Shown here: piece after piece, positions 1 to 60,720 of the stretch
Position numbering within the stretch: the first letter of the stretch is position 1
How the letters are laid out: every line of letters starts with the position of its first letter
DNA from: a virus
Strand: one strand, 5' to 3'
Virus record (IMG/VR): IMGVR_UViG_3300009168_000011
Span: 1-60,720 of that record
Length of the DNA: 60,720 nt
The notes under the pieces: model-generated
Told to the model about the DNA's origin: nothing
Database searches by the model: none
Seen by the model: only the letters and a program-made list of their open reading frames with translations
Translations under genes and position numbers: made by a program

Positions 1-123
1 AAGGTCATTGTCTTCGTGCCGTTCCTGTCTGTCCTTGGAGAGGTCGCCGAGCGGCTGCGCAAGCGGGGACACTTCGTCGAGCAGGTGTCGGGCGAGACCA
101 GCAAGACCGAGCGCGACCGTATC
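1..123. repeat. Terminal redundancy, left copy (circular contig overlap)
   Basis: This stretch is identical base for base to 60598-60720. It lies inside the helicase coding sequence and the reading frame is preserved across the join (381 codons lie between the start codon and the second copy). The simplest reading is that the sequence is circular or circularly permuted and was opened at an arbitrary point. A physical direct terminal repeat of 123 bp is possible but less likely, because the repeat falls in mid-gene. Confidence 0.95.
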
Positions 124-420
124 TTCGGTGCGTTCCAAGCGCCGGTTGGCCCGCGCATCCTCGTCGCCCAGCCTGCCGCCATGAGCCACGGCCTGACCCT
201 GACCGAGGCCAACACCATCATCTGGTATTCTGCCATCACCTCCAACGAAACCTACGAGCAGGCGAACGGTCGGATCACTAGGCCGGGACAGAAGCGCAAC
301 CAGTTGATCGTCGAGCTTGAAGGATCGGCTGCCGAGCGGCATGTCTTCGCCCGGCTGCGCCGGAAACAATCGATGCAGGGCGCTTTGCTCGAACTCCTGC
401 TTGACACCCCCCACCCGTAA
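1..420 (+). CDS. SNF2-family helicase, C-terminal part (continues from the right end)
   Basis: These are the last 139 codons of the helicase that starts at 59455. The frame is open from base 1. The RecA2 half carries the SF2/SNF2 motif VI region, seen as Q-A-N-G-R-I-T-R-P-G-Q around residues 80-90 of this part, with the two arginines that sense ATP across the domain interface. The stop at 418-420 lies inside a sigma70-like promoter that serves the next gene. Taken alone this piece would look like a truncated gene; it is not, because it joins the other end of the window in frame. Confidence 0.93.
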   Translation, partial: KVIVFVPFLSVLGEVAERLRKRGHFVEQVSGETSKTERDRIFGAFQAPVGPRILVAQPAAMSHGLTLTEANTIIWYSAITSNETYEQANGRITRPGQKRNQLIVELEGSAAERHVFARLRRKQSMQGALLELLLDTPHP

Positions 421-429
421 CGCTATTTA
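401..429 (+). promoter_or_regulatory. Sigma70-type promoter for the 453-5274 operon
   Basis: TTGACA at 401-406, a 17-bp spacer and TATTTA at 424-429. The -35 box is a full consensus match and lies within the last codons of the helicase gene. Transcription would begin near 436, just before the GTG start at 453. Confidence 0.6.
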
Positions 430-452
430 CATTATTCAATCGGAGTGCCGCC

Positions 453-827
453 GTGAAGAACCATGTCGAAACCTACATCCAGTTGCGTGATCTAAAGGAC
501 CGGATCAACAAGGAAGCCAAGGAGAAAGTCGCCCAGCTAACAGCGGCGATGGACAACCTCGAAGGCGAGATGCTGGAGCAGATGCGCCAGCTTGGCGTCG
601 AGAGCATGCGCACCGACGCAGGCACTGTCTACAAGACCATCAAGCGCCGCACGCCCGTGGCGAATTGGGACGCCGCCCTCGCCTTCATCCGCGAGAAAGG
701 GCTGTGGCATTTTCTGGAACGGCGCGTCAGTTCGGGAGCCGTCACCGAGTACATGACCGAGCACGGCGAGGTGCCGCCCGGCATCGCCATCAACGAAGAA
801 CAATCCGTCAATATCCGCAGGAGCTAA
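453..827 (+). CDS. Conserved phage protein of replication module, function unknown
   Basis: A 124-residue protein with a GTG start, chosen because GGAG lies nine bases upstream; no in-frame ATG occurs before residue 34. The first 55 residues are charged and helical (coiled-coil-like), followed by a compact domain with W-D-A-A-L-A-F-I-R and W-H-F-L-E-R-R-V-S, ending in V-N-I-R-R-S. I recognise this layout from unassigned phage proteins that lie beside single-strand binding or recombination genes, but I know no proven function. It is the first gene after promoter 401-429 and is six bases from the next gene, so the two are probably co-translated. Confidence 0.85.
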   Translation: MKNHVETYIQLRDLKDRINKEAKEKVAQLTAAMDNLEGEMLEQMRQLGVESMRTDAGTVYKTIKRRTPVANWDAALAFIREKGLWHFLERRVSSGAVTEYMTEHGEVPPGIAINEEQSVNIRRS

Positions 828-832
828 AGAGC

Positions 833-1915
833 ATGAACGCCATCACTACCATTCCCGATGTTTCGCAGGTTCCCGAGTACCTGCGCACCACCTCGCCGAC
901 CGCACTGACCGCCAACTCGTTGAGCCAAGGCGTGTCGCTTGGCTTCCCGATGCTGTCCATCAAGGGCAAGACGTGGCGTCAGGTTGTCGACGGCGACAGT
1001 CAGGTGATCCTCAACAGCGAGGGCGAGCCGCGCTCCTCGATCAATGCCGTGATCGTCGGCGCGAACGAGGCGGTCAGCAAGACCTACTATCCCGGCGTCT
1101 ACGTCGAGGGTTCGGACGACGGTCCCGACTGCTACTCCAACGACGGCATCGCCCCGCCACTCGACGTGCCCGACCGGCAGGCCCCGCTGTGCGGCGGGTG
1201 CCCGCACAACCAGTGGGGATCGGCCACTACCGAGACCGGCAGCAAGTCCAAGGCATGCGGCGACAGCCGCCGCCTCGCCGTGGTGATCGGTGACTTCGAC
1301 AAGCCGTTCCTGCTGCGCGTCCCGGCCACTTCGCTCAAGGGGCTGGCCGAGTACGGCAAGATGCTGGCGCAGCGCCAGTTGCCGGTGCACGGAGTGATGA
1401 CCAAGATCAGCTTCGACACGTCGCTGGCCTATCCGCGCCTCATCTTCACCTTCAACGGGTTCCTCGATCCGACGCAGTTCGCGGAGGCAACGAAGGCGTT
1501 GGAGCATTTGACGATGGATGCTATTCTCTATGGCAACGCAGCACCTGCCAGTTCTCCCCAGCCCGGTCAGGCCACTGCTCCTTCGGCTCCGCCTGCCCCC
1601 GCCTCCCCGGCAACAGCGGCGGAGCCGGAGACCCCGGCAGTAGGCACGTTCGACGAGCCGCCTGCCCAGCAGCAGGAGCAGGCACCGGCCCCTGCCCCCA
1701 AGCCACGCAAGCCGCGTGCGCCCAAGGCAGCGCCTGCCCCTGTTGCTGAACCGGAAGTGGCGGAGCAGACCATCGCCGCCACGCCGGAGCAGGTCGCGGC
1801 AGCGGTAGCAGCCCCGGCTGCAGCGGCAGCGGTCACCGAGACCACGCAGTCCCCGGCTCTGGCCAAGGCAGCCGAGTTGCTGGGGGGACTGCTGGGATCA
1901 TTCGATGATGACTAG
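833..1915 (+). CDS. Putative single-stranded DNA-binding or recombination accessory protein with acidic tail
   Basis: A 360-residue protein; the ATG at 833 is preceded by AGGAG. Residues 1-240 form a globular region that includes a cysteine cluster (C-x-S-N..., C-G-G-C-P-x-N, then a further C near residue 140) that may bind zinc. Residues 240-340 are a long Ala/Pro-rich disordered linker, and the protein ends in L-L-G-S-F-D-D-D. A disordered linker followed by a short acidic, hydrophobic tip is how SSB proteins recruit partners, and the gene lies between a helicase and the primase. That supports a role at the replication fork by inference only; there is no visible OB-fold motif that I can assert. 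Confidence 0.6.
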   Translation: MNAITTIPDVSQVPEYLRTTSPTALTANSLSQGVSLGFPMLSIKGKTWRQVVDGDSQVILNSEGEPRSSINAVIVGANEAVSKTYYPGVYVEGSDDGPDCYSNDGIAPPLDVPDRQAPLCGGCPHNQWGSATTETGSKSKACGDSRRLAVVIGDFDKPFLLRVPATSLKGLAEYGKMLAQRQLPVHGVMTKISFDTSLAYPRLIFTFNGFLDPTQFAEATKALEHLTMDAILYGNAAPASSPQPGQATAPSAPPAPASPATAAEPETPAVGTFDEPPAQQQEQAPAPAPKPRKPRAPKAAPAPVAEPEVAEQTIAATPEQVAAAVAAPAAAAAVTETTQSPALAKAAELLGGLLGSFDDD

Positions 1916-2183
1916 GATGCCGACCTTCGACGCGGCGGAAATGCGAGCAGCCGGTCTGACACCTCAGGTGTTGGGCCGGTTGATCGGCATCTCTCGGGTC
2001 ACGGCGAGCTACTGGCTCAACGGTCATCGACAGCCGCACCCATTGCTGCGACGCAAGGTCGTCTTGCTACTTGATGGGGTGCGCCGAGAGGTGCAGATAG
2101 GTGCGTTGCCGCCGCCGGTAGCGCTCCCCGTCAAGAAGCAGGGCCAGCTGGTGGAGGCGGCACTAGCCAAGTACTTCCAGTGA
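1905..2183 (+). CDS. Small helix-turn-helix DNA-binding protein
   Basis: A 92-residue protein overlapping the previous gene by 11 bases. Residues 17-50 (L-T-P-Q-V-L-G-R-L-I-G-I-S-R then V-T-A-S-Y-W-L-N-G) match a Cro/CI-type (XRE) helix-turn-helix, with the recognition helix around V-T-A-S-Y-W. The rest is basic. It is the only clear XRE-type protein seen in the genome, so it is the best candidate for a regulator binding one of the repeated intergenic sites, or it may be a primase-associated factor given its place directly before the primase. Internal starts at residues 2 and 5 are possible. Confidence 0.75.
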   Translation: MMTRMPTFDAAEMRAAGLTPQVLGRLIGISRVTASYWLNGHRQPHPLLRRKVVLLLDGVRREVQIGALPPPVALPVKKQGQLVEAALAKYFQ

Positions 2184-2208
2184 CATAACCCCCGTGGGGA
2201 AACGTGCA

Positions 2209-5200
2209 ATGACCCAACCGACAGCGGCGGAGTTCTACGACGCGGCACTAGCGAACGACGGTTACTACTATCTCGGACGAAAAGCGGGCAAGCAGCTGAT
2301 CAAGGACCGGCCCAGCTTCGACAAGAGGCTGGGCCCCAAGCCCGATCTCTACCATTCACTGGCTCGGTTCCGCGATCCAGAAGGCGGGCGCAAGATGGAG
2401 AACATCATCTCCCTGCGCAGCTTCCGGCTCGACGTCGACACCAAGCAGACCCATGATAAGGCACCGTACGACGATCTCCCCGAGGCGCGGGTCGCGGTCA
2501 ACGATTTCGTCAAGCTGCTCGGCCTGCCCGTGCCATGGCTGATCGACAGCGGCGGCGGCTGGCACGTCTACTGGATGCTCGATGCGGACGTGCCGCATGA
2601 CGAGTGGCGGGCGACGGCGAACATGCTCAAGACCGCGACCGTGCAGGCCAAGCTCGACAACGACCGTGCGATCATCGCCGACGGCACCCGCCTGATGCGG
2701 GCTGTGGGCTCGCTGCATGGCAAGCTGGGCAAGGAGGTGTCGATCATCCGGCGCGGTGCGCCGCCGTGCTCTCATGCCGCTTTCCGCTCGATTGTGGAGA
2801 AGTTCGTCGGCACTGCCACACCCGCCCCGGCCCACGTCAGTGGCACCGGGCAGGGCAACATGCTCACCAAGGTCAGGCACGCCGACAGCTATGCCGACCT
2901 CGCTGCCGACCAGTGCGCGCTGCTCAATGATTTCCGTGCTGGTAAGGATCAGGACTACAATTTGTGGATCGCTGGCCTGTCCAACCTGCACCGCATGATC
3001 GACGGCGACGCGAAGGCGCACGAGTGGTCGCAGAAGCAGCGCCCGAACGAATATGACGGGGCGCAGACCGATGCCAAGCTGCACGAGTTCAAGGGGCCAC
3101 ACACCTGCGGCAAGATCGCGGCGTTAAGCGGCGCTCCGTGCGGCGGCTGTCCGCACTATCGTGACAACCTGTCACCGGTCCGCTTGGGCGAGGGCGGCTC
3201 TGCTCCCCAGCCTGCTGCTGTTGCCCCGCCGCCTCCGCCGGGCCAGCCACCCGCCGCTACCCCGCAGCCTGCTCCGGCACCCGCGCCTGCCCCGCCACCT
3301 ACCGGCCTACCGCCTCCCCCGCTGCCCTACCTGACCGGGCCCTACCCGACCAATGGCTATGTCGAAATCTTCCCGGCTGACCCGCAGGACCCGGCCAAGG
3401 AAAGTTTCCACTGGTACTACGAAAAGGACCCGGCGGGCCTCAGGCACCCCTTCAAGTCGACCGTCGGTATCCGCAAGGGCACCGCCAAGAAGGGGCTCGT
3501 CCCCACCGTCCTCTACGAGGGGGCTTTCTATGTGACCGGCATGATCCACGCTGCCGAGCATACGTTGCAGTGTCGGTTTCGCCATAACGTAAGTTTTGAT
3601 AAGGCATTGGTCCGTGAAAAGAGTTTCACCCTTCCCGCTGCGGAGGCCACCGGCCCGTCCTTGCTCACCTACCTTAGCAAGCACGGCCTGCCTATCACTG
3701 GCCTCGCGCGGACGAACGCAATGAGGGCGTTCATCAATCGCTGGTACGTTGCGGCGCGCGACCACGCACCGGTCGCAGGCGGCGACGTGTTCGGCCTGCA
3801 GGATAACGGCGACTTCATCGTCGGCCACCATATCGTCAGAGCCACTGACGGGACCATCGGCCCGGCAGCGGCGGTTGGTGCAGCGGGCGAACTACTCGCG
3901 CAATTCAACCAACTGCCGAGCACGGACCCGGCAGTAGTACTGGCTCAAGCTAGAGAGTGGGGCAGACAGACTGACAAGCTATTCAACCACGACGAACTGA
4001 TGGCCCACCAGTTCATCATCCTATGCAGCTTCGCCTCCATGCTGTGGGCGCTTGAGCCGGGAGCCATCAAGGGGTTGATCGTCAGCGCCTTCGGCACTGG
4101 CACCGGACTGGCCAAGTCCAGCTGCGTGCGGGTCGCCGGGTCGGTGTGGGGCAACGACCAGTACCTGATGTCATCCGCCGGTACGGTCAAGGCGATCTGC
4201 GGCAGGGCAGCCACGCTCAACAGCCTGCCCATGGCCATCGACGAGGTGACCGGGCTGAAGGCGTTCGAGGTAGTGGGGCTAATCAGCGATCTCGGCAATG
4301 GCATGGACCGTGCCCGCCTTACCCAGACCGCTACGCCGCGCCCAATTAAGGAGTGGCGACTGATCACGCTGATGACCAGCAACGACCGGCTGTCCGGCTT
4401 CGGAGCCGGGAAGCAGGGGGCGGAAGGGCTCAATGCCCGACTGTGGGAAATCCCGTTCAACGACTACCATCCCAAGAAGCTGTGCGCCCGGCTGCACCGG
4501 GACTGGGACGCGGGCATCCGCACCCACAATCCAGCCGACTTCGAGAACAACAGGCCGGACAAGGTAATCGCCACCCTAAGCACCACGCTCGGCGGTTATG
4601 CCGGGCTGCAATTCGCCACCGACGTCCTGCCGCGCAAGGGCGCATTTTTGCAGACCCTCGCAGCCATCGTCGACACGCTGAACGAAATCGGATCATCGGA
4701 CCCGGCAGGTAACCGGGGCGCGGTCAAGGCCGGGGCGTGCGTCCTGCTGGCACTGTCGCTCCTCAACAAGCGCAAGATACTCAGCTTCGACTATGGCAAG
4801 ATGGAGAACTGGATCAAGGCCCAGCTGCAGGGGCGCTCGATGGTCGCCCAGAATACCAGCTACGATCCGATCAACGAGTTCCTCGGAGCAATGAACAGCC
4901 AACCGGTGACGAAGTACCGCTCGGAGGGTGGCGGCGGACCGATCTGCGAGGACTTCGACCATCGCGGTACGAGCGCCATCGCCCATCGGGTAGTCAACAC
5001 CAACGGTGCTGTCACCGAGCACGTCCTCTACCTGTTCCGATCCTCGCTGCATGACTGGTTCCCCGAGGATAACATGACCATTCTCGATACCCTGCGGACC
5101 AGTGGACGCCTGATCGCTGAACGCTGTGCCGTGCCTGCTGATCTAACCGGCGGACACCCCAAGCCGGAGAGCTACAAGATCGACCTGCGCGACTATGCCG

Positions 5201-5274
5201 TAGCTGCCTCATCTGCTGCCAAGCCTGCACCCCTTGCCGGTACTAATAACGTCTACCCACTCGCGACCGGTTGA
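2209..5274 (+). CDS. Primase-polymerase fused to a DUF927-like ATPase/helicase domain
   Basis: A 1,021-residue replication protein starting at the ATG at 2209 (GGGGA upstream). Residues 1-200 resemble an archaeo-eukaryotic primase: D75 and D77 in F-R-L-D-V-D-T-K would be the metal-binding pair, and S-G-G-G-W-H-V-Y-W at 114-122 fits the conserved motif that contains the catalytic histidine. Residues 330-380 are a Pro/Ala linker. The C-terminal half has a P-loop, G-T-G-T-G-L-A-K-S at 629-637, and a Walker B-type A-I-D-E-V with D678/E679, in a context like DUF927 superfamily ATPases found in primase fusions. It would prime and unwind DNA for the phage polymerase at 55344. It is the last gene before terminator 5337-5373. 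Confidence 0.8.
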   Translation: MTQPTAAEFYDAALANDGYYYLGRKAGKQLIKDRPSFDKRLGPKPDLYHSLARFRDPEGGRKMENIISLRSFRLDVDTKQTHDKAPYDDLPEARVAVNDFVKLLGLPVPWLIDSGGGWHVYWMLDADVPHDEWRATANMLKTATVQAKLDNDRAIIADGTRLMRAVGSLHGKLGKEVSIIRRGAPPCSHAAFRSIVEKFVGTATPAPAHVSGTGQGNMLTKVRHADSYADLAADQCALLNDFRAGKDQDYNLWIAGLSNLHRMIDGDAKAHEWSQKQRPNEYDGAQTDAKLHEFKGPHTCGKIAALSGAPCGGCPHYRDNLSPVRLGEGGSAPQPAAVAPPPPPGQPPAATPQPAPAPAPAPPPTGLPPPPLPYLTGPYPTNGYVEIFPADPQDPAKESFHWYYEKDPAGLRHPFKSTVGIRKGTAKKGLVPTVLYEGAFYVTGMIHAAEHTLQCRFRHNVSFDKALVREKSFTLPAAEATGPSLLTYLSKHGLPITGLARTNAMRAFINRWYVAARDHAPVAGGDVFGLQDNGDFIVGHHIVRATDGTIGPAAAVGAAGELLAQFNQLPSTDPAVVLAQAREWGRQTDKLFNHDELMAHQFIILCSFASMLWALEPGAIKGLIVSAFGTGTGLAKSSCVRVAGSVWGNDQYLMSSAGTVKAICGRAATLNSLPMAIDEVTGLKAFEVVGLISDLGNGMDRARLTQTATPRPIKEWRLITLMTSNDRLSGFGAGKQGAEGLNARLWEIPFNDYHPKKLCARLHRDWDAGIRTHNPADFENNRPDKVIATLSTTLGGYAGLQFATDVLPRKGAFLQTLAAIVDTLNEIGSSDPAGNRGAVKAGACVLLALSLLNKRKILSFDYGKMENWIKAQLQGRSMVAQNTSYDPINEFLGAMNSQPVTKYRSEGGGGPICEDFDHRGTSAIAHRVVNTNGAVTEHVLYLFRSSLHDWFPEDNMTILDTLRTSGRLIAERCAVPADLTGGHPKPESYKIDLRDYAVAASSAAKPAPLAGTNNVYPLATG

Positions 5275-5336
5275 CCCCCTGTTAGGCCGTGGTTATGTAG
5301 GCATCTAACCGTACTACCCCACGGTTGACCGAGAAA

Positions 5337-5373
5337 CGCCCTCCGGATTTGCACGGTCCGGGGGGCGTTTTTT
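5337..5373 (+). terminator. Intrinsic terminator at end of the early + strand operon
   Basis: An 11-bp stem (CGCCCTCCGGA and TCCGGGGGGCG, one T-G pair) with a 9-base loop, followed by six T. It ends the primase operon where it meets the convergent virion operon. A copy of the seven-fold intergenic element begins one base later. Confidence 0.85.
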
Positions 5374-5394
5374 CATTTGATTAAAAATCAAGTC
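5374..5394 (+). repeat. Seven-copy intergenic element, site 1
   Basis: Core TTGATTAAAAATCAA on the + strand, flanked by CAT and GTC. It lies between the + strand terminator and the last codon of the 3,095-aa gene on the - strand, and overlaps that gene's stop codon by two bases. Confidence 0.8.
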
Positions 5395-8300
5395 AGTAGC
5401 CGCCAGCCGCAGCCATCTCCTCGTCGCTATACGACAGGGTCGGATCGTACAGCCCGGCCTGCGTCGCCGCGAACGCCTCCTCGCCCGGCATGTAGCGCAC
5501 GCCGCCGAGCACCGCCGCCCGCTCCCGAGCCCGGCGGGCAGGGGACTTGAGCAATGACGACAGCGGGGTGATCTTGAAGCCGTTCTCCTGCTTGACCTGC
5601 TGCAGCTTCAACCACTTCTGGATCGCCGCCTGCCTCGCCACCGCATTGCCGGACCCGATGGCATCGTTGAACTCGTCGGTGATATCGTCCTGCCGCCCCT
5701 TGAAGAAGGTGCGCACGTCGTAGGCCCGCTCGCCCCGCTTGAACGTGCCCGCCCGGTCCTCGGTCTGGAGCCCGACCGCCCGCAGCATACTCTCGCTCAT
5801 GTCGATCTCGTCGGCAGACTGGAGGAGCGTGCCGCGCTGGTTGGTGATCCCGTTCTGCGCTTCGCTAAAGGCGGACAGGGCAGACGCCATGCCGCTCGGC
5901 AGCGTCTTGGCGATGCCCTTGTACATATTGCCGTCGATCATCTCGTCGATGCCGGTCGCGAAGTTGACACCGAGCCCGCCAGCAGGGCCACCGGCAATCG
6001 CGCCGATGTACTGGAGCAGGTCGTCGCGCTGCAGCGACAGGTCCTGATAGGGCTGCACGCTGAGTACGGTCCCCTGACCCAGCGTGCTCGCCAAGTTGAG
6101 CCCGCCCAGCGTCGGTATGCCCGCCAGCAGCAGGTTGGCCAGCATCGGGTCGCCGACTGCCTCGCGGATATCCTCCTCGATATCCTCCGGCGGATCGTCC
6201 TCGTCGCCGAACAGGCCCATGATGAAGTTGACCAGCCCGAACATGAGGGTCGCTCCCGGCAGCCCGGCGATGCCGCCGAACGCGAGGACATGCCCAAGCG
6301 AATAGGCGAGGCTGCGCGCGGCAATCGCCCGCTCCGTCTTGGACAGCGACTTGTCCGCCATCCGGCTGATCATCCGGATGTAGTTGGAGGCGACGATGAT
6401 CGCGATCTTGCGGTACTGCCCGACGGTCGCACCGACCGACGACTGGAGGATGCGCGGTGCCGACGCCGTGCTGTAGTCGCCCTGCGTTTGCTGCACTGTC
6501 CGGGCTGCAGCATAGGCCGAGTTGAACTGCCGCTCGCTCATCGCCGGGCCCTCAACGTTGGCGCGGTAATCGGCGTACGCCCCGGCGTCCGGCTTGGATA
6601 CTTCGGTCGGGGTCTGCAACTCCAGTTCGTAGGCGGCAATCGCCGACGCTGCGCGGTTGAGAAACTCGACGTAGCGCGGCCACTCGCGGACCAGCCGGAC
6701 ACCCTTGAGCTTTTCGTCGAGCCGGTTCGGCAGCTTGCCGGTCTCCGACGAGATGCCGACATCGAGCAGGCCCATGTCGGCAATGTAGTTCAGCAGCGGG
6801 CGGTACTTCGCCTCGACGAAATCGGTCTTCAGTCCGTCGTCGTTGCGCCATGCCTCGCCGAGCTTGCCCATGTCGACCGCCGCGTAGGCGTTCTTGAGCG
6901 CGGCTGCCCCGCGCTTCAGGCCGTAGCGCCCCTCCAGCAGGGGGGCAGTCATGATCGTCGGCTGCAGCGTCTGCTGCAGGAGGAACCGTGGCGACAGCGA
7001 CAGCTGCCAGAAGCTGGCTACCCCGCGCACCCGCTCCAGAAAATGCGACGCAAACGTCTCCGGTGGCGGCTGCTGGGTCATCATGTAGCGGGCGGTGATC
7101 TCGTTGAACATGCGCGACGCGGCGGCGAAGTCATCGGGCTTGGTGGCCAGCTTATCCAGCGATTTCTCAAGCGCGGTGAAGCCGTCGAGGATTTCTCCGT
7201 TCCGCTGGATCGAGGCGAGATTATACGACTGGCTCTTGAGGTGCTGCTCGACATTCAGCTGGATATCGAGCGGCATGCTGGCCACGTTGAACCGGCGCAG
7301 CGCACCCTTGCGCGCGTTCTGGTCACTGAGGCTGCGCAGGTACAGCGTGCGGGCGATGTTGAGCAGCTGGTTACGGGTACTCGCCTTCATCTCCTCGCTG
7401 CCGGAGACGCGGGCCATGACCCGCTCGAACGCCTTCGGCATGTCGTCGCCAGCATAGAACTGTTCGTTTAGTCCCTTGGCTTCCTTGCGCGTCGCGACGC
7501 CACCCTTGTCGGCGGCGAACGCCGGGTTCGACTTCATGATTGCGCGGCGCATGTACTCGGCTTCCGCCTCGGTCTGGGCGAAGTCGACGAAGTAGTGGAG
7601 GTGGTCGCCCTTCAGTTCGGCCATCCGCTTGTGGTTGCCCGCCTGCTTGGCAGCGGCATACTCCTTGCTCATCGCCACCACCGCCCAGTCACCACTGCGG
7701 CGCAGCGGTGCGTAGGGCAGCGAGTTGTCGAAGTTGGCCGGGTCGAGCACCTGCTTGGTCTCGGCAGCGATCTGGTTCTCGACCGCCTGCCGCTCGACAT
7801 CATTCTTGGCCGCCGCCAGATCGGCAGCGTAGGCAGCGCGTACCACCCCGGTGGCAACGTCGCGCAGCTGCTGGGTCTTGTCGTAGATGCTGCGCAGCAG
7901 CGCCTTGGTGTGCGCCTGCCCGGCCCTCGACAGCGAGTTGAACTGCTTGGCGAACTCGGGGTTGACCTTGACCCGCGCGGCATCGGCAGCGGGCAGCCAG
8001 TCGGGGGTGAAGCCCCACTCCCCGGCACGGGTCATCGCCTCGATGAGGTTGTTGACCTTGCCCCGGTTGTCCTTGGTCACGCCGCGCCGCTCACCCTCCG
8101 GCAGGTGCAGATAGTCGCGGTTGAGGTCGGCTACTTCCTGCTCGCCGCGCACCCGGATCGCGTCACGTGACGCGATCACCCGCGCCAGCTTCTTGATCGG
8201 GTCGCTGCTGATCCCGGCCTGCTCCATGCGGCGGGCGAGCATGTCGTAGAGGTCGCCCCGGATGGCGAGATAGGACGGCCACTTGGTCTTGGCGAGGTTG

Positions 8301-11300
8301 CCCATGCCCATCAGCCACGGCTTCGACATCTCGTTGAGTTCGTTGATCGGGTTGGCCGAGACCTTGGCCCGCGCCCCGCGCAGCATCAGCTGCACCGGGT
8401 CGCCCGACTTGATCTTCTCGGCTAGTGCCTCGGCGGTCTTGGGCGGGGTGCGCGCGGCGATGTCCAGCATCGAGGTGCTCTCGCGCATCATGGCGTTGAG
8501 CAGCGGCCCGTACTTGGGCGGCAGGCCGATGATCCGCCGCACCGTGTCGACGAAGCCGCCCCACATCCCGCCGCTCTGCTTGTTGCGCATCCACTCCTGC
8601 ATCGCCGGGGAGGTGCGGCCATAGGCGAGGAACTCGTCGATGTTCTCGATAGCCTCGCCGACCTCGGGTGCGTCGCGCTTCGCATCGTACAGCTTGGCTG
8701 CCTGCTTGCGCAGTTTCTCCAGCCGGTTGACGATATCGTCGACCGCCTTGTCGCCGGTCTTCATCTTCGCCTTGAGTTCACCCCAGCGCCGCGTCGTCGC
8801 CGTGTGCAGCGCCTCATGCAGTACCGCCTCGACGTCATCGTGGTGGCCGACCTGCGCATCGATGGTGCCGTCCTCGTTGATCGTCACCCGTCCGCGCGTC
8901 CCTTCCGCCAGTTCGCCGGTCCCACTGCGTAGCTCCATGCCTTCGACCAGTGGCGCGAGCCGGTCAGCCAGTTCGCGCTGCTCTGGGCTGAGTGCCCGGC
9001 TCGTCGCGACCTTGCCCAGCGTGTCGCTCATCTGCGACGTCTCGGGGTCAGCCTCGGAGTTCGGCACCGGGTAGCTGGTCTTGCCCTTGAGCGACAGCGC
9101 CTTGCCGAGCGGGCCCACCTCCGAGTAGCCGCCGCCGATCCGGCGGGCCGGGGCCCTGATACCGGGGACGAGATTGGTGTTGGGGTTCACCTCTGCCCGC
9201 TGCTCCCCGGTCAGGTTCATGCGGTGCTGCGTCTGCCGCGCCTGCATCTCGGTCCAGTCGAGTTCATACAGCGCGCCGGGGAGGAAACGGTCGTTCTCCA
9301 CGATGTTGTTGATAGCGGACATCACCGCCGCCGCCTGATGGGGCTTGCCCGCGTTATCAAGCTCGCGAGCGAGACGCATGCCATCCATGACCATCTTCAG
9401 CGATTTCGCCAGCTGCTTGCCGTACACTGCCACCTCCGGGGAGGTCGAGATGCCCAGCTGCTTGGCCAGTTCGACCATGCGCGGCATCATCTCCGAGCCC
9501 CTGCCGAGCATCTGGGAGAACGTGGTGTCGGTGCTGATCATCCCCTCCCGGTCCTGCACGGCGTGCTGCATCTCGTGCAGCAGGACGCTGTTGAACCCGA
9601 AGCTGCCCACCCCGCCGGGCTTGGTCGAGATCATGATTTCGTTCTGGCTGTTCACGCCCTCACTCATCGAGATGAAGCGATCCGACATCCGTATGTAGTG
9701 CCCGGCAGGAGCGGTCGGCGACGGGTCGAATACCACCCGCAGGTTCTTCAGCGCCGGGTAGGCGTCGAATAGTGCGGGGTGATCGATCAACCGGCCCAGC
9801 GTGGTCACGCCGACGTGCCTCTCCTTCATCCGGTGCGGCTGCTTGATGGCCATCTCGTGGTCGGTGATCTCGAATGTCCACGGCCCGGCATCGTGGGTCT
9901 TGTACCAGCCGGTCAGCTTCTTGATCTCGCTGCCGAAGTGCGGTTTGATCCCCTGCTTCTCCATTGCCGTAGCCATGCCGAGCGTTTCGTAGCCGGGCCC
10001 GCGTGCGCCGTTCGGCCCGATCATCATCGCCAGCCCGGACATGGGAGCCCGGCCACCCTGCACGTCCAGCTTCTCGATTAGCTCGTTCATCTCCCCGCTG
10101 TTCTGCTTCTCGATCCCCTTCTCCAGCGCCGTGTAGAAAGCGAGGTCCGGCTTGACCGTTGCGCCCGAGGCGAACAGGTTGCTGGTCGCCGACATCATCG
10201 CGTCGAGCGCCGTCACCAGCTGCGGGTCCGGTATCGGGTCGGCCCCGATTGCCCGCAGGAACCAGTTGAGGATGTCGCGCCATGCCGACTTGTTGCTGTC
10301 GGCACCCACCGGATTGCCGTCGATATCGACCGAACGCAGGTAGCTCCGCAGCTTGTTGTCGACCAGCATCCACGCCAGCGCCTCGTCTATCGACCCGGCG
10401 AACTCCGAGATGGCGATGCTCGCCTTCTCCGCTCCCGCTTCGGTATCGAGTTCGAGGTTCTTGGATACTCCCTGCTTGACCTTCCCCCACAGGTCCTGAA
10501 ACTCCTTGACCACGGCATCGCCCCGGTCGACTTCATCGCCGAGTATCCGCTTGTTGCCCGGCAGATAGTTATTAAGCAGGCCCCACCGCTCGTATATGTA
10601 GACGTGGATCATCTCGTGCAGGAAGGTGTCCTCGTCGAGCCCGTGCTTGGTGTCCAACGTGACTTCGGTGCGGCCATCCTTGACGCTCGTCAGCCCCGCC
10701 GCGCCCTCGGTGTCGGCGAGGTACGGGTCGGTCCGCATGGTCAGGCTGTCGAACCCGCCCGACCCCTTCGTCAGTGCCTTGGCGATCCAGCGATAATGCG
10801 TCGATCCCGAGTTGGACGCGATCCACTGCAGCGCCTCCTTCGGCTTGCCCGCTTCGAGCAGCTTGAGCAGGTCAGGGTGCTTGAGCGTGGACGTCGACAC
10901 CGACGGCTTAGCGATGACCGGGTTGGCTATCGATATCAGCGCCGCTGCCGATATGCCCTGCAGGAAACCGCGCCGGGTAAAGTCAGGCCCCTGCTTCTCG
11001 TCGAGTTCGACCCGCATGGCGAGCCCGCCCGGACCCAGCCCGTCCTTGCGGGGACGCCCTCGCCCGCGCTTGGGCAGCTTGCCCGCTGCCTTGGCCGCGT
11101 CTATCTCTGCCCGCTTGGCTTCTGCCCGCTCGGCGGCCTCCGCAGCCTGCGTCTGCGCGTCGAGGAAGTAGCGGTTCTGCAGCGCCCGCTCGTAGTACCA
11201 CGCCGCGCCAGCGCGTGCGCCGGTAGTGGTCGGGATCGCCAGTCCGGCAGCTGCCGCGTTGATGCCGCTCGCCGCCTGTATCCGCTCCAGCGTGTCGAAG

Positions 11301-14300
11301 TAGGTCGCCAGATGGGCACGTATAGCCTCGCGGTCGACCGGTGCCGTAGTGGCCACTGCGTCCGGGTCCTGCCGGGGCATGACCCAGCCGTACTGATAGA
11401 GGTGTCCGATGTTCCAGCCGTGGTTGGTCCACGAGGCGCTGTTGCCCGGCGGCACCTCTGCAAGATACGCCTCGACCCCATCGTTGAGCCTCTGCGCCTG
11501 CGCCGTGTCGAGACCCATGGTCGAGGCGAAGTGGGTGCGGTCTTGCCGCAGACGGGTGACGCGCAACCGCGCCTTGGCCCGTTTGCCACTGTCTGGATAG
11601 GCGGTCGCGCTGTCGATGTTGTCGCCACGCAGGAAGACTGCGCCGCGCTGCAGCACGGTGGCTCCAAACTCCTTCAGATATTCGACTGCTTCCGCGACCT
11701 TCTTGGGTACGCGCGTCCCACCGCCGCGCGTGGTCGGCGCGCGTGCCGTGGTCTTCTCGGTCCGCGCCTGCTGCAGCTTCTCGACCCCATCGACGACGCG
11801 CGCCCACGCCGCCGCCTTGGCCCCCTTGAAGTTCTTCTCGCCGTGTGCCCGCAGCCGCTCGAAGTTCGGCGCTGCCTTGGCCCCCTCGTTGGCGATCATC
11901 AGTATCTGGCCATCGGTCAGCAGGCGGGCGTCCGCAGCCAGCGGGCCATTGATGAAGCGGCGCATCTCGGCGATAGGAACGCGCTCGACCGCTGGCTTCT
12001 CGACGCTCTCGGCAATCGCCGCCTCGACGGGACCGGAAGGGGCGACCGTTTCTGTCGTGGCAGGTGCGGTCGCAGGAGCTTGAGGTGAAATCTTCTCAAC
12101 CTCTACGGGCGCTGCCGGGGCCGTTTCCGGTGCGGCCTTCGCCTCCTTCGCCCATCTGTCTATATGGTCGGTGAGTATCTTTGCCAGTGCGTCATGATCG
12201 AGCGCCTCTCGCTGTGCCTGCTTGAACGCCTTGAGTTCAGCATCGTCGATCACGCCGTCCTGTTCGAGGTCGCTCGCAATCGTCCGCAGCGGAGACGATT
12301 TGCCCAGCGCGTCGGCTTCCGTCTTGGCCGCCTCGACCCGCTTGTGCAGCGCCTTGACTTCGCGGGCAGTGGCCTTAGCCTCAACCTGCGGTTGAGGCGT
12401 AGGAGCGACCGCTGGCGGTGGGACCGGGGCTGGTTCAGCCTCCGCAGGGGGCACGCCCCTAAACACATCCTGCAGTGCCGCCTTCGTCTCCGCCGTCTCC
12501 GGCCCCGCCTTTGCTCTTTCAGCCCGTGCCTTCGCCTCCGGCGTCTTCGCCTTCAACTCCGCCCGCAGTTCCTCGTTCTCCTTCTTGAGCCGGGCGGTCT
12601 CCTTCTCGGCTGCCGCCGCTTCCTTGGCTGCCTTGCGCTCGGCCTTCTCCCGCGCAATCCGCTCGCGCAGCGCCTTCCCCTCCGCGCGTGCCGCAGCCCG
12701 CTTCGCCCTAGCCGGAGCCTCCATCTCCCGCTTGGTCATCAGCGATAGCTGGCGCTCACCTGCTGGCGGGCCGCGCGTGGGTGCTGGCGCTGGCTCCTCG
12801 AACAGCGGACCTGCCTCGCCGCGCGGCGTCGGCGGACGGTAGCCACGCTCGAACGGCAACTGCGGCTCGCGCCACGCATCGATCTCCGGCAAGCGTCCTC
12901 GCGGACCAGCCGGAGCTTCACCGACACCGCGCATGGCAGGCATGGTGGTCGCCATGCCGGGCCGCTCTGGCGTGAGCATGGGCAGGCCAAGCTGGGCTTG
13001 TGGCTGCTGTGTGCTGCCATATGGCAGTGGCAACTGTTCGGGTTCGACCGGGGCCAGTGTCTCGGCGGGTGCTCGTGGCGCTGCCTCCGGCGGTGCGTTG
13101 CGCAACTGGGTGAGCCAGTTGTCAGCACGGTCCAGCGCCGCCATCCGCCACTCGGTAGTGGCCGGGCTGATCGGGTTCTTCTTGCGGTTCGACGCATCCT
13201 CGACCTCGCGCCGACGCATGTCTATCTCGGAGGCGATAGCGCGCAGGTCGCCAGTCTGCGCCATCCCAACCACCCGGTCAGACAGTGCATCCAGCCACTT
13301 GGCCGACTGGACTGGTCGATCCCTGCTGCCGATCATGGCACGCGCCACGTCGGGGTTATGCAAGACAGTCGGCGGAACGCCGGGCAATTCCATCTGCGTC
13401 GGCTCGGGGGCAGGCGGCGGCGTTGGGCGCTCAGGCGGACGGAATAGCGGACCGGCAGGTGGCGGCGCGACCCCCTGCCCCATCGGTAGCTCCGGCTGCA
13501 TCCACGTGCTCGGCGTTGCCGGTGCCTCCATCTCCGGCATGGCCATCGGCAACTGCTGCTGTCCCGGCGGGGTGCGCTCGGGCATATTCATCGGCAGCTG
13601 CATCTGCTGGTTGGAGACGCCGCCCTGCAGCGGCAGTCCGAACTGGGTGCCGGGCTCGGCCCGTGCGAACGGCGAGGATGCTGTAAGCTGCAGCATCTGG
13701 TCTGGTGCTGGCAGTGCAAGCTGGCCGGGACCACCGCCACCGCCCCCACCGGGCGTGACCGGTCCGCCCTGCGTGGTGAAGCCTGTGCCCGGACCCGGCA
13801 GCTGCAACTGCGGTGCTGGCAGGGCCAGCTGGGTATCCATCAGGTCAGTCGGCACACCGGGCTGGTCTTCGACCGGCTTCGGCTGGCGACCACGGCCAAG
13901 ATGTTCGACGGCCCCGAACGGGCCACCCAGCAGGCCGCCCGCCGCCGCGCTCTCAATATACTCGGTCTTCGCCTCCGGCGACCACAGTTCCTCGCCAGTC
14001 GCAAGCCGCTGTCCGCCCACGGTGATGGCTTCCTGTATCGCCTCCTCACCGGCCCCGGCAGCAATGGACAAGCCCAGCTTGGGCGCGGCCATGGTGCCCA
14101 GTTTCCCAAGCCCGCCACCGGCCACGCGCGCCACCGTGCCGCCGATGCCGAACGCACTTTCCATCACGCCCAGCGGGATGCCTATGCCTGCAGCCTTGGC
14201 GTAGTCCCGCTCCCCGGATACTTCTCCCTGCCGCTGCAGGATATCGCCGGTAGCCATCGTACTAGCGTAGCCGATAGCCCCCGCTGGCCCGCCGAAGCGC

Positions 14301-14680
14301 GCCGCCAATCCCAGCCCGACGAGGTTGGGCACCTGCGACGCCGCGAGATACCCGAGGTACTGCCCGAACTCGCCCTTGTTCCATGCGTCGACCGGCCCAG
14401 CAGCCTGACCCGTGTAGGGGTTGCGCGCTTGCTGGGCGTAGCCGATATCCTCGATGGCTGTCCCGGCCTTCCCCGGCACCAGCCCACCGAGACCCCGGAC
14501 CATGCTGCCCAGACCCTGCTGGAAATAATCGACGTAATCGCCTTTGTAGCCGGGGCCCTCCACCCCGTACTCCGGCCCGATGTCCGGCAGGGGGACGCCC
14601 GCGTAGGTGTACGCATCCTCCGTGGATACGTCGTCGTCTACCCGCAGCACGCGCCCGTCAGGAAGGGTGATGAACTTCAT
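5393..14680 (-). CDS. Giant (3,095-aa) internal virion polyvalent protein with three zincin motifs
   Basis: This gene takes 15% of the genome. Residues 1-260 are Gly/Ala-rich with hydrophobic helices; 270-650 are Pro/Gln-rich with repeated Q-L-x-L-P and Q-x-P-M motifs; 650-900 are Lys/Glu/Ala coiled coil. Three HExxH motifs follow, H-E-M-I-H near 1355, H-E-M-Q-H near 1702 and H-E-A-L-H near 1955, each in a zincin-like context. A twin-arginine-like R-R-G-F-L-Q-G with a hydrophobic stretch lies near 1236. Residues 2400-2900 resemble the large polyvalent-protein domain LPD38 (P-L-D-I-Q-L-N-V-E, S-Q-S-Y-N-L), and hydrophobic helices occur near 2790-2840. Such proteins enter the host with the DNA and act on cell-envelope or host targets. 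The gene follows the transglycosylase gene with a 4-base overlap. Confidence 0.9.
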   Translation of the reverse strand: MKFITLPDGRVLRVDDDVSTEDAYTYAGVPLPDIGPEYGVEGPGYKGDYVDYFQQGLGSMVRGLGGLVPGKAGTAIEDIGYAQQARNPYTGQAAGPVDAWNKGEFGQYLGYLAASQVPNLVGLGLAARFGGPAGAIGYASTMATGDILQRQGEVSGERDYAKAAGIGIPLGVMESAFGIGGTVARVAGGGLGKLGTMAAPKLGLSIAAGAGEEAIQEAITVGGQRLATGEELWSPEAKTEYIESAAAGGLLGGPFGAVEHLGRGRQPKPVEDQPGVPTDLMDTQLALPAPQLQLPGPGTGFTTQGGPVTPGGGGGGGPGQLALPAPDQMLQLTASSPFARAEPGTQFGLPLQGGVSNQQMQLPMNMPERTPPGQQQLPMAMPEMEAPATPSTWMQPELPMGQGVAPPPAGPLFRPPERPTPPPAPEPTQMELPGVPPTVLHNPDVARAMIGSRDRPVQSAKWLDALSDRVVGMAQTGDLRAIASEIDMRRREVEDASNRKKNPISPATTEWRMAALDRADNWLTQLRNAPPEAAPRAPAETLAPVEPEQLPLPYGSTQQPQAQLGLPMLTPERPGMATTMPAMRGVGEAPAGPRGRLPEIDAWREPQLPFERGYRPPTPRGEAGPLFEEPAPAPTRGPPAGERQLSLMTKREMEAPARAKRAAARAEGKALRERIAREKAERKAAKEAAAAEKETARLKKENEELRAELKAKTPEAKARAERAKAGPETAETKAALQDVFRGVPPAEAEPAPVPPPAVAPTPQPQVEAKATAREVKALHKRVEAAKTEADALGKSSPLRTIASDLEQDGVIDDAELKAFKQAQREALDHDALAKILTDHIDRWAKEAKAAPETAPAAPVEVEKISPQAPATAPATTETVAPSGPVEAAIAESVEKPAVERVPIAEMRRFINGPLAADARLLTDGQILMIANEGAKAAPNFERLRAHGEKNFKGAKAAAWARVVDGVEKLQQARTEKTTARAPTTRGGGTRVPKKVAEAVEYLKEFGATVLQRGAVFLRGDNIDSATAYPDSGKRAKARLRVTRLRQDRTHFASTMGLDTAQAQRLNDGVEAYLAEVPPGNSASWTNHGWNIGHLYQYGWVMPRQDPDAVATTAPVDREAIRAHLATYFDTLERIQAASGINAAAAGLAIPTTTGARAGAAWYYERALQNRYFLDAQTQAAEAAERAEAKRAEIDAAKAAGKLPKRGRGRPRKDGLGPGGLAMRVELDEKQGPDFTRRGFLQGISAAALISIANPVIAKPSVSTSTLKHPDLLKLLEAGKPKEALQWIASNSGSTHYRWIAKALTKGSGGFDSLTMRTDPYLADTEGAAGLTSVKDGRTEVTLDTKHGLDEDTFLHEMIHVYIYERWGLLNNYLPGNKRILGDEVDRGDAVVKEFQDLWGKVKQGVSKNLELDTEAGAEKASIAISEFAGSIDEALAWMLVDNKLRSYLRSVDIDGNPVGADSNKSAWRDILNWFLRAIGADPIPDPQLVTALDAMMSATSNLFASGATVKPDLAFYTALEKGIEKQNSGEMNELIEKLDVQGGRAPMSGLAMMIGPNGARGPGYETLGMATAMEKQGIKPHFGSEIKKLTGWYKTHDAGPWTFEITDHEMAIKQPHRMKERHVGVTTLGRLIDHPALFDAYPALKNLRVVFDPSPTAPAGHYIRMSDRFISMSEGVNSQNEIMISTKPGGVGSFGFNSVLLHEMQHAVQDREGMISTDTTFSQMLGRGSEMMPRMVELAKQLGISTSPEVAVYGKQLAKSLKMVMDGMRLARELDNAGKPHQAAAVMSAINNIVENDRFLPGALYELDWTEMQARQTQHRMNLTGEQRAEVNPNTNLVPGIRAPARRIGGGYSEVGPLGKALSLKGKTSYPVPNSEADPETSQMSDTLGKVATSRALSPEQRELADRLAPLVEGMELRSGTGELAEGTRGRVTINEDGTIDAQVGHHDDVEAVLHEALHTATTRRWGELKAKMKTGDKAVDDIVNRLEKLRKQAAKLYDAKRDAPEVGEAIENIDEFLAYGRTSPAMQEWMRNKQSGGMWGGFVDTVRRIIGLPPKYGPLLNAMMRESTSMLDIAARTPPKTAEALAEKIKSGDPVQLMLRGARAKVSANPINELNEMSKPWLMGMGNLAKTKWPSYLAIRGDLYDMLARRMEQAGISSDPIKKLARVIASRDAIRVRGEQEVADLNRDYLHLPEGERRGVTKDNRGKVNNLIEAMTRAGEWGFTPDWLPAADAARVKVNPEFAKQFNSLSRAGQAHTKALLRSIYDKTQQLRDVATGVVRAAYAADLAAAKNDVERQAVENQIAAETKQVLDPANFDNSLPYAPLRRSGDWAVVAMSKEYAAAKQAGNHKRMAELKGDHLHYFVDFAQTEAEAEYMRRAIMKSNPAFAADKGGVATRKEAKGLNEQFYAGDDMPKAFERVMARVSGSEEMKASTRNQLLNIARTLYLRSLSDQNARKGALRRFNVASMPLDIQLNVEQHLKSQSYNLASIQRNGEILDGFTALEKSLDKLATKPDDFAAASRMFNEITARYMMTQQPPPETFASHFLERVRGVASFWQLSLSPRFLLQQTLQPTIMTAPLLEGRYGLKRGAAALKNAYAAVDMGKLGEAWRNDDGLKTDFVEAKYRPLLNYIADMGLLDVGISSETGKLPNRLDEKLKGVRLVREWPRYVEFLNRAASAIAAYELELQTPTEVSKPDAGAYADYRANVEGPAMSERQFNSAYAAARTVQQTQGDYSTASAPRILQSSVGATVGQYRKIAIIVASNYIRMISRMADKSLSKTERAIAARSLAYSLGHVLAFGGIAGLPGATLMFGLVNFIMGLFGDEDDPPEDIEEDIREAVGDPMLANLLLAGIPTLGGLNLASTLGQGTVLSVQPYQDLSLQRDDLLQYIGAIAGGPAGGLGVNFATGIDEMIDGNMYKGIAKTLPSGMASALSAFSEAQNGITNQRGTLLQSADEIDMSESMLRAVGLQTEDRAGTFKRGERAYDVRTFFKGRQDDITDEFNDAIGSGNAVARQAAIQKWLKLQQVKQENGFKITPLSSLLKSPARRARERAAVLGGVRYMPGEEAFAATQAGLYDPTLSYSDEEMAAAGGY

Positions 14681-16923
14681 TGGCCGCTCGGCAACAATAC
14701 GCTGTCGCTGTGCTGCGGCTGGGCGATCCTCCGCGCGTAGCCCATGTCCATCTTCTTCAGGTTAGCGAACTGGTTGATCAGTTCCCGTATCGCAGGCGAG
14801 TTTCCGCTCTTACCCTCCATCGCCTTCACGTCCCAGTAACGCTTCTTGTCGACCTCCAGATTGCCGGTGGCGAAGTAGTTGCCCGCCGCACGCGCTGCCT
14901 GATTGGGGCCCGTGTACGCCCCCTTCACTTTCGGGTCGCCGCGTAGGTCCGTCATCACGCCCGGTATCAGTTCGTCGGTCAGCCGCTCCTGATCACGCTT
15001 GTCGTACGACCCGACCCGCTGGATCACGGCGTTGTTGAACGCCTGCCGGTAAGTCTTGGCCTCGTCTTCGGGCGACAGCTGCTGGCCATTGTCAGCCGCT
15101 GCCTTGCGCGCCGCCTGCACTGTAGCGGCTGCCATCTGGGACGCCTGCGTGCGCGCCGTGAGAAGCTCCTGCTGGTACAGCTTCGGCGTATCGAACTGCC
15201 CACCGCCAGCATACTTCGGCTGTTTCGGAGTGGTGAGCGAAGGCAGCCCCGTGCCGGATGTTCCGGGTTGCCCGCTTGTCGGCAGGCCAGCCCCCGTGCC
15301 GCCGCCACCGTGAGCGGCAGCGAGAGCGCCGACAGTCGCTTTTTTGTCCAAGGGGCCATACTGCGCCGTCATCATCCGCTGCGTGCGCGGCCCAAATCGC
15401 CCAAACGGAATAACGGTTGCCACCTGTTCCTGCACATCGCGCGGAGCAGACATGGCATTGGGATATTGTTTTAGATCGACGCCCGCCTTCGGGGCAAAAT
15501 CCTGCCATGTCGGCGTGTTGATCTGAAAATGTCCTTGGCTCTTGGTCCCCGGCCCCGCCACGTCACTGTCCACCCCGGACGGAATGTTCCTGTCACCGCT
15601 TTCAATCTGCGCCAGCGTGTTAAGAAACCCACCGCCGCCTGCGATAGGTATGCCTGTGCCGCCAGTACCTCCGGTGCCTCCCGTCCCGCCCGGTATCGGA
15701 GCGGTGATCAGCGACCCCGGCGACGTGTCCGCCGGTAGGCCAGTCCCTGCGAGATAGGCCGAGAACTCAATCGGCTCACGGCCCGCCTCGATCAGGCTCT
15801 GGTTGTACGCATTGTACGCATTGGCGGCGCTGATCCTCGTATTCTGCTGGGCGTTCGTGACCTGCGCCTGACTGGCCGCGATTGCCTGCTTGCCCTGCGC
15901 CATCTGGATGAACTGCGACTGGATTTCGGCAATCGACTTCACTGCCCCGGCCATGTTCCCGGTAGCCGCACCGCGCAGCAGCGTCGTCACGTCCTGCACC
16001 GCCATGTACACGGGCTTCGTGCTCATCTGCCCGTCGGGTCCGATGTAGACCGTGGGCGCGACCGTGCCGCGCGGGTTGAGACCGAACGCCACCTTACCAT
16101 CGGCATCCTTGGACATCTCGAACCCGACCCCCATCGGGTTGCGGGCGCTCAGTGCTTCAAGCCCACGCTGGTCGCCGTTGACGATGTAGTTCATCCCTGC
16201 AATCTCGGCCTCGCGGCCAACCTGATCCAACTCTGTCGCGTTCTGCGTGACATACTGCTGGAGTACCGACGCCGCCTCCTGCTCCTTGCCGTACTTCCGG
16301 TAAATGCTGGCCCGCTTAACGGCCTTGTCGTATTCATTTTCCGGGCGGGTCTCCGACTTGGGCACCGTCTGCGGCGCTCCCGTAAACCGATCCGTGACAC
16401 TCACGAGGTCCTTGGCCGGGACGCCTGCGGCTGGCACTGGCGACTGCGCAGGCGGAACCACTGCCGCCGCTGCCTGCTCCGTTTCAGTCGGGGGCAGGGC
16501 AACTGGCGGACCCCCACCGGTCCGCAGCGCAGCCGCTGCGACAGGCGGAGGCGTGGCGGCTGCAGCGGCAGGGATTGGCAATGCCTGCTGCGGCTGGGGA
16601 GATGCGGCTGGGCCGGGGAGCGCCAGCTGCGGCGCGGGCCCCGGCAACGCCTGCTGCGGTGGAGGCGCGGCCTGCGTTGCTCCGCCAGCGATATTGACGG
16701 GCGACGGCTGTGACGCTGGAGAGGGGTTGGGATTGTCCCATTCAACACCCTTTGTCTTCGGGTCCTCTAACGCCGCAAGGGCCGCCTTCATCTCGATGTC
16801 TTCATCGCGCAGGCGCTTGCGTTCTTTCTCCGCCTCCGCCTCACGCTGCCAGCGAGACCCGGTTTCCCAACCCTTGATCCCACCTTCGACGGCCTGCCCG
16901 AGTGCCGATAGAAATCCACCCAT
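14677..16923 (-). CDS. Internal virion protein with lytic transglycosylase (SLT-like) domain
   Basis: A 748-residue protein; the ATG at 16923 is preceded by GGAGG. The first 75 residues contain a charged helix, then a Pro/Ala/Gln-rich linker runs to about 170. A lysozyme-like domain lies at 430-560: E441 in I-E-S-G-D-R-N is the expected catalytic glutamate and S-Q-G-H-F-Q-I-N-T-P-T-W is the second conserved block of the SLT fold. A run of G-G-T repeats precedes it. The C-terminal 190 residues are helical. A virion-borne transglycosylase would open the peptidoglycan locally during DNA entry, as in the T7 internal core. No other peptidoglycan hydrolase was recognised in the genome, so it might also contribute to lysis. 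Confidence 0.85.
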   Translation of the reverse strand: MGGFLSALGQAVEGGIKGWETGSRWQREAEAEKERKRLRDEDIEMKAALAALEDPKTKGVEWDNPNPSPASQPSPVNIAGGATQAAPPPQQALPGPAPQLALPGPAASPQPQQALPIPAAAAATPPPVAAAALRTGGGPPVALPPTETEQAAAAVVPPAQSPVPAAGVPAKDLVSVTDRFTGAPQTVPKSETRPENEYDKAVKRASIYRKYGKEQEAASVLQQYVTQNATELDQVGREAEIAGMNYIVNGDQRGLEALSARNPMGVGFEMSKDADGKVAFGLNPRGTVAPTVYIGPDGQMSTKPVYMAVQDVTTLLRGAATGNMAGAVKSIAEIQSQFIQMAQGKQAIAASQAQVTNAQQNTRISAANAYNAYNQSLIEAGREPIEFSAYLAGTGLPADTSPGSLITAPIPGGTGGTGGTGGTGIPIAGGGGFLNTLAQIESGDRNIPSGVDSDVAGPGTKSQGHFQINTPTWQDFAPKAGVDLKQYPNAMSAPRDVQEQVATVIPFGRFGPRTQRMMTAQYGPLDKKATVGALAAAHGGGGTGAGLPTSGQPGTSGTGLPSLTTPKQPKYAGGGQFDTPKLYQQELLTARTQASQMAAATVQAARKAAADNGQQLSPEDEAKTYRQAFNNAVIQRVGSYDKRDQERLTDELIPGVMTDLRGDPKVKGAYTGPNQAARAAGNYFATGNLEVDKKRYWDVKAMEGKSGNSPAIRELINQFANLKKMDMGYARRIAQPQHSDSVLLPSGQ

Positions 16924-18011
16924 CAGCCAATCCTCCTCGGCAGATACGGAGCCTTGACGGCGAGGTAGCCGTCCACCGTGCACACCAGATCGGAGGCGAT
17001 CTTCTGTAGCTCGTGAGCCATGACGCCCAGCCACCGACCCGGACGATCATTGTAGTTGAAGAAGTAGAAGCGGGCCCCGGCGGCATCCTTCCCGGCGAAG
17101 ACGATGTTGTGCTTCAGGCGGATGTCCGACCTTGCGAACCCGCCCGGTCCCATCGCTGCCTGCAGGCCAACCCCGGCCAGCTGACCAACCGCGTTCCACG
17201 GCGACGACGCCGCCTCCGCCGAGCGGGCACTGTTCGCTTGGCTGCTGTAGATACTAGCAATGTTACCGTAGCCCTGCTGCGCCGCCTGATAGCCAGCCAG
17301 CGGGACTTGCGCCGCACCACCGGCAGCACCGAGAGCCTGCGCACCGATCCCGCCCTGCGCCTGCATGTTGCCCTGCCCGGCCTGCCCGAAGGCGAGGATG
17401 CCCGACTGCCCGCCGCGTCCGAAGTTGGCGGCGTCCGCCGTGTACTGCATGCCCAGCTGCTGCGCCGCGTTACGGGCGCGCGTCATGGCGTTGGCCTCGA
17501 TCAGCGCCCGCTGCGGTAGCTGCTGGGTACGCATCGCCGCCATGCGACCAACGTCCAGCGGGCCGCCGCCAAGCGCGCCCACGGTACGCATCGCCTGCGC
17601 GTCCTGCCCGGAGAACGCCGTCTCGATATCGCCCTTGGCCGCCAGCGCCTGACGCTGCTGCTCGGCGGGGGTGCTATATTCCTGCACTGCCTTGTAATAG
17701 GCTTCCTCGGCGGGGATGCCGTACTGCTTGTACCGCTCCATCGCCTGCGTCATCTGGCCGATATTGAGGTCGGCCATCGTGTCGAGCCGTTCGGACGACC
17801 GCGCCGCCTGCGCCATCTGCGCCTCGACGGCAGGCTTCATCGTTTCGTTGAAATATGTCTCAGTGAAGTTCTGCGCCTGCTGGGCGATGTTCGCCATCTG
17901 CGCCGTTGCCCGGCTGATCTGCGGGTCGTACGCGGTCTTCTGGCTCTTGCCCCCGCCCCAAGAAGCGACACTCCGACCTGAGCATCCGGTAGAGGAGAAC
18001 GTCCTGCCCAT
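16923..18011 (-). CDS. Virion-associated protein ending in a short peptidase S74-like chaperone domain
   Basis: A 362-residue protein; AAGGAG lies nine bases before the ATG at 18011. Residues 30-280 are Ala/Gln-rich and helical. The C-terminus (295-362) matches the start of the intramolecular chaperone domain of the S74 family: S295-D-I-R-L-K300-H-N-I, where Ser and Lys would form the self-cleavage dyad, then F-Y-F-F-N-Y and G-V-M-A-H-E-L. The domain is shorter than usual. S74 domains trimerise tail fibres and cut themselves off, so their use on a protein encoded with internal virion proteins is notable. The first 50 codons overlap the acetyltransferase gene in another frame. A later start (M39) cannot be excluded. 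Confidence 0.75.
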   Translation of the reverse strand: MGRTFSSTGCSGRSVASWGGGKSQKTAYDPQISRATAQMANIAQQAQNFTETYFNETMKPAVEAQMAQAARSSERLDTMADLNIGQMTQAMERYKQYGIPAEEAYYKAVQEYSTPAEQQRQALAAKGDIETAFSGQDAQAMRTVGALGGGPLDVGRMAAMRTQQLPQRALIEANAMTRARNAAQQLGMQYTADAANFGRGGQSGILAFGQAGQGNMQAQGGIGAQALGAAGGAAQVPLAGYQAAQQGYGNIASIYSSQANSARSAEAASSPWNAVGQLAGVGLQAAMGPGGFARSDIRLKHNIVFAGKDAAGARFYFFNYNDRPGRWLGVMAHELQKIASDLVCTVDGYLAVKAPYLPRRIG

Positions 18012-18429
18012 GAACTCCTGCTCCTTTCAGCCGTGCCTCGATAGAGAACCCGATATTTTCGAGGAAGCGGCGGCTGTCGGTATTGTCTTCCTCGACCCAC
18101 CCCGTGATCCGCGTACAGCCAAGCTGGTCGAAGGGATACTTAAATGCCCAGAACAGGAACTCGCGGTTGAGCCAGCGCCTGCCCGGCTTGCCTGCGATAT
18201 GACAGAAGACATTGGACCCGTTGTATTCGACATAGAGCAGCGCCGCTATGATCTCGCCGTCGACCCGAAGCACGATGCCCTTCTGCTGAAAGGACGGGTT
18301 GATCGGGATGAAACCCTTGATGAAATTGAACGCCGCGTCCTCGTCTGCCACAACCTCGTGGCGCGCTCGCAGCCTGTCACCGTGCGGTGTATCATCGGTC
18401 ACACGGGCGAGCAACTTCTCAGCGATCAT
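17860..18429 (-). CDS. GNAT-family N-acetyltransferase
   Basis: A 189-residue protein whose ATG overlaps the stop of the upstream fibre gene (ATGA). The central part has the GNAT pattern: a beta strand with G-E-I-I-A-A-L-L-Y-V-E, an aromatic-rich segment, and T-R-I-T-G-W-V-E-E-D-N followed by S-R-R-F-L-E-N-I-G-F, the usual end of the acetyl-CoA-binding region. Similar enzymes lie among tail genes of other podoviruses; their substrate is unknown. The last 50 codons overlap the next gene by 152 bases. The recognisable fold ends at about V-L-L-Y-R-M-L, so the extra tail could reflect a lost stop codon or a sequencing frameshift. Confidence 0.75.
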   Translation of the reverse strand: MIAEKLLARVTDDTPHGDRLRARHEVVADEDAAFNFIKGFIPINPSFQQKGIVLRVDGEIIAALLYVEYNGSNVFCHIAGKPGRRWLNREFLFWAFKYPFDQLGCTRITGWVEEDNTDSRRFLENIGFSIEARLKGAGVHGQDVLLYRMLRSECRFLGRGQEPEDRVRPADQPGNGADGEHRPAGAELH

Positions 18430-20321
18430 CGTTTGTAAACTATCCCCCGCATCGACGTAGAGTAGAACCTCGTATAGCTGCCCAAGGTACGCCGCAACTC
18501 CAGCCGGTACGTGCACGGCGTGTCAGCGAGAGGCATCTCGTCGTAGAACTCGAAGTTGTAGGAGATCACCCGGTTGTCGACCACGCCGAGACCGGTATAG
18601 GTCTGCAGTATCTTGCCATCGTTGAGCCGCATGATCCGAAAATCGATATGGTCAGGGTTGCTGCCTGACCCCTCAAGGATCAGCGAGACGTTGATGCTCA
18701 CCACCTGCGTCATCCCGTTCGCCGCGATCACCGTGATCAGCACATCCGTCGGAAGACTGATCCACGTGTTGAACGCCGAGGTGGGACGATACCCAAGGGT
18801 GCCGTAATCGTAGAAGAAGAAATCGAAATCGAAGGTGGCGTTTTCCTGCAGCTTGACCGTGCCAATGGCGGCCTCTTGGATGACCGCGTTGCGGATGTAG
18901 GTGATGCCACCGATCACCTCGAACGGGACGCCCGAGGCGTTCTCGATCCTGAAACGGTCAGCCTTGACGATGAACGCTGACTGCCCCGCCCCGCTGATCA
19001 GTTCGATGCCGGTGATGATGCCACCCGCCTGCACCGTCAGCACGTACTCGGCGTAGATGCCGTTCACCGCGTTGAATATCTGTTCGATGTTGGCCGTGTT
19101 GCCCGCCACCGTGGTCGACACGTTGGTGATCTGCACCGCCAACGCGCTATCCGCGTTAGCCCGCGCAGTCTGCTCGGTCACGATCATGCCTTGGGTCTGC
19201 ATGATCTGCGTCTGCTGGTCAGAGTTCACCGCGACGACCTGATCGACCCGCGTACTCAACGCCGCGTCAGCGCTCGCCCGCACCGTCTCCTCAGTCGCAA
19301 TCCGTGCCGTCAGCACGGTGAGGTTAGTGCCCTGCCCGTTGACCGTTGCCGTCAGGTTGGTGATCTGGGTGCCCAGCGCGGTGTCGGCATCAGCACGGAC
19401 AGTCTTTTCGGTATTGAGGGCAGCATTGGTCGCGGCGATCTCACCGGTATGTCCGGTCACCGTCGCACTCAGGTTGGTGATCTGGGTTGCCTGCGCCGTG
19501 TCGGCGGCTGCGCGGGTGCTCTCCTCCGCCGCAATCCGGGCAGTGTTGTCAGCAACCTGATCCGCATTGACGTCCACCGACGCCTCAATGGTGGACATGC
19601 GGGTCGCGGCAGCAGCATCGGCGGTCGCCCGTGTCGTCTCCTCCGTCGCGATCCGAGCCGTCACGGTCGAGTTGTTGGTGTTCACTGTGGCAGTAAGCGT
19701 GTCGACCCGCGTGCCCAGCGCTGTGTCCGCCGTCGCCCGCGCCGTCGCCTCGCTGGCGATAGACGCCTGCACGGTCTCGTTGTTAGTATTCACCACCGCA
19801 GTCAGCGCTGTGATGTCCGTCGCCAATGCCGTATCGGCAGTGATGCGCGCCGACTGCTCGTTGGAGATCGCCGCCGTGTTGGCGAGGATACGCTGGTCGT
19901 CGACCGGGGCCCACGCCGACCCGCTCCAGCGATGCAGCTTGAAATTGTCGTCGCTGTCGAACCACAGATCGCCGACATTCAGTTCATAGGGTGGCGAGGC
20001 AGGCGGGTCTGCCTGCAAGTAGGTGGTGTTCGACCCGTCCCCAGTGGCGATGATCTGCTGGATTTGCTGCGACAGCGCCTCATCGGCATTGATGCGCGCC
20101 GTCTGCTCGATCCGGATCGCCGCGTTCATCCCCGCGAGCGCAGCGTCCACCTCCGACAGCGACTGCTGCAACGCGCTGCTCGTGCCGGAGCCGGACAGCC
20201 CCGCATTATCCAAGAGCGCGATGATCCGCTCAAGGTTGTACTTCATCGCAGTCAGCAGGGAGTAGTCGGCATTGTCTACTGACTGGACCGCCGGTAGCCC
20301 TTGCCAGCCCAGCTGTGACAC
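18426..20321 (-). CDS. Tail tip/fibre protein with coiled-coil repeats and a J-protein-like segment
   Basis: A 631-residue protein with a GTG start overlapping the upstream stop (TAGTG). Residues 1-130 form an adhesion head that includes a W-F-D-S-D-D-N carbohydrate-type motif. Residues 140-430 consist of repeats built on I-A-T-E-E-T-x-R-A-x-A-D-x-A-L-x-T-R-V, typical of a trimeric coiled coil. Residues 440-500 (Y-A-E-Y-V-L-T-V-Q-A-G-G, I-T-G-I-E-L, F-I-V-K-A-D-R-F-R-I) resemble the central part of lambda-type tip attachment protein J (DUF1983). The C-terminal 130 residues form a beta-rich domain. It probably connects the tail tip to the receptor-binding fibres. Confidence 0.8.
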   Translation of the reverse strand: MSQLGWQGLPAVQSVDNADYSLLTAMKYNLERIIALLDNAGLSGSGTSSALQQSLSEVDAALAGMNAAIRIEQTARINADEALSQQIQQIIATGDGSNTTYLQADPPASPPYELNVGDLWFDSDDNFKLHRWSGSAWAPVDDQRILANTAAISNEQSARITADTALATDITALTAVVNTNNETVQASIASEATARATADTALGTRVDTLTATVNTNNSTVTARIATEETTRATADAAAATRMSTIEASVDVNADQVADNTARIAAEESTRAAADTAQATQITNLSATVTGHTGEIAATNAALNTEKTVRADADTALGTQITNLTATVNGQGTNLTVLTARIATEETVRASADAALSTRVDQVVAVNSDQQTQIMQTQGMIVTEQTARANADSALAVQITNVSTTVAGNTANIEQIFNAVNGIYAEYVLTVQAGGIITGIELISGAGQSAFIVKADRFRIENASGVPFEVIGGITYIRNAVIQEAAIGTVKLQENATFDFDFFFYDYGTLGYRPTSAFNTWISLPTDVLITVIAANGMTQVVSINVSLILEGSGSNPDHIDFRIMRLNDGKILQTYTGLGVVDNRVISYNFEFYDEMPLADTPCTYRLELRRTLGSYTRFYSTSMRGIVYKR

Positions 20322-22135
20322 TAGCCGCCCCTCAGTTCCATCACCGTAGTGGCGATCTCCAGAGCCGTGACCTCGACGTTGCCGACGATCTTAACCTCCA
20401 ACGCCTTCGACCGGAACGGGGCAATCCGTACCGGTTCGAGCGAGGTCAGGTTGTGCGATGACCACAGTTCGCCATCGCCATAGAACAGAACCTGCACCTG
20501 CTTGGTCGACCCCTCCGGCGGGAGGTTCTTGAGGATGCTGCCGTTGACGTCGACCGTGTTGACCGGTGCCGTGTTGAGCGCCCCCATCAATCCGCCGGGA
20601 TCGTCGAACATATCCTCGTTGGCTGCGATGATATCGTCCCGCAGCTTCACGTAGTCAGCCATGTCGGCGAGTTCAGAGTACACCGCATCAAGCCGGAACG
20701 CGGAGAAGGTCATGCCGTATGGCAGGGGGAAAATCTTCGACCGCCACTCGTAGTTGAGCGGGGCGTTGACGTTGAAGTCGAGTTCGTAAATCAGGTTGTC
20801 GACCGGATCGACGTAGTAGAGCCGTCCGGTATAGGTGTCGATGTGCACGGCGCTCGCCCGGAAGCTGATATTGGACAGGGCAGGCGGGTCATCCCGCCCG
20901 ATCACCATCGCCTTGTTGCGCAGCGGCGTCGTCGGGTAGGTGGCGAAGTACCGCCCGTCGTAGACCGCGCCGCTCATCAGGCTCGGCAGCTGCTGCTGCC
21001 ACTCGTCGCGCCGGAACAGTGCACCCGTGATCACGCCGCGCATACTCGGCCCGATCCCGACCATCCCTTCCGGGCTGGCGTAGAGCACGCCATACTCGTC
21101 ACTGGCGATGGACCGCTTGGACACGCACGGCTGGATGATCGGCACGCGCTCGACCGCCATCTGCGCCGGGTCGACGCCGTTGAGGATGTACGGCCAGCGG
21201 TTGGTCATCACGACGATGGACGCGCCGAACACCTTGAGCCCGATGATGTCGTCCTCGACCGCGATTGCAAAGCCTATCGGCCACGCGTGCGGATAGTAGG
21301 GGACAGAGAAGTAGATCGTGCTGCCAATGAACCCGGCAAAGAAGCCGTTGGGGTGCGTCACCAGCCCCTGCAGGTCATCGGGTGGCGGTGTCCAGCCTTC
21401 GGTCGTCAGCGGCTCTCCTAGCTCGGCTGCCGTGCTGTCATCGACGTAGGTCAGCGTCGAGATCGGTATCTCCTCGACGAACAGGTAGGCGTCGCTGGTG
21501 CCGCCAGTGACCGACCGGTAGATGCGGGTGTGGGTAATGTTGTACTCGGGGTCCGGCAGCGGTGCGCCATCGAACCCGGTCAGCTGAACTGTCTGCCCCG
21601 GCTGCACGTCGACGAGATTGGACGGCGGCGATGGTGCGCTCTCCTGCGACACCAAGCCGAACGTCGAGACGTAGGTATAGACGTAGACACGGGTCTCGAT
21701 CACTCCCGTCCCAGTGCCGACAGCAGTTGCCACCAGTGGCGGGACCGGGGTCGGCACGCCCATCGGCATCCACGTTTGCGGGTACGGCTCGCCGGGTGCA
21801 CCAGCCGCCACCATGTCCTTGTTGATCTGCTTCGGAGGGCCGTCACCCGTGTAGTACAATCGGTAGTCGGTATCGCCGACGACGGGACTGAGCGCGATGT
21901 CGACGTCCGTATCCCATGTCAGCCAGTAAGACGGGCCAGCCGTGTAATACTTGTAGATCGTTAGGGGGGCGGTGCCCACTGGAGGGGTGTAGACGTGCAG
22001 CGGGCCACGCCAAGCCCGCAGCGCACCGGAGTACAGCTTGACGTTGTCGGCCTGCTGCGCCTGTCCCTGCTCAAGAAGCGTAGGGTTCAGGCGCGGTACA
22101 AGCCCATCGAAGTGGTCGATGGTGAGTTTCGGCAC
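20321..22135 (-). CDS. Tail nozzle-like protein
   Basis: A 604-residue beta-rich protein with a GTG start preceded by GAGGGG. The N-terminus (F-D-G-L-V-P-R-L-N-P, Q-A-Q-Q-A-D-N-V-K-L-Y-S-G) is typical of podovirus proteins that line the distal tail tube. Several W/Y-rich strands follow and the middle has D-E-Y-G-V-L-Y-A-S-P-E-G and similar blade-like repeats, suggesting a beta-propeller as in tail nozzle proteins. It overlaps the fibre gene by one base and follows the Pro-rich protein. The assignment is by layout and position, not by a catalytic motif. Confidence 0.65.
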   Translation of the reverse strand: MPKLTIDHFDGLVPRLNPTLLEQGQAQQADNVKLYSGALRAWRGPLHVYTPPVGTAPLTIYKYYTAGPSYWLTWDTDVDIALSPVVGDTDYRLYYTGDGPPKQINKDMVAAGAPGEPYPQTWMPMGVPTPVPPLVATAVGTGTGVIETRVYVYTYVSTFGLVSQESAPSPPSNLVDVQPGQTVQLTGFDGAPLPDPEYNITHTRIYRSVTGGTSDAYLFVEEIPISTLTYVDDSTAAELGEPLTTEGWTPPPDDLQGLVTHPNGFFAGFIGSTIYFSVPYYPHAWPIGFAIAVEDDIIGLKVFGASIVVMTNRWPYILNGVDPAQMAVERVPIIQPCVSKRSIASDEYGVLYASPEGMVGIGPSMRGVITGALFRRDEWQQQLPSLMSGAVYDGRYFATYPTTPLRNKAMVIGRDDPPALSNISFRASAVHIDTYTGRLYYVDPVDNLIYELDFNVNAPLNYEWRSKIFPLPYGMTFSAFRLDAVYSELADMADYVKLRDDIIAANEDMFDDPGGLMGALNTAPVNTVDVNGSILKNLPPEGSTKQVQVLFYGDGELWSSHNLTSLEPVRIAPFRSKALEVKIVGNVEVTALEIATTVMELRGG

Positions 22136-22151
22136 CTGCCCCTCGCTTTCG

Positions 22152-23729
22152 TTAGCTGGGCTTCGCCTTCGACGTCGCCTTCACGTTGTCCTTCAGGTCG
22201 AGCTTGAGTTGCCTGCCCTGCGTTTTGCCTTTCGGCTTGGACGACTTGTCATCCTTCTTGTCGTCCGGCTTGCCGAGCACCGCGTCCTTCAGCCGCTGCC
22301 CCACGCCGGGGTGTGCCGCCCTCTCGGCGCGGTCCTTGTCGCCCTGACGCGTTGCTTCGGCAGCGCGGTCGGCCTCACGCTTGCGGGCCTCGGCCTCCTT
22401 CTCCCGCTGCCCCGACGCGCCCGTGGGTTTCTCGTCGGGCGGGGTCGGAAGCGGAGTGCCTGCCGACACGTCGGTGTCTTTCGCCTGCGCCGCCTCGCGC
22501 ACCTTGGCCTCCGCGTTGACCCGCGCCTGCGCAGCTTCCTGCGCTTGCAGGTGCGCCTCGTTCCAAGCGGCCTGCTCATCCTCGGTCAGGCCCTCAGGCG
22601 GCGGCGGCAGGTCACCCGTGCCAGTCGAGACATGCTCCGACTGCGCCTCGGGATCGACCTTCCTCACCTTCTTCGCATCGCCCGGCTTGGCCGGGTTGAG
22701 GCCAATGTCGCCCGCTTGCGGCGGACGCGGCGGGTCGTAGGACGGCGGCAGCTGCCGACCCTCCTGCTCCGGCACGCCTGCCTTGAGCGGCGGTCGCGGC
22801 GTCTCAGCCCTCACCCCGACACCCGGCTGGAGCGGCGGCGGCGGCTGGGTGCCCGCAGGTCCCGGCATGATCGGATACTCGGGCGAGCCTCCGCCGGGGC
22901 TGGGGAACGACTGCGCAATCGGGTGCACCGGCCCGTCGCCGAAGTTCATCGCCGGGAGAGTAGCCGCAGTGTCCGGCCATTCCTCCAGATGGGTCGGCTG
23001 CGGCGGCTGCCCGGCTATCGGCTGCGACGGGTGCGGCACGTTCTCGCGCGTCTTCAACTCCAACGGCTTGACGCGCGTGCCGTCCTCGTCGAAGTCGTCT
23101 GCCTCCGTCGGGAGGACGGACCCCATGTTGGGGTCAGCCTCATCCCTCGGGGGGATATCGCCGGAGCCGGTCGAGACATGCTCCGGGATTACCCGGTGCG
23201 CGTCGTCCGGCATGTACGGCGTGACCTCGGGCGGGGCACCCTTCTCAAGCTCCGGCGGAGCCTGCGGGTTTCCCTCCTTGTCCGCCGTCTGCTGTCGCGG
23301 ATCGCCTTCCTCCTCGTGGCCGATCATCGGCTGCTGCTCGGACAGGCTCGTGTGCGGATAGCGGTCGGGGTACAAATCCTTGTACTCCTCCGGGTTCTGC
23401 GCCGGACCGGTCGGCTGGGCTTCCCCGCCGACACCCGGAGCGCCGGGCACGTTGACTTCGGGGTAGGGCAGGTAGGTCGGGGCTGCGCCGGTCACTGGCT
23501 CCTGCTCATCGTCCTTGCGTACGAGGCCCATCTCCTCGGCCCGCTTCCGCCCGTCGGCGGTGATCTCGAACGTGCCGCCCGTGAATGTCCCCAACGAAAC
23601 GATGTTGCCATCAATCGTGGCCACCAGCGTGCCGCCTGCAGTGTAGGCGTCCTTGGTGCCAGAGTAGAGCCTCTCACCGACCTCACGGATTTCGGTCTTG
23701 TCCATGTCGTCGACACGCTTGCCAGTCAT
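22152..23729 (-). CDS. Proline-rich low-complexity virion protein, function unknown
   Basis: A 525-residue protein. Residues 1-70 look folded (G-T-L-V-A-T-I-D-G-N-I-V-S-L-G-T-F-T-G-G). The rest is Pro/Gly/Glu-rich and probably disordered, with a repeated E-H-V-S-T-G-x-G-D-(I/L)-P-P motif at three places, then a Glu/Ala/Lys-rich stretch and a Lys-rich end. The three repeats are spread through the disordered part and could be docking sites. It starts by ATGA overlap with the 59-residue gene and lies between fibre genes and the nozzle-like gene. I do not recognise a family. Confidence 0.75.
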   Translation of the reverse strand: MTGKRVDDMDKTEIREVGERLYSGTKDAYTAGGTLVATIDGNIVSLGTFTGGTFEITADGRKRAEEMGLVRKDDEQEPVTGAAPTYLPYPEVNVPGAPGVGGEAQPTGPAQNPEEYKDLYPDRYPHTSLSEQQPMIGHEEEGDPRQQTADKEGNPQAPPELEKGAPPEVTPYMPDDAHRVIPEHVSTGSGDIPPRDEADPNMGSVLPTEADDFDEDGTRVKPLELKTRENVPHPSQPIAGQPPQPTHLEEWPDTAATLPAMNFGDGPVHPIAQSFPSPGGGSPEYPIMPGPAGTQPPPPLQPGVGVRAETPRPPLKAGVPEQEGRQLPPSYDPPRPPQAGDIGLNPAKPGDAKKVRKVDPEAQSEHVSTGTGDLPPPPEGLTEDEQAAWNEAHLQAQEAAQARVNAEAKVREAAQAKDTDVSAGTPLPTPPDEKPTGASGQREKEAEARKREADRAAEATRQGDKDRAERAAHPGVGQRLKDAVLGKPDDKKDDKSSKPKGKTQGRQLKLDLKDNVKATSKAKPS

Positions 23730-23905
23730 GATTTCTTTCCCTTCCCGAAGATCGGGGCCGCGCTGCCGCCGCCTATTTTACCCGGACGCGGCACGGAGGC
23801 GAAGGTGCCACCCTGCGGGTCAGCGGAGTATTCGCTGATTGTGTTGACGGGCTTGGTCGCCTTGCCCAAGGACTTCAGTCCGCCAATGTTTTTCGGGGTT
23901 GCCAT
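23726..23905 (-). CDS. Small basic glycine-rich protein, function unknown
   Basis: A 59-residue protein; GGAGG lies six bases before the ATG at 23905, and the gene overlaps the next start by four bases. It begins M-A-T-P-K-N-I-G-G-L, and ends G-K-G-K-K-S. It is lysine- and glycine-rich without a membrane segment. The strong ribosome binding site and tight overlaps argue that it is real. Confidence 0.75.
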   Translation of the reverse strand: MATPKNIGGLKSLGKATKPVNTISEYSADPQGGTFASVPRPGKIGGGSAAPIFGKGKKS

Positions 23906-23915
23906 CGAGAGCCTC

Positions 23916-24353
23916 CTATGTCTTGCGTGAGATCATATCGACATACGCTGTTGCCTCGGGTGTCGTCTGCCCCACGCGGCGAACGGTGACAGCGATCCTA
24001 GCAGTGATAGACTGGTTTATAGAGGTATTCGCCACGATATACCACTGGTGCGATACGGTTAATGGCAGCCACGCACCGAGCGTCCCGTTAACCGGGCCTC
24101 CGCTTATAGTCTGCGTGTAGACCTCGAAGTTTCCAGCCGCTCCGAGTGGGTCCACCCAGTGCTCCAGCACGTTACCGGCACCCGCTGTGGAAAGCGGGGC
24201 GATGCAGGCTTTGCCGTTGGAGTTAAGTTCATACCCGACCCGCTGCGCGGTGTTGGACCCAGTAGTCAGCATCGACTGGTCGTGCAGGGAGATCACACCC
24301 GGCAGCCCAGCCAGTCCCTTGGTGGCGAACAGGAGTTGCTGGATACCGCTCAT
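23916..24353 (-). CDS. Probable tail or fibre-associated protein
   Basis: A 145-residue beta-rich protein whose start overlaps the upstream fibre gene stop by four bases. It is rich in Gly, Thr and Ser with short hydrophobic strands (W-L-P-L-T-V, W-Y-I-V-A-N-T). No family is recognised; the place between fibre genes suggests a fibre accessory or cap. Confidence 0.7.
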   Translation of the reverse strand: MSGIQQLLFATKGLAGLPGVISLHDQSMLTTGSNTAQRVGYELNSNGKACIAPLSTAGAGNVLEHWVDPLGAAGNFEVYTQTISGGPVNGTLGAWLPLTVSHQWYIVANTSINQSITARIAVTVRRVGQTTPEATAYVDMISRKT

Positions 24354-25387
24354 ATAATAAACCAGATGTCGTTCTCGACGTGCAGCAGCGTCACGACCCC
24401 CTTCGGCGGCAGGGTCTTGGTGCCGGTAACAGACGAGTTGGCGTGGATCAGGATCGGCCCGCCCGAGCCGATGCTCAGGTCATTGGTGCCATTGTTGACA
24501 ATGGTCACCGCCATGCCGATGGGCAGCGGCACCAGCGCGAACGCCGGGACCGTGATCCCCTGCGCCCCGGTGTTCTTCCCATAAATGTGGCCACCCGCGT
24601 CCTTGAGGGCGATGGCATAGTTGCCATCCTGCCGGTTCTGCGGGACGTCGCGGTAGCCGATCACAACCTGCGCGCCGCCCGTGATAGTGTAGATCGTCGA
24701 CCCCGCCGCCAGCCCGACGATGGTCTTGTTGGTGAGGGTGTCGGTGGTGGCGCGGCCAACCATCACGTCGGTCGTGTTCGGGAACGTCAGCGTGGCGCTA
24801 CCGGCTGGGGCGGTCAGCAGGTTACCGGCAAGGCGGATGATGTTGCCCGTCGCCGTGTCGATGGTCTTGTTCGACAGGATGTTGGTGCTGTTCACGGTCA
24901 GCAGCGCCGAGCCGCCGACAGTCACCGGGTTCTGGAAATCTATCGCGGCCCCGCTGACAGCCAGCGGATACCCGATCACCAGCGACCCGGCCCGGATGGT
25001 GATGATGTCCAGCGCACTGTCGCCTAGCTCGACACTGCCGTACGCCTTGAACGGCCCGGTGATAACGCCGCCTTCCACGTCCATCTTGCTGGCCATGCCA
25101 GCCGCCGTGATCCTTAGCTCCAGCTTGTCATCGACATCGTACGTGCGCGCAGTCGTCCCCTCCTGCCCGCGCTGAACGACGAAGCTGTCATTGATCCGTT
25201 GCGTGCACTTGACGATCTCGATCTGGTTGGACGGGTTGACTAGCGTGGCGTGGAAGTATTCCCCCTTCGCACTGTCGGGGGCGGGGAACGCGTTGCCGTA
25301 GCCGCTGCTCAGGGTGATGGTCGTAATGCCGGGGCCGACGGATGCGGCGAGGGGACCAGTGGCATTGTTGGCGAACAGAGCAGGCAT
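24350..25387 (-). CDS. Tail fibre protein
   Basis: A 345-residue protein. Residues 1-90 form an attachment domain (T-T-I-T-L-S-S-G-Y-G-N-A-F-P, then I-E-I-V-K-C-T-Q-R and R-G-Q-E-G-T-T-A-R) that is common in phage fibres; this R-x-Q-E-G-T-x-A motif usually sits just before a shaft. The middle has T-D-T-L-T-N-K-T-I and I-L-S-N-K-T-I-D repeats typical of fibre shafts. The C-terminus is a small beta domain. It probably forms a trimer in the host recognition apparatus. Confidence 0.8.
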   Translation of the reverse strand: MPALFANNATGPLAASVGPGITTITLSSGYGNAFPAPDSAKGEYFHATLVNPSNQIEIVKCTQRINDSFVVQRGQEGTTARTYDVDDKLELRITAAGMASKMDVEGGVITGPFKAYGSVELGDSALDIITIRAGSLVIGYPLAVSGAAIDFQNPVTVGGSALLTVNSTNILSNKTIDTATGNIIRLAGNLLTAPAGSATLTFPNTTDVMVGRATTDTLTNKTIVGLAAGSTIYTITGGAQVVIGYRDVPQNRQDGNYAIALKDAGGHIYGKNTGAQGITVPAFALVPLPIGMAVTIVNNGTNDLSIGSGGPILIHANSSVTGTKTLPPKGVVTLLHVENDIWFII

Positions 25388-25396
25388 GACACCCCC

Positions 25397-25849
25397 TTAG
25401 GTAATGGTCACGGTCCACGTGATCGACAGGCTGTCCGTCGGGTCCTTGGTGATCGTCGTGTAGGTCGACCGGTTCTGCATCTGACCAGCGGATGCGGCGT
25501 TGAACAGTCCCGCCTCCTGCAGTGCTCCCGACCCAACCCCCGCTCCGAACGTGCAGACGTAGGTCGTTACGGTGGTGGAGTTGGTCGCCGAGGTCAGCGC
25601 CGTGCGCGACCCGGCGATCTCCGCCGCCAGCTGCGCGTCGCCGACCGCCGGGGCAGTGCCCCCCGTGCCGACCGCCATGTGGGTCATCGCTCCCAGCGAC
25701 GGGCTCGCCAGCATGCGGTTGGCGATGACGCTCTTGCCTACCGTAGTGACGAGGTTCTTGACCCTGCGACGCGCCTTGATGCGTCCCCTTCGGTCCCGCA
25801 GAACAATGTCCAGCTGACCCACGATCCTGATTGTGTCTTCACTCTGCAT
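25397..25849 (-). CDS. Phage tail protein with GTGGTAP motif
   Basis: A 150-residue protein. The ATG at 25849 is chosen because AAGGAG lies eight bases upstream; a longer form from 25894 would overlap the previous gene. The pattern V-T-T-V-G-K, A-V-G-T-G-G-T-A-P, L-A-A-E-I-A-G-S-R and G-A-L-Q-E-A-G-L-F is shared by small tail proteins encoded beside fibre genes in many phages. Its role is structural, probably at the tip or fibre junction. Confidence 0.75.
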   Translation of the reverse strand: MQSEDTIRIVGQLDIVLRDRRGRIKARRRVKNLVTTVGKSVIANRMLASPSLGAMTHMAVGTGGTAPAVGDAQLAAEIAGSRTALTSATNSTTVTTYVCTFGAGVGSGALQEAGLFNAASAGQMQNRSTYTTITKDPTDSLSITWTVTIT

Positions 25850-26540
25850 GAGCCGGGCTCCTTGCCTCTGGGGAATACTCCTCAACACCATCAATGAACA
25901 GCTGCGAAGACGGATCAGCGGTGAGCCGGTAGCTAGCTGACGTGCTCACGTCCGCAACGTAACAAATTGTCGGCCATGCCTCCAGCCGAACTGACGTGCG
26001 GTCCAGCGTCAGCGTAATCGTATCGAGCGCCGCAACGCTGTCGATCAGCGCACGTGTCGGATGCAGCGATATCTGGTCAACCGCAACAGCAACATCGTCG
26101 AGCGCAATCTTGCGGGTGACGCCTGTCGCGTCCTCCACGCCTACCGTGTCGTCGAATATCCGCTCAATGAGCAGCGCCTTGGTGAAGGTGTCGACTGCGC
26201 CCGCGAGATCGTTGAGCGTCCGCGCAAGGGTGATCTGCCGCGAGAAGCTGTCGCTCGTCCCCACGCTGTCGGCCAGCGTCCGCACACGGGCGAGGCTCTT
26301 GGTCAGGGCGTCGACTACCGCCGCCGTGTCTGCGTTCGTACGGATGTAGCTGACCGTGCGGCTGAACCCGTCAACGGCGGTGACCCCGTCGTTGGCCGTC
26401 AGTGCGTTGCCGCCCGCTATCGACACCAAGTCGGTAGCGATGACGCTATCGTTGAGGTTAACTATCCAGTTCTGGGGGGTGCGTGTACCGAAGTTGCCCG
26501 ATATGGGAGCCGAGGAGATCGGGCCGCCGGAGATCGACAT
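25839..26540 (-). CDS. Repeat-containing tail-associated protein
   Basis: A 233-residue protein. Residues 25-195 consist of about eight degenerate 20-residue repeats of the form D-x-V-x-x-x-D-x-F-x-R-x5-R-T. The regular Asp spacing and alternating hydrophobics suggest a beta-solenoid or a calcium-stabilised rod. The C-terminal 35 residues are different and may be the anchor. It overlaps the next gene by 11 bases and lies between the BppU-like gene and the small tail protein, so a fibre shaft role is likely. Confidence 0.7.
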   Translation of the reverse strand: MSISGGPISSAPISGNFGTRTPQNWIVNLNDSVIATDLVSIAGGNALTANDGVTAVDGFSRTVSYIRTNADTAAVVDALTKSLARVRTLADSVGTSDSFSRQITLARTLNDLAGAVDTFTKALLIERIFDDTVGVEDATGVTRKIALDDVAVAVDQISLHPTRALIDSVAALDTITLTLDRTSVRLEAWPTICYVADVSTSASYRLTADPSSQLFIDGVEEYSPEARSPAHAE

Positions 26541-26553
26541 GCCACTCCTCCCT

Positions 26554-26931
26554 CTAGGCGAACGTCTCGCGGACTACGAACTGGATACGATCCTGCACCG
26601 TCAGGATGAAATTGTCCTCATGTATCGACACCTCGCCCTCATATTGTCCGGGCTTGACGTTGAGCGCGTTGACCGGCCAATCGAACCGCACGAGCCCGCC
26701 CTCGCCGGGCAGCCCCTCACCGGGGTCGATCTCACCCGAACAGGACGGCACGCCGGGCAGCTTCACGCCGAGGATTGTTTGCAGTGTGTCAATCGTTCCT
26801 ACCTGCCGAAACTTCATGTATGGCAGGACTGCCGGATCACTGAGATTGACCGGCCCCGTATTCTCGTCGCTGATCGCGGCGACAACACTGGGCTGGGTAT
26901 CTCCAGCCATGAGGCGGATGCGGCACGCCAT
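26554..26931 (-). CDS. Immunoglobulin-like baseplate/tail protein (BppU N-terminal type)
   Basis: A 125-residue protein starting at the ATG at 26931, one base after the upstream stop. It shows the pattern of the BppU_N-like domain: D-T-Q-P-S-V-V-A-A-I, G-P-V-N-L-S-D-P at the start, G-G-L-V-R-F-D-W in the middle, and K-P-G-Q-Y-E-G-E-V before the end. These domains attach receptor-binding proteins to the tail. The whole gene is just this domain. Confidence 0.7.
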   Translation of the reverse strand: MACRIRLMAGDTQPSVVAAISDENTGPVNLSDPAVLPYMKFRQVGTIDTLQTILGVKLPGVPSCSGEIDPGEGLPGEGGLVRFDWPVNALNVKPGQYEGEVSIHEDNFILTVQDRIQFVVRETFA

Positions 26932-26932
26932 C

Positions 26933-27580
26933 TCAGTCCATCCTGTTGGGGCGTACGACCAGCGTCGCCCGAGTGAGGCCCCGGTTACGGTCGGCGCGGG
27001 CGGACCCGACTGCGCCGTAGTACATGCGCCGGAACTTGGTTGCCTGATCATCGTCCGAGAACGACTGGTTGGGTATCTCGTGCAGCCGCGCCCGCGCGCC
27101 GTACGAGAGTGCATCGCCGTAACGATCCCACAGTTCGCCCGGCAAACCTGTCGCGTCCCGTGACGGGCGAAGCGCCAGCGTCGTGTGGATCAGCGACCCG
27201 CCCGCCTGCACCGTCGACGGCGATGGCAGGAGCAGCAGAGTGCACGGCTCCTGCTGGCTGAAGTAGGCCGGTCCCCCGGTCGACATCAGCCAGTAGCGCC
27301 GCGACATCAGCTGCACCGTATCCTCCCCGAGCGGCTGCAGTTCATTGCCGTCGTACCAAGCCTGATGAACCCGGACCAGCACCGCGCCCTTCGGCACGTC
27401 AAGCTCGTAGTCCGAGATGCCCTGCTCCGCCGGGATCGCCACCGAGTTGTACAGCCACGCGTGGGTCTTCTCGAAGAAGTCCACCGCTGTCGACTTGAGC
27501 GCCTCGGTAACCGCAAGCTCCGGCGCATCCGGCACGTAAGGCCGGACCAGCGCATACATCTCGTCCCAGCGCTTGATCAT
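26933..27580 (-). CDS. Head-tail adaptor or tube-proximal protein
   Basis: A 215-residue protein starting by ATGA overlap with the upstream gene. It is mostly helical at the N-terminus with a central beta region (Y-E-L-D-V-P-K-G-A-V-L-V-R-V), a pattern of small podovirus head-completion or tube proteins. With the 226-aa gene before it, it forms a pair directly after the coat gene, the usual place of adaptors. No catalytic motif is seen. Confidence 0.6.
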   Translation of the reverse strand: MIKRWDEMYALVRPYVPDAPELAVTEALKSTAVDFFEKTHAWLYNSVAIPAEQGISDYELDVPKGAVLVRVHQAWYDGNELQPLGEDTVQLMSRRYWLMSTGGPAYFSQQEPCTLLLLPSPSTVQAGGSLIHTTLALRPSRDATGLPGELWDRYGDALSYGARARLHEIPNQSFSDDDQATKFRRMYYGAVGSARADRNRGLTRATLVVRPNRMD

Positions 27581-28257
27581 CTGGCCGTGGCCTTCATCGA
27601 CGGGTCAACAAGACCGAGTTGCAGGTTGGGGTTGGCTGCCAATTGTGTCGTCTCTCCCGTTTGCATGAAGCCCATGAAGGACTGCAGGAAGTTGGTCGCC
27701 AGCTGCAGCCCCGCAGCGAAGTCGCTGTCTTTCGAGTGCATCCGGTACAGCAGGTAGTCGAGCAGCGCCGTCTGGTAGAGCGGCTGCACGGTGATGTCGT
27801 TATCCACAGCCACGAGTTCGGGCGGGTCAGCGGCGTAAATCAGCTGCACCTTCCCCTTGCCGTTGTTCGGCGGCCATACGTAGAAATTGAGCGGCTCGGC
27901 GGGATCATACACATAGTTGCGCACAGTCTGCGCCGGGCAATGCAGGTGCCAATCCGGGTCGGAGGTATCGAGCACCTCGCGGCTGGAAACCCGAACCGCC
28001 CGCCCCGGCGCTTCCGTCGTCGGGTCGACGTTGCGGAGGATCGACAGCAGCATGTACGCGCCAACCGGCAGGACCTGCCTAGTCCCCCCTACGAGCGGTA
28101 CGATGTCGGTCTTGGCCGAGGCGGACGGGGCCATAGCGACGATTGTGCGTTGACCGTCCGAGAGCCAGAGCAATAGCTCGTCGTCCTGCCAACGCATCTT
28201 GCCCACGTCGATGGCCTGTAGTCGGGCACGATTGATGATGGCACTGGCGGCGACCAT
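27577..28257 (-). CDS. Head-tail adaptor, DUF6682-like
   Basis: A 226-residue protein; GGAGGG precedes the ATG at 28257. The order of a helical N-terminus (W-Q-D-D-E-L-L-L-W-L-S-D-G-Q-R-T-I), a central beta domain with Y-V-W-P-P and a helical C-terminus with L-Y-Q-T-A-L-L-D-Y-L-L-Y-R matches the phage adaptor family annotated as DUF6682. It probably binds the portal ring. Position directly after the major coat gene supports this. Confidence 0.7.
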   Translation of the reverse strand: MVAASAIINRARLQAIDVGKMRWQDDELLLWLSDGQRTIVAMAPSASAKTDIVPLVGGTRQVLPVGAYMLLSILRNVDPTTEAPGRAVRVSSREVLDTSDPDWHLHCPAQTVRNYVYDPAEPLNFYVWPPNNGKGKVQLIYAADPPELVAVDNDITVQPLYQTALLDYLLYRMHSKDSDFAAGLQLATNFLQSFMGFMQTGETTQLAANPNLQLGLVDPSMKATAR

Positions 28258-28320
28258 AAGCCCTCCACAGGTATGAGGAGAGCAATTCCGGTGCCGCCGT
28301 CAATGCTCCCCTCACCCTCT

Positions 28321-29277
28321 TTACCGGGTAACGATCCCCAGTACGAGCGCTTGCGGCTTGATGGTCTTGCGACCATAGACGCACAGGCCACGCACCAGCG
28401 TGCCGAAATCGGTCGGGTTGGGAAGGCTCTCAACCTTGTCGATCTGGCTCGCCCACGTGATCGCCATTTTGTGACCACCGAGCATTGCCTCGCGAGCAAC
28501 TGCACCGGCATTGACAGTGCCGTCGAAGTTGAACCCGGCGAGGCCCTGCGGCATCAGGTTCGACACGTAGATCGTGAACCGATCAATCATGCCGATCTTG
28601 CCGTTGCGGATCGTCGACTGGGCATCACCCGTCAGGTACGCCTGCTTCAGTTCGGAGTTCACCAGCGTGTTGCGAACGCGCGGGGAGACCAGCAGCCAAC
28701 GGTCCGTCTCCGGCACGTTCTGCTCGTCGAGCGCCGCCGCCATCGAGGTGATCAGCCCGACAATGGTATCCTTGTTCAGCGCAATCGGAACCGCGTCGGT
28801 GCCCAGCGAATAGCCGCTGGAAATCTGACCAGCCGTGCCGCCCATGTTCTTCGGGTCGGCGGTGCCGACCACGTACTTCAGGGCTTCGCGGTCAATGGCG
28901 ATGGCCATCTGCTTCGACGCGTCGTTGGTGAACATGTCCATCAGGTTCGGGGCCGACTGGACCTCGTACACGTCGGAGATGTTGACGCCGAAATAGTTGC
29001 CCTTGTCGATATCCATCTCGACCTTGTTCGGGGCGAGCACCTCGTACACGAGGTTCTGGCCGACCGTGTACGGATTGATGGAAACGGACGGAGCCTGCAG
29101 CATGATGATCTTGTCACCCATGCTCTTGATCTCGCCCTCGTAGTCGGTGTTGGCGATCTCGCCGAACACCGTCGTGGCGTACAGCTTAACGATCAGCTTC
29201 GACGACCAGAGCGTGGGAATGAACGTGCCCGAATATGCGGGGGTAGTGTTCTGCGGGGATTGTACCGGATACGGCAT
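28321..29277 (-). CDS. Major capsid protein, P22-coat-like
   Basis: A 318-residue protein. I choose the ATG at 29277 rather than 29289, because GGAGGG lies four bases before it. The sequence is of the HK97-fold type closest in style to P22-like coat: F-I-P-T-L-W-S-S-K-L near the N-terminal arm, G-D-K-I-I-M-L-Q-A-P in the E-loop region, K-Q-M-A-I-A-I-D-R-E in the long spine helix and L-L-V-S-P-R-V-R at a P-domain strand. It has its own promoter at 29381-29409 and a leader of about 95 bases, which fits high expression. Confidence 0.88.
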   Translation of the reverse strand: MPYPVQSPQNTTPAYSGTFIPTLWSSKLIVKLYATTVFGEIANTDYEGEIKSMGDKIIMLQAPSVSINPYTVGQNLVYEVLAPNKVEMDIDKGNYFGVNISDVYEVQSAPNLMDMFTNDASKQMAIAIDREALKYVVGTADPKNMGGTAGQISSGYSLGTDAVPIALNKDTIVGLITSMAAALDEQNVPETDRWLLVSPRVRNTLVNSELKQAYLTGDAQSTIRNGKIGMIDRFTIYVSNLMPQGLAGFNFDGTVNAGAVAREAMLGGHKMAITWASQIDKVESLPNPTDFGTLVRGLCVYGRKTIKPQALVLGIVTR

Positions 29278-29380
29278 GACACCCTCCATGGGTCAGGTTG
29301 GGATGGAGATGGATGGGGTCGCCGTGTCGGCGGTATCCCGTGTGTCGTGCGCCCGCAGGGTCTGCTCCGATGTGGCCAGC

Positions 29381-29409
29381 ACTATAGCTCTGGCGTTTCG
29401 GTCGCGCAA
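29381..29409 (-). promoter_or_regulatory. Sigma70-type promoter for the major capsid gene
   Basis: On the - strand: TTGCGC (29404-29409), 17-bp spacer, TATAGT (29381-29386). It lies in the 149-bp gap between the divergent coat gene and the gene at 29427; the rest of that gap holds no other clear element. Confidence 0.5.
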
Positions 29410-29426
29410 TATGCTAGTTAACAGGT

Positions 29427-29666
29427 GTGCCGACCGTCACTAAACTTTCTCAGGATGAGCTTGTCGCCATGGAGGCGCTGTCACGCATAGACGCGTGGCG
29501 GGTCGTTGCGGCCCGCATCCACCGCGAGGTCGACGCGATCAAGTTCAACCTCTCCACCGTCCCCGACGTCGACAGGTTGCGACAGCTGCAGGGCAGCGCG
29601 CAGGCACTGGAAGGTTTACTCTCCGAGGTTAACGGCGCACGGGATACTCTACGAAAGTTGGGATGA
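29427..29666 (+). CDS. Small helical protein upstream of scaffold-like gene
   Basis: A 79-residue helical, charged protein with a GTG start and no good ribosome binding site; the ATG at 29469 (residue 15) is an alternative start. Heptad-like spacing (V-D-R-L-R-Q-L-Q, A-L-E-G-L-L) suggests a coiled coil. It is the first gene of the inverted + strand block and lies four bases before the scaffold-like gene. No family is recognised. Confidence 0.6.
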   Translation: MPTVTKLSQDELVAMEALSRIDAWRVVAARIHREVDAIKFNLSTVPDVDRLRQLQGSAQALEGLLSEVNGARDTLRKLG

Positions 29667-29670
29667 AACG

Positions 29671-30669
29671 ATGCCTCCGAAACACGTCGAAGAAGCCAAG
29701 CGCATCGCCGAGGAACACGATGCCGAAGTCGCGGGACAGCCAGCAGCTGGAACGGAAGGCACGGCTGAGAAGGCTGGTAATGGAGCACCTCCGCCTGCAC
29801 CTGAGCCTGCGCCACAGCAGGCTCCAGACCTTACGCCTCCGCCCCCCGGCGACGACGGCGACTGGCAGCAGAAGTACCAGACCCTAAAGGGCAAGTTCGA
29901 CAGCGAGGTCCCCCGTCTCAGCGGCGAACTGCGCGAGACGCGCGGACAACTCAACGAGGTCCTCAACCGGCTCGACCAGATGCAGCCGCCGCAGCCGCAA
30001 GCGCAGCCTGCGCCCGAGGCACCGCTGGTCACCGACGAGGACATCGAGAACTTCGGCCCGGAACTGGCGGACTTCATCCGCCGCCAAGCCACGGTGGTGG
30101 CAAGCGGCATGACCGCCGGATTACGGGAGGAGAACGCAACCCTCCGGCAGCAGGTCGAACAGGTCGGGGCCACCACCGGACAGGTACAGGTCGACCGTTA
30201 CCTCACACGATTGAGGGAACTGGTGCCCGACTACGAGACGATCAATGTCGATCAGGGGTTTTTGAATTGGCTGGGCGAGATGGACCCGATGGCCGGAGTA
30301 CCCCGGCAGGCGTTCCTCAACACTGCGTTCGAGGCACGCGATCCGGACCGTACCGCAACGCTGTTCAATTCCTACAAGGAGCAGGCTGGCATTACCCCCC
30401 GTCAGCCTGCTCCGACGCCGCCCGCTCCCCAACCGCAGCCCGGCAACGGCGCTGTCCCAGCCGGACTGGAGACCCAGATATCGCCGGGCTCGGGAAGTGG
30501 CGGCGGTGTCCCGCAGGGCGGCACTGCCGACCAGATTTGGACCGCAGCCGACATCCGCAACTTCACCAACGACATCCTGCGCGGGACCTACAGGGGTCGC
30601 GAGGGCGAGCAGGAGGCTATACAGAACGCCATCGACAGTGCGATACTGGACGGCAGGGTTCGCGCGTAG
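29671..30669 (+). CDS. Putative scaffolding protein
   Basis: A 332-residue protein with an acidic, Pro/Gln-rich disordered N-terminal third, a central coiled coil (T-L-K-G-K-F-D-S-E-V..., L-R-E-E-N-A-T-L-R-Q-Q-V-E-Q-V) and a helical C-terminal tail with W-T-A-A-D-I-R-N-F-T-N-D-I. This layout is typical of scaffolding proteins, which assemble the procapsid and leave it. The place between coat and terminase fits, but it is on the opposite strand from both, which is unusual. GGGA lies eight bases before the ATG. Confidence 0.7.
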   Translation: MPPKHVEEAKRIAEEHDAEVAGQPAAGTEGTAEKAGNGAPPPAPEPAPQQAPDLTPPPPGDDGDWQQKYQTLKGKFDSEVPRLSGELRETRGQLNEVLNRLDQMQPPQPQAQPAPEAPLVTDEDIENFGPELADFIRRQATVVASGMTAGLREENATLRQQVEQVGATTGQVQVDRYLTRLRELVPDYETINVDQGFLNWLGEMDPMAGVPRQAFLNTAFEARDPDRTATLFNSYKEQAGITPRQPAPTPPAPQPQPGNGAVPAGLETQISPGSGSGGGVPQGGTADQIWTAADIRNFTNDILRGTYRGREGEQEAIQNAIDSAILDGRVRA

Positions 30670-30678
30670 GAGGCTGAC

Positions 30679-30813
30679 ATGCCGTTGAAAAAGGGCAAGT
30701 CGAACAAGACCGTCGGCGACAACATCAAGGAGATGGTCAAGGCTGGCCATCCCCAGAAGCAGGCAGTCGCCGCAGCATTGAGGCAGGCCGGAAAATCGAA
30801 GAAGACGAAGTAG
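30679..30813 (+). CDS. Small basic protein, DUF6496-like
   Basis: A 44-residue Lys-rich protein preceded by AGGAG. The pattern [18 protein letters not shown] followed by a basic end matches small phage proteins annotated DUF6496 that lie beside structural genes. The helix-forming centre and positive charge suggest binding of nucleic acid or an acidic partner such as the scaffold N-terminus. Confidence 0.75.
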
Positions 30814-30830
30814 CCTTCCGGGTCGCCCCG

Positions 30831-31235
30831 ATGGGCCCCGGAGCATTGGGTCCTGCGGACCCGATGGTGACGCTTGATAGTCTCGACGATCAGGCGTTCA
30901 CCCAGCTGTGCTCCGACGACCCGCGTCAGGCCCGCGAACTGGTGCGCGGCCTCGCCCTCAAGATATCCCCCGACGCCCTGATGGTCATGTACCGCAAGCT
31001 GACCGCCAACGAGACCGCACCTGCCGAGGTGCTCAAGATGGCAGCGGAGATATTCTCCATCGCTGGCGTCAGGCAGGGGCCGCAGGCCGGGGACGGCACG
31101 GTCGAGCCGAAGTTCACAATTTCTATTAACCTAGGGCAGCAACCCCAGTCTATTCCGCCCATGATTGACATGAAGGTAGTACCCGCGCACGCCTATCCGG
31201 CGTTTGACGAAATAGTACTCGGAAAGGAAGAATGA
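30831..31235 (+). CDS. Small capsid-block protein, function unknown
   Basis: A 134-residue protein. The first ATG has no clear ribosome binding site; residue 12 is another possible start. Residues 15-85 are helical with a clear amphipathic pattern (L-V-R-G-L-A-L-K-I-S, L-M-V-M-Y-R-K-L-T), followed by a beta-rich tail. A helical DNA-binding terminase small subunit would have about this length and lie near this position, but I see no decisive motif. Confidence 0.65.
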   Translation: MGPGALGPADPMVTLDSLDDQAFTQLCSDDPRQARELVRGLALKISPDALMVMYRKLTANETAPAEVLKMAAEIFSIAGVRQGPQAGDGTVEPKFTISINLGQQPQSIPPMIDMKVVPAHAYPAFDEIVLGKEE

Positions 31236-31534
31236 TCATGGGCAAAGACACACGCGCTGAGAGTGGTGGCGGACCTCCCTTGGGTGGCGGCGAGCCCGCC
31301 CCGCCGCTGGCGGAGGAGCCCCCCGTTGCATCGCCGCTGCTCAACCTGACCCCCATCGAACTCAGGGACGGTGAGTATGCCTTCATCGATGTGCGCTCGG
31401 TGATCGGCATCTACCCGCTGGACAGCGGCACGGTGACGGTGATCACGACCGGCGGCGCGTTCGACGTGTCCGGCACGCCCCAAGCCATCTACGACATGCT
31501 GGTGGCGGCAGCCTCGGTAGCCGAGGAACGCTAG
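31232..31534 (+). CDS. Small protein at end of inverted block, function unknown
   Basis: A 100-residue protein with GGAAAGGA upstream; it can start at 31232 (ATGA overlap) or 31238. The first 35 residues are Gly/Pro-rich and disordered; the rest is a small alpha/beta domain (G-E-Y-A-F-I-D-V, V-I-G-I-Y-P-L, V-T-V-I-T-T-G-G-A-F-D-V). Its stop codon overlaps the stop of the convergent terminase gene. Confidence 0.65.
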   Translation: MIMGKDTRAESGGGPPLGGGEPAPPLAEEPPVASPLLNLTPIELRDGEYAFIDVRSVIGIYPLDSGTVTVITTGGAFDVSGTPQAIYDMLVAAASVAEER

Positions 31535-33033
31535 GTCCAGCCAGCAGCGGAGGCCAGTTCCACTGGCTTCGCCGCGACCTGCGCCTTCGACCCGAACACC
31601 GCCCCGCCCGAAGCGTTGACGGCTGCGTACTGCAGCGCCTCGCAGACGTGGCTCCACTGGTTCTTCTCGGGCAGCACGCTGGTCTCGCCAACCTTGTTGA
31701 TCTTGTAGCGGTAGCGCCCGGCCAGCCCGGCGATCAGCACCACGCAGCTGGGGTCGATCAGCAGCGCCGCCTTCTGGTCGATCTGCCGGGCGAGGAAGTA
31801 GTCGACCGCCGACACACGCCCGACGATGGCGTTGGTGAAGGCCGGGCGGGTGCGGTAGCCAGCGCCGATGAAGATGTCGACCACCGACCGCTCGTCAGTC
31901 TCCGCTCGCTTCGTCGCCGCCGGATCGGTGATCACGATCACCGGGCAGCCGTTGAACCTCGGCGTCGCCAGCAGCGGGCGGAGGTGTTCGTTGATCATGC
32001 GCAGTGCGCCGCTGTCCCGAGTGGTGATCTCTGCATGGGTGATGAGGCGATGGCCGGGGTGTAGCTGGTTGATGGTGCATGCCGGTGTCAGTCCTGCGTC
32101 AACGCCGATGATCAGCGGATAGGCCGGGTCACGGATAACCTCTGTCGTCGACTTGGCTACGTGGAAGTCGCGCCGGAAGCCGGGCCATACCGGCTTGCCG
32201 GAGAGGGTGCGACCGAACTTGTTGTGGATGTAGATATCGATCCACTCCTGAGACTTACCCTCCATCAGGTTCTCGTAATAATTCGCCGGGAGGTACTGCC
32301 TCCAGTCCGCCTCGGGGCTCAGGCCCGACGGCTGGATGAACACGTCCATGTTGCCGGGCGGCTCGCTCAGTATCCCCTCCCAGTAAGAGCCCTCGTCGGG
32401 CGGGTTGGTCGAGCCGAACACCTGCCCGAGTTCCCGGCCAAGTTCGTCGACGCATCCGGATATCGGCTCGCCGCGCACGTTCACTCCCCACTCGGGGCGG
32501 TGCGGCACCAGCATCGCGTCGGGGTAGCGGCCAACGCGTCCCTGCAGGGCCTCGAACACCGAGCGGTCGATCTCCCTGAACTCGTCCATGAAGGCGAACG
32601 ACAGCTGCAGGGACAACAGGCGGCGAACGTCGGCGGCATCGTCCAGCCCGCGAAACAGGACCGCGACCTCGACCGGTATCCCGTCGTTGCCCATGTAGTT
32701 AAGCTCGAACCGCTTCTCGGTCCTCCACCAAGTCCCTGCTGTTCCATCCGGGAATTGGCGGAGCCAGTCGGGGATGGTCGCATCCGCGAGCATCGCGGCG
32801 GTGTTGCGGACTATGGCGCAGCGCGCTTGTCTTACGCCGTGCACGGATGGCGTCACCAACGAGGCCAGCAGCGGGACCTTCATCAGTGACGCCAAGGTCT
32901 TGCCCGACCCGAGGGGACCGACCTGCAGGTCGACGAACTTGCGCGACAGCAGGTAGGGTTCGAGCGAACCCACTGGCGTGTAGTTGATCCCCGTGGTTTT
33001 GGGGGGCAGGGGCGGCTGCGGGGCGGTGGCCAT
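31531..33033 (-). CDS. Terminase large subunit
   Basis: A 500-residue DNA-packaging motor. The ATPase domain has the Walker A motif G-P-L-G-S-G-K-T at 39-46 and Walker B with D150/E151 (F-A-F-M-D-E-F). The C-terminal RuvC/RNase H-like nuclease has D312 in I-I-G-V-D-A-G and D370 in V-I-T-D-P-A. Length and layout are those of a standard phage terminase. It starts one base after the portal stop and converges on the + strand gene at 31232, sharing bases 31531-31534. Confidence 0.92.
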   Translation of the reverse strand: MATAPQPPLPPKTTGINYTPVGSLEPYLLSRKFVDLQVGPLGSGKTLASLMKVPLLASLVTPSVHGVRQARCAIVRNTAAMLADATIPDWLRQFPDGTAGTWWRTEKRFELNYMGNDGIPVEVAVLFRGLDDAADVRRLLSLQLSFAFMDEFREIDRSVFEALQGRVGRYPDAMLVPHRPEWGVNVRGEPISGCVDELGRELGQVFGSTNPPDEGSYWEGILSEPPGNMDVFIQPSGLSPEADWRQYLPANYYENLMEGKSQEWIDIYIHNKFGRTLSGKPVWPGFRRDFHVAKSTTEVIRDPAYPLIIGVDAGLTPACTINQLHPGHRLITHAEITTRDSGALRMINEHLRPLLATPRFNGCPVIVITDPAATKRAETDERSVVDIFIGAGYRTRPAFTNAIVGRVSAVDYFLARQIDQKAALLIDPSCVVLIAGLAGRYRYKINKVGETSVLPEKNQWSHVCEALQYAAVNASGGAVFGSKAQVAAKPVELASAAGWT

Positions 33034-33034
33034 G

Positions 33035-35353
33035 CTACTGCCTAGGCGGCGAGAAGTTGTCCGTGATCGGAGCCTCGCTCCCCATCAGCGACTGGCCTGA
33101 CGGGCTCGGCCCGCCGGGACTGACTGGAGTAGGCGGCACCGGTCCCGCCTGCGGAGCCATCTGGCCGGTCGCCTGCGCCGCCATCGCGTCCTGTGCCAAC
33201 CGCATGCGGATAACATCCAAGGGGGGCACGACGCTATCGGTGTCGATGTCGAGCGCCTTGGCGCTTTCCCTCAGGAGCGCTGCGCGACCCTCGACCCCGA
33301 CGATCTGCATGTCGACCGGGTTGGCGGTGGCGGCGAGGAACTCGGTGCGGCGAAGCTGGGCGCTCTCCTTGGCAACCAGTGACGAGGCTCCACGGGCGAT
33401 CACCTGCACGTCGCCCTTTAGCGCGGGGTCGAGTGCATAGCGCATGTTGTACTGGTAGAGCCTCTCAAGCAGGGGGCCCAGTACGTTGCTGTCGATCCCC
33501 GCGACCACCTGCTTGATCACCCGGCTGGCGTTGTTCATCAGCATGCTGAGACCGCTCGCTGTGCGACCGGCCCCGCCTGCGTCGCCGACGAGATATTTGG
33601 GCAGGCCCGAATACTCGTCGGCGAGGTTGGAGAAGAACTCGAACACCCGCATCAGTTCGTTGACGCGGCTGTCGGGCTGGAAGAACTCCATCGGTTTCTG
33701 GTTGGTCCCGAACGGGTCGGTGGTGACCTGCCAGATGCGCCACGGGATGAGGCTGGTGATGTTCTCGCCTGACGCAAGGCGGTCGGTGTTGATGACGACC
33801 TGCGGCCCGGATGCTATGGAGGCTTTGTTGACCACTGCCCGAGCGAGGGCATTGGTGATTGACTGGGAGGGTGCAACCAAGTCATGGACCGAACGTCCCC
33901 AGAAGCTGTCCGGCACGTCCTCGTACGAAGCCCGATAGTAGGGGCGGCGATAGAGTGGGTCGCCGTTGAGCACCGCCTTGATCACGTATGTCCCGATGAT
34001 CCAGACCTCCGCCTCGTACTCCTTGGCTACGTCCGGGACCTCACCTTCGGACAGGCCGAAATCGCGAAGCATCTGCCCCGACACGCAGCCAAAAAACTGT
34101 AGCGCGTCGATCCGGGTATCGGCAGGAGCGTTGCCCTCGCGCCCGCCGTGGGTGCCGGTGGCGACCCCCGGCAGTCCCTTGGCGCTGGCAATGGGCGAGG
34201 CAGCGTAGCTGGTCCAGTCCGACAGGCCGCCGCGACCGTGGTCTTCGAGGACCAGCTTGATCGCGCCGTTGTCGTAGCCCGGCACATCCAAGAGTTCGGT
34301 CAAGTGCCGTCTGGAAAGACGGTGCTTCTCAATGATGTAGCCGTCGTTGGGGTGCTTGGCTCCGGGTGACGGCCAGACCATGGAAGGATCGACCCGCTCG
34401 AACTCAACGACCAGCTGGACCTCGACAGTTGGGGCTCCGGGGGTCGGACCGGAGGAGGTCGCTTGGCTGGCTTGGGCGGGGCCGGACGGGGAGCCGATGT
34501 CGTTGGCGGCAACGGCGGGGAGTTGCTGCGGCTTGTAGGTCAGCTTCGGTTTGCGGCGCAGGACGGGGCCCTTCAGTATGGCTGCCGGGTAGATGGTGAT
34601 GTCGTCGATGAAGGCGGCGACCGCCTCCAGCCAGCCGCCGTCGAGTAGCTGGTCCTCCATCTTGTCGGCCATCTTGCCAGCGGCATCGCGGGCGAACGCC
34701 TTGACCCTCGCGTCCTTCAGTTCGCGGAGGGTCTTGATCAGGGACTGCTCCTGATCGGGGTTAAGCGGGGTGCCCGCGATCATGGCGTCGCGGATCACCC
34801 CAGCTGCTTGGATGATGGCCTGCTCGTCCGCTTCAGGGGGGACGTCCGGAACGGGCGATGGGGCCAAGGTCCAAGGTCGGTCGACGCCAGTGGCCAAGAG
34901 GATGTCGCGCAGCCAGCTGGAGGCGGCACGGCATTTGACACTGGTCAGGTTCATGTAGACTTCAGAGCCGCCCATCTTCCTGATCTCGGAGAGCTTGCTC
35001 TGGGAGTATACCCCTCGTCGAGCCAAGAGGGCCGAGGCCATCCGGTCGTCAATGCCTTGGCTTGATCGGGCTGAGTAGGCGGCTGTGAAAGCAGATCGGA
35101 CGTGCGCGGCAAGGCTGGAGATGAACGGCTGGGTCTGTCGAAGCTGGGCGGCACGGCGGGCCTCCTCTGCTAGAGTTGCACCTAGGGATTTCGCAGTCAC
35201 CAGCCCATTGCTGATGACGACGGTGGAGCGGGGAGTGATCGCGGCAGGGACTTCGATTGGAAGTCCCGTAGGGGACAGGCCACGCTCACGATTGGCCGGG
35301 TCATTGGTACGACCGGGGGGCGTGAATGGCGGGCGGACTGGGGTTGACGCCAT
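33035..35353 (-). CDS. Portal protein, P22-like
   Basis: A 772-residue protein, similar in length to P22-type portals. It has a helical N-terminal wing, a central region with F-F-Q-P-D-S-R-V-N-E-L-M and E-Y-S-G-L-P-K-Y-L-V-G, the G-G-A-G-R-T-A-S-G-L-S-M-L-M segment that marks the stem and clip of podovirus portals, and a disordered Pro/Gln-rich C-terminus. It would form the dodecameric ring for DNA entry. The upstream 92 bp separates it from a divergent small membrane protein gene and should contain its promoter, though I see no strong one. Confidence 0.88.
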   Translation of the reverse strand: MASTPVRPPFTPPGRTNDPANRERGLSPTGLPIEVPAAITPRSTVVISNGLVTAKSLGATLAEEARRAAQLRQTQPFISSLAAHVRSAFTAAYSARSSQGIDDRMASALLARRGVYSQSKLSEIRKMGGSEVYMNLTSVKCRAASSWLRDILLATGVDRPWTLAPSPVPDVPPEADEQAIIQAAGVIRDAMIAGTPLNPDQEQSLIKTLRELKDARVKAFARDAAGKMADKMEDQLLDGGWLEAVAAFIDDITIYPAAILKGPVLRRKPKLTYKPQQLPAVAANDIGSPSGPAQASQATSSGPTPGAPTVEVQLVVEFERVDPSMVWPSPGAKHPNDGYIIEKHRLSRRHLTELLDVPGYDNGAIKLVLEDHGRGGLSDWTSYAASPIASAKGLPGVATGTHGGREGNAPADTRIDALQFFGCVSGQMLRDFGLSEGEVPDVAKEYEAEVWIIGTYVIKAVLNGDPLYRRPYYRASYEDVPDSFWGRSVHDLVAPSQSITNALARAVVNKASIASGPQVVINTDRLASGENITSLIPWRIWQVTTDPFGTNQKPMEFFQPDSRVNELMRVFEFFSNLADEYSGLPKYLVGDAGGAGRTASGLSMLMNNASRVIKQVVAGIDSNVLGPLLERLYQYNMRYALDPALKGDVQVIARGASSLVAKESAQLRRTEFLAATANPVDMQIVGVEGRAALLRESAKALDIDTDSVVPPLDVIRMRLAQDAMAAQATGQMAPQAGPVPPTPVSPGGPSPSGQSLMGSEAPITDNFSPPRQ

Positions 35354-35445
35354 GGCAGTGGTTTACCACCACATGAGGCAGACGGATAGGGGTCAGGCGG
35401 CCTCGGTAGAAGTACTGAGTTTCTGGCGATATAGGACATACTGAC

Positions 35446-35550
35446 ATGCGTGATGATATGGATACGGGTCCTGACCCGATCTTGGTTTGGGGGTGGATAG
35501 CCTTGGTGGTGCTCGGGGCAGCCCTGCTGATCTACAACGTGGCCAGATAG
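35446..35550 (+). CDS. Tiny single-pass membrane protein
   Basis: A 34-residue protein: an acidic N-terminus (M-R-D-D-M-D-T-G) and one membrane helix with W-G-W-I-A-L-V-V-L-G-A-A-L-L. The reading frame is clean but it has no strong ribosome binding site. It overlaps the end of the convergent HNH gene by 19 bases. It could be a lysis or envelope protein, but there is no direct evidence. Confidence 0.5.
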   Translation: MRDDMDTGPDPILVWGWIALVVLGAALLIYNVAR

Positions 35551-35849
35551 TGGTCGGAGTTTTCCTTCTGCGTCACGTAGGCGAGGTTCGACAGCCGGTT
35601 GTTGGTCTTGTCGAAGTCGTCGTGGTTAGTTTCCATACCCGGCAGCCGGGGCCCGACGAACGCACGTAGCACGAGGTGGTGGACGAAGTAGCGATAACGC
35701 ACGCCGTCGATGACCACCCTGACACGCAGATACCCCTTTATGTTGGGGTCCGCCCGGAGCGGAAAGGCGAACATCTTCACCCCCGAGCACACCTCGCCCT
35801 CGTCGGAAACAAGGAGGGGAAGACCCGGAACGACGCGCCAGTTGGCCAT
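35532..35849 (-). CDS. HNH homing-type endonuclease with NUMOD4-like N-terminus
   Basis: A 105-residue protein when started at the ATG at 35849; the NUMOD4 pattern begins directly at W-R-V-V-P-G-L-P-L-L-V-S-D-E-G-E-V, so the longer form from 35894 or 35987 is less likely. The HNH_3 part is H-H-L-V-L-R-A-F, then T-N-H-D-D-F-D-K-T-N-N-R-L-S-N-L and E-N-S-D-H, with the metal-binding and catalytic His/Asn in place. Such genes are mobile within phage genomes and cut intronless alleles of neighbours. It sits beside the portal gene in a poorly expressed position between larger units. A weak promoter (TTGACC near 35879-35884) lies upstream. Confidence 0.8.
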   Translation of the reverse strand: MANWRVVPGLPLLVSDEGEVCSGVKMFAFPLRADPNIKGYLRVRVVIDGVRYRYFVHHLVLRAFVGPRLPGMETNHDDFDKTNNRLSNLAYVTQKENSDHYLATL

Positions 35850-36065
35850 GGGACCGGCGTAGTGTGTCAGTGTGTAGCGGTCAAGTGTCACCATGGTTAC
35901 AGTCGGTTTGAAAATGGTGCGTGCATTAAGCGGCTGGGGTATGTCTCTGCGTGGGCCGGGGCCATGGTCCCATACCCCTCCCCCCACCCCCCTGCCCTAG
36001 TCCCCTAGCGCCTTCGCCCATCCCCTTGGCCATGTCCGGGCGGGCACCTGCTATCCCTTTGATAT

Positions 36066-36086
36066 CATTTGGTTTTTAATCAAATG
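36066..36086 (-). repeat. Seven-copy intergenic element, site 2
   Basis: Read on the - strand: core TTGATTAAAAACCAA flanked by CAT and ATG. It lies 18 bases after the terminator of the - strand gene at 36160 and upstream of the HNH gene. The remaining bases between 35895 and 36066 show nothing else that I can assign. Confidence 0.8.
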
Positions 36087-36103
36087 CCCTAAACGCTAGG
36101 CAC

Positions 36104-36136
36104 AAAAAAACCCGCCATGGCCTAGGCCATGGCGGG
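36104..36136 (-). terminator. Intrinsic terminator with a perfect palindromic stem
   Basis: Bases 36111-36136 are a perfect 26-bp palindrome (11-bp stem CCCGCCATGGC with a CTAG loop), followed on the - strand by seven T (36104-36110). It lies 24 bases after the stop of the gene at 36160-36918. The stem can fold on both strands, but only the - strand has the T run. Confidence 0.85.
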
Positions 36137-36159
36137 TGAGGTATCAGGTGAGGGAAGCG

Positions 36160-36918
36160 CTACGCCTTGGGCGGTGCCTGCAGCCAAGCAATCAGCGCCG
36201 CCTTGCGGGAGGTAAGCGCCCGGAGCAACAGGTCCCCGTTTTTCGCGTTCCCCATCAGCATCGCGGCGGCATCCTCCCGCGCCTTCTTGGTGTCAATGGC
36301 GGGCGGCACCGGCGGCGCGGCATCGGCGCTAGCGGGCTTGCCAGCCACCTGAGGCGCTACTGGAGCGGCGGGAGGTGCAATCGGTGCCGGTGCCTTCGCG
36401 GCGGCCTCTGCAGCCACTGCAGCGGCCTTGGCGGCGGCCTCCGCCTTCTGCGCGTCGGTGCGATTGTCGCCGCCGCTCCCGGCCTTGATGACAGAGAGAC
36501 CGGCCTTGCGTTGCGCCTCCCGGAGCAATTCAAGGTAAGCCGTGTCACTGAGCGGCTTTTCCGCGCCGCTCTTTTTCAGAACAGCGGCGCGCGTCGGGAT
36601 TGCCTTGCCAGCCGCCTGCAGGTTAGCGGCGCGCAGCATCACCTGCCCAGCGTTGCCAGTGACATAGCCCAGCACCGCCTTGCAATGGTTCATCAGCGCT
36701 CCCTCATAGGCATCGCAGAAGGCGGTATAGCCGAGCGGCTCGACGTGGGCCGCCGCAATCGCCGCGCCGAACGCCTTGCCAATCTCGACGTTGAGAGTGA
36801 CAATCTTTTCCTGAGCGCCCTTCGCCTTCTGCAGGAAAGGATCGGTTGCGGCGAGCGCCACCGGCAACAGGGCTTCGACGTTGGCGGGAACGGCGGGAGC
36901 TTCAAACGATAGTGTCAT
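36160..36918 (-). CDS. Ala-rich protein from an independent transcription unit, function unknown
   Basis: A 252-residue protein; AAGGA lies before the ATG at 36918. Residues 1-150 look folded and helical (A-F-C-D-A-Y-E-G-A-L-M-N-H-C-K-A-V-L-G-Y-V), and 155-220 are an Ala/Pro-rich linker, with a small helical end (L-L-L-R-A-L-T-S-R-K-A-A-L-I-A-W-L). The gene has its own promoter (36971-36999) and its own strong terminator, so it is expressed alone, opposite to the MoxR-VWA operon and beside the putative origin. This isolation suggests a regulator or a replication or host-takeover factor, but no family is recognised. Confidence 0.8.
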   Translation of the reverse strand: MTLSFEAPAVPANVEALLPVALAATDPFLQKAKGAQEKIVTLNVEIGKAFGAAIAAAHVEPLGYTAFCDAYEGALMNHCKAVLGYVTGNAGQVMLRAANLQAAGKAIPTRAAVLKKSGAEKPLSDTAYLELLREAQRKAGLSVIKAGSGGDNRTDAQKAEAAAKAAAVAAEAAAKAPAPIAPPAAPVAPQVAGKPASADAAPPVPPAIDTKKAREDAAAMLMGNAKNGDLLLRALTSRKAALIAWLQAPPKA

Positions 36919-36970
36919 GGTGGTTTCCTTCGGTACTAGAGACGTCGGCGTCATCCTGCCGACCCCATGC

Positions 36971-36999
36971 AGTATAAAGAGTGACACACTGACAGTCCA
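36971..36999 (-). promoter_or_regulatory. Promoter of the gene at 36160-36918
   Basis: On the - strand: TGGACT, 17-bp spacer, TATACT (36971-36976, a five-of-six match to TATAAT). The spacer contains two direct TGTCA units in GTCAGTGTGTCAC, a motif that recurs at other promoters of this region. Confidence 0.55.
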
Positions 37000-37014
37000 G
37001 ACAAACCGTCTATT

Positions 37015-37035
37015 TATTTGATTAAAAATCAAATG
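37015..37035 (+). repeat. Seven-copy intergenic element, site 3
   Basis: Core TTGATTAAAAATCAA on the + strand, flanked by TAT and ATG; with its flanks this is the most symmetrical copy. It lies between the divergent promoter of the 36160 gene and the iteron-like repeats. Confidence 0.8.
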
Positions 37036-37040
37036 GAGGC

Positions 37041-37071
37041 TGTGTGTCAGGAGATGATATACTGACACACA
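37041..37071. promoter_or_regulatory. Inverted repeat overlapping an extended -10 promoter
   Basis: TGTGTGTCAG (37041-37050) and CTGACACACA (37062-37071) form a perfect 10-bp inverted repeat with an 11-bp spacer. The spacer carries TGATATACT, an extended -10 element with TATACT at 37058-37063. A protein bound to the repeat would cover this promoter, as an operator does. Confidence 0.5.
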
Positions 37072-37080
37072 TGACAACCG

Positions 37081-37420
37081 TTCGCCGAGCGGGGGGCGCG
37101 CGTGCGCGCGGCACGCACTTGGTACTTGGTACTTGGTATGGCGCTTGGCATGCGGGGATTTCGGCGCATACTTGGTATGGCTGGTGGTTTCTGACATGCA
37201 CATTTGAGGGGGTATACTAGCGGGGTGCCTTGTGGCTTTCAGCACATAAATCTGGCTGTTTTCTCTAGTTTCTTTCTTATATTTATATCAATATATACAT
37301 CTACAATAGAACAATGAGTTTTAACACATACGACGCGCGCGAGACTTTGACTGCTTGGGATGCAAATCGACCGCAAAAAACGTAATAATAAAGCCTCTAT
37401 TAAAACTCGCTGTTGTATTG
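37081..37420. other. Candidate replication origin: iteron-like repeats next to an AT-rich tract
   Basis: ACTTGGT occurs three times in tandem at 37117-37137 and again at 37170-37176; the 13-mer TACTTGGTATGGC occurs at 37130 and 37169, with a degenerate copy between. An alternating GC stretch precedes them. Downstream, 37240-37320 is strongly AT-rich in an otherwise GC-rich genome. Iterons beside an AT-rich unwinding region are the classic form of an origin. No gene can be supported here; short frames through this region have a composition unlike the rest of the genome. Confidence 0.45.
37191..37218 (+). promoter_or_regulatory. Promoter upstream of the 37484 gene
   Basis: CTGACA (37191-37196), 16-bp spacer, TATACT (37213-37218). 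It would give a leader of about 260 bases passing through the AT-rich tract. Confidence 0.45.
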
Positions 37421-37483
37421 TACAAGGCCAAAACTCGGCATCCTCCGCAGTTTCCCGCCACGCGATCCACAATGGAGACCAAT

Positions 37484-38473
37484 ATGATACCCGGCCCAAA
37501 ACCGTCCATTTTGCTCAATCCGAGCGACTTCCCCGTCCCCGCCAACTGTTTTTACCCCTGTTTCTGCCCCTCATGCCGCCCGCGCGTGCGGCGCACGCGT
37601 GCCCTTTTGCAGCCCCTCGAAGCCTTTTTAACGCCCCGAATTGGTGCGCCGATAGCGAACGCGACCAACCGCAATAGCAGCGATGGGCTCTTGGAATTGT
37701 ACACGCCCCTGCTGTGCCGCAAACACTCGGGAGGGCGGCAAACAGTGAAACTGTATGCCGAGCCGTCCTTCATCATCCGACGCCGGAGGGTACTTGCCTT
37801 CCTCTACCGCTGTATGACCACGCCGCAGGATGTCGAAGATTACATCCGCCTCATCCCGTCCCGTACGTGGCTGCCGGTGCCTCCGGACAACTTCGACGGC
37901 CACGACCTCGACGCGCCCCTGATCCGCAATATCCGCAAGGCGCTGACCGACGCCGGGATGATGCTCGACGTGCCGCTGTTCGGCAACCGCCTCAACGCGC
38001 CGTTGATTACCTCTGCCGCGTTCGTTGCCGACAAGCTCGACGACCTCGCCAACCTCATTACGCCATCTGCCGCTGTCCTGCTGGTCAGCCAGTGGGCCGC
38101 CCTCTGCGCCAAGGACGGCGCGGTGGACGACCCCAACGAGACCGTCCGTACCATCGCCAAGCGCGTCGCGTTCGAGCCAGACCCGCGTGATGTCTGGCCG
38201 TGGGTGCCCCGCTGGGGTCCGGCGCAGATCGGGCCCGAAGATACCGTCAACACCCGTCCCGGCCTCGTCGTCCCGAGAGAGCTTCGCCGCTGGTGGAACT
38301 TCAACGTAACGATGCTCCGGCCCGATGCCTTCGCCTACGAACGCGATCCCGACGCCTTGTCCCGCCGCGAACAGCTGCGGGATCAGCTGTACATGATGCC
38401 GACCTCGACCACGCAGCAGTCCGCTGCGCCGCGCGTGGTAGCCTCGGTAAATCCACCGCCACTGGCACCATGA
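37484..38473 (+). CDS. Unknown protein encoded directly after the putative origin
   Basis: A 329-residue protein. The ATG at 37484 is chosen because GGAG lies six to seven bases before it; an ATG at 37472 is also in frame. The N-terminus has a Cys cluster C-F-Y-P-C-F-C-P-S-C-R followed by a basic stretch, which may bind zinc and nucleic acid. The centre is helical with L-A-N-L-I-T-P-S-A-A-V-L-L, and W-P-W-V-P-R-W-G-P is a Trp-rich motif. No family is recognised. Location suggests an origin-binding or replication role, by inference only. Confidence 0.7.
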   Translation: MIPGPKPSILLNPSDFPVPANCFYPCFCPSCRPRVRRTRALLQPLEAFLTPRIGAPIANATNRNSSDGLLELYTPLLCRKHSGGRQTVKLYAEPSFIIRRRRVLAFLYRCMTTPQDVEDYIRLIPSRTWLPVPPDNFDGHDLDAPLIRNIRKALTDAGMMLDVPLFGNRLNAPLITSAAFVADKLDDLANLITPSAAVLLVSQWAALCAKDGAVDDPNETVRTIAKRVAFEPDPRDVWPWVPRWGPAQIGPEDTVNTRPGLVVPRELRRWWNFNVTMLRPDAFAYERDPDALSRREQLRDQLYMMPTSTTQQSAAPRVVASVNPPPLAP

Positions 38474-38489
38474 GACCCATATTTAGTCC

Positions 38490-38518
38490 TTGACACGCCT
38501 GACACATTAGTCTATGCT
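38490..38518 (+). promoter_or_regulatory. Sigma70-type promoter of the MoxR-VWA operon
   Basis: TTGACA (38490-38495), 17-bp spacer containing CCTGACAC, TATGCT (38513-38518). The start site would fall near 38525, exactly at the first leader hairpin. Confidence 0.65.
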
Positions 38519-38523
38519 TCTGA

Positions 38524-38564
38524 CTGGCTTGGAGTTCGTCCAAGCCAGCCGGGGGCAGCCCCGG
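38524..38564 (+). promoter_or_regulatory. Leader hairpins of the ATPase mRNA
   Basis: Two adjacent stems: CTGGCTTGG with CCAAGCCAG (38524-38548, 9 bp) and CCGGGG with CCCCGG (38549-38564, 6 bp, loop GCAG). They are followed directly by element site 4 and then the ribosome binding site. They could stabilise the 5' end or take part in leader control. Confidence 0.5.
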
Positions 38565-38565
38565 T

Positions 38566-38586
38566 CACTTGATTAAAAAGCAAATG
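38566..38586 (+). repeat. Seven-copy intergenic element, site 4
   Basis: Core TTGATTAAAAAGCAA, flanked by CAC and ATG, in the leader of the ATPase gene, 16 bases before its start codon. Confidence 0.8.
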
Positions 38587-38602
38587 ACAAGGACCCGACC
38601 TA

Positions 38603-39622
38603 ATGCGCATTTCCGAAATCGAAGCCCTGCTTCCGACCCTGTTCCACGCCAACATTCCCGTCTACCTGCGCGGCGATCCCGGCGTCGGCAAGACCGAGAT
38701 GGCGATTGCCGCTGCCGTCGATATCGGCGCGGAGGTGATCTACTTCCACGCTCCCACGATGAACCCCGAGGACCTCGGCGTGCCCGACATGAGCGCCAAG
38801 GAACTGACCTTCAAGGTCAACTCCAGCATGCCGGTCTACGGCTCCAAGTGGGACAAGGCGGTCAACCCCGACGCGCCTGACCTGATCGCGGTGATCATCG
38901 ACGAACTGCCGCAGTCCGACCACGGCGTGCAGAAGTCGCTCGCCAACGTCATTCAGGCGAGGGAACTCTACGGCCACAAGATGCTGCCCAACGTCCGCTT
39001 CCTCTCGACCGGCAACCGGGCCGAGAACCGGGCCGGTGCGGGCAAGCTGCTCGGCCACTTCGCCAACCGCTGGTGCTTCCTCGACGTCGACTTCTTCATC
39101 GACGATTTCCTCGACTGGTCGCTCAAGCATCAGGTCCACCCGGTGCTGCGTGCCTTCGCCAAGTTCGATAGCAAGCAGATGAACGAGTACAAGGCCGACC
39201 GCGAGGTCAACCCGACCCCTCGTGCATGGGTCCAGCGCGTTGCGCCGCTGCTCGACGCCGGGCTCCCGGTCAACCTGCTCTACGAGGCCGTCAAGGGCTC
39301 CGTCGGCGAGGGCCCGGCGACCGTGTTCCAGTCGTTCGTGAAGATGGCCAGCCACTTGAACATCGACGCGCTCATGGCCGACCCCAAGGGCTACCCGATG
39401 CCGACCGAGAGCAGCATCCTGTACGTGCTCTCGACCACGCTGGCGATGAAGTCGACGACCAAGAACTTCGCCACCATCATGGAAATCTCGAAGCGCCTGC
39501 CGCCCGAGTTCTCGGTGCTTCTCGTCTTGGAGGCGTCCAAGGTCGAGCCGCGCATCATGTCCACCCCTGCCTATCAGGAGTGGGCGACCGGTCCGGGTGC
39601 CAAGGTGCTCGGCATCTCATGA
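38603..39622 (+). CDS. MoxR-type AAA+ ATPase
   Basis: A 339-residue ATPase preceded by AAGGA. Walker A is G-D-P-G-V-G-K-T at 24-31, Walker B is I-A-V-I-I-D-E-L with D100/E101, and sensor 1 is the Asn in L-S-T-G-N-R near 138. The order and length fit the MoxR branch, whose members act with VWA proteins as chaperone-like machines that insert metals or remodel complexes. Its VWA partner is encoded at 41314 in the same operon. Expression is from promoter 38490-38518 through a structured leader. Identity as an AAA+ ATPase is clear; its target in the infected cell is unknown. Confidence 0.88.
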   Translation: MRISEIEALLPTLFHANIPVYLRGDPGVGKTEMAIAAAVDIGAEVIYFHAPTMNPEDLGVPDMSAKELTFKVNSSMPVYGSKWDKAVNPDAPDLIAVIIDELPQSDHGVQKSLANVIQARELYGHKMLPNVRFLSTGNRAENRAGAGKLLGHFANRWCFLDVDFFIDDFLDWSLKHQVHPVLRAFAKFDSKQMNEYKADREVNPTPRAWVQRVAPLLDAGLPVNLLYEAVKGSVGEGPATVFQSFVKMASHLNIDALMADPKGYPMPTESSILYVLSTTLAMKSTTKNFATIMEISKRLPPEFSVLLVLEASKVEPRIMSTPAYQEWATGPGAKVLGIS

Positions 39623-39699
39623 TCGAGGATGACGAGAGCACCGTCTACGCCATGATCTTCATGTGGCTGGTGATCGGCTTCCTGATCATCGCCAACTGA
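39619..39699 (+). CDS. 26-residue membrane protein coupled to the ATPase
   Basis: Begins by ATGA overlap with the ATPase stop, so it is probably translated by coupling. An acidic N-terminus (M-I-E-D-D-E-S-T) precedes one hydrophobic helix (M-I-F-M-W-L-V-I-G-F-L-I-I-A). It could tether the ATPase to the membrane or be an independent small membrane protein. Confidence 0.55.
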   Translation: MIEDDESTVYAMIFMWLVIGFLIIAN

Positions 39700-39718
39700 T
39701 TTGCTTTTTAATCAAGTG
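39698..39718 (-). repeat. Seven-copy intergenic element, site 5
   Basis: Read on the - strand: core TTGATTAAAAAGCAA flanked by CAC and ATC. It overlaps the stop codon of the 26-residue gene and is the only copy in this operon with the opposite orientation to transcription. Confidence 0.8.
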
Positions 39719-39741
39719 GGGCGGCGATCCTGCCGCCCCAC
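39716..39741 (+). promoter_or_regulatory. GC-rich hairpin between ATPase and DUF3150-like genes
   Basis: Perfect 10-bp stem GTGGGGCGGC and GCCGCCCCAC with a 6-base loop, touching element site 5. There is no T run, so it is not a standard intrinsic terminator; it may process or protect mRNA. Confidence 0.5.
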
Positions 39742-39759
39742 AAAACCAAGGAAAACAAC

Positions 39760-40632
39760 ATGTCCGATATCACTTTCGCCTCCTCGACCATGCTGCTGTC
39801 GCTCAACATCTCGATCTGGTCCGGCAACAAGCTTGACAAGGGCGAGACCGCCGACGTTCGCTCCCGCACCGGTGCCCGGCAGGGTGCCGTCCGGGTCCAC
39901 AAGTCGCTGCTGCCTGACGCTCAGGAACTGCTCGACCTGCGCCGCCACGCCACCCTCGTCCGCGAGTTCTTCAACGCCCGCACCGCGCCGTGGGCTGGCG
40001 ACATGCGGATCATGCGGTCCGACGCCTACCTCGACTTCTCTCAGGAGTTGGCCGCCCACAAGCGCCACTTCTCGGTGCTGGTCGAGCGGCTGGTCGACGC
40101 CTACGAACTGCGTGTCAACGAGGCCCGCACCCGGCTCGGCACGATGTTCGATCCCGCCGACTACCCCGATGTCCGGGATATCCGCAACGCCCACGGCTTC
40201 GCCGTCCGCGTGGCACCGACCCCGTCCGTCAAGGACTGGCGTCTCGACCTCAACGACGAGGTGATGGGCGACCTGCGCCGTGATCTGGAGGAACAGAGCA
40301 ACTCCGCCATGCAGGGTGCGCTGGCCGACGTGGCGTCACGCATTGCCGAGGTGGCGAAGCGGGCTCACGAGCGCCTGTCCGACCCGTCGGCGATCTTCAG
40401 GGACAGCCTGATCGGCAACATCGACGAACTTGTCGGCCTGCTGCCGATCCTCAACGTCGCCAACGATCCGCAGCTGGACGACCTCGCCACCAACCTCCGC
40501 CTGTCGGTGTTCGGGGTCACTCCCGAGGTGCTCCGTGCCGACCCGCTGGTGCGCCGCGAGAAGGCCACCGAGATGGGCCAGCTTGCCGCCAACGCCGAGG
40601 CGCTGGCCGACCTGTTCGGAGGTGCACGCTGA
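39760..40632 (+). CDS. DUF3150-like partner protein of the MoxR-VWA module
   Basis: A 290-residue helical protein; AAGGA precedes the ATG. It begins with a beta region (S-S-T-M-L-L-S-L-N-I-S-I-W), has a conserved-looking S-L-L-P-D-A-Q-E-L, and continues as long helices (R-R-H-A-T-L-V-R-E-F-F, L-A-A-H-K-R-H-F-S-V-L-V-E-R-L). Phage proteins of this appearance encoded next to MoxR ATPases are annotated DUF3150; I make that match from memory and cannot test it. A structural partner or substrate of the ATPase is the likely role. Confidence 0.6.
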   Translation: MSDITFASSTMLLSLNISIWSGNKLDKGETADVRSRTGARQGAVRVHKSLLPDAQELLDLRRHATLVREFFNARTAPWAGDMRIMRSDAYLDFSQELAAHKRHFSVLVERLVDAYELRVNEARTRLGTMFDPADYPDVRDIRNAHGFAVRVAPTPSVKDWRLDLNDEVMGDLRRDLEEQSNSAMQGALADVASRIAEVAKRAHERLSDPSAIFRDSLIGNIDELVGLLPILNVANDPQLDDLATNLRLSVFGVTPEVLRADPLVRREKATEMGQLAANAEALADLFGGAR

Positions 40633-40964
40633 TGGCCCAGCAAGTGATCGTGCTGCGCAGGGACGGCCACGTCGTCGCCTATCACAGCGACCTGTCAGGT
40701 GGGCTGGAGCAGGCGTTCCAGACTGCGCTGGCTGCCCAGCGCAGGGCCGAGGCGAGGGAGCCCGATGCCAAGTTCGCCCTGTCCATCGAGCCGGTGTCAG
40801 CGGTGAAAACCGTGCAGTACAAGCACGGTGGCAGGTGGCACAACATCGAGGGGCATGGCTGCGCCGACGAGGCGGAGATGCAGGAGTACGTGGACACACT
40901 CAGCAAGTATGGCCCCGGCCTCCGCGTTGCCGATGTCACCACCAACGGGGAGGTCGCGAAGTGA
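40632..40964 (+). CDS. Small protein of the MoxR-VWA operon, function unknown
   Basis: A 110-residue protein that starts by a TGATG overlap with the previous stop. It is alpha/beta (Q-Q-V-I-V-L-R-R-D-G-H-V-V-A-Y, then a long helix, then V-Q-Y-K-H-G-G-R-W-H-N-I-E-G-H). No family is recognised. Confidence 0.75.
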   Translation: MAQQVIVLRRDGHVVAYHSDLSGGLEQAFQTALAAQRRAEAREPDAKFALSIEPVSAVKTVQYKHGGRWHNIEGHGCADEAEMQEYVDTLSKYGPGLRVADVTTNGEVAK

Positions 40965-41137
40965 TGGGCCGGTTCAAGGTCGCCCCGTTCGACAAGGGCT
41001 ATGGCGACGGCAATCGTTTCGATGGCCTGTACGACCCGCGCTACGACTACCAGCCCGATGAGCGTGCCGAGTACCGGCAGGGCTTCGACGCTGGCCGCAA
41101 CGTCAAGCTGGCTGGCCTGTGTGGAGGTGCCCGCTGA
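40964..41137 (+). CDS. 57-residue protein, function unknown
   Basis: Starts by overlap TGATG with the previous gene. It is charged and Tyr/Asp-rich (G-Y-G-D-G-N-R-F-D-G-L-Y-D-P-R-Y-D-Y) with a helical C-terminus (E-Y-R-Q-G-F-D-A-G-R-N). A similar Y-x-Q-G-F-x-x-G end is seen in small phage proteins of unknown role. Confidence 0.7.
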   Translation: MGRFKVAPFDKGYGDGNRFDGLYDPRYDYQPDERAEYRQGFDAGRNVKLAGLCGGAR

Positions 41138-41211
41138 TGCAATGGCACGCCCCGCTGATCGCGTTCGTGGCTCTGTTCGTGGTGATGGCTATTCTTGCCG
41201 TCGCCTCCTGA
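41137..41211 (+). CDS. 24-residue membrane peptide
   Basis: Starts by TGATG overlap. After M-Q-W-H-A-P it is one hydrophobic helix (L-I-A-F-V-A-L-F-V-V-M-A-I-L-A-V-A). It is the third overlapping small gene in a row and is followed by a strong hairpin at 41220-41246. Confidence 0.5.
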   Translation: MQWHAPLIAFVALFVVMAILAVAS

Positions 41212-41219
41212 CGTACACC

Positions 41220-41246
41220 GTGTAGGCTGGCCCACCCAGCCTACAC
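41220..41246 (+). terminator. Strong hairpin before the VWA gene promoter (possible attenuating terminator)
   Basis: Perfect 11-bp stem GTGTAGGCTGG and CCAGCCTACAC with loop CCCAC. No T run follows, so termination would be weak or factor-dependent. A new promoter starts eight bases later, which supports a unit boundary here. Confidence 0.4.
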
Positions 41247-41253
41247 GTGAGCG

Positions 41254-41282
41254 TTGACACGGCCCTGACAACCTGCTATACC
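41254..41282 (+). promoter_or_regulatory. Sigma70-type promoter of the VWA gene
   Basis: TTGACA (41254-41259), 17-bp spacer with CCCTGACA, TATACC (41277-41282), followed directly by ATGACACATGG. It resembles promoter 38490-38518 both in boxes and in the CTGACA spacer motif. Confidence 0.65.
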
Positions 41283-41313
41283 ATGACACATGGTCAACCA
41301 AAGGAACTACCCG

Positions 41314-42534
41314 ATGACGCACCCGATCCTTCAGCTTCCGATCCTTCACTCCATCTCCGCCGCCGAGGTGATCAGCCAAGCCAAGGCACGCCTGATCCTG
41401 ACGCAACCGTTCTTCGGCAGCCTCGCCTGCTCGATGGACTTCGTCGAGGAACCCGGCCTCAACCCTCCGACCATGGCCACTGACGGCGAGAAGGTTTACT
41501 ACCATCCGCAGTTCGTGCTGACCCACACGGCGGACGAGAACCTGTTCGTGGTGTGCCATGAAATCATGCACGTGGCGCTGGTCCACATGTTCCGGATGCG
41601 GACCCGCGACATGCGGCTCGGCAACATCGCCGCCGACTACGCCATCAACGAAATCCTGTGTGTCGAGGGCATCGGCAGCTTCCCCAAGGGTGGCTTACGC
41701 GACAGCGACATCTACAAGCGTGGCGGCGGCACGATGGAGGGCATCTACTCGCTGCTCCTGCAGGAGAACCCGCCTCCGCCTCCGGGTGGCGGCGGCAAGC
41801 CGGGCGACGGTGAGCCGGGCGATGGCTTGCCCGAACTGATGGACCGCCTGCTCGAACCCGGTGCGGGCAAGAGCGAGAGCGAGGTCGCAGCCAAGGAAGC
41901 CGAGGTCCGCCTGAAGGTGGCCGGTGCAATGCAGGCAGCGGAGATGCGTGGCACCCTGCCGGGTAGCCTCAAGCGCCTGCTCAAGGACGCGCTCGACGTC
42001 AAGACGCCGTGGCAGAACGTGCTGCGCCGCTTCTTCACGGAGCGCAGCGATGAGTACCGCTCGTGGGCACGGCCCAACCGCCGGTTCGCCAGTCAAGGCA
42101 TCTACCTGCCCAGCCCGGACGGGGTGCGCATGGGCATTGCCTTCTGCGGCACCGATGCGTCGGGCTCGATCAACCAGAAGATGTTCGACATCTTCGCCGC
42201 CGAGATGAACAAGGTGGTCGCCGACACTATGCCCAAGAAGGTGGTCGTCGGGGTGTTCGACACCCGCATCACGGATGAAATCGAGTTCGATCCATCCGAG
42301 GGTGATCGCATTGTGCTCACGGCCAAGGCAGGGGGCGGCACCAACTTCGCCCCGGTCATGGACTGGTGCCAGAGCAGGGACGAGGACCCGGCGTGCCTGA
42401 TCATGCTGACCGACGGTCACTGCGGCCAGTTCGGCAACGAGCCCAGCTGCCCGGTGCTGTGGGCGGTGCTCGGGTCGACCGGCAACAAGAAGTTCAAGCC
42501 GCCCTTCGGCGAGGTCATCTGGATCGAGGGGTAA
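41314..42534 (+). CDS. Putative metallopeptidase-VWA protein, MoxR partner
   Basis: A 406-residue protein; AAAGGA precedes the ATG at 41314, so the upstream ATG at 41290 is less likely. The N-terminal half is a DUF2201-like putative metallopeptidase with H82-E-I-M-H86. A Pro/Gly linker lies at 152-175. The C-terminal half is a VWA-like domain with a complete MIDAS: D281-A-S-G-S285, T343 in G-G-T-N-F, and D367 in M-L-T-D-G. A MoxR ATPase with such a VWA protein is a known pair in bacteria and some phages; the ATPase may load or release the metal-bound VWA protein. It has its own promoter, so its level can differ from the ATPase. Confidence 0.85.
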   Translation: MTHPILQLPILHSISAAEVISQAKARLILTQPFFGSLACSMDFVEEPGLNPPTMATDGEKVYYHPQFVLTHTADENLFVVCHEIMHVALVHMFRMRTRDMRLGNIAADYAINEILCVEGIGSFPKGGLRDSDIYKRGGGTMEGIYSLLLQENPPPPPGGGGKPGDGEPGDGLPELMDRLLEPGAGKSESEVAAKEAEVRLKVAGAMQAAEMRGTLPGSLKRLLKDALDVKTPWQNVLRRFFTERSDEYRSWARPNRRFASQGIYLPSPDGVRMGIAFCGTDASGSINQKMFDIFAAEMNKVVADTMPKKVVVGVFDTRITDEIEFDPSEGDRIVLTAKAGGGTNFAPVMDWCQSRDEDPACLIMLTDGHCGQFGNEPSCPVLWAVLGSTGNKKFKPPFGEVIWIEG

Positions 42535-42541
42535 CATGGAC

Positions 42542-42567
42542 GTGGCCGGTGCGGGGGCACCGGCCAC
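42542..42567 (+). promoter_or_regulatory. GC-rich hairpin upstream of element site 6
   Basis: Perfect 11-bp stem GTGGCCGGTGC and GCACCGGCCAC with loop GGGG. No T run follows; the element begins three bases later. Same arrangement (hairpin, then element, then ribosome binding site) as in the ATPase leader. Confidence 0.5.
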
Positions 42568-42570
42568 TGC

Positions 42571-42591
42571 CACTTGATTAAAAACCAAATG
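42571..42591 (+). repeat. Seven-copy intergenic element, site 6
   Basis: Core TTGATTAAAAACCAA, flanked by CAC and ATG. The ribosome binding site GGAG of the next gene begins at its last base. Confidence 0.8.
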
Positions 42592-42602
42592 GAGTTCGTG
42601 CA

Positions 42603-43232
42603 ATGGTCAAGCTGCATACCATCCCCGGCGTTCACGCCGTCACCACCTACACGCTGGTCCCTCGGGACCTGACGCCGACCACCCGCAATCTCGTGGTAGC
42701 TGCGCTGTCACGTGGCTACGTGGTTGGGCACCCCACCCACTCGGTCACCTATCAGGTGATCAGCGCACTCAGCAACGGGCTCGGCCAGAAGTTCGAGCGG
42801 CGCTTCGCCATGCCGGTCTTCGGCTTCCCGTCTGACGTTAGCACCCGCGAGTACCCGATTACCGACGTGCACTATCCGTTCGGCATGCTGGAGTTGGTCA
42901 AGCCGGAACTTGACGACCTGCGCAAGGAACTGGCGGTGACCTACTCGCTGATCACGGCCAAGACCAAGCTGGCGGTGCCGGTACGCTCCCGGTTCGTGCC
43001 CGACCTGTCAACCCCGGAAGCGAAGACCTGCGGCAGGTTTGCCGGGATCAAGCCCGAAGCGCCCCGCCTGATCGCCTTCGTCGGCACGATGGTGGCGCGT
43101 GCCGACCCGGCGTTCCGCCACGACATGCGGCTGATGCGCGAGGTGATCCAGATGGGCGAGGCGGTGCCGTACCTCGTCAAGCACAAGGTCAACCCGACCG
43201 CCAAGCCTGCCGCCAAGAAGGGAAAGAAGTGA
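42603..43232 (+). CDS. MoxR-VWA operon protein, function unknown
   Basis: A 209-residue protein with GGAG eight bases before the ATG. It is alpha/beta with a Lys-rich tail (A-A-K-K-G-K-K) and a helical region before it (F-R-H-D-M-R-L-M-R-E-V-I-Q-M-G). No family is recognised. Its leader holds a hairpin and element site 6, so it may be controlled separately from the VWA gene. Confidence 0.75.
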   Translation: MVKLHTIPGVHAVTTYTLVPRDLTPTTRNLVVAALSRGYVVGHPTHSVTYQVISALSNGLGQKFERRFAMPVFGFPSDVSTREYPITDVHYPFGMLELVKPELDDLRKELAVTYSLITAKTKLAVPVRSRFVPDLSTPEAKTCGRFAGIKPEAPRLIAFVGTMVARADPAFRHDMRLMREVIQMGEAVPYLVKHKVNPTAKPAAKKGKK

Positions 43233-44044
43233 TGGTCCGGGTAGTGGGGACAGTGGCTCCGCCGCCATGGGTGGCGACAGGCGGACGCGACCCGGACAAC
43301 GCACGTCTCGGGCTCGTCGAGCGGACCATCATCGGGGTCAACAATGTCTACTTCGACATCGGCACCTCGCTGAAGGACCGGTTCTGGGCGGACCACAACG
43401 CGACCGACGTGATCAACCATGCGCTGGCCGAGAACTATCGGCTGCATGGGGTGCAGCCGCTGCGTGGCGAGGGCTACCTGCCCGAGGCATGGATGACACC
43501 GATCCGGCAGGCGCAGATCGTCGTCGTCCCGTCCCGCCCACGTGGTCTCACTCTGCCGGGTGGCGACAACCCGATGTTCGGCTCGCTGACGACCCCGCCC
43601 AACCGTGGGCAGTGGGTTATCGAGAGCGGGCTGCACGCTGCCAACCTGCGGCTGACCGGCATCGTGCCCGACGCTGGCAAGGACACGGCGGTGCTGCTGG
43701 TGAACAGCAACTCGCCGGGTCCGAGCGGCGAGGTCGCATCCCTGCTCGCTACGCTGGTGGGGTGGGACCGGGACCGCAGTGCGATGATGAAGGCGGTGCG
43801 GGCGGTGCTCACCCGGTGCGACGGGGACTTGGCGCTGGCACTGACCGTGATGCCGGACCTGACACGGTTCCTGCCGCACGAGGCGTACCCGCTGCCGCCG
43901 CAACGACTGCTCGACCTGATCAAGCAGGAGCAGGCGCAACAGGCCATGATCGGGGTCGACATGGGCGCATACCTGCCAGCCACCATACGGCTGGCCAAGC
44001 ATGACGAAACAACCAACGCAAAGAAGGGAACACCACGTGGCTAA
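43232..44044 (+). CDS. MoxR-VWA operon protein, function unknown
   Basis: A 270-residue protein that starts by TGATG overlap; a GTG one codon earlier is possible. It has an alpha/beta N-terminus with I-I-G-V-N-N-V-Y-F-D-I-G-T, a central strand pair (D-T-A-V-L-L-V-N-S-N-S-P-G-P-S-G-E-V) and a helical C-terminus ending in a Lys-rich stretch. No family is recognised. Confidence 0.75.
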   Translation: MVRVVGTVAPPPWVATGGRDPDNARLGLVERTIIGVNNVYFDIGTSLKDRFWADHNATDVINHALAENYRLHGVQPLRGEGYLPEAWMTPIRQAQIVVVPSRPRGLTLPGGDNPMFGSLTTPPNRGQWVIESGLHAANLRLTGIVPDAGKDTAVLLVNSNSPGPSGEVASLLATLVGWDRDRSAMMKAVRAVLTRCDGDLALALTVMPDLTRFLPHEAYPLPPQRLLDLIKQEQAQQAMIGVDMGAYLPATIRLAKHDETTNAKKGTPRG

Positions 44045-44759
44045 CGCATTTACCAAGAGCGAGAAGGACCGGACATCTGGCCGGGCGCGCACCCTCTACA
44101 ACGAGATGCAGACTGTCCTGCAGGACGATACGTGGGGGGCGATGGACCCCGACGACATCGCCAAGCGGCTGGTCACCATGAACTGCCACTACCATGGCTT
44201 CAACGAACTCTCGCTGAAGCGCATGCCCGAGGTGGCACAGCACGAGGTCACCGGCATCCGCATCCTGACCGACAACAACAAGTCGCCACTGGTGCGTCCG
44301 TTGCGCAGGCCGATGAAGGTGCCGGTGGTGCTGCTGGTAGCCAACGCCAAGCGCAACAACTCTCGGTACGATGACCTGTTCGGCAACCTGTCGACCGGCA
44401 AGTCGCCCAACGCGCCGTTCCTCCTGCCGTCACCGGCGGGGGAGATGATCGGCCCGTCGTACCAGATGCTGATGAACCTGCAGCGGGAGGTGTCCGACTT
44501 GATTACCGACCAGTCCAAGATGGCCAACATGCTGCGCCATATCCTGCCCGCCTCGAAGTCGGTGCGCGCGGTGTGCTCGGTGTTCCCGGTGATCCGTCAC
44601 TTCCTGTCGCCGACGATGGCTCAGGAAATTGAGGGTGTCGACCTGACCAAGGCGCGTGGTGATGTGCATAGCATATCACGTACCGTTGACATGGGCGAGA
44701 TGATCCAGCTATCACTGAAGGTGGAGGCATACATGAAACACCGTGTGCCCACGAGTTAA
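44037..44759 (+). CDS. MoxR-VWA operon protein, function unknown
   Basis: A 240-residue protein. I prefer the GTG at 44037, preceded by AAGGGAA, to the ATG at 44001, which has no ribosome binding site. It begins A-N-A-F-T-K-S-E-K-D-R-T-S. It is helical with a central beta region (V-P-V-V-L-L-V-A-N-A-K-R-N-N-S-R) and a long helix near L-N-L-Q-R-E-V-S-D-L-I. No family is recognised. Confidence 0.75.
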   Translation: MANAFTKSEKDRTSGRARTLYNEMQTVLQDDTWGAMDPDDIAKRLVTMNCHYHGFNELSLKRMPEVAQHEVTGIRILTDNNKSPLVRPLRRPMKVPVVLLVANAKRNNSRYDDLFGNLSTGKSPNAPFLLPSPAGEMIGPSYQMLMNLQREVSDLITDQSKMANMLRHILPASKSVRAVCSVFPVIRHFLSPTMAQEIEGVDLTKARGDVHSISRTVDMGEMIQLSLKVEAYMKHRVPTS

Positions 44760-44770
44760 GGAGCAGTACG

Positions 44771-45043
44771 ATGTACTCGATTGAACAGAACGTGCCGATC
44801 CCGGTGATGCGGCATGGCGGTTCGGCGTTCCCGCTGTCGGAACTGTCGACGGGCGAGAGCTTCTTCGTCCCCGGCGGGGAGGATATCGTCAAGACGCGGG
44901 CCAAGCTGACCGCCGCCATCGCCAACCATTACCGCCGCAAGAAATCGCAGCGCCGGTTCACGGTGCAGACCCAGATCGAGGACGGGGTGAAAGGCATGCG
45001 TGTGTGGTGCCTGTCCAACCCGGACGAGAAGGACGAAGATTAG
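44771..45043 (+). CDS. Small conserved-looking phage protein, function unknown
   Basis: A 90-residue protein with AAGGAG upstream. It begins Y-S-I-E-Q-N-V-P-I-P, followed by L-S-E-L-S-T-G-E-S-F-F-V-P, a basic helix (H-Y-R-R-K-K-S-Q-R-R-F-T-V) and R-V-W-C-L-S-N-P. I have seen this form in phage genomes without an assigned role; a nucleic acid-binding regulator is possible. Confidence 0.75.
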   Translation: MYSIEQNVPIPVMRHGGSAFPLSELSTGESFFVPGGEDIVKTRAKLTAAIANHYRRKKSQRRFTVQTQIEDGVKGMRVWCLSNPDEKDED

Positions 45044-45221
45044 TTGGTGCCCGATTGGAACTTAGCCGGAGGTACTGCACCCCGGTGACACAAGCACTGG
45101 TTGCGTAGCGGTTGAGGGCTGCGTGCAAGTCATAACCCTCACTCGCAAGGACACGTCAACGGCCCGTCAGTCTGGGCACCCGGAACGTAGGTGCGGGGCG
45201 AAGCCAGTGAAGCAGCATACC

Positions 45222-45252
45222 GGGAGGCGGGGAAGTCCACGCCCCGCCTCCC
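45222..45252 (+). promoter_or_regulatory. Perfect 11-bp hairpin in a 243-bp gap
   Basis: Arms GGGAGGCGGGG and CCCCGCCTCCC with a 9-base loop AAGTCCACG and no T run. It lies in the non-coding stretch 45044-45286. The rest of that stretch has short imperfect stems but no tRNA and no convincing gene. Confidence 0.5.
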
Positions 45253-45286
45253 AATTCATCAGTGGTCAGACATGGGGTATATTCAA

Positions 45287-45517
45287 ATGGTTGGATCAAT
45301 CACGGTTAGTCACCGGGTCAAGGAGGGCGAGGCCAATGCCGAGACCCTGCAGACCATCAACGTCGCCGACGTGCTGTGCATCAGCTTCAGGTCAGACAAG
45401 AACATGGCCCGCTACCGTCGCCTCGTTTACTCGATCAACAAGCAGGCCGAGTTCCGGTATCGCACGATCCGTAGCGATGGCGGCATGTGGGAACTGCTGA
45501 TCCTTCGACTGAAGTAG
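45287..45517 (+). CDS. Small protein, function unknown
   Basis: A 76-residue protein when started at the ATG at 45287 (GGGGT upstream); the frame is open further upstream to 45191, but that part runs through the 45222 hairpin and has unusual composition. The product has mixed beta strands (I-T-V-S-H-R-V, D-V-L-C-I-S-F, W-E-L-L-I-L-R-L-K). No family is recognised. Confidence 0.6.
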   Translation: MVGSITVSHRVKEGEANAETLQTINVADVLCISFRSDKNMARYRRLVYSINKQAEFRYRTIRSDGGMWELLILRLK

Positions 45518-45538
45518 GTCAACGAAAGGGGTAGTGCA

Positions 45539-46225
45539 ATGTCAGGAATGAGAGCAGCGGCGAAGGCCCACTACGAGGCTTCGCTTCAGGATAATATCCC
45601 CGGTGCGGTGCACCGGGAAGCGATGGGCCGGTCGAGCATAGACATACCATGCGCGGCATGCCTGAAGCTGGTCGAGGATGCCTATCACTCGGCCAACCGG
45701 ATGCCGCCGCCCAAGGTGGCGAAGTCATTGAAAGCGCGCGGCTGGTACATCGGGAACAGCGCACGTAAACATATCTGTCCCGCACATTTAAGGGGTCAAA
45801 AGGAAATGCCTGAGTATCTGAAGCCGGTTCCGTCCGGCAGCGGCAGCGTGATTGCCATGGTGGTTGCTGATCAGGCCGCTACCGACAAGGCGAAGCAGGC
45901 CAAGCGGCTGGCCTACGACTGGCTGGTCGAGGCGTTCGACGTGGCAGCCGGGCAGTACAAGGATGCGTCGATTACCGATGCGTCCATCGCCAAGGACGTG
46001 GGCCTCAGTGAGAAGGTCATCAGTGACCTGCGCGAGGAGTTCTTCGGCCCGATGAAGGCACCGTCCGAGGTGCGTGCGCTGATCGACGAGGTGCGCGGTG
46101 CCGAGGAGCGGGGCAAGGCGATAGTCAACGAGTTCAACGTCAAGATGTCGGGCCTGCACAAGGACATCGCCGACATCGACAAGAAGATCGACGCGCTCGT
46201 GCTGAAGCGGGGGTGGGCGCTATGA
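45539..46225 (+). CDS. Zinc-finger-like protein with helical C-terminus
   Basis: A 228-residue protein; AAAGGGG precedes the ATG. Residues 38-82 contain C-A-A-C and C-P-A-H spaced by about 40 residues, a possible zinc site. Residues 110-228 are helical, with a possible DNA-binding segment (I-A-K-D-V-G-L-S-E-K-V-I-S-D-L-R) and a final coiled coil. It may be a DNA-binding regulator; that is inference. Confidence 0.65.
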   Translation: MSGMRAAAKAHYEASLQDNIPGAVHREAMGRSSIDIPCAACLKLVEDAYHSANRMPPPKVAKSLKARGWYIGNSARKHICPAHLRGQKEMPEYLKPVPSGSGSVIAMVVADQAATDKAKQAKRLAYDWLVEAFDVAAGQYKDASITDASIAKDVGLSEKVISDLREEFFGPMKAPSEVRALIDEVRGAEERGKAIVNEFNVKMSGLHKDIADIDKKIDALVLKRGWAL

Positions 46226-46476
46226 CCGACATCGAGAAGATGGACTTGGCCGAGACCACGGACCTGATGCAGGGCGTGGCGGCTGCGCTGGACGAGTGCC
46301 TCAACGGCAAGGTGGTGCCCAAGAAGGTGGCGTTCGTCCTGCTGCTGGCCAACTTCGGCGAGACCGACGGGGGCCGGGTCAACTATGTCAGCAACGCCAA
46401 CCGTGACGACATCGTGCCCATGATGAAGGGGCTGATCGACCGCTGGGAAAATGGGGAGGTGGTACATGAGCAATAG
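46222..46476 (+). CDS. Small acidic helical protein, function unknown
   Basis: An 84-residue protein starting by ATGA overlap. It has two helices and the stretch N-F-G-E-T-D-G-G-R-V-N-Y-V-S-N-A, a form common in unassigned phage proteins. It overlaps the next gene by 11 bases. Confidence 0.7.
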   Translation: MTDIEKMDLAETTDLMQGVAAALDECLNGKVVPKKVAFVLLLANFGETDGGRVNYVSNANRDDIVPMMKGLIDRWENGEVVHEQ

Positions 46477-46630
46477 CTACATCAGGATCATCGGCGACGA
46501 ACTGTGGCTCGACGGGCAGAAGGTCGGCACCCTCCACACGGAGGGTGTCACGGCGTCTGTCGCCGCCGCAGTCCGCACGCACCTGACCAAGACGCTGGCC
46601 GACGAGCCGGTTAGGAAGTGGAGACCATGA
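46466..46630 (+). CDS. 54-residue protein, function unknown
   Basis: Preceded by GGAGG in the end of the previous gene. The start (S-Y-I-R-I-I-G-D-E-L-W-L-D-G-Q-K-V-G-T-L) forms strands, and the rest is one helix. It overlaps both neighbours. Confidence 0.65.
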   Translation: MSNSYIRIIGDELWLDGQKVGTLHTEGVTASVAAAVRTHLTKTLADEPVRKWRP

Positions 46631-46791
46631 CCGAGGATCAGTTTGAAGCCCTGCTCGATCTGATCGGCGCGATTGCGTCTGAGCGGGTGGGAGAAGCCGT
46701 TCACCAGCGCCGTTCCAAGTACGGTGCCAGCATGGCAGTCGACGCAGCACGCGCCGCGTTCAACCTGCCACCGAAGGAACCCGAAGCATGA
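46627..46791 (+). CDS. 54-residue helical protein, function unknown
   Basis: Starts by ATGA overlap. It is two amphipathic helices (F-E-A-L-L-D-L-I-G-A-I-A, and A-V-D-A-A-R-A-A-F-N-L). No family is recognised. Confidence 0.6.
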   Translation: MTEDQFEALLDLIGAIASERVGEAVHQRRSKYGASMAVDAARAAFNLPPKEPEA

Positions 46792-46961
46792 ACACGCAAC
46801 GACCGTTCATTGACACGCGCCGCCCGTCGCAGCGTTATGACTTCCACCGCATGCCAGTGGAAGGGAGTTATGCAATGCGCCACTCGAACGACCGGAGGAC
46901 TGCCGTCGCTGCGGCGGCGGTCATCCTCGTCCTCGTTGCCGTGCTGTTGTGGGTGTACTGA
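46788..46961 (+). CDS. Small single-pass membrane protein with two possible starts
   Basis: The full form has 57 residues (GAAGGA upstream). A second ATG at 46875 has GGGAG seven bases before it and would give a 28-residue form consisting of the membrane helix alone (A-V-I-L-V-L-V-A-V-L-L-W-V-Y) after a basic R-H-S-N-D-R-R. Two products from one gene are a known device for holin and antiholin pairs, so this gene deserves attention as a lysis candidate. Starts by ATGA overlap. Confidence 0.5.
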   Translation: MNTQRPFIDTRRPSQRYDFHRMPVEGSYAMRHSNDRRTAVAAAAVILVLVAVLLWVY

Positions 46962-47203
46962 TGGCCAAGGAAATCTGGACCCACGAGCAGGTCGACAACC
47001 TCAACGAGTATCAGGTGGCGGGTGTCATGCACCCGTTCACCTGCGGCAACGAGCACCCCGGCAACAAGGTGCTGGTGGCGACGGTGCGTGGCTGGATTTG
47101 TACCGGCTGCGACTGGACGCAGGATTGGGCGCACCCGTTCATGATCAGCGGGGCTGCGGTCGAAGCCGCCCGCAAGGCGATGAAGGGAGAGACCGATGCG
47201 TGA
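46961..47203 (+). CDS. Small Cys/His protein, possible zinc ribbon
   Basis: An 80-residue protein starting by TGATG overlap. F-T-C-G-N-E-H and W-I-C-T-G-C-D-W form a C/H...C-x-x-C pattern that could bind zinc. The C-terminus is helical. No family is recognised. Confidence 0.7.
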   Translation: MAKEIWTHEQVDNLNEYQVAGVMHPFTCGNEHPGNKVLVATVRGWICTGCDWTQDWAHPFMISGAAVEAARKAMKGETDA

Positions 47204-47291
47204 GGCGTTCTTCCAGCGTGCGGTCGGGCTCATGCTACTGGCCTACATCGCCGTCATCCTGACCATCATGCTGTTTGAAGGGGGCGTCTGA
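47196..47291 (+). CDS. 31-residue membrane peptide
   Basis: Overlaps the previous gene by eight bases; GGGAGA lies upstream. One helix (V-G-L-M-L-L-A-Y-I-A-V-I-L-T-I-M-L-F) fills most of the sequence. Confidence 0.5.
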   Translation: MREAFFQRAVGLMLLAYIAVILTIMLFEGGV

Positions 47292-47569
47292 TGACTGAAC
47301 AACAGGACAGCGATGGGTTGAGGGAAGCAATTGCCACGCTTGAGCAGATAGGTTTCCTAAGCCTTGGCAATAAGGTCAGGCAAGCCGCCGCCACCATCGA
47401 AGCCATGTCTCGCCAGCTTGTCGAGGCGCGGGGGGCGCTGCGTAAGATTACTGATGAGCAACATGAGCCCGGCTGCAAGTATGATTTCTGCCCGCTGCCT
47501 GAATGTCCAACCTGTCCATCGGCAGCCGACATCGCCCACAAAGCCCTTGGAGGATCGGACCATGCCTAG
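47291..47569 (+). CDS. Small protein with Cys-rich end
   Basis: A 92-residue protein starting by TGATG overlap. A helical first half (L-R-E-A-I-A-T-L-E-Q-I) is followed by C-K-Y-D-F-C-P-L-P-E-C-P-T-C, four Cys that may bind zinc. No family is recognised. Confidence 0.7.
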   Translation: MTEQQDSDGLREAIATLEQIGFLSLGNKVRQAAATIEAMSRQLVEARGALRKITDEQHEPGCKYDFCPLPECPTCPSAADIAHKALGGSDHA

Positions 47570-47684
47570 CAGGCCACCCAAACCACACCAGCGTCCGCCG
47601 GGCTATGGCTTCTGCCTTGTCATCGCCTTCACCATCTTCCTCGCCACCGCTGCGGGTATCTGGATCATCGCCACAACCAACTGA
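47562..47684 (+). CDS. 40-residue membrane protein
   Basis: Overlaps the previous gene by eight bases (GGAGG upstream). A basic Pro-rich N-terminus (P-S-R-P-P-K-P-H-Q-R) precedes one membrane helix (F-C-L-V-I-A-F-T-I-F-L-A-T-A-A-G-I-W-I-I). Orientation by the positive-inside rule places the N-terminus in the cytoplasm. Confidence 0.55.
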   Translation: MPSRPPKPHQRPPGYGFCLVIAFTIFLATAAGIWIIATTN

Positions 47685-47700
47685 AGAAGGGGTAACAATC

Positions 47701-47997
47701 GTGCATCACCAATACCATCACCTGACACCGAACATGAAGCGAGCGCTGGCCCGGCTGGGCGAGGGCCTGAAGTACATCGACATCCGCAGTGGCGCTGCGC
47801 TCCACCGCCGTGGTCTTGCCCGCTGGGATGCGGGAAACTACCGCGCCTACTTCCTGACCGAGACCGGTGCCGACGTGCTGGCTAGGGGCAAGGCGCGGGA
47901 GCGGGTATGCCGCTGGATCGTCACCGAGAAGAAGCACCTCGACCAAGTGACGATTGATGCCGTCATGGAATATGCGGCGTGGGCGACCAGCCAGTGA
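47701..47997 (+). CDS. Winged-helix-like small protein
   Basis: A 98-residue protein with GTG start and AAGGGG upstream. The pattern M-K-R-A-L-A-R-L, a long helix-turn region and Y-F-L-T-E-T-G-A-D-V-L-A-R-G resembles the wing and last helix of MarR-like winged helix proteins (the L-T-x-x-G motif). DNA binding is plausible but unproven. Confidence 0.6.
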   Translation: MHHQYHHLTPNMKRALARLGEGLKYIDIRSGAALHRRGLARWDAGNYRAYFLTETGADVLARGKARERVCRWIVTEKKHLDQVTIDAVMEYAAWATSQ

Positions 47998-48146
47998 ACA
48001 AGGCGGAGCGACAGGCGGAACTGATCAGGCTGCAGCGTCGGCTCGAAAGCTGGCGCAACCTGATCGGTCCGAAGTGGATGCTGCGCTACAAGGCACAGAC
48101 CATCAAGGAATTGATGGACGAGATCGCCAGACTGGAAGCGTCATGA
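47994..48146 (+). CDS. 50-residue basic helical protein
   Basis: GTG start overlapping the previous stop. Almost entirely helical and charged (E-R-Q-A-E-L-I-R-L-Q-R-R-L-E-S-W). No family is recognised. Confidence 0.6.
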   Translation: MNKAERQAELIRLQRRLESWRNLIGPKWMLRYKAQTIKELMDEIARLEAS

Positions 48147-48289
48147 CCGAGGCGGAGGCGGAACGCGCAGCGATCATCCGTCACATGAAGAAGGACATCG
48201 GTTGGCTGGGCGAGGCCACAGCCAACCACGTCCGGCAACTGATCAACGATATCAGGCGGGGTGACCACCTGAAAAAGGGGGACGAGTGA
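48143..48289 (+). CDS. 48-residue helical protein
   Basis: Starts by ATGA overlap. Charged helices (E-A-E-A-E-R-A-A-I-I-R, H-V-R-Q-L-I-N-D-I-R). No family is recognised. Confidence 0.6.
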   Translation: MTEAEAERAAIIRHMKKDIGWLGEATANHVRQLINDIRRGDHLKKGDE

Positions 48290-48465
48290 ACGCGTGTTAC
48301 AATCCATGGTGCGACGGCGTACCCAAGGCACGGAAGTTCGGTGGCAGGTGGACCAATCGCTGGTCGGTCGAGTGCCCGAAGTGCGAGATGCGCGGCCCGG
48401 CAGCGGCGACCGAGGCCATGGCTGTCAAGCTATGGGACGGCGAGGAACAGAAGAAGACGGCATAA
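48286..48465 (+). CDS. Lar-like zinc ribbon protein (possible restriction alleviation)
   Basis: A 59-residue protein with GTG start overlapping the previous stop. The pattern C-Y-N-P-W-C-D-G, W-S-V-E-C-P-K-C-E-M-R-G-P-A, A-M-A-V-K-L-W follows that of Lar-type zinc ribbons (C-x3-C, V-x-C-x2-C-x3-G-P, A-x4-W). Lar of the Rac prophage reduces cutting by type I restriction systems; many phage Lar-like proteins are untested, so this function is an inference. Confidence 0.55.
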   Translation: MNACYNPWCDGVPKARKFGGRWTNRWSVECPKCEMRGPAAATEAMAVKLWDGEEQKKTA

Positions 48466-48473
48466 GGGGGACG

Positions 48474-48884
48474 ATGATGGGTTGGCTGACATGCTACCGT
48501 TGCAAGGAACAGTTCGGCCTCACCAATGAAGTCGAGGAGATGCTGCGCCGGAACCACCAGACTTTCCACTGTCCTTGGGGGCACAGCCAGCACTTCAAGG
48601 AGGGCGAGACCGAGGAACAGAAGCTGCGGCGCGAGGTCAACCAGCTGAAGCAGAACAAGGCGTACCTCGAAGACATGCGACGCAAGGCCGAGGCCCGCGC
48701 CGACCGTGAGCGCAACCGCGCCAACGGCTACAAGGGCCATGCCACCCGCATCAGCAAGCGGGTCAAGAACGGGGTCTGCATATGCTGCAACCGCACGTTC
48801 GCCGACCTCGCCCGGCACATGGCAACCAAGCACCCCACGTTCACGCCGCTCGATGTTGAGCCGGACAAGGCGACGGTGCAGTGA
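48474..48884 (+). CDS. Zinc-binding phage protein with two Cys/His clusters
   Basis: A 136-residue protein preceded by GGGGG. N-terminal C-Y-R-C-K-E-Q-F-G-L-T and F-H-C-P-W-G-H-S-Q form one zinc site; a coiled coil follows (E-E-Q-K-L-R-R-E-V-N-Q-L-K-Q-N); the C-terminus has C-I-C-C-N-R-T-F and L-A-R-H-M-x3-H-P, a C2H2-like finger. I have seen this form often in phages and mobile elements without a proven role. It is the last gene of the + strand accessory operon. Confidence 0.75.
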   Translation: MMGWLTCYRCKEQFGLTNEVEEMLRRNHQTFHCPWGHSQHFKEGETEEQKLRREVNQLKQNKAYLEDMRRKAEARADRERNRANGYKGHATRISKRVKNGVCICCNRTFADLARHMATKHPTFTPLDVEPDKATVQ

Positions 48885-48906
48885 AAATAATTTTCGAGGG
48901 GGGTGC

Positions 48907-48934
48907 TTGACGCCCCCGTATTACCCGTTACACA
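48907..48934 (+). promoter_or_regulatory. Weak promoter-like sequence upstream of the structured region
   Basis: TTGACG (48907-48912), 16-bp spacer, TACACA (48929-48934). The -35 box also lies inside a small hairpin (GGGGGTG and CGCCCCC). Support is modest. Confidence 0.25.
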
Positions 48935-48957
48935 TGATCACAGCCAGCCACTGAACT

Positions 48958-49049
48958 GGTCCCGGACTTCGGTCCGAGACCGACTAGGTGACAGGTCAGG
49001 GACCTCGGTGTTCGGCCTTCATGCTTCGGCATGCAGTGCCAACCCGAGG
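48958..49049 (+). ncRNA. Candidate structured RNA with two UUCG tetraloop hairpins
   Basis: Hairpin 1: GGTC, CGGAC, loop TTCG, GTCCG, GACC with one facing mismatch (48958-48981). Hairpin 2: nested stems CCTCGG/CCGAGG, GGC/GCC and CATGC/GCATG closed by TTCG (49003-49049). Two stems closed by this very stable tetraloop within 92 bases, outside any gene, suggest an RNA that is folded and kept. It could equally be the 3' end of the + strand operon message acting as a barrier. Element site 7 follows. Confidence 0.4.
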
Positions 49050-49064
49050 AACCGCCCTCCCCCT

Positions 49065-49085
49065 CACTTGATTAAAAAGCAAGTA
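49065..49085 (+). repeat. Seven-copy intergenic element, site 7
   Basis: Core TTGATTAAAAAGCAA, flanked by CAC and GTA. It lies at the convergence of the + strand accessory operon and the - strand fibre operon, directly after the stop of the 49087 gene, like site 1. Confidence 0.8.
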
Positions 49086-49086
49086 G

Positions 49087-49479
49087 TCACAGCGGCATGC
49101 TGTCCGGTGGCTCACTCACCACGTCCGGGCCCCCCGCCTCGGGCTCATCCTTCACCCGCCACGGCGCAGTCACTTGGTAGTGAGTGTCGGCGACCTGCTC
49201 CTCGATGCTGGTCGTGATGCGATCCTTCAGCATGTAGATGGTATCGGGAGTGAGCGTCGCCAGCAGCCAGTCGGTCACCCGCCCCGGCGTCATCTCCCTG
49301 ACCACCGCATGCCGCAGCGGATCACCCAGCGGCTGCGTGCCGTAGCGCATCGCCGTTATCCCGCTCACCTCGTCCTTGCCGACCAGTTCCCACGACACGT
49401 CGAGCACGAGGTCACGCTTGCCGTCGACCGCATCCCGGTCGATGGTCAGCCCGGTGATGTTCCACTTGAAATTGATCAT
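49087..49479 (-). CDS. Small protein downstream of tail fibre genes
   Basis: A 130-residue protein with a beta-rich N-terminal half (I-N-F-K-W-N-I-T-G-L, L-V-L-D-V-S-W-E-L-V) and a helical middle; the end is acidic and Pro-rich. Similar proteins follow fibre genes in other podoviruses and are unassigned. It would be the last gene of this operon. Confidence 0.7.
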   Translation of the reverse strand: MINFKWNITGLTIDRDAVDGKRDLVLDVSWELVGKDEVSGITAMRYGTQPLGDPLRHAVVREMTPGRVTDWLLATLTPDTIYMLKDRITTSIEEQVADTHYQVTAPWRVKDEPEAGGPDVVSEPPDSMPL

Positions 49480-49490
49480 GCTCGGTACGC

Positions 49491-49964
49491 CTACGGGGTG
49501 AAGATCGCCGTCGCATTATCACCGAAGTATGGCCCGTTCCATATCCAGTAGGACTGCCCGCCACCCTGCGTGAAGGTGCCGCCTGCGCGTGAGTAAACCT
49601 GCCCGCCGATATACATCCAGCCCCAGCCCGAGTTGGGGTAGGTGCCGAAGATCGAGAACACGATCTGCCCCGTCGCCTCGTTGTGCAGAAGCTGGGCAAC
49701 CTGCGGGTTCCCGGCGTAGAGGTTGCTGCTGCCGTCGAGTACCTGTCCCATGGTGCCGGACAGGAACCCGCGCAGGCGGTTGGGCGTGGTGCCACTGACA
49801 CCAGTGATCAGCGACTGCGTATCGAGGTAGTCGCGGTTGTAGGTCTGCCTCCATGTCCCGCCCGCCCGGACGAAGCTGGCGACCATGTCGTGCCATGCTC
49901 CACTGACCCTGACCTTGGGTGCGAAGTTGCGCCAGACGCCGCCGACCTTGACGAAGCTAGGCAT
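49491..49964 (-). CDS. Tail fibre-associated protein with WxGG-type repeats
   Basis: A 157-residue protein starting at the ATG at 49964, which overlaps the fibre gene by eight bases. The N-terminus has three related units (F-V-K-V-G-G-V-W-R, K-V-R-V-S-G-A-W-H, F-V-R-A-G-G-T-W-R), a motif common at ends of phage tail proteins. The C-terminus is Gly-rich and aromatic, which suits a receptor-binding or fibre tip role. Confidence 0.7.
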   Translation of the reverse strand: MPSFVKVGGVWRNFAPKVRVSGAWHDMVASFVRAGGTWRQTYNRDYLDTQSLITGVSGTTPNRLRGFLSGTMGQVLDGSSNLYAGNPQVAQLLHNEATGQIVFSIFGTYPNSGWGWMYIGGQVYSRAGGTFTQGGGQSYWIWNGPYFGDNATAIFTP

Positions 49965-52617
49965 ACTGCAGCCAGATGTCGCCGTCGCTCCCGCCGCTTG
50001 GCGCAGAGGCACTGACGAAGATGTCGCCGCTTCCAAACGCGCTGCTCTGGTGGCGGAACACCCGTGTGCCTGCGCTGTACATCACGCCCGATGCGCGCAG
50101 CGCCCCGCCCGCTCCCATCTCCTGATAGGTATGCGCGCCGCCCGTCTTGTACCAGCCAGCGTTGGCGTTGCTCATGTACATGATGCCATGAGTAGCGTTC
50201 GGGCCGCACTGCACCTCGCACTGGCCGGTGCTCTCCATCTGGAGAGCATTGCCAGCGAGAAACATGACGCCAGTATCCATGAAGCGGAACTTGGCACCCG
50301 TCCAACCCCAGCCACCAATCTTGAACTGGTTGTCAGCGTCGAGACCGATGAACATCGCCCGTGCGCCGGGCGAGTGGAACGCCATCCATGCGCCCTGATC
50401 AGCAGCAGAGGCCCGCGCCTCGATGGACTGAACTGCGTTGGCTGTAACGAGACTGCCCGTGCTGCCCTTGGCGGTGATCGTGTAGGTCTCCAGCGCGCCA
50501 TTGGCGGCGAGGCTCATGATCTCCAGATTGTCAGAAGCCCTTCGCCAGCCATGGGCAGCGGCAGTCGTAACCATCGAGCGCCCGGTTTCACAGACGATGT
50601 ACACGGCGGAGGTATCGGCGTAGCCGATATAGGCCGCCCGAACTTGGTTCGGACCATAGACTTCAAGGTAGCCGCTGTTGGTGGTGTTGCCGCAGGTGAT
50701 GCCAGCCCAGCCATTGGTCGCAGGCACCGATGCCTTGGCGTGGACCGCGCCGGAAACGATCAGGCCAAAGCTGTTCATCCACATCTGAGGCGTATTGAAA
50801 ACGCGGAACTCAAGGCCGGTGCCGCCGGAGATTGCCATAGGCCCGGCGCGCACCGACTGGATATAGCCGTCGGTGCTGCCCGCCGACCCGTCGGTCGCAT
50901 AGCTGACCATGCTGATGGTGTTGTAGGTCAGCGTGTTCCTTAGGAGGAGGCTGTTGTCGGTTGCCGCACCGACGTTCTTGCCGAGGACATGGGCATTGCC
51001 AGTGCCATTGAGGTTGCCGTTGAAGTAGAGGCCCAAGGGACCGAGCGAGCCGAAAATCCCTGTCCCGGCGATGTCGGTCCAGTTGTGATCGGTCGCACCA
51101 TAGGCCGCAGCCCCGCTCGCGTTTATGTAGATATTGCCGCCAGCACCACCCCACGCCAGCTTACGGTTGGCATCGCCTGTACCCGCGAGGGTCAGGTTGC
51201 CGGTCATCGTGTCGCCAGCCTTCAGCACACGCAGTGCATCGGCGGTGGTCATGGCCGAGGCGTCGGCCTTGGTTTCCATCTTGTCATAGACGGCGTTCTT
51301 GGTCGGCACCTCGGTCTTGCCATCCCAGCCCGCAGCGTATGGATCATCGGGAACGGACAGGGTCTTACCCGCTGCGACAATCGTATTGGCATTGATGCTA
51401 AAGAGCGTCGCGGCCATCTGGTAGTAGGTGGTCAGCCCATCGACGCTCATGACTGAGAGGCCATTGGTCCCGGCACGGATGCCGGAACCCGCCGAGTTGA
51501 TAAAGAACTCACCGTAGGTGGTGGTGTCGGCAAGATCGCGGAAGCGGATGGCTGGCCCGCCACCCAGAAGCCGAAGCTGCGGAGCGGTGGACAACCCTAT
51601 GCTCAGCATGCCGGTCATGGTGTCACCGGCTTGGTCGACATAGTTCCCGGCGGTTGGGATGGTTGCGATGATCGCTTCGATCTTATCGTAGACAGCGTTC
51701 TTGGTCGGCACCTGCAAGCTGCCGTTCCACCCAACTGCATAGGCATCGTCGACCACGGTGACGTTCGCCGTCACGGCGAGGCCGGTCGAGGAGAAGACTG
51801 CGCGGGTGCCCGATCCCGCCCGGTTGCGGAAGCTGAAGGTGTCGCAGTCCATGAACCCGGTCGCGCCGGTCGCCTGCATGCGGATGCCGTCGGCTGCGCC
51901 ATCGGTTCCGCGCAGGGACAGGAAGCTGCTGCCGGTGGTAGGATTGAGGAGGATCGCGGCGTTGACGTAGGACACCGTCAGCGCGCCGGTCATGGTGTCG
52001 CCCGCCTTGGAAACCTTCAGTTCAATCTGGTCATACACTGCGTTCTTCGACGGGGCGATGGTAGTCACCCCGTTCCAGCTGGCGGCGTATGGGGTGTCGT
52101 CAATCACTGTCGATGGAGCAGCAGGGATAGTGGCAACGACCGCTTCGATCTTATCGTACACCGCGTTCTTGGTCGGCACCTCCAGCTTGCTGTTCCACGC
52201 AGGCGCATAGGCTTCGTCGGTGACACTGACTTGGCCGGTGACAACCTGATTGCCGGTGAAGGCGTTGCCCCCCGCAAGCAGCGCCGTGTTTTCAATCGAC
52301 ATGCCGTCGTTGACCACCGTGACCCGCTTGGTCCCGGCACCGAAGCTGACCGTAGCCCCGGCGTTGCTGCTATCGCGCACGGTGTTGCGGGTGAGTGTTC
52401 GCCGGTCGGTGGACAGGGTGCATAGCGCCACCTCCCACTCACCAGTCGGTTGGTTGGATACGTCGACAGCCTCGATCATGACCGGGATGCCGGACTGATT
52501 GGCGCTGAAGCGGGTGAAACCGGCGAAGCCGTTGATCGCTCCGAGCAGGGCGACAGTGCCGCTACCTGTGAAGGTCGAAGTCTCGGAGATGCGATCTTTA
52601 TATGAGGTCGCAGCCAT
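49957..52617 (-). CDS. Large tail fibre protein
   Basis: An 886-residue fibre. The N-terminal 140 residues form an attachment domain common in podovirus fibres (T-F-T-G-S-G-T-V, G-E-W-E-V-A-L-C-T-L). Four copies of a unit with D-x-Y-A-x-x-W-N...P-(T/S)-K-N-A-V-Y-D-(K/Q)-(I/M)-E follow, and K-A-G-D-T-M-T-G occurs several times, both typical of shafts. The rest is beta-rich with Gly/Ala/Asn. The C-terminus ends with G-S-D-G-D-I-W-L-Q-Y. The start has only a weak ribosome binding site; a TTGACG box lies upstream on the same strand, so this fibre operon probably has its own promoter in the divergent gap 52618-52703. Confidence 0.85.
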   Translation of the reverse strand: MAATSYKDRISETSTFTGSGTVALLGAINGFAGFTRFSANQSGIPVMIEAVDVSNQPTGEWEVALCTLSTDRRTLTRNTVRDSSNAGATVSFGAGTKRVTVVNDGMSIENTALLAGGNAFTGNQVVTGQVSVTDEAYAPAWNSKLEVPTKNAVYDKIEAVVATIPAAPSTVIDDTPYAASWNGVTTIAPSKNAVYDQIELKVSKAGDTMTGALTVSYVNAAILLNPTTGSSFLSLRGTDGAADGIRMQATGATGFMDCDTFSFRNRAGSGTRAVFSSTGLAVTANVTVVDDAYAVGWNGSLQVPTKNAVYDKIEAIIATIPTAGNYVDQAGDTMTGMLSIGLSTAPQLRLLGGGPAIRFRDLADTTTYGEFFINSAGSGIRAGTNGLSVMSVDGLTTYYQMAATLFSINANTIVAAGKTLSVPDDPYAAGWDGKTEVPTKNAVYDKMETKADASAMTTADALRVLKAGDTMTGNLTLAGTGDANRKLAWGGAGGNIYINASGAAAYGATDHNWTDIAGTGIFGSLGPLGLYFNGNLNGTGNAHVLGKNVGAATDNSLLLRNTLTYNTISMVSYATDGSAGSTDGYIQSVRAGPMAISGGTGLEFRVFNTPQMWMNSFGLIVSGAVHAKASVPATNGWAGITCGNTTNSGYLEVYGPNQVRAAYIGYADTSAVYIVCETGRSMVTTAAAHGWRRASDNLEIMSLAANGALETYTITAKGSTGSLVTANAVQSIEARASAADQGAWMAFHSPGARAMFIGLDADNQFKIGGWGWTGAKFRFMDTGVMFLAGNALQMESTGQCEVQCGPNATHGIMYMSNANAGWYKTGGAHTYQEMGAGGALRASGVMYSAGTRVFRHQSSAFGSGDIFVSASAPSGGSDGDIWLQYA

Positions 52618-52661
52618 GGCATAAGGTGTACTGCAATGCCGCCGTCAATGCCAACCCGGAT

Positions 52662-52689
52662 TTGAGACTTGCACAGTCGTGTCTATCGT
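52662..52689 (+). promoter_or_regulatory. Weak promoter for the 52704 gene
   Basis: TTGAGA (52662-52667), 16-bp spacer, TATCGT (52684-52689). The start site would be near 52696, giving an almost leaderless message. Confidence 0.3.
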
Positions 52690-52703
52690 GTAACGTAAGG
52701 GGT

Positions 52704-52997
52704 ATGAGTGACATCGACGATCACCTGACCAACGAGGTTAACGACATGCTTACCCAGCTGCGTGCTGCGCAGGACAATGCGCCGCCCGTCGATGCGCTGG
52801 TCAACGCTGTCGGCTTGGCGCTCGAACGCAAGAACCAACTGATCGCAATCCTTGCCGAGGCGGTGATGTCCGGTGACTGCACGTGCTCCGGCTGCGCGCA
52901 GATGCGCGAGATCGTCAGTAACGAATTGGAAATCCGGGTGGTGCATATCAGCCTCGACCCGGAGACCCTTGCCAAGTGCTTGAATACGGTACAGTAA
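52704..52997 (+). CDS. Small helical protein with a Cys cluster
   Basis: A 97-residue protein; AAGGGG precedes the ATG at 52704. Mostly helical, with G-D-C-T-C-S-G-C-A-Q-M in the middle, which may bind metal. No family is recognised. It is the first gene after the divergent fibre operon. Confidence 0.65.
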   Translation: MSDIDDHLTNEVNDMLTQLRAAQDNAPPVDALVNAVGLALERKNQLIAILAEAVMSGDCTCSGCAQMREIVSNELEIRVVHISLDPETLAKCLNTVQ

Positions 52998-53016
52998 CCA
53001 CGAATTAATTTAAGGC

Positions 53017-53045
53017 TTGCCTTGTCACGCAGGTTACACTAGAAG
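53017..53045 (+). promoter_or_regulatory. Promoter for the secreted-protein genes
   Basis: TTGCCT (53017-53022), 17-bp spacer, TAGAAG (53040-53045), 30 bases before the 53080 start. Confidence 0.4.
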
Positions 53046-53079
53046 GTGTCCATCAGTTCAACTCAATGGGGGTAAATCA

Positions 53080-54033
53080 ATGCACCGCTTCTACACCACC
53101 GTCGCCCTAGCCGCGCTCGTACTCGGAGCGCCTGCCTTGGCGCAGGACACGCTGACCTCGACGTCCGGCTCGGGTGCCGAGGCCAACTCGGGCAGCATCA
53201 GCGGAGCAAGCTCCGACAACAACGCGACCAACAACAACGCGGGCATCGGCTCCAGCTACAACGAGAACACCAGCAATTCGAGCAGCGGTGCGATCAGCGG
53301 ATCGGCATCCGAGAGTTCGTCCAACTCCAACGGCAACATCCAAGGTCAGGATCAGGGGCAGGCGCAGTCGGCCAACAACACGCAGGGCCAGAACCAGAGC
53401 GCCTCATCCAATCAGGGTCAGGACCAAGGCCAGATGCAGTCGCAGGACCAGTCCCTCGCCAACGCTAACGAGCAGGGTGTCACCGTCAACCAGACGTGGA
53501 ACACCAAGAACCGCAGGCAGACCGAAGTCAGGACGAACAATGCAGTTCCTCTGGCTGCCTCCTCATCCTTCAGCAGCGACTACTGTGGCGGCACCGTGTC
53601 GGGCGGTGCGTCTATCGCTCCCATCGGCATCAGCGTCGGCGGCGGTGCACCCAAGTTCGACAAGTCCTGCCAGTCGCTGCGCCGGGCCGAGAAGTTCGGC
53701 ATGCTCGCTGCCAACTACCAGAACATGGGACAGCCTGCGATGGCGATGAAGGCCATGAGCCTGATGGCGTGGTCGATCTGCACCTCGGATAGCTCCGGTC
53801 CCGCCGCCGACAGGGCCACGGCCAGTGCCTGTGAGCAGATGCTCCTGCTTGGGCCGATGGCAGGCTCGACCACCGTCGCCCAGCCAGCGGCTGCGCCTGC
53901 ACCCGAGCCGCGTGTCGCTGATCGCAGCGGCAAGGTCACGCCCGAAGCAGCCTACCGCGCAGGCAGCACGGCCACGCAGGACAAGGTTGCGATTGCGCAG
54001 GCGAGCGCCCAAACTGTGCCGCAGGGTCGATAG
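53080..54033 (+). CDS. Secreted Asn/Gln/Ser-rich low-complexity protein
   Basis: A 317-residue protein; GGGGG precedes the ATG. A classical signal peptide (R-F-Y-T-T-V-A-L-A-A-L-V-L-G-A-P-A-L-A-Q, cut after A-L-A) leads to 110 residues rich in N, S, Q and G, with tandem Q-G-Q-(D/N)-Q units. The C-terminal half has a small Cys-containing domain (Y-C-G-G-T, D-K-S-C-Q-S-L, I-C-T-S, A-C-E-Q) that may form disulphides, then an Ala/Pro-rich tail. Export by Sec is expected. The N/Q repeats resemble amyloid or adhesin-like segments, but no function is known. A phage-coded exported protein could alter the host surface or prevent superinfection. Confidence 0.8.
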   Translation: MHRFYTTVALAALVLGAPALAQDTLTSTSGSGAEANSGSISGASSDNNATNNNAGIGSSYNENTSNSSSGAISGSASESSSNSNGNIQGQDQGQAQSANNTQGQNQSASSNQGQDQGQMQSQDQSLANANEQGVTVNQTWNTKNRRQTEVRTNNAVPLAASSSFSSDYCGGTVSGGASIAPIGISVGGGAPKFDKSCQSLRRAEKFGMLAANYQNMGQPAMAMKAMSLMAWSICTSDSSGPAADRATASACEQMLLLGPMAGSTTVAQPAAAPAPEPRVADRSGKVTPEAAYRAGSTATQDKVAIAQASAQTVPQGR

Positions 54034-54067
54034 CCCTACCGGGGAAACCTACAAGGAGTTGAATGTC

Positions 54068-54535
54068 ATGGGAAAAGATAAGCGGTACGAAATCCAACTT
54101 CCGCTCGATGGCCGGAGCAAGCCGGTCGTCTACAAGGTGAGTGGCTCAGGCGTCGTCACCATCGAGAAGGTTGACGGCAAGAGCGCCGACACCCTGCCCG
54201 CACACGAGAGGGATCGCATCATCAAGGCGATCAAGGACGCGCCCCGTCCCGGCAACGAACTGCCGGAAGGCGAGGAAGGCAGCACCAAGCCGGGCAGCGA
54301 TGCCGGTCGTCCCGACCAGAGCCTGCCGGGCCGCGAAGGCAACGTCGATCCGGGCTACGGTAAGCCAGCCGGTGGGCGTCCCGATCAGGGCACGCCGGGC
54401 AACCCGAACCTGAACCCGAACCCGGACGTCGATGCCAACCCGGACCTGAGCCGCCCGGACAAGCCGGACCAGTCCTTGCCGGAAGGCGGCACGCCGGATC
54501 AGGAACTGCCGGAGGCACCCGAGCCGAAGGCGTAA
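54068..54535 (+). CDS. Small domain with Pro/Asp/Gly-rich repeat tail
   Basis: A 155-residue protein; AAGGAG precedes the ATG at 54068. Residues 1-65 look folded (Y-E-I-Q-L-P-L-D-G, V-V-T-I-E-K-V, R-D-R-I-I-K-A-I-K-D-A). The tail repeats P-D-Q-(S/G)-(L/T)-P with N-P-N and P-D-L variants. There is no signal peptide. It lies between two exported proteins and may be part of the same function. Confidence 0.7.
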   Translation: MGKDKRYEIQLPLDGRSKPVVYKVSGSGVVTIEKVDGKSADTLPAHERDRIIKAIKDAPRPGNELPEGEEGSTKPGSDAGRPDQSLPGREGNVDPGYGKPAGGRPDQGTPGNPNLNPNPDVDANPDLSRPDKPDQSLPEGGTPDQELPEAPEPKA

Positions 54536-54633
54536 CGAAGCACCCTGTGCAGGCAGGGTAATAACGGCTCGCCGGGGAGCCGAGCGCAGAAATCCCCGGC
54601 ACCTTTCACGGCGGAGCGATCCGTCCAGAACTT

Positions 54634-54669
54634 TCAGCGAGGATAAGGGGGGCCTCGCTGATCGTATTT
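54634..54669 (+). terminator. Hairpin with weak T run
   Basis: Stem TCAGCGAGG and CCTCGCTGA (9 bp) with a 10-base loop, then TCGTATTT. Other imperfect stems fill the gap from 54536; together they suggest a partial terminator between the 54068 and 54699 genes. Confidence 0.35.
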
Positions 54670-54698
54670 CCCCCGGTCGATCCTTAGGGAGAATAAGC

Positions 54699-55091
54699 AT
54701 GAAGAAAATCTTTGGTCTCGTCGGTCTGCTCGCCACGGTTGCGCTTGCAACTCCGGCTCAGGCCGTCGACTTCGGCCTCGTCGTCGGTAGCGGCGCGTCG
54801 CAGTCCAACTCGACGGCGGTTGCCGGTTCGCAGGGTTCGAGCGCCTCGGCGGTGTTCGGCTTCACGACCCAGACCAGCCAGAGCTTGGCTGCTTCGGGCG
54901 GTGCGGCTCAGTCCATCATCAGCGGCAACGATCAGGCGTCGGCCTCGACCCACCAGTCCGAGACGCTGCAGGCTGGTTCGTCTGCGTCGTTCGGTCTGGC
55001 CGGGTCGCAGAACAGCAACCTCGCCTTGGGCGCTGGCTCGTCCAGTGCGTCGAACCAGCTGACCGGCATCTGGCTTTTCGTCCAGCCGTAA
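54699..55091 (+). CDS. Secreted Ser/Gly/Ala-rich protein
   Basis: A 130-residue protein; AGGGAG precedes the ATG. The signal peptide (K-K-I-F-G-L-V-G-L-L-A-T-V-A-L-A, then T-P-A-Q-A) is clear. The mature part is almost all S, G, A, Q, N and T (G-S-G-A-S-Q-S-N-S, S-Q-S-L-A-A-S-G-G-A-A-Q-S) and ends I-W-L-F-V-Q-P. The composition is like that of the 53080 product and of self-assembling surface proteins. Confidence 0.8.
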   Translation: MKKIFGLVGLLATVALATPAQAVDFGLVVGSGASQSNSTAVAGSQGSSASAVFGFTTQTSQSLAASGGAAQSIISGNDQASASTHQSETLQAGSSASFGLAGSQNSNLALGAGSSSASNQLTGIWLFVQP

Positions 55092-55139
55092 TCGGCGTAC
55101 TCTAATAGCAGCGTGAGATACCCTCCCACGCTGACATCG

Positions 55140-55171
55140 GGGGGAGCAACGAAGCCACGCGTTGCTCCCCC
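55140..55171 (+). terminator. Perfect 12-bp hairpin after the secreted-protein gene
   Basis: Stem GGGGGAGCAACG and CGTTGCTCCCCC with loop AAGCCACG and only two T after it. The loop is close to that of the hairpin at 45222 (AAGTCCACG). It marks the end of the secreted-protein unit or insulates the polymerase message. Confidence 0.45.
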
Positions 55172-55191
55172 TTGCTATGAGGAGCCTAGTC

Positions 55192-55347
55192 ATGACCCTT
55201 GGTTTGATCTTACTCGTCGTCGCCCTCGTCCTGTTCATCCTCGCTGCGTTCGGCGTGCCGAGAGGGACCACGGTAAACCTGCAAGCGCTTGGCCTCGCCT
55301 TCTGGGTGCTGGCCCTGATCGTCGGCGGAGTTGACATCGCTGTATGA
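55192..55347 (+). CDS. Two-helix membrane protein, holin candidate
   Basis: A 51-residue protein with AGGAG before the ATG at 55192. Two hydrophobic helices (L-I-L-L-V-V-A-L-V-L-F-I-L-A-A and L-A-F-W-V-L-A-L-I-V-G-G-V) are joined by a short polar turn (P-R-G-T-T-V-N). Size and layout would suit a small holin, but no lysis gene lies beside it and it overlaps the polymerase start (ATGA), so the role is open. Confidence 0.6.
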   Translation: MTLGLILLVVALVLFILAAFGVPRGTTVNLQALGLAFWVLALIVGGVDIAV

Positions 55348-57353
55348 TCAAGCTGCCGCGCCTGCTCTCCCTCGACGTGGAGACTGCCCCCGCCGATAAC
55401 CTTCCACACACCGACGATCCCAAGGGCTACGCCCTTGAGCCCTGCCGGTTGCGAAGCGGGCAGGCGCAGCTACTGTCCATCGCCTGTGCCTTCGGCATCG
55501 GCAAGCGGGATGTTGTCGGCTTCTACAAGCCGAACAAGGCCAAGGTCGCTGCCCTCCTGCAGGGTGCCGTCGACACTGACACCATCGTCGTCGCATGGAA
55601 CAGCACCTTCGATGTCGCATGGCTGATCGCGATGGGCCTGCGTGACTTGGCGTACAAGGTGAAGTGGCTCGACGGCATGCTGCTCCGCCGCCATGCCCAC
55701 AACCAGATGAACATGACCGGGCACAAGCCGGTGTCGCTGGGCCTCAAAGCCTGCGTCGAGGAGAAGTACCCCGGCCACGGCAACTACGGTGCCGAGCTTG
55801 CCCCGTTCATCGGCGACATGCGCCGGGCCGAGCCGTACAAGGTGATCCGCTACAACTGCGAGGATGCCCGCTACACGTGGGACCTAGCGCAGTTCTACTG
55901 GTCGCAGCTGTCGCGCGAACAGCAGCGGCTTGCCGCGCTCGAAGGCGTGTCGATCCCGATGTTTGCCGAGTGCCTCGTCGAGGGTATCGACGTCGATCCC
56001 GAGCATGCCAAGGCGATGCACGATAGCGTCGAGGATGACATGAAGATGGCGCTGGTCAGCTTCTCGCTGGCGGTCAACCGCCCCATCACCTCCGACGTGC
56101 TGTCGTCCACTGATCAACTCGCTGTCCTGCTGCAGGAAGTGGGCGTCCCGCTCGAACGCCGCACGTCCACCGGCAAGCTGTCGGTCGATGCCGCCACGCT
56201 GGCACCGCTGGCCAAGGACTTCCCGATCATCGAGCACGCGCTGCGCTGGCGCGGCGCGCACAAGCTGCGCTCGACCTACACCGGCCCGGTTGCCGAGGCG
56301 TCGGCCTACAACCCGGACGGGCGCGTGCGTCCGCAGGGCCGCATGTTCGGCACCTACACTGGCCGACTGACTTTCAGTTCAACCAACAAGGTGCGCGAGC
56401 CGGGGGTGAGGGCGGGCTCGACCCGCTACGCCACGGTGCAGGTCGGCGTGCCGATCCACCAGTGGCCGCACCTGTCCATGGTGCGCGACATCATGGTCGC
56501 ACCGCCGGGGATGACCATCCTTGAGGCCGACTTCAAGGGGCAGGAGTACCGGTGGATGGCCGAGTACTCACGTGACACCCAGATGATCCGATGCTGCGAG
56601 CCGGACATCGACGCGCACACGGTGATGGGGGCGGCGATCCAAGCCATGGGCTACGACGCGCTGGTGCGCCTGCTGGAGAGCGATGACCGTGCGATCCGGG
56701 AGCACGCCGAGAGTATGCGCAAGATGGGCAAGGTCGGCAACCTCGCCTGCCAGTACCGCATCGGAGTTCCTACTTTGCGTGACCGGGCCGAGGCAGACTA
56801 TGGCGTGGTGCTGACCGAGGCCGAGGCAGCCAAGCTGCGCGAGAGCTACAAGCAGATGTACCGGGCGGTGCCCCGCTACTGGAAGCGGTCGATCCAGACG
56901 CTGATCAACGATGGCTGGGTCACCACCTTCGGCGGTCGCCGCATCCACCCACCCAAGGGGATGCTCCCGGCGCTGGCTAACCACAACTCGCTGCGCCGTG
57001 GCATGAAGAACGTAGCAGGTGGCAATGCCGAGGCGGACCTGCAGCGCTGGCAGTTCGAGCAGACCGGCATCAACGGCCCGATCCAAGGCAGCGGTGCCGA
57101 CCAGAAGTACCTAGCTCTGGCGATAGCCAGAGACTACATCCTGTCCATTGGTGGGCGGCTATGGTTGGACCTGCATGATGGCCTGTACTTTCTCGTGCCC
57201 GACGCGGTTGCCAAGCAGGCAGCCCATGACATCCATGACATGCTGTCCAACCTGCCATACGAGCAGGTGTGGGGCAGGAAGCCGGTCGTCGATTTCCCGG
57301 TCGAGGTCAAGCTCGGCAAGAAGTGGGGACAGCTTGAGAAGGTGCTCGGATGA
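55344..57353 (+). CDS. Family A DNA polymerase with 3'-5' exonuclease domain
   Basis: A 669-residue replicative polymerase. The exonuclease has D11 and E13 (S-L-D-V-E-T), N-S-T-F-D in motif II and Y-x3-D in motif III. Polymerase motif A is D396-F-K-G-Q-E401-Y-R403, motif B (O-helix) is R459-x3-K463-x2-N466-L467-x3-Y471, and motif C is H-D612-G. The residue at the position of E. coli Pol I Phe762 is Leu467, and the Glu that normally follows the catalytic Asp of motif C is Gly. There is no 5'-3' exonuclease. It acts with the primase (2209) and the helicase. Starts by ATGA overlap. Confidence 0.93.
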   Translation: MIKLPRLLSLDVETAPADNLPHTDDPKGYALEPCRLRSGQAQLLSIACAFGIGKRDVVGFYKPNKAKVAALLQGAVDTDTIVVAWNSTFDVAWLIAMGLRDLAYKVKWLDGMLLRRHAHNQMNMTGHKPVSLGLKACVEEKYPGHGNYGAELAPFIGDMRRAEPYKVIRYNCEDARYTWDLAQFYWSQLSREQQRLAALEGVSIPMFAECLVEGIDVDPEHAKAMHDSVEDDMKMALVSFSLAVNRPITSDVLSSTDQLAVLLQEVGVPLERRTSTGKLSVDAATLAPLAKDFPIIEHALRWRGAHKLRSTYTGPVAEASAYNPDGRVRPQGRMFGTYTGRLTFSSTNKVREPGVRAGSTRYATVQVGVPIHQWPHLSMVRDIMVAPPGMTILEADFKGQEYRWMAEYSRDTQMIRCCEPDIDAHTVMGAAIQAMGYDALVRLLESDDRAIREHAESMRKMGKVGNLACQYRIGVPTLRDRAEADYGVVLTEAEAAKLRESYKQMYRAVPRYWKRSIQTLINDGWVTTFGGRRIHPPKGMLPALANHNSLRRGMKNVAGGNAEADLQRWQFEQTGINGPIQGSGADQKYLALAIARDYILSIGGRLWLDLHDGLYFLVPDAVAKQAAHDIHDMLSNLPYEQVWGRKPVVDFPVEVKLGKKWGQLEKVLG

Positions 57354-57706
57354 TGGGCGGGGGGATGCAGCAAATGGCGAACGCGGTGCTTGGGGGCACC
57401 ATCACGGGACAGATGCGGGCAACGAAGGTCGACCCGATGTCCGGCATCATCGGCGCAGCCGACTTCACCTCGACCCTGACCCACCTCAACGCCGATCTGA
57501 ATAGGATGCAGGCTGACCTCTCCTCCATGCAGGCTGCGCTGCGCGACATGGGCGGGCACCAGTCCATGCTGCTGGGGTATATCCACTACCTCAACCCGGA
57601 CAATGGCCAGCGTCCCGACAACCCCATGAACTACGCTGAGTGGAGCAGGCTGCAGCAGGTGAGCGACGTGATCAACGCAGCCAAGGAACGAGCAGGGGAA
57701 GTATGA
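57350..57706 (+). CDS. Small protein, paralogue of the next gene product
   Basis: A 118-residue protein overlapping the polymerase stop. Residues 45-118 have a helix followed by the motif G-Y-I-H-Y-L-N-P, R-P-D-N-P-M-N-Y-A-E-W and L-Q-Q-V, which is repeated in the 57703 product. The first 40 residues are Gly/Met-rich and differ. Role unknown; the place after the polymerase suggests replication. Confidence 0.75.
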   Translation: MMGGGMQQMANAVLGGTITGQMRATKVDPMSGIIGAADFTSTLTHLNADLNRMQADLSSMQAALRDMGGHQSMLLGYIHYLNPDNGQRPDNPMNYAEWSRLQQVSDVINAAKERAGEV

Positions 57707-58008
57707 ACGACTACGATCTTCACACCATATCCGGGTCCGTCCAGATGCCCCAAGTCTCGCGCGCCATCTCTACGCTGCAGCAGGACGTGCGCAACCAGCA
57801 TGCCATGATCACGACCCTGCAGTCAGACACCCTCGCCCTGCGTGCGCAGATGGCCCACGAGATGGCAGTGCAGCAGGTGCTGCTGTTGTACATCGAGTAC
57901 CTTAACCCGCCGGACGGCAAGCGTCCGCGCAACCCCATGTCCTACGCCGATTGGCTCAAGCTGCAGGGGGTGAACGAACAGATACTGGCAGCGAGGGCCG
58001 CCGCATGA
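57703..58008 (+). CDS. Small protein, paralogue of the previous gene product
   Basis: A 101-residue protein starting by ATGA overlap. A helical first half (A-I-S-T-L-Q-Q-D-V-R-N-Q) is followed by Y-I-E-Y-L-N-P, R-P-R-N-P-M-S-Y-A-D-W and L-Q-G-V, matching the upstream gene at most positions. The pair is a tandem duplication that has since diverged. Confidence 0.75.
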   Translation: MNDYDLHTISGSVQMPQVSRAISTLQQDVRNQHAMITTLQSDTLALRAQMAHEMAVQQVLLLYIEYLNPPDGKRPRNPMSYADWLKLQGVNEQILAARAAA

Positions 58009-58490
58009 CCGTCGCCATCTACGACAGCCTGACGCTGGTCACCGATAGCATGACCTCGTGGGGCAACATGCCGCTGGAGACAGGCTTCAGGAAGGCGGTG
58101 ATCTGCGGCAGTTGGGTGATCGTGCTGGCCGGTGATCTGCCCGCTATCCTGCCCCTCAGGGCGGCACTGTCGGGCATGCGGTTCGGACCGGACGAGCTAC
58201 CGTTCCTGCCCTACGCGCACCCCGACGACAGCAAGTGGGAGGCGCTAGCCATCGGGCCTGATCGCGTGTGCTGGTACTGCAAGACGCCGTTCCCCTGCGA
58301 ACTGGACATGCCAATCAGCGGCATCGGCTCGGGCATGGACCTCGCCCTTGGTGCCGTGGCTGCGGGTGCCAACTCACTGACAGCCGCGCGCATAGCAGCG
58401 CAGTATGACACGCAGTGCCGCCCGCCCTTCTACGAATATACCTACGTCCGCAAAGCCGGAAGCTGGAAAGAGGACCGCCATGACGCGTGA
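58005..58490 (+). CDS. HslV/proteasome-like Ntn-hydrolase fold protein
   Basis: A 161-residue protein starting by ATGA overlap. The order matches the HslV type: M-T2-V-A-I at the N-terminus (a Thr directly after Met, ready to act as nucleophile), D-S in V-T-D-S near 14, K in F-R-K-A-V-I-C near 30, L-A-G-D-L in the middle, G-I-G-S-G-M-D-L-A-L-G-A-V-A-A-G for the conserved G-S-G strand and helix, and A-A-R-I-A-A-Q-Y-D at the end. No ATPase subunit such as HslU is seen beside it. Related phage proteins are known from sequence only; protease activity here is not proven. Confidence 0.7.
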   Translation: MTVAIYDSLTLVTDSMTSWGNMPLETGFRKAVICGSWVIVLAGDLPAILPLRAALSGMRFGPDELPFLPYAHPDDSKWEALAIGPDRVCWYCKTPFPCELDMPISGIGSGMDLALGAVAAGANSLTAARIAAQYDTQCRPPFYEYTYVRKAGSWKEDRHDA

Positions 58491-59172
58491 GATGCCAGCA
58501 TGGTCCTACTCAGCGCTGACCGCGTTCGAGGACTGCCCGAGGCGGTACTACGAGACGAAGGTCTCCAAGCGGCACAAGGAAACCTACAGCCCGCAGCTGT
58601 CGCATGGCCTCAACTTCCACCACGCTGCCGAGGACACACTCAAGAACCGGGTGCCGATGCCCGAGGCGCTCAAGCACTACGCACCCGTGGTCGGTGTCAT
58701 CCAGAGCGCAGCAGACAAGCCCGGCGCGACGCTCGACGTGGAGCGGAGGATGGCACTCGATGCGCACCTCGTGCCAGTACCCTACTTCGACCGTAGTGTA
58801 TGGGTCCGGGCAGTCACCGACTTCGCCGTCACCTCGCCGAGTGGCAGGAGCGTACTGGCCGGTGACTGGAAGACCGGTAAGGAGCGACCCGCCTCCGCGC
58901 AGTTGATGCTTACGGCGGCGGTGCTGTTCGCGACCGAGCCGGTGGTCGACAAGGTGACCACCTCGTTCATCTGGCTGCAGACCGGCAACGTCAGCAAGGA
59001 GACCTTCCATCGGCCCGACGTACCGACCATCTGGAACTCGTTCAACCCGCGCGTGCAGCGCATGCGTGCAGCGTTCGCGGCTGATGATTTCCCGCCCCGT
59101 CCGTCCGGCCTGTGCCGCAACCACTGCCCCGTCGTCAGCTGCCCGATGAACGGGCATCACGTGGCGTCATGA
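58480..59172 (+). CDS. PD-(D/E)XK nuclease of the Cas4/RecB type with probable Fe-S cysteines
   Basis: A 230-residue protein; AAAGAGG precedes the ATG at 58480. Expected residues are H48, D114 (A-V-T-D), D129-W-K131 (G-D-W-K-T-G) and Q141. Cys19 (D-C-P-R-R-Y) with C212, C216 and C221 near the C-terminus match the split four-cysteine Fe-S site of Cas4 and AddB. There are no Cas genes or CRISPR arrays, so this is a phage recombination or DNA end-processing nuclease. It overlaps both neighbours by 4-11 bases. Confidence 0.82.
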   Translation: MTREMPAWSYSALTAFEDCPRRYYETKVSKRHKETYSPQLSHGLNFHHAAEDTLKNRVPMPEALKHYAPVVGVIQSAADKPGATLDVERRMALDAHLVPVPYFDRSVWVRAVTDFAVTSPSGRSVLAGDWKTGKERPASAQLMLTAAVLFATEPVVDKVTTSFIWLQTGNVSKETFHRPDVPTIWNSFNPRVQRMRAAFAADDFPPRPSGLCRNHCPVVSCPMNGHHVAS

Positions 59173-59546
59173 GCGAGACACCAGAGGGCCGGGTTAAGCG
59201 GTTCATCAAGGATTATCTGAAGGGTCTGGGGTGTATCTGGGTTTACAGCCCGGTACAATTAGGCTATGGTGCCGTTGGCATCCCGGACTTGGTTGGTTGC
59301 AGGGAAGGCCGCATGTTTGCAATCGAGGTCAAGGCACCCACCAGAGGGAGCCGAGTGACCCCGCTGCAGAGACTGACGCTAGATGCGATTGCCGCATCCG
59401 GCGGGCTGACCTGTGTCGCTACGTGCGTGCAGGACGTAGAGGATATGTTTGAATATGCTGGTCCATGGGGAAACGAAACAGATTGTACTGAACCTGCGCA
59501 ACCCGGAGATGGTGACGACGGTCATCCCGACCGCGCGCAAGTTTGA
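59169..59546 (+). CDS. VRR-NUC domain nuclease
   Basis: A 125-residue protein starting by ATGA overlap with the nuclease gene. The core is G-I-P-D40-L, E53-V-K55 and Q67, the metal and catalytic residues of the VRR-NUC branch of the PD-(D/E)XK fold. The family handles branched DNA and often lies beside helicases. The last 30 codons are overlapped by the helicase start in another frame. Confidence 0.85.
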   Translation: MSETPEGRVKRFIKDYLKGLGCIWVYSPVQLGYGAVGIPDLVGCREGRMFAIEVKAPTRGSRVTPLQRLTLDAIAASGGLTCVATCVQDVEDMFEYAGPWGNETDCTEPAQPGDGDDGHPDRAQV

Positions 59547-60720
59547 CCTGCTTGACACACCACTGGTTGCAGTGCGGCACGGGCTCGACGAGGTCAAGGT
59601 GCTGCGCAACCTCGGCATCGATGCTCCGTCCCCGATCCTGACGCAGTATGACTGGCCGGGCCGGTTCACCCCGTTCGACCACCAGCGTGAGACCGCTGCC
59701 TTCCTGACCCTCAATGACAAGGCGTTCGTGCTGCTCGACATCGGGCTCGGCAAGACGCTCGCCGCGCTGTGGACGTTCCACTATCTCAAGTCCATCGGCA
59801 AGGCCAAGAAGATGATCGTGCTCGCCTCGCTGTCGACGCTGGAGCGGGCGTGGGCCGACGAGATTTTCCGCAACTTCTTCGACCTCAAGTTCGTGGTGCT
59901 GCACGGCAGCAAGGCACGCCGGATCAGGCTGCTCGAAAAGGTTGACCATGACATCGCCATCATCAATCACCACGGTGCCAAGGTCATCCTCCACGAATTG
60001 ATCGAGGCTGGCTACGACGTGGTGTGCGTTGACGAGATCGCCACCTTCCGCAACGCGCAGTCCGGTCTGTGGAAGGCGCTGCGCTCGCTGTGTGCACCGC
60101 CCCACGTCAAGCGCATCTGGGGCCTGACCGGCAAGCCCACCCCCAACGATCCGACCGATGCATGGGCGCAGTGTCGCATCATCGCACCGGACCGGGTGCC
60201 GCGTTACTTCAACCAGTTCCGCGCAATGGTCATGCAGCAGGTTGGCCCGTTCGCGTGGCTCCCGCGCAGGGAGGCACCGGAGATTGTCAGCAAGGCGATG
60301 CAGCCTGCCATCCACCACCGCCGTGACGACTGCCTCGACCTGCCGCCGTGCCTGTACATCACCCGCGAGGTGCCGATGGAGAAGGAGCAGGTGCAGGCGT
60401 ACGAAACGATGAAGCGGCACATGGTGATCGAAGCCAAGGAGGGGAAGATCATCGCCCTCAACGAGGGTGTCAAGCTGTCCAAGCTGCTGCAGATTGCCTG
60501 TGGTGCAGCCTACTCCGACGGCACCGTTGTCGTGTATGAGCCCGGCCTCGAACGCCGGATCGACGAGATCGAACTGCTGGCATCGGAGGCGGCGGGCAAG
60601 GTCATTGTCTTCGTGCCGTTCCTGTCTGTCCTTGGAGAGGTCGCCGAGCGGCTGCGCAAGCGGGGACACTTCGTCGAGCAGGTGTCGGGCGAGACCAGCA
60701 AGACCGAGCGCGACCGTATC
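59455..60720 (+). CDS. SNF2-family DNA helicase/ATPase, N-terminal part (continues at base 1)
   Basis: The gene runs from the ATG at 59455 through the end of the window and on to 420, 520 residues in all. The N-terminal 75 residues are a small domain; then comes F-D-H-Q (Q-motif like), the Walker A motif D-I-G-L-G-K-T at 95-101, the DExx box V-D193-E194-I, and L-T-G-K-P in motif III position. Part two holds motifs V and VI. It overlaps the VRR-NUC gene by 92 bases, an unusually long overlap. It would remodel or unwind DNA for recombination-dependent replication together with the two nucleases. Confidence 0.92.
   Translation, partial: MLVHGETKQIVLNLRNPEMVTTVIPTARKFDLLDTPLVAVRHGLDEVKVLRNLGIDAPSPILTQYDWPGRFTPFDHQRETAAFLTLNDKAFVLLDIGLGKTLAALWTFHYLKSIGKAKKMIVLASLSTLERAWADEIFRNFFDLKFVVLHGSKARRIRLLEKVDHDIAIINHHGAKVILHELIEAGYDVVCVDEIATFRNAQSGLWKALRSLCAPPHVKRIWGLTGKPTPNDPTDAWAQCRIIAPDRVPRYFNQFRAMVMQQVGPFAWLPRREAPEIVSKAMQPAIHHRRDDCLDLPPCLYITREVPMEKEQVQAYETMKRHMVIEAKEGKIIALNEGVKLSKLLQIACGAAYSDGTVVVYEPGLERRIDEIELLASEAAGKVIVFVPFLSVLGEVAERLRKRGHFVEQVSGETSKTERDRI
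60598..60720. repeat. Terminal redundancy, right copy
   Basis: Exact copy of 1-123. Removing one copy gives a 60,597-bp circle in which the helicase gene is uninterrupted. Confidence 0.95.

Follow-up and report, generated by a model that had tools for sequence, protein, structure and literature searches.

A seven-copy intergenic palindrome in an uncultured phage genome and the private palindromes of collinear relatives: a probable set of regulator-binding sites

The DNA analysed here (the window) is the whole stretch of 60,720 nucleotides, the first ~123 bases of which (1-123) recur at 60598-60720, a terminal repeat that is consistent with a complete genome with circular overlap. Matches to PHROGs were obtained for a portal/head-tail adaptor, an internal virion protein, a DNA polymerase and a MoxR-type ATPase, and the nearest cultured portal match is that of Rhizobium phage RHph_TM3_14A, with 35% identity. 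Distant relatives of the internal virion protein are found in bacterial contigs (L421-L425, e.g., Pseudomonas and Marinomonas, 25-33% identity). The MoxR-like ATPase gene (38603-39622, plus strand) served as the anchor for comparison between genomes, and a single-sequence query with MoxR against viral contigs found no relative; its operon is preceded by a promoter-like TTGACA-N17-TATGCT (38490-38518, plus strand). Further along the same strand, a gene matching phrog_1314 (41290-42534) is called VWA here, after the naming used in the sequence-only reading of this DNA. The region 5393-14680 holds an ORF of 3095 aa whose sole match, a weak one, is to LPD23 (large polyvalent protein associated domain), and the DNA of this giant-ORF region gave no match to cultured phages. 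Rfam and tRNA scans of the window returned none, and there were no Phage_integrase or Resolvase matches in it.

The sequence-only reading had reported a near-palindromic element in seven copies with a core identical but for one base, lying outside genes or touching stop codons and too frequent for chance, and all of this was confirmed: seven exact matches to TTGATTAAAAANCAA are present in the window, five of them plus-strand and two minus-strand. The element starts as first reported include a 3-base flank, so that each core starts three bases further in. Copy 1 (5374-5394, core 5377, plus strand) is a perfect dyad, TTGATTAAAAATCAA, at the convergent junction of the primase gene and the giant ORF, where it follows a terminator-like hairpin and ends one base ahead of the giant-ORF stop. 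Copy 2 (36066-36086, core 36069, minus strand) lies 3' of a candidate regulator gene and its terminator, and copy 3 (37015-37035, core 37018, plus strand), also a perfect dyad, stands ahead of the start codon of that gene. In the MoxR leader, copy 4 (38566-38586, core 38569, plus strand) is placed 50 bp past the -10 hexamer, with its core ending 19 bp before the start codon. Copy 5 (39698-39718, core 39701, minus strand) adjoins a GC hairpin in the gap between MoxR and the gene at 39760, and begins one base past the called stop, both flanking genes being on the plus strand. Copy 6 (42571-42591, core 42574, plus strand) occupies the gap between the VWA gene and the gene at 42603, its core ending 14 bp before the start codon of the latter, while copy 7 (49065-49085, core 49068, plus strand) separates the end of a plus-strand operon from the minus-strand gene 49087-49479.

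When up to three mismatches to TTGATTAAAAANCAA were allowed, nine matches were found against 0.45 expected (maximum of two in 100 shuffles), two of the nine being perfect copies read in reverse, and there was no copy with one or two mismatches anywhere in the window. The looser dyad TTGNTTNNNAANCAA, searched with zero mismatches, recovers just those seven sites. The centres of all seven copies are non-coding according to a simple gene caller made for this analysis, although only ~7% of the genome is non-coding (binomial P 9e-9). It can be seen that the flanks are conserved as well, with A at -2, T at +2, Y at -1 and R at +1 in every copy, C at -3 in six and G at +3 in four of the seven, so the dyad extends over ~19-21 bp. 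The invariant half-site is TTGATT, and the other half reads TTGNTT on the opposite strand. The FNR site has the form TTGAT-N4-ATCAA; an FNR-type site was considered and dropped, since the element has a spacer of five and one variable half-site base. Two near-identical IMG/VR fragments (G006, G007) carry the same element in corresponding places, and a scan of viral contigs with the 15-mer pattern gave one copy apiece among the matches listed. In the published literature searched, we found no description of these elements.

The sequence-only reading had named homologous phages of conserved gene order without the element as evidence that would refute it, and here the outcome was unexpected: the sequence is absent from collinear relatives, which have their own palindrome instead (5-13 copies apiece), and in several of them it stands in those very gaps. 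Twelve distinct palindromes were found in twelve genomes of the sample, the window included (e.g., GATTTACCCGGTAAATC, GTTTACCCCGGGGTAAAC and TATTTTCGCGAAAATA), several of these genomes being fragments. For example, G001, with a portal 53% identical and much of the gene order shared, lacks the window sequence but has ten copies of ATTTACCCGGTAAAT, one with a mismatch, at sites that include the MoxR leader, the gap after MoxR and the VWA gene end. De novo scanning gave ATTTAATCNGATTAAAT in G008, ATTAACTNNAGTTAAT in G009, TATTTTCGCGAAAATA in G010, TAATTTTGCAAAATTA in G011, ATTAACCNNGGTTAAT in G012, GGTTATCCCGGGATAACC in G014, ATTGCTN4AGCAAT in G020, GTTTACCCCGGGGTAAAC in G021, TCACACGNNCGTGTGA in G026 and GTTATGCCNGGCATAAC in G078. 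Some half-sites are alike (G009 and G012, G001 and G021). Dyads with identical 6-bp half-sites, a scan that misses the imperfect dyad of the window, occur in 5-13 copies in eleven relatives, compared with a maximum dyad count of two, rarely three or four, in codon-block shuffles; among 50 unrelated viral contigs (at least 9 kb), the maximum was two or fewer in 49 and three in one. The palindromes of G014 and G021 were found in the viral collection in their own genomes, with three single matches besides, and nowhere else. The G018 fragment has its own dyad, TATTCCNGGAATA, in three copies only, and was left out of the twelve. The palindrome scan found none in G015, G016, G017, G022, G025, G028-G031 and others; thus, not every member of the wider group has the feature.

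In the pair G020 and G021, MoxR is 84%, the portal 81-84% and TerL 89% identical, while the palindromes are unrelated and their positions match. The GC content of the relatives varies widely (G020 and G021 are similar), and the hosts of these phages probably differ. Predicted proteins of G020 (4444-5160, contig L337) and G021 (12123-12800, contig L341) have a PEP-CTERM-like tail (VPEPATWA..., a hydrophobic stretch and arginines), a possible clue to the host group. Two other repeat patterns were seen. In G009, seven copies of TGACAAATCAA in both orientations lie within ~300 bp (54463-54764; contig L330 14463-14764) and are iteron-like. RHph_TM3_14A (MN988472; L152/L153) has ~45 degenerate GTTACCTNNNNAGGTAAC dyads genome-wide, about half of them inside annotated genes, and these GTTACCTN4AGGTAAC dyads were treated as distinct from the present element.

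Of 98 palindrome sites in ten genomes, 82 are non-coding, with 8.6 expected, and palindromes of different phages often occupy matching gaps. The order in the MoxR leader is the same in seven genomes (the window, G001, G008, G009, G014, G020 and G021), namely a sigma-70-like promoter, 36-53 bp, the palindrome, 15-28 bp and the start codon, with promoter hexamer scores of 9.5-11.5 in six of them and 8.5 in G009. By eye, most MoxR leaders also have a short stem-loop between the promoter and the palindrome. G010 and G012 have a palindrome 39-41 bp before MoxR, and both the window and G010 carry a site in the convergent gap that follows the primase gene. As the palindrome stands downstream of the MoxR promoter, a protein bound to it would meet the elongating polymerase.

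The candidate cognate regulator gene (36160-36918, minus strand, 252 aa) lies between copies 2 and 3, with element centres 107 bp upstream of its start codon and 84 bp downstream of the gene; the G009 counterpart shows these two spacings as well. Behind the gene is a terminator-like hairpin with a 12 bp stem and a T run (36110-36137, minus strand), and ahead of it, downstream of copy 3, a promoter-like TGGACT-N17-TATACT (36971-36999, minus strand). Its counterparts in the relatives form a hypervariable gene that opens the early region and has ~186-300 codons, and a palindrome is centred 25-203 bp (about 205 at most) upstream of the counterpart start in all 11 testable genomes, i.e., those with upstream DNA present, G018 included (the G010 record ends before that region). 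In G020, where the contig end cuts the ORF at this position and leaves its last 33 codons, the palindrome is 57 bp past the stop, and the distance in G021 is equal.

Six of the counterparts are joined by sequence, weakly but consistently (phmmer E 1.7e-5 to 0.036; G012 profile E 0.0012). When a C-terminal profile of three members was searched against 4,503 ORFs, the window candidate was the top match outside the seed (E 0.11), and hhalign of this candidate against the family profile gave E 0.003 over 35 columns; it joins the counterparts via the C-terminal segment, and G021 via the N-terminal part. The G026 counterpart, for which the profile comparison was negative, and that of G078 are linked by position only, and the link of the candidate to its counterparts rests mainly on position. 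The product is predicted, with low confidence, to be all-helical, with an Ala/Pro-rich linker and a C-terminal helical segment common to the positional counterparts. It has no match in Pfam, PHROGs or the PDB and no recognised DNA-binding domain, and two fold predictions, both of low confidence, gave no structural match. In several genomes sites also lie on both sides of MoxR, and bracketing by itself is therefore insufficient to identify the reader of the palindrome. Nevertheless, of the two products proposed as binders in the sequence-only reading, that of 36160-36918 is most likely the better candidate, with two copies bracketing its gene and a palindrome upstream of it in 11 of 11 genomes, and we favour it over the HTH protein of 1905-2183.

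What was observed directly is the copies and where they lie, the palindromes private to single phages, the positions kept between genomes, and the two copies on either side of the candidate gene. The seven copies most likely serve as binding sites specific to this phage, the regulator that reads them being viral and fast-evolving. We infer a mechanism in which a phage-encoded, sequence-specific regulator would bind the palindrome as a symmetric dimer in leaders just past promoters, between cistrons and where operons end; there it would road-block or modulate transcription, so that early operons would be kept off or timed; it would also control its own gene. Regulator and sites may have been replaced together in lineages, leaving each phage with a private sequence at kept positions such as the MoxR leader. 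The joint proposal, that the copies are dispersed operators of one phage-encoded symmetric-dimer regulator, likely the 36160-36918 product, and that the two are replaced together, seems to us rather probable. Phage_integrase matches over the cut-off were present in G012 and G014, and some members of the group may be temperate; the window has no integrase, and an immunity role for the sites thus stays a proposal. A tyrosine-integrase-like gene of G014 (40496-41656, contig L333 496-1656, 386 aa) has a copy of the G014 palindrome near it, at 40340.

Other readers of the palindromes have to be considered. If the 92-aa HTH protein (1905-2183, plus strand) were the reader, specificity would come from a few residues; it has a weak HTH_3 match, HTH proteins are present in ten of the phages, and in G020 and G021 a palindrome stands 36-38 bp before the HTH gene. 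In cluster A phages, moreover, identical repressor HTH domains can go with distinct motifs (PMC6550527). However, the HTH proteins of G020 and G021 are 79% identical and share the helix GRVSCSYWLNG, while their palindromes are unrelated, and G010 and G011 have palindromes yet no HTH gene between g833 and the primase gene, which makes this protein an unlikely reader. The same pair of phages bears on the idea of a host-encoded DNA-binding protein, with palindromes varying as hosts vary. Host regulators commonly bind palindromes, and the wide GC spread and probably different hosts fit, but close relatives of similar GC should then not have unrelated palindromes, nor would one expect phage-specific site positions adjoining one hypervariable phage gene; we regard a host protein as improbable.

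An element acting in RNA, as a transcript hairpin in antitermination, translation control or mRNA end formation, would agree with several leader copies lying just upstream of Shine-Dalgarno sequences and with the foldability of some palindromes, a perfect window copy having a predicted hairpin. On the other hand, for two of three tested window sequences no RNA hairpin is predicted, and folding is poor for the palindromes of G008 and G010; since several palindromes are symmetric through the centre, both orientations are used and sites occur at convergent junctions, recognition as DNA is favoured, and an RNA element is very unlikely. Sites bound by a protein of replication, segregation or DNA packaging could be dispersed in a similar manner, and the long non-coding stretch near copy 3 and the separate repeat cluster of G009 count for them, but the tight placement between promoter and start codon in leaders is what a role in transcription predicts, and we give this reading very little weight.

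A wider claim built on the regulator-operator reading is, in our judgement, about evenly balanced between right and wrong: that a widespread podovirus-like group has an orphan family of linker-rich regulators that lack a recognised DNA-binding fold, co-respecified with ~ten palindromic operators, so that operator sets are unrelated even at 81-89% MoxR/portal/TerL identity while positions are conserved. If right, these phages offer a natural series of matched regulator/operator sets in which to study how a protein and the many scattered DNA sites that it binds shift specificity in step, a question that has long stood in work on the evolution of repressors and immunity. With one private palindrome in each genome, there would also be a bioinformatic handle for tracing the early regulator of uncultured phages.

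It is already known that repressor sites can be dispersed intergenically, as are the conserved inverted repeats of Streptomyces phage phiC31 and the C1 operators of phage P1. The sequence-only reading had likened the element to the stoperators of cluster A mycobacteriophages (L5, Bxb1), which are numerous, asymmetric and transcription-oriented (PMC6550527, PMC9283540), with a 13-bp asymmetric consensus bound by a monomer (PMC9283540). Common to both are the placing of sites in short gaps close to where genes begin and end, a site sequence that varies between phage groups and, if 36160-36918 encodes the regulator, a site ahead of the repressor gene (PMC6550527). Unlike stoperators, the sites in the window and its relatives are dyads, their orientation is not tied to transcription (cores 36069 and 39701 are on the minus strand), and there are seven in the window and 5-13 in relatives compared with 20-30 per cluster A genome. 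Turnover of site sequence between relatives is near-total here, in contrast to cluster A. The cluster A repressor has an N-terminal HTH and a stoperator domain and, when bound, blocks transcription elongation, whereas the candidate here has no recognised repressor domain and its road-blocking is presumed. The idea of an intergenic set of regulator sites is thus best supported, while the asymmetry, orientation and number are not shared, and we describe the element as one that may work like stoperators without classing it as one.

A second precedent is SPBRE of Bacillus phage SPbeta, a 15-bp repeated intergenic element first recognised in silico and later found to be the sites of the master repressor MrpR (PMC10516654). 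The present element was likewise spotted in silico as a short intergenic repeat. MrpR has a tyrosine-recombinase fold, whereas the candidate regulator has no Pfam match and the window no Phage_integrase, and, unlike in SPBRE/MrpR, the main feature here is the private replacement of the palindrome in relatives.

What the first reader, a model, noticed from the sequence alone, without database searches (positions are those of the whole stretch)
38603..45043. Phage MoxR-VWA metallopeptidase island with at least six unassigned partners
An AAA+ ATPase and a protein joining an HExxH domain to a VWA domain with full MIDAS are encoded with a DUF3150-like protein, three 200-270-aa proteins of unknown type, and three tiny genes, over 6.4 kb with two own promoters and three copies of the seven-copy element. 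MoxR-VWA pairs are known in bacteria (RavA-ViaA type) and a few viruses, but their phage role is unclear. The size and separate control suggest a defined machine, possibly for host takeover, virion assembly or defence against the host.
Basis: partly seen in the sequence, partly recalled or inferred. Interest (0 to 1): 0.78.

Follow-up and report, generated by a model that had tools for sequence, protein, structure and literature searches.

The report
Phage AAA+ motor with peptidase-VWA adaptor

Summary
The pair is real: gene A (38603-39622) is a MoxR-type AAA+ ATPase and gene F (41314-42534) a DUF2201 metallopeptidase-VWA protein with HExxH and complete MIDAS. Homologous pairs occur in hundreds of phages, including N4 gp24/gp25. 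The pair was described earlier in jumbo phages, where virion assembly was proposed (PMC7824862); for N4-type phages its function is listed as unknown. One of the 'partners', B (39760-40632), belongs: a DUF3150-like protein encoded with A and F in all 18 viral B loci with 5 kb on both sides, and in prophage and plasmid loci, in three gene orders. Its confident model (pLDDT 95) matches no solved structure. The machine lies on the strand of DNA polymerase, exonuclease, clamp, ligase and SNF2 helicase; terminase and portal genes lie on the opposite strand in every locus where found. I favour ATP-driven remodelling, perhaps with cleavage, of an early or replication-stage protein; the target is unknown.

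The parts
38603..39622 (+). A: MoxR-type AAA+ ATPase, 339 aa
   Evidence: phrog_1297 E 4e-48; Walker A/B, sensor-1 Asn and Arg conserved across 153 homologues; best solved relatives are midasin AAA domains
39760..40632 (+). B: DUF3150-like helical protein, 290 aa; third member of the module
   Evidence: linked to A and F in 18 of 18 complete viral B loci; model pLDDT 95, TM 0.87 to a viral protein named DUF3150, no PDB match at E<=0.001
41314..42534 (+). F: DUF2201 metallopeptidase domain (HEIMHVALVH) joined to a VWA domain with MIDAS, 406 aa
   Evidence: PF13203 E 6e-51, PF09967 E 3e-21; HExxH in 152 of 157, MIDAS in 155 of 156 homologues; model matches VWA domains incl. MDN1 and NorD, and selecase for the N-part
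39619..39699 (+). 26-aa hydrophobic micro-ORF overlapping the stop of A
   Evidence: direct reading; relevance unknown
40632..40964 (+). C: 110 aa, unknown; not linked to the module elsewhere
40964..41137 (+). D: 57 aa, unknown; not linked elsewhere
41137..41211 (+). 24-aa hydrophobic micro-ORF
   Evidence: direct reading
38490..38518 (+). sigma70-like promoter TTGACA-17-TATGCT upstream of A
   Evidence: consensus match only
41254..41282 (+). promoter-like TTGACA-17-TATACC upstream of F
   Evidence: consensus match only
41212..41255 (+). hairpin between E and F, -28.3 kcal/mol, z -6.6
42542..42567 (+). hairpin after F, before the repeat copy and G, z -4.1
42603..43232 (+). G: 209 aa orphan; not a supported partner
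   Evidence: no homologue in phages, viral contigs or 169 loci
43232..44044 (+). H: 270 aa orphan; not a supported partner
44037..44759 (+). I: about 240 aa orphan (GTG start 44037 likely); not a supported partner
44771..45043 (+). J: 90 aa, weak DUF7303 / phrog_7597 match
   Evidence: only weak, scattered matches in the 169 loci

Best explanation
A, B and F form an ATP-driven protein-remodelling machine of the MoxR-VWA kind. A forms the AAA+ ring; F sits on it, grips a target through the metal site of its VWA domain and carries a zinc-peptidase domain that may cut the target; B is a helical adaptor that selects the target or couples it to F. It is made in the early/middle phase together with replication genes and acts on a protein of that stage (a phage replication or recombination complex, or a host protein that must be displaced or destroyed), not on the virion. 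Shown: homology, conserved active-site and MIDAS residues, linkage of A, B and F, position beside replication genes. Inferred from other MoxR-VWA systems: ring, grip and remodelling. Inferred only: adaptor role of B, cleavage, timing and target.
For: Residues: Walker A Lys and sensor-1 Asn kept in all homologues that have these columns; HExxH in 152 of 157, MIDAS in 155 of 156. Linkage: A and F beside B in 18 of 18 complete viral B loci and 14 of 17 complete bacterial ones; A beside F in 33 of 34 complete viral F loci. Same order A-small-B-small-F in cyanophage MinM2 and A-B-F on plasmids. Clustering all neighbours, only A, B and F recur widely (108, 81 and 116 of 125 non-redundant loci); the next family reaches 17. 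Recurrent neighbours are DNA polymerase, primase-helicase, PD-(D/E)XK nuclease, SNF2 helicase, 5'-3' exonuclease, sliding clamp and ligase. The polymerase, exonuclease, SNF2, clamp and ligase hits are on the strand of F; terminase and portal hits are on the opposite strand in all 38 loci that hold them. TM3_14A keeps A-small genes-F just before polA. NorQD shows that the AAA ring drives remodelling through the VWA partner and that MIDAS is needed for target function (PMC13036017, PMC9976466).
Against: No biochemical or genetic test exists here. Neighbourhood is weak evidence of function: replication genes are among the best conserved phage genes, and the primase family often lies on the other strand (20 of 23). 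Five homologues have lost HExxH, so cleavage cannot be the general function. B is absent from N4-like loci and from TM3_14A, so it is dispensable. F's VWA domain is short, and I could not test for the pore-binding finger known from NorD.
Confidence: 0.5

Rival explanations
1. Virion-assembly chaperone with processing of structural proteins, as proposed for the homologous pair in jumbo phages and shown in part for p618/p892 of Acidianus two-tailed virus.
For: Published proposal for exactly this domain fusion in group 2.2 jumbo phages (PMC7824862); ATV p618 is a virion component bound by VWA protein p892 (PMC4124505). Cyanophage S-TIM61 has the pair near genes annotated as virion structural proteins.
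Against: Terminase and portal genes within reach are on the opposite strand in all 38 loci; in the window, TM3_14A and N4 the pair lies in the non-virion arm. Plasmids carry the same triad with no virion genes annotated nearby. The ATV pair is reported as lacking the peptidase domain.
Confidence: 0.22
2. Host takeover or counter-defence: the machine disassembles or cuts a host complex, for instance a defence, repair or transcription complex.
For: Found on phages, prophages and conjugative plasmids, which share the need to establish in a host; MoxR-VWA pairs with a third component occur in conflict systems (PMC7159879).
Against: No match in PADLOC; none of the known third components (VMAP, iSTAND, FtsH) was seen; no host target identified. 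It overlaps with the favoured account if the target is a host replication or repair protein.
Confidence: 0.2
3. The whole 6.4 kb, including C-E and G-J, is one machine.
For: Same strand, short gaps, shared repeat element.
Against: C, D, G, H and I lack homologues in 169 related loci and in the syntenic relative; hairpins and repeat copies split the stretch.
Confidence: 0.05

Closest known systems
Escherichia phage N4 gp24/gp25 and other Schitoviridae pairs
   Same: Homologous AAA+ and metallopeptidase-VWA proteins, adjacent, in the non-virion arm; recorded as function unknown (PMC2784036)
   Different: No B next to the N4 pair; about 22-32% identity; no other N4 protein tested (major capsid, portal, RNA polymerases and others) matches this phage
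MoxR with metallopeptidase-fused vWA in group 2.2 jumbo phages (PMC7824862)
   Same: Same domain fusion and pairing
   Different: The passages I read mention no DUF3150 protein; virion assembly was proposed there, which gene position here does not favour
MoxR - DUF3150-like - DUF2201 triads on Burkholderiales and Rhodovastum plasmids and in cyanophage MinM2
   Same: All three members, order A-B-F, 26-38% identity
   Different: Different neighbours; none has G, H or I
NorQ-NorD, RavA-ViaA, midasin (works like these)
   Same: MoxR-clade AAA+ with a VWA/MIDAS partner
   Different: No RavA-specific C-terminal domain in A; F has a peptidase domain that these partners are not known to have; substrates differ
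ATV p618/p892
   Same: Viral MoxR-VWA pair
   Different: Archaeal virus, tail development, reported without the peptidase domain

Membership tests
DUF2201 metallopeptidase-VWA (PF13203 + PF09967) | both domains above curated cut-off | tested here: met
   174 and 76 bits against 23.2 and 26.4
DUF2201 metallopeptidase-VWA (PF13203 + PF09967) | HExxH and MIDAS intact | tested here: met
   H82 E83 H86; D281 S283 S285 T343 D367
DUF2201 metallopeptidase-VWA (PF13203 + PF09967) | peptidase activity | not testable with these tools
   needs purified protein
MoxR AAA+ ATPases | Walker A, Walker B, sensor-1 | tested here: met
MoxR AAA+ ATPases | curated family score | tested here: inconclusive
   AAA_5 17.3 bits, below its cut-off of 22; phrog_1297 ATPase E 4e-48; profile finds midasin best
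MoxR AAA+ ATPases | helix-2 insert and hexamer | not tested
   A was not modelled
DUF3150 (PF11348) | Pfam score of B | tested here: not met
   no hit for B up to E 1; 1 of 8 relatives at E 0.0015
DUF3150 (PF11348) | fold of a protein annotated DUF3150 | tested here: met
   TM 0.87, E 1e-18 to A0A6J7WV52. Hence called DUF3150-like, not DUF3150
RavA-ViaA | RavA C-terminal (LARA) domain | tested here: not met
   not among the Pfam matches of A
MoxR-vWA ternary conflict systems (Kaur et al. 2020) | VMAP, iSTAND, FtsH or beta-propeller third part | tested here: not met
   B matches none of these by Pfam or fold; no PADLOC match
N4 gp24/gp25-type phage pair | homology of both proteins and adjacency | tested here: met
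   E 1e-19 and 6e-44; A-F linkage in 33 of 34 complete viral F loci

The most novel reading that the evidence does not exclude
A ternary machine for which no description was found (MoxR ring, helical adaptor of an unsolved fold, peptidase-VWA grip), shared by phages, prophages and plasmids, sitting in a set slot beside replication genes where two-part and three-part versions replace each other, and acting on replication or host-nucleoid proteins.
Probability: 0.35. Interest if true: 0.72.

Novelty: new variant of a known kind. Interest (0 to 1): 0.52.

Why it matters
The gp24/gp25-type pair is present in several hundred sequenced phage records and has no established function; one published proposal is virion assembly. 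The linkage to a third, structurally new protein, the steady placement with replication genes and away from virion genes, and natural variants that lost HExxH turn this into concrete tests: which step fails without it, does B bind A or F, and is the peptidase used. It also corrects a misleading label: the PHROG that covers F is named 'HNH endonuclease'.

Tried and rejected
Viral-contig scans with A, G, H and I as single proteins found no relative, and broad alignments were too diverse for the scan. Near-identity search in phages gave nothing. A hidden B in N4-like phages: no profile hit in the N4, nACB1 and Axy04 loci and no hit identified as an N4 protein in the fold search against viral models. 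N4 membership of this phage: only gp24 and gp25 match among the N4 proteins tested. Defence system: no PADLOC match. HNH endonuclease label of phrog_1314: no HNH domain in F by Pfam, rejected. Intrinsic terminators in the island: counts no higher than in shuffles, so the hairpins are described only as hairpins. Literature on DUF3150: no paper in the library.

Full report
What is there. The window is a phage genome with 123-base terminal direct repeats (1-123 = 60598-60720). Virion genes lie mostly on the minus strand (major head protein 28321-29289, portal-type 33035-35353, terminase 31531-33033, tail and internal proteins); the plus strand carries the replication genes (primase/helicase-like 2194-5274, DNA polymerase A 55344-57353, exonuclease 58405-59172). 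The stretch in question opens the plus-strand arm. Gene A is an AAA+ ATPase with Walker A GDPGVGKT and Walker B IIDE (phrog_1297); its profile finds midasin AAA domains best among solved structures. Gene F joins a DUF2201 metallopeptidase domain to a VWA-like domain, both far above their Pfam cut-offs. Between and after them lie B (290 aa), small genes C, D and two micro-ORFs of 26 and 24 hydrophobic residues, then G, H, I and J.

Which genes belong together. I collected 169 related loci from phages, plasmids, bacterial genomes and viral contigs, built profiles of A, B and F and searched every open frame. A and F flank B in all 18 viral loci found through B with 5 kb on both sides, and in 14 of 17 such bacterial loci; A accompanies F in 33 of 34 viral loci found through F, and B is also there in 17 of them. 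Three orders occur: A-B-F, B-A-F and A-F-B, which is what one expects of a functional unit rather than of a frozen block. Clustering all neighbours shows A, B and F in 108, 81 and 116 of 125 non-redundant loci; the next family reaches 17. These counts are conditioned on the queries, so the cross-counts are the fair ones.

The other named partners fail. C, D, G, H and I have no homologue in any of these loci at E 0.01; G, H and I have none in viral contigs, and G and I none in phage records either. The closest relative I found, Rhizobium phage RHph_TM3_14A, shares portal, head protein, terminase, primase, exonuclease, SNF2 helicase, an internal virion protein and the giant minus-strand gene in much the same order. 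It has A and F in the same slot before DNA polymerase, separated by small genes, and no detectable B, C, D, G, H, I or J. In the window about 13 kb of genes without counterpart lie between F and the polymerase. A quick tree of F places the window with two A-B-F viral loci (support 97) and TM3_14A with an A-F locus elsewhere; if right, the two-part and three-part versions have replaced each other in one slot. One tree by the quick method is modest evidence.

Control. TTGACA-N17-TAT occurs before A (38490) and before F (41254), 3 in the window against 0.11 expected. The seven-copy 21-base element is real (core expected 0.001 times), always between genes, often beside a hairpin, and not confined to this stretch; TM3_14A lacks it in the 50 kb searched. 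With strong hairpins between E and F, after F and between A and B, the stretch is best read as four transcription blocks. No transcript data exist.

How it may work. NorQD, the best studied relative in kind, shows a MoxR ring that twists and stretches a linker in its VWA partner, with MIDAS needed for the target but not for binding the ring (PMC13036017, PMC9976466). In F the MIDAS residues are kept in 155 of 156 homologues and HExxH in 152 of 157; the five that lost HExxH are all in loci with B. I infer that grip and remodelling are the core and that cleavage is usual but not universal. The model of F has a VWA domain matching MDN1 and NorD and an N-terminal part matching selecase, a small zinc peptidase (whole-chain TM scores are low because domains were matched singly). 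The model of B is confident (pLDDT 95), without any PDB match at E 0.001, and matches viral proteins including one named DUF3150 at TM 0.87. B as adaptor is inference.

Where it acts. Recurrent neighbours are replication and recombination genes. Of 158 loci with F, 89 hold a replication-type neighbour and 38 a terminase or portal; all polymerase, exonuclease, SNF2, clamp and ligase hits are on the strand of F, and all terminase and portal hits on the other. This disfavours, but does not exclude, the virion-assembly role proposed for the jumbo-phage pair (PMC7824862). Chromosomal loci L016 and L028 look like prophages by their terminase, clamp and ligase genes, and plasmid triads lie beside partition, conjugation or toprim genes. 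A shared task of foreign replicons is plausible; the target is not known.

Verdict. A new member of a known phage pair, extended here by a third conserved protein for which I found no description; the six-partner machine is not supported.

Noticed in passing
window 41314-42534; phrog_1314: The PHROG covering F and its phage homologues is named 'HNH endonuclease', and RefSeq phage records repeat that name, although Pfam finds only metallopeptidase and VWA domains.
   Followed up: partly
window 5377, 36073, 37018, 38569, 39705, 42574, 49068: Seven copies of a near-palindromic element CAYTTGATTAAAAANCAARTG, between genes and in both orientations, also at convergent gene ends; perhaps an operator or a site for a phage regulator.
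   Followed up: partly
window 5393-14680 (-): 3095-aa protein with partial matches to DarB-like antirestriction proteins and to virion RNA polymerase families; a giant gene stands at the same place in Rhizobium phage TM3_14A.
   Followed up: partly
window 57951-58490: HslV-family peptidase gene (phrog_1040, E 3e-19) next to the exonuclease.
   Followed up: no
window 42600-55300: About 13 kb of genes between F and DNA polymerase, compared with TM3_14A where only about 1.5 kb separates them.
   Followed up: partly
L075, L076, L077, L013, L021: F homologues that lost HExxH: natural peptidase-dead variants, all in loci with B.
   Followed up: partly
window 39619-39699 and 41137-41211: Two micro-ORFs of 26 and 24 residues, each a single hydrophobic segment, overlapping the stop codon of the gene before.
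   Followed up: no
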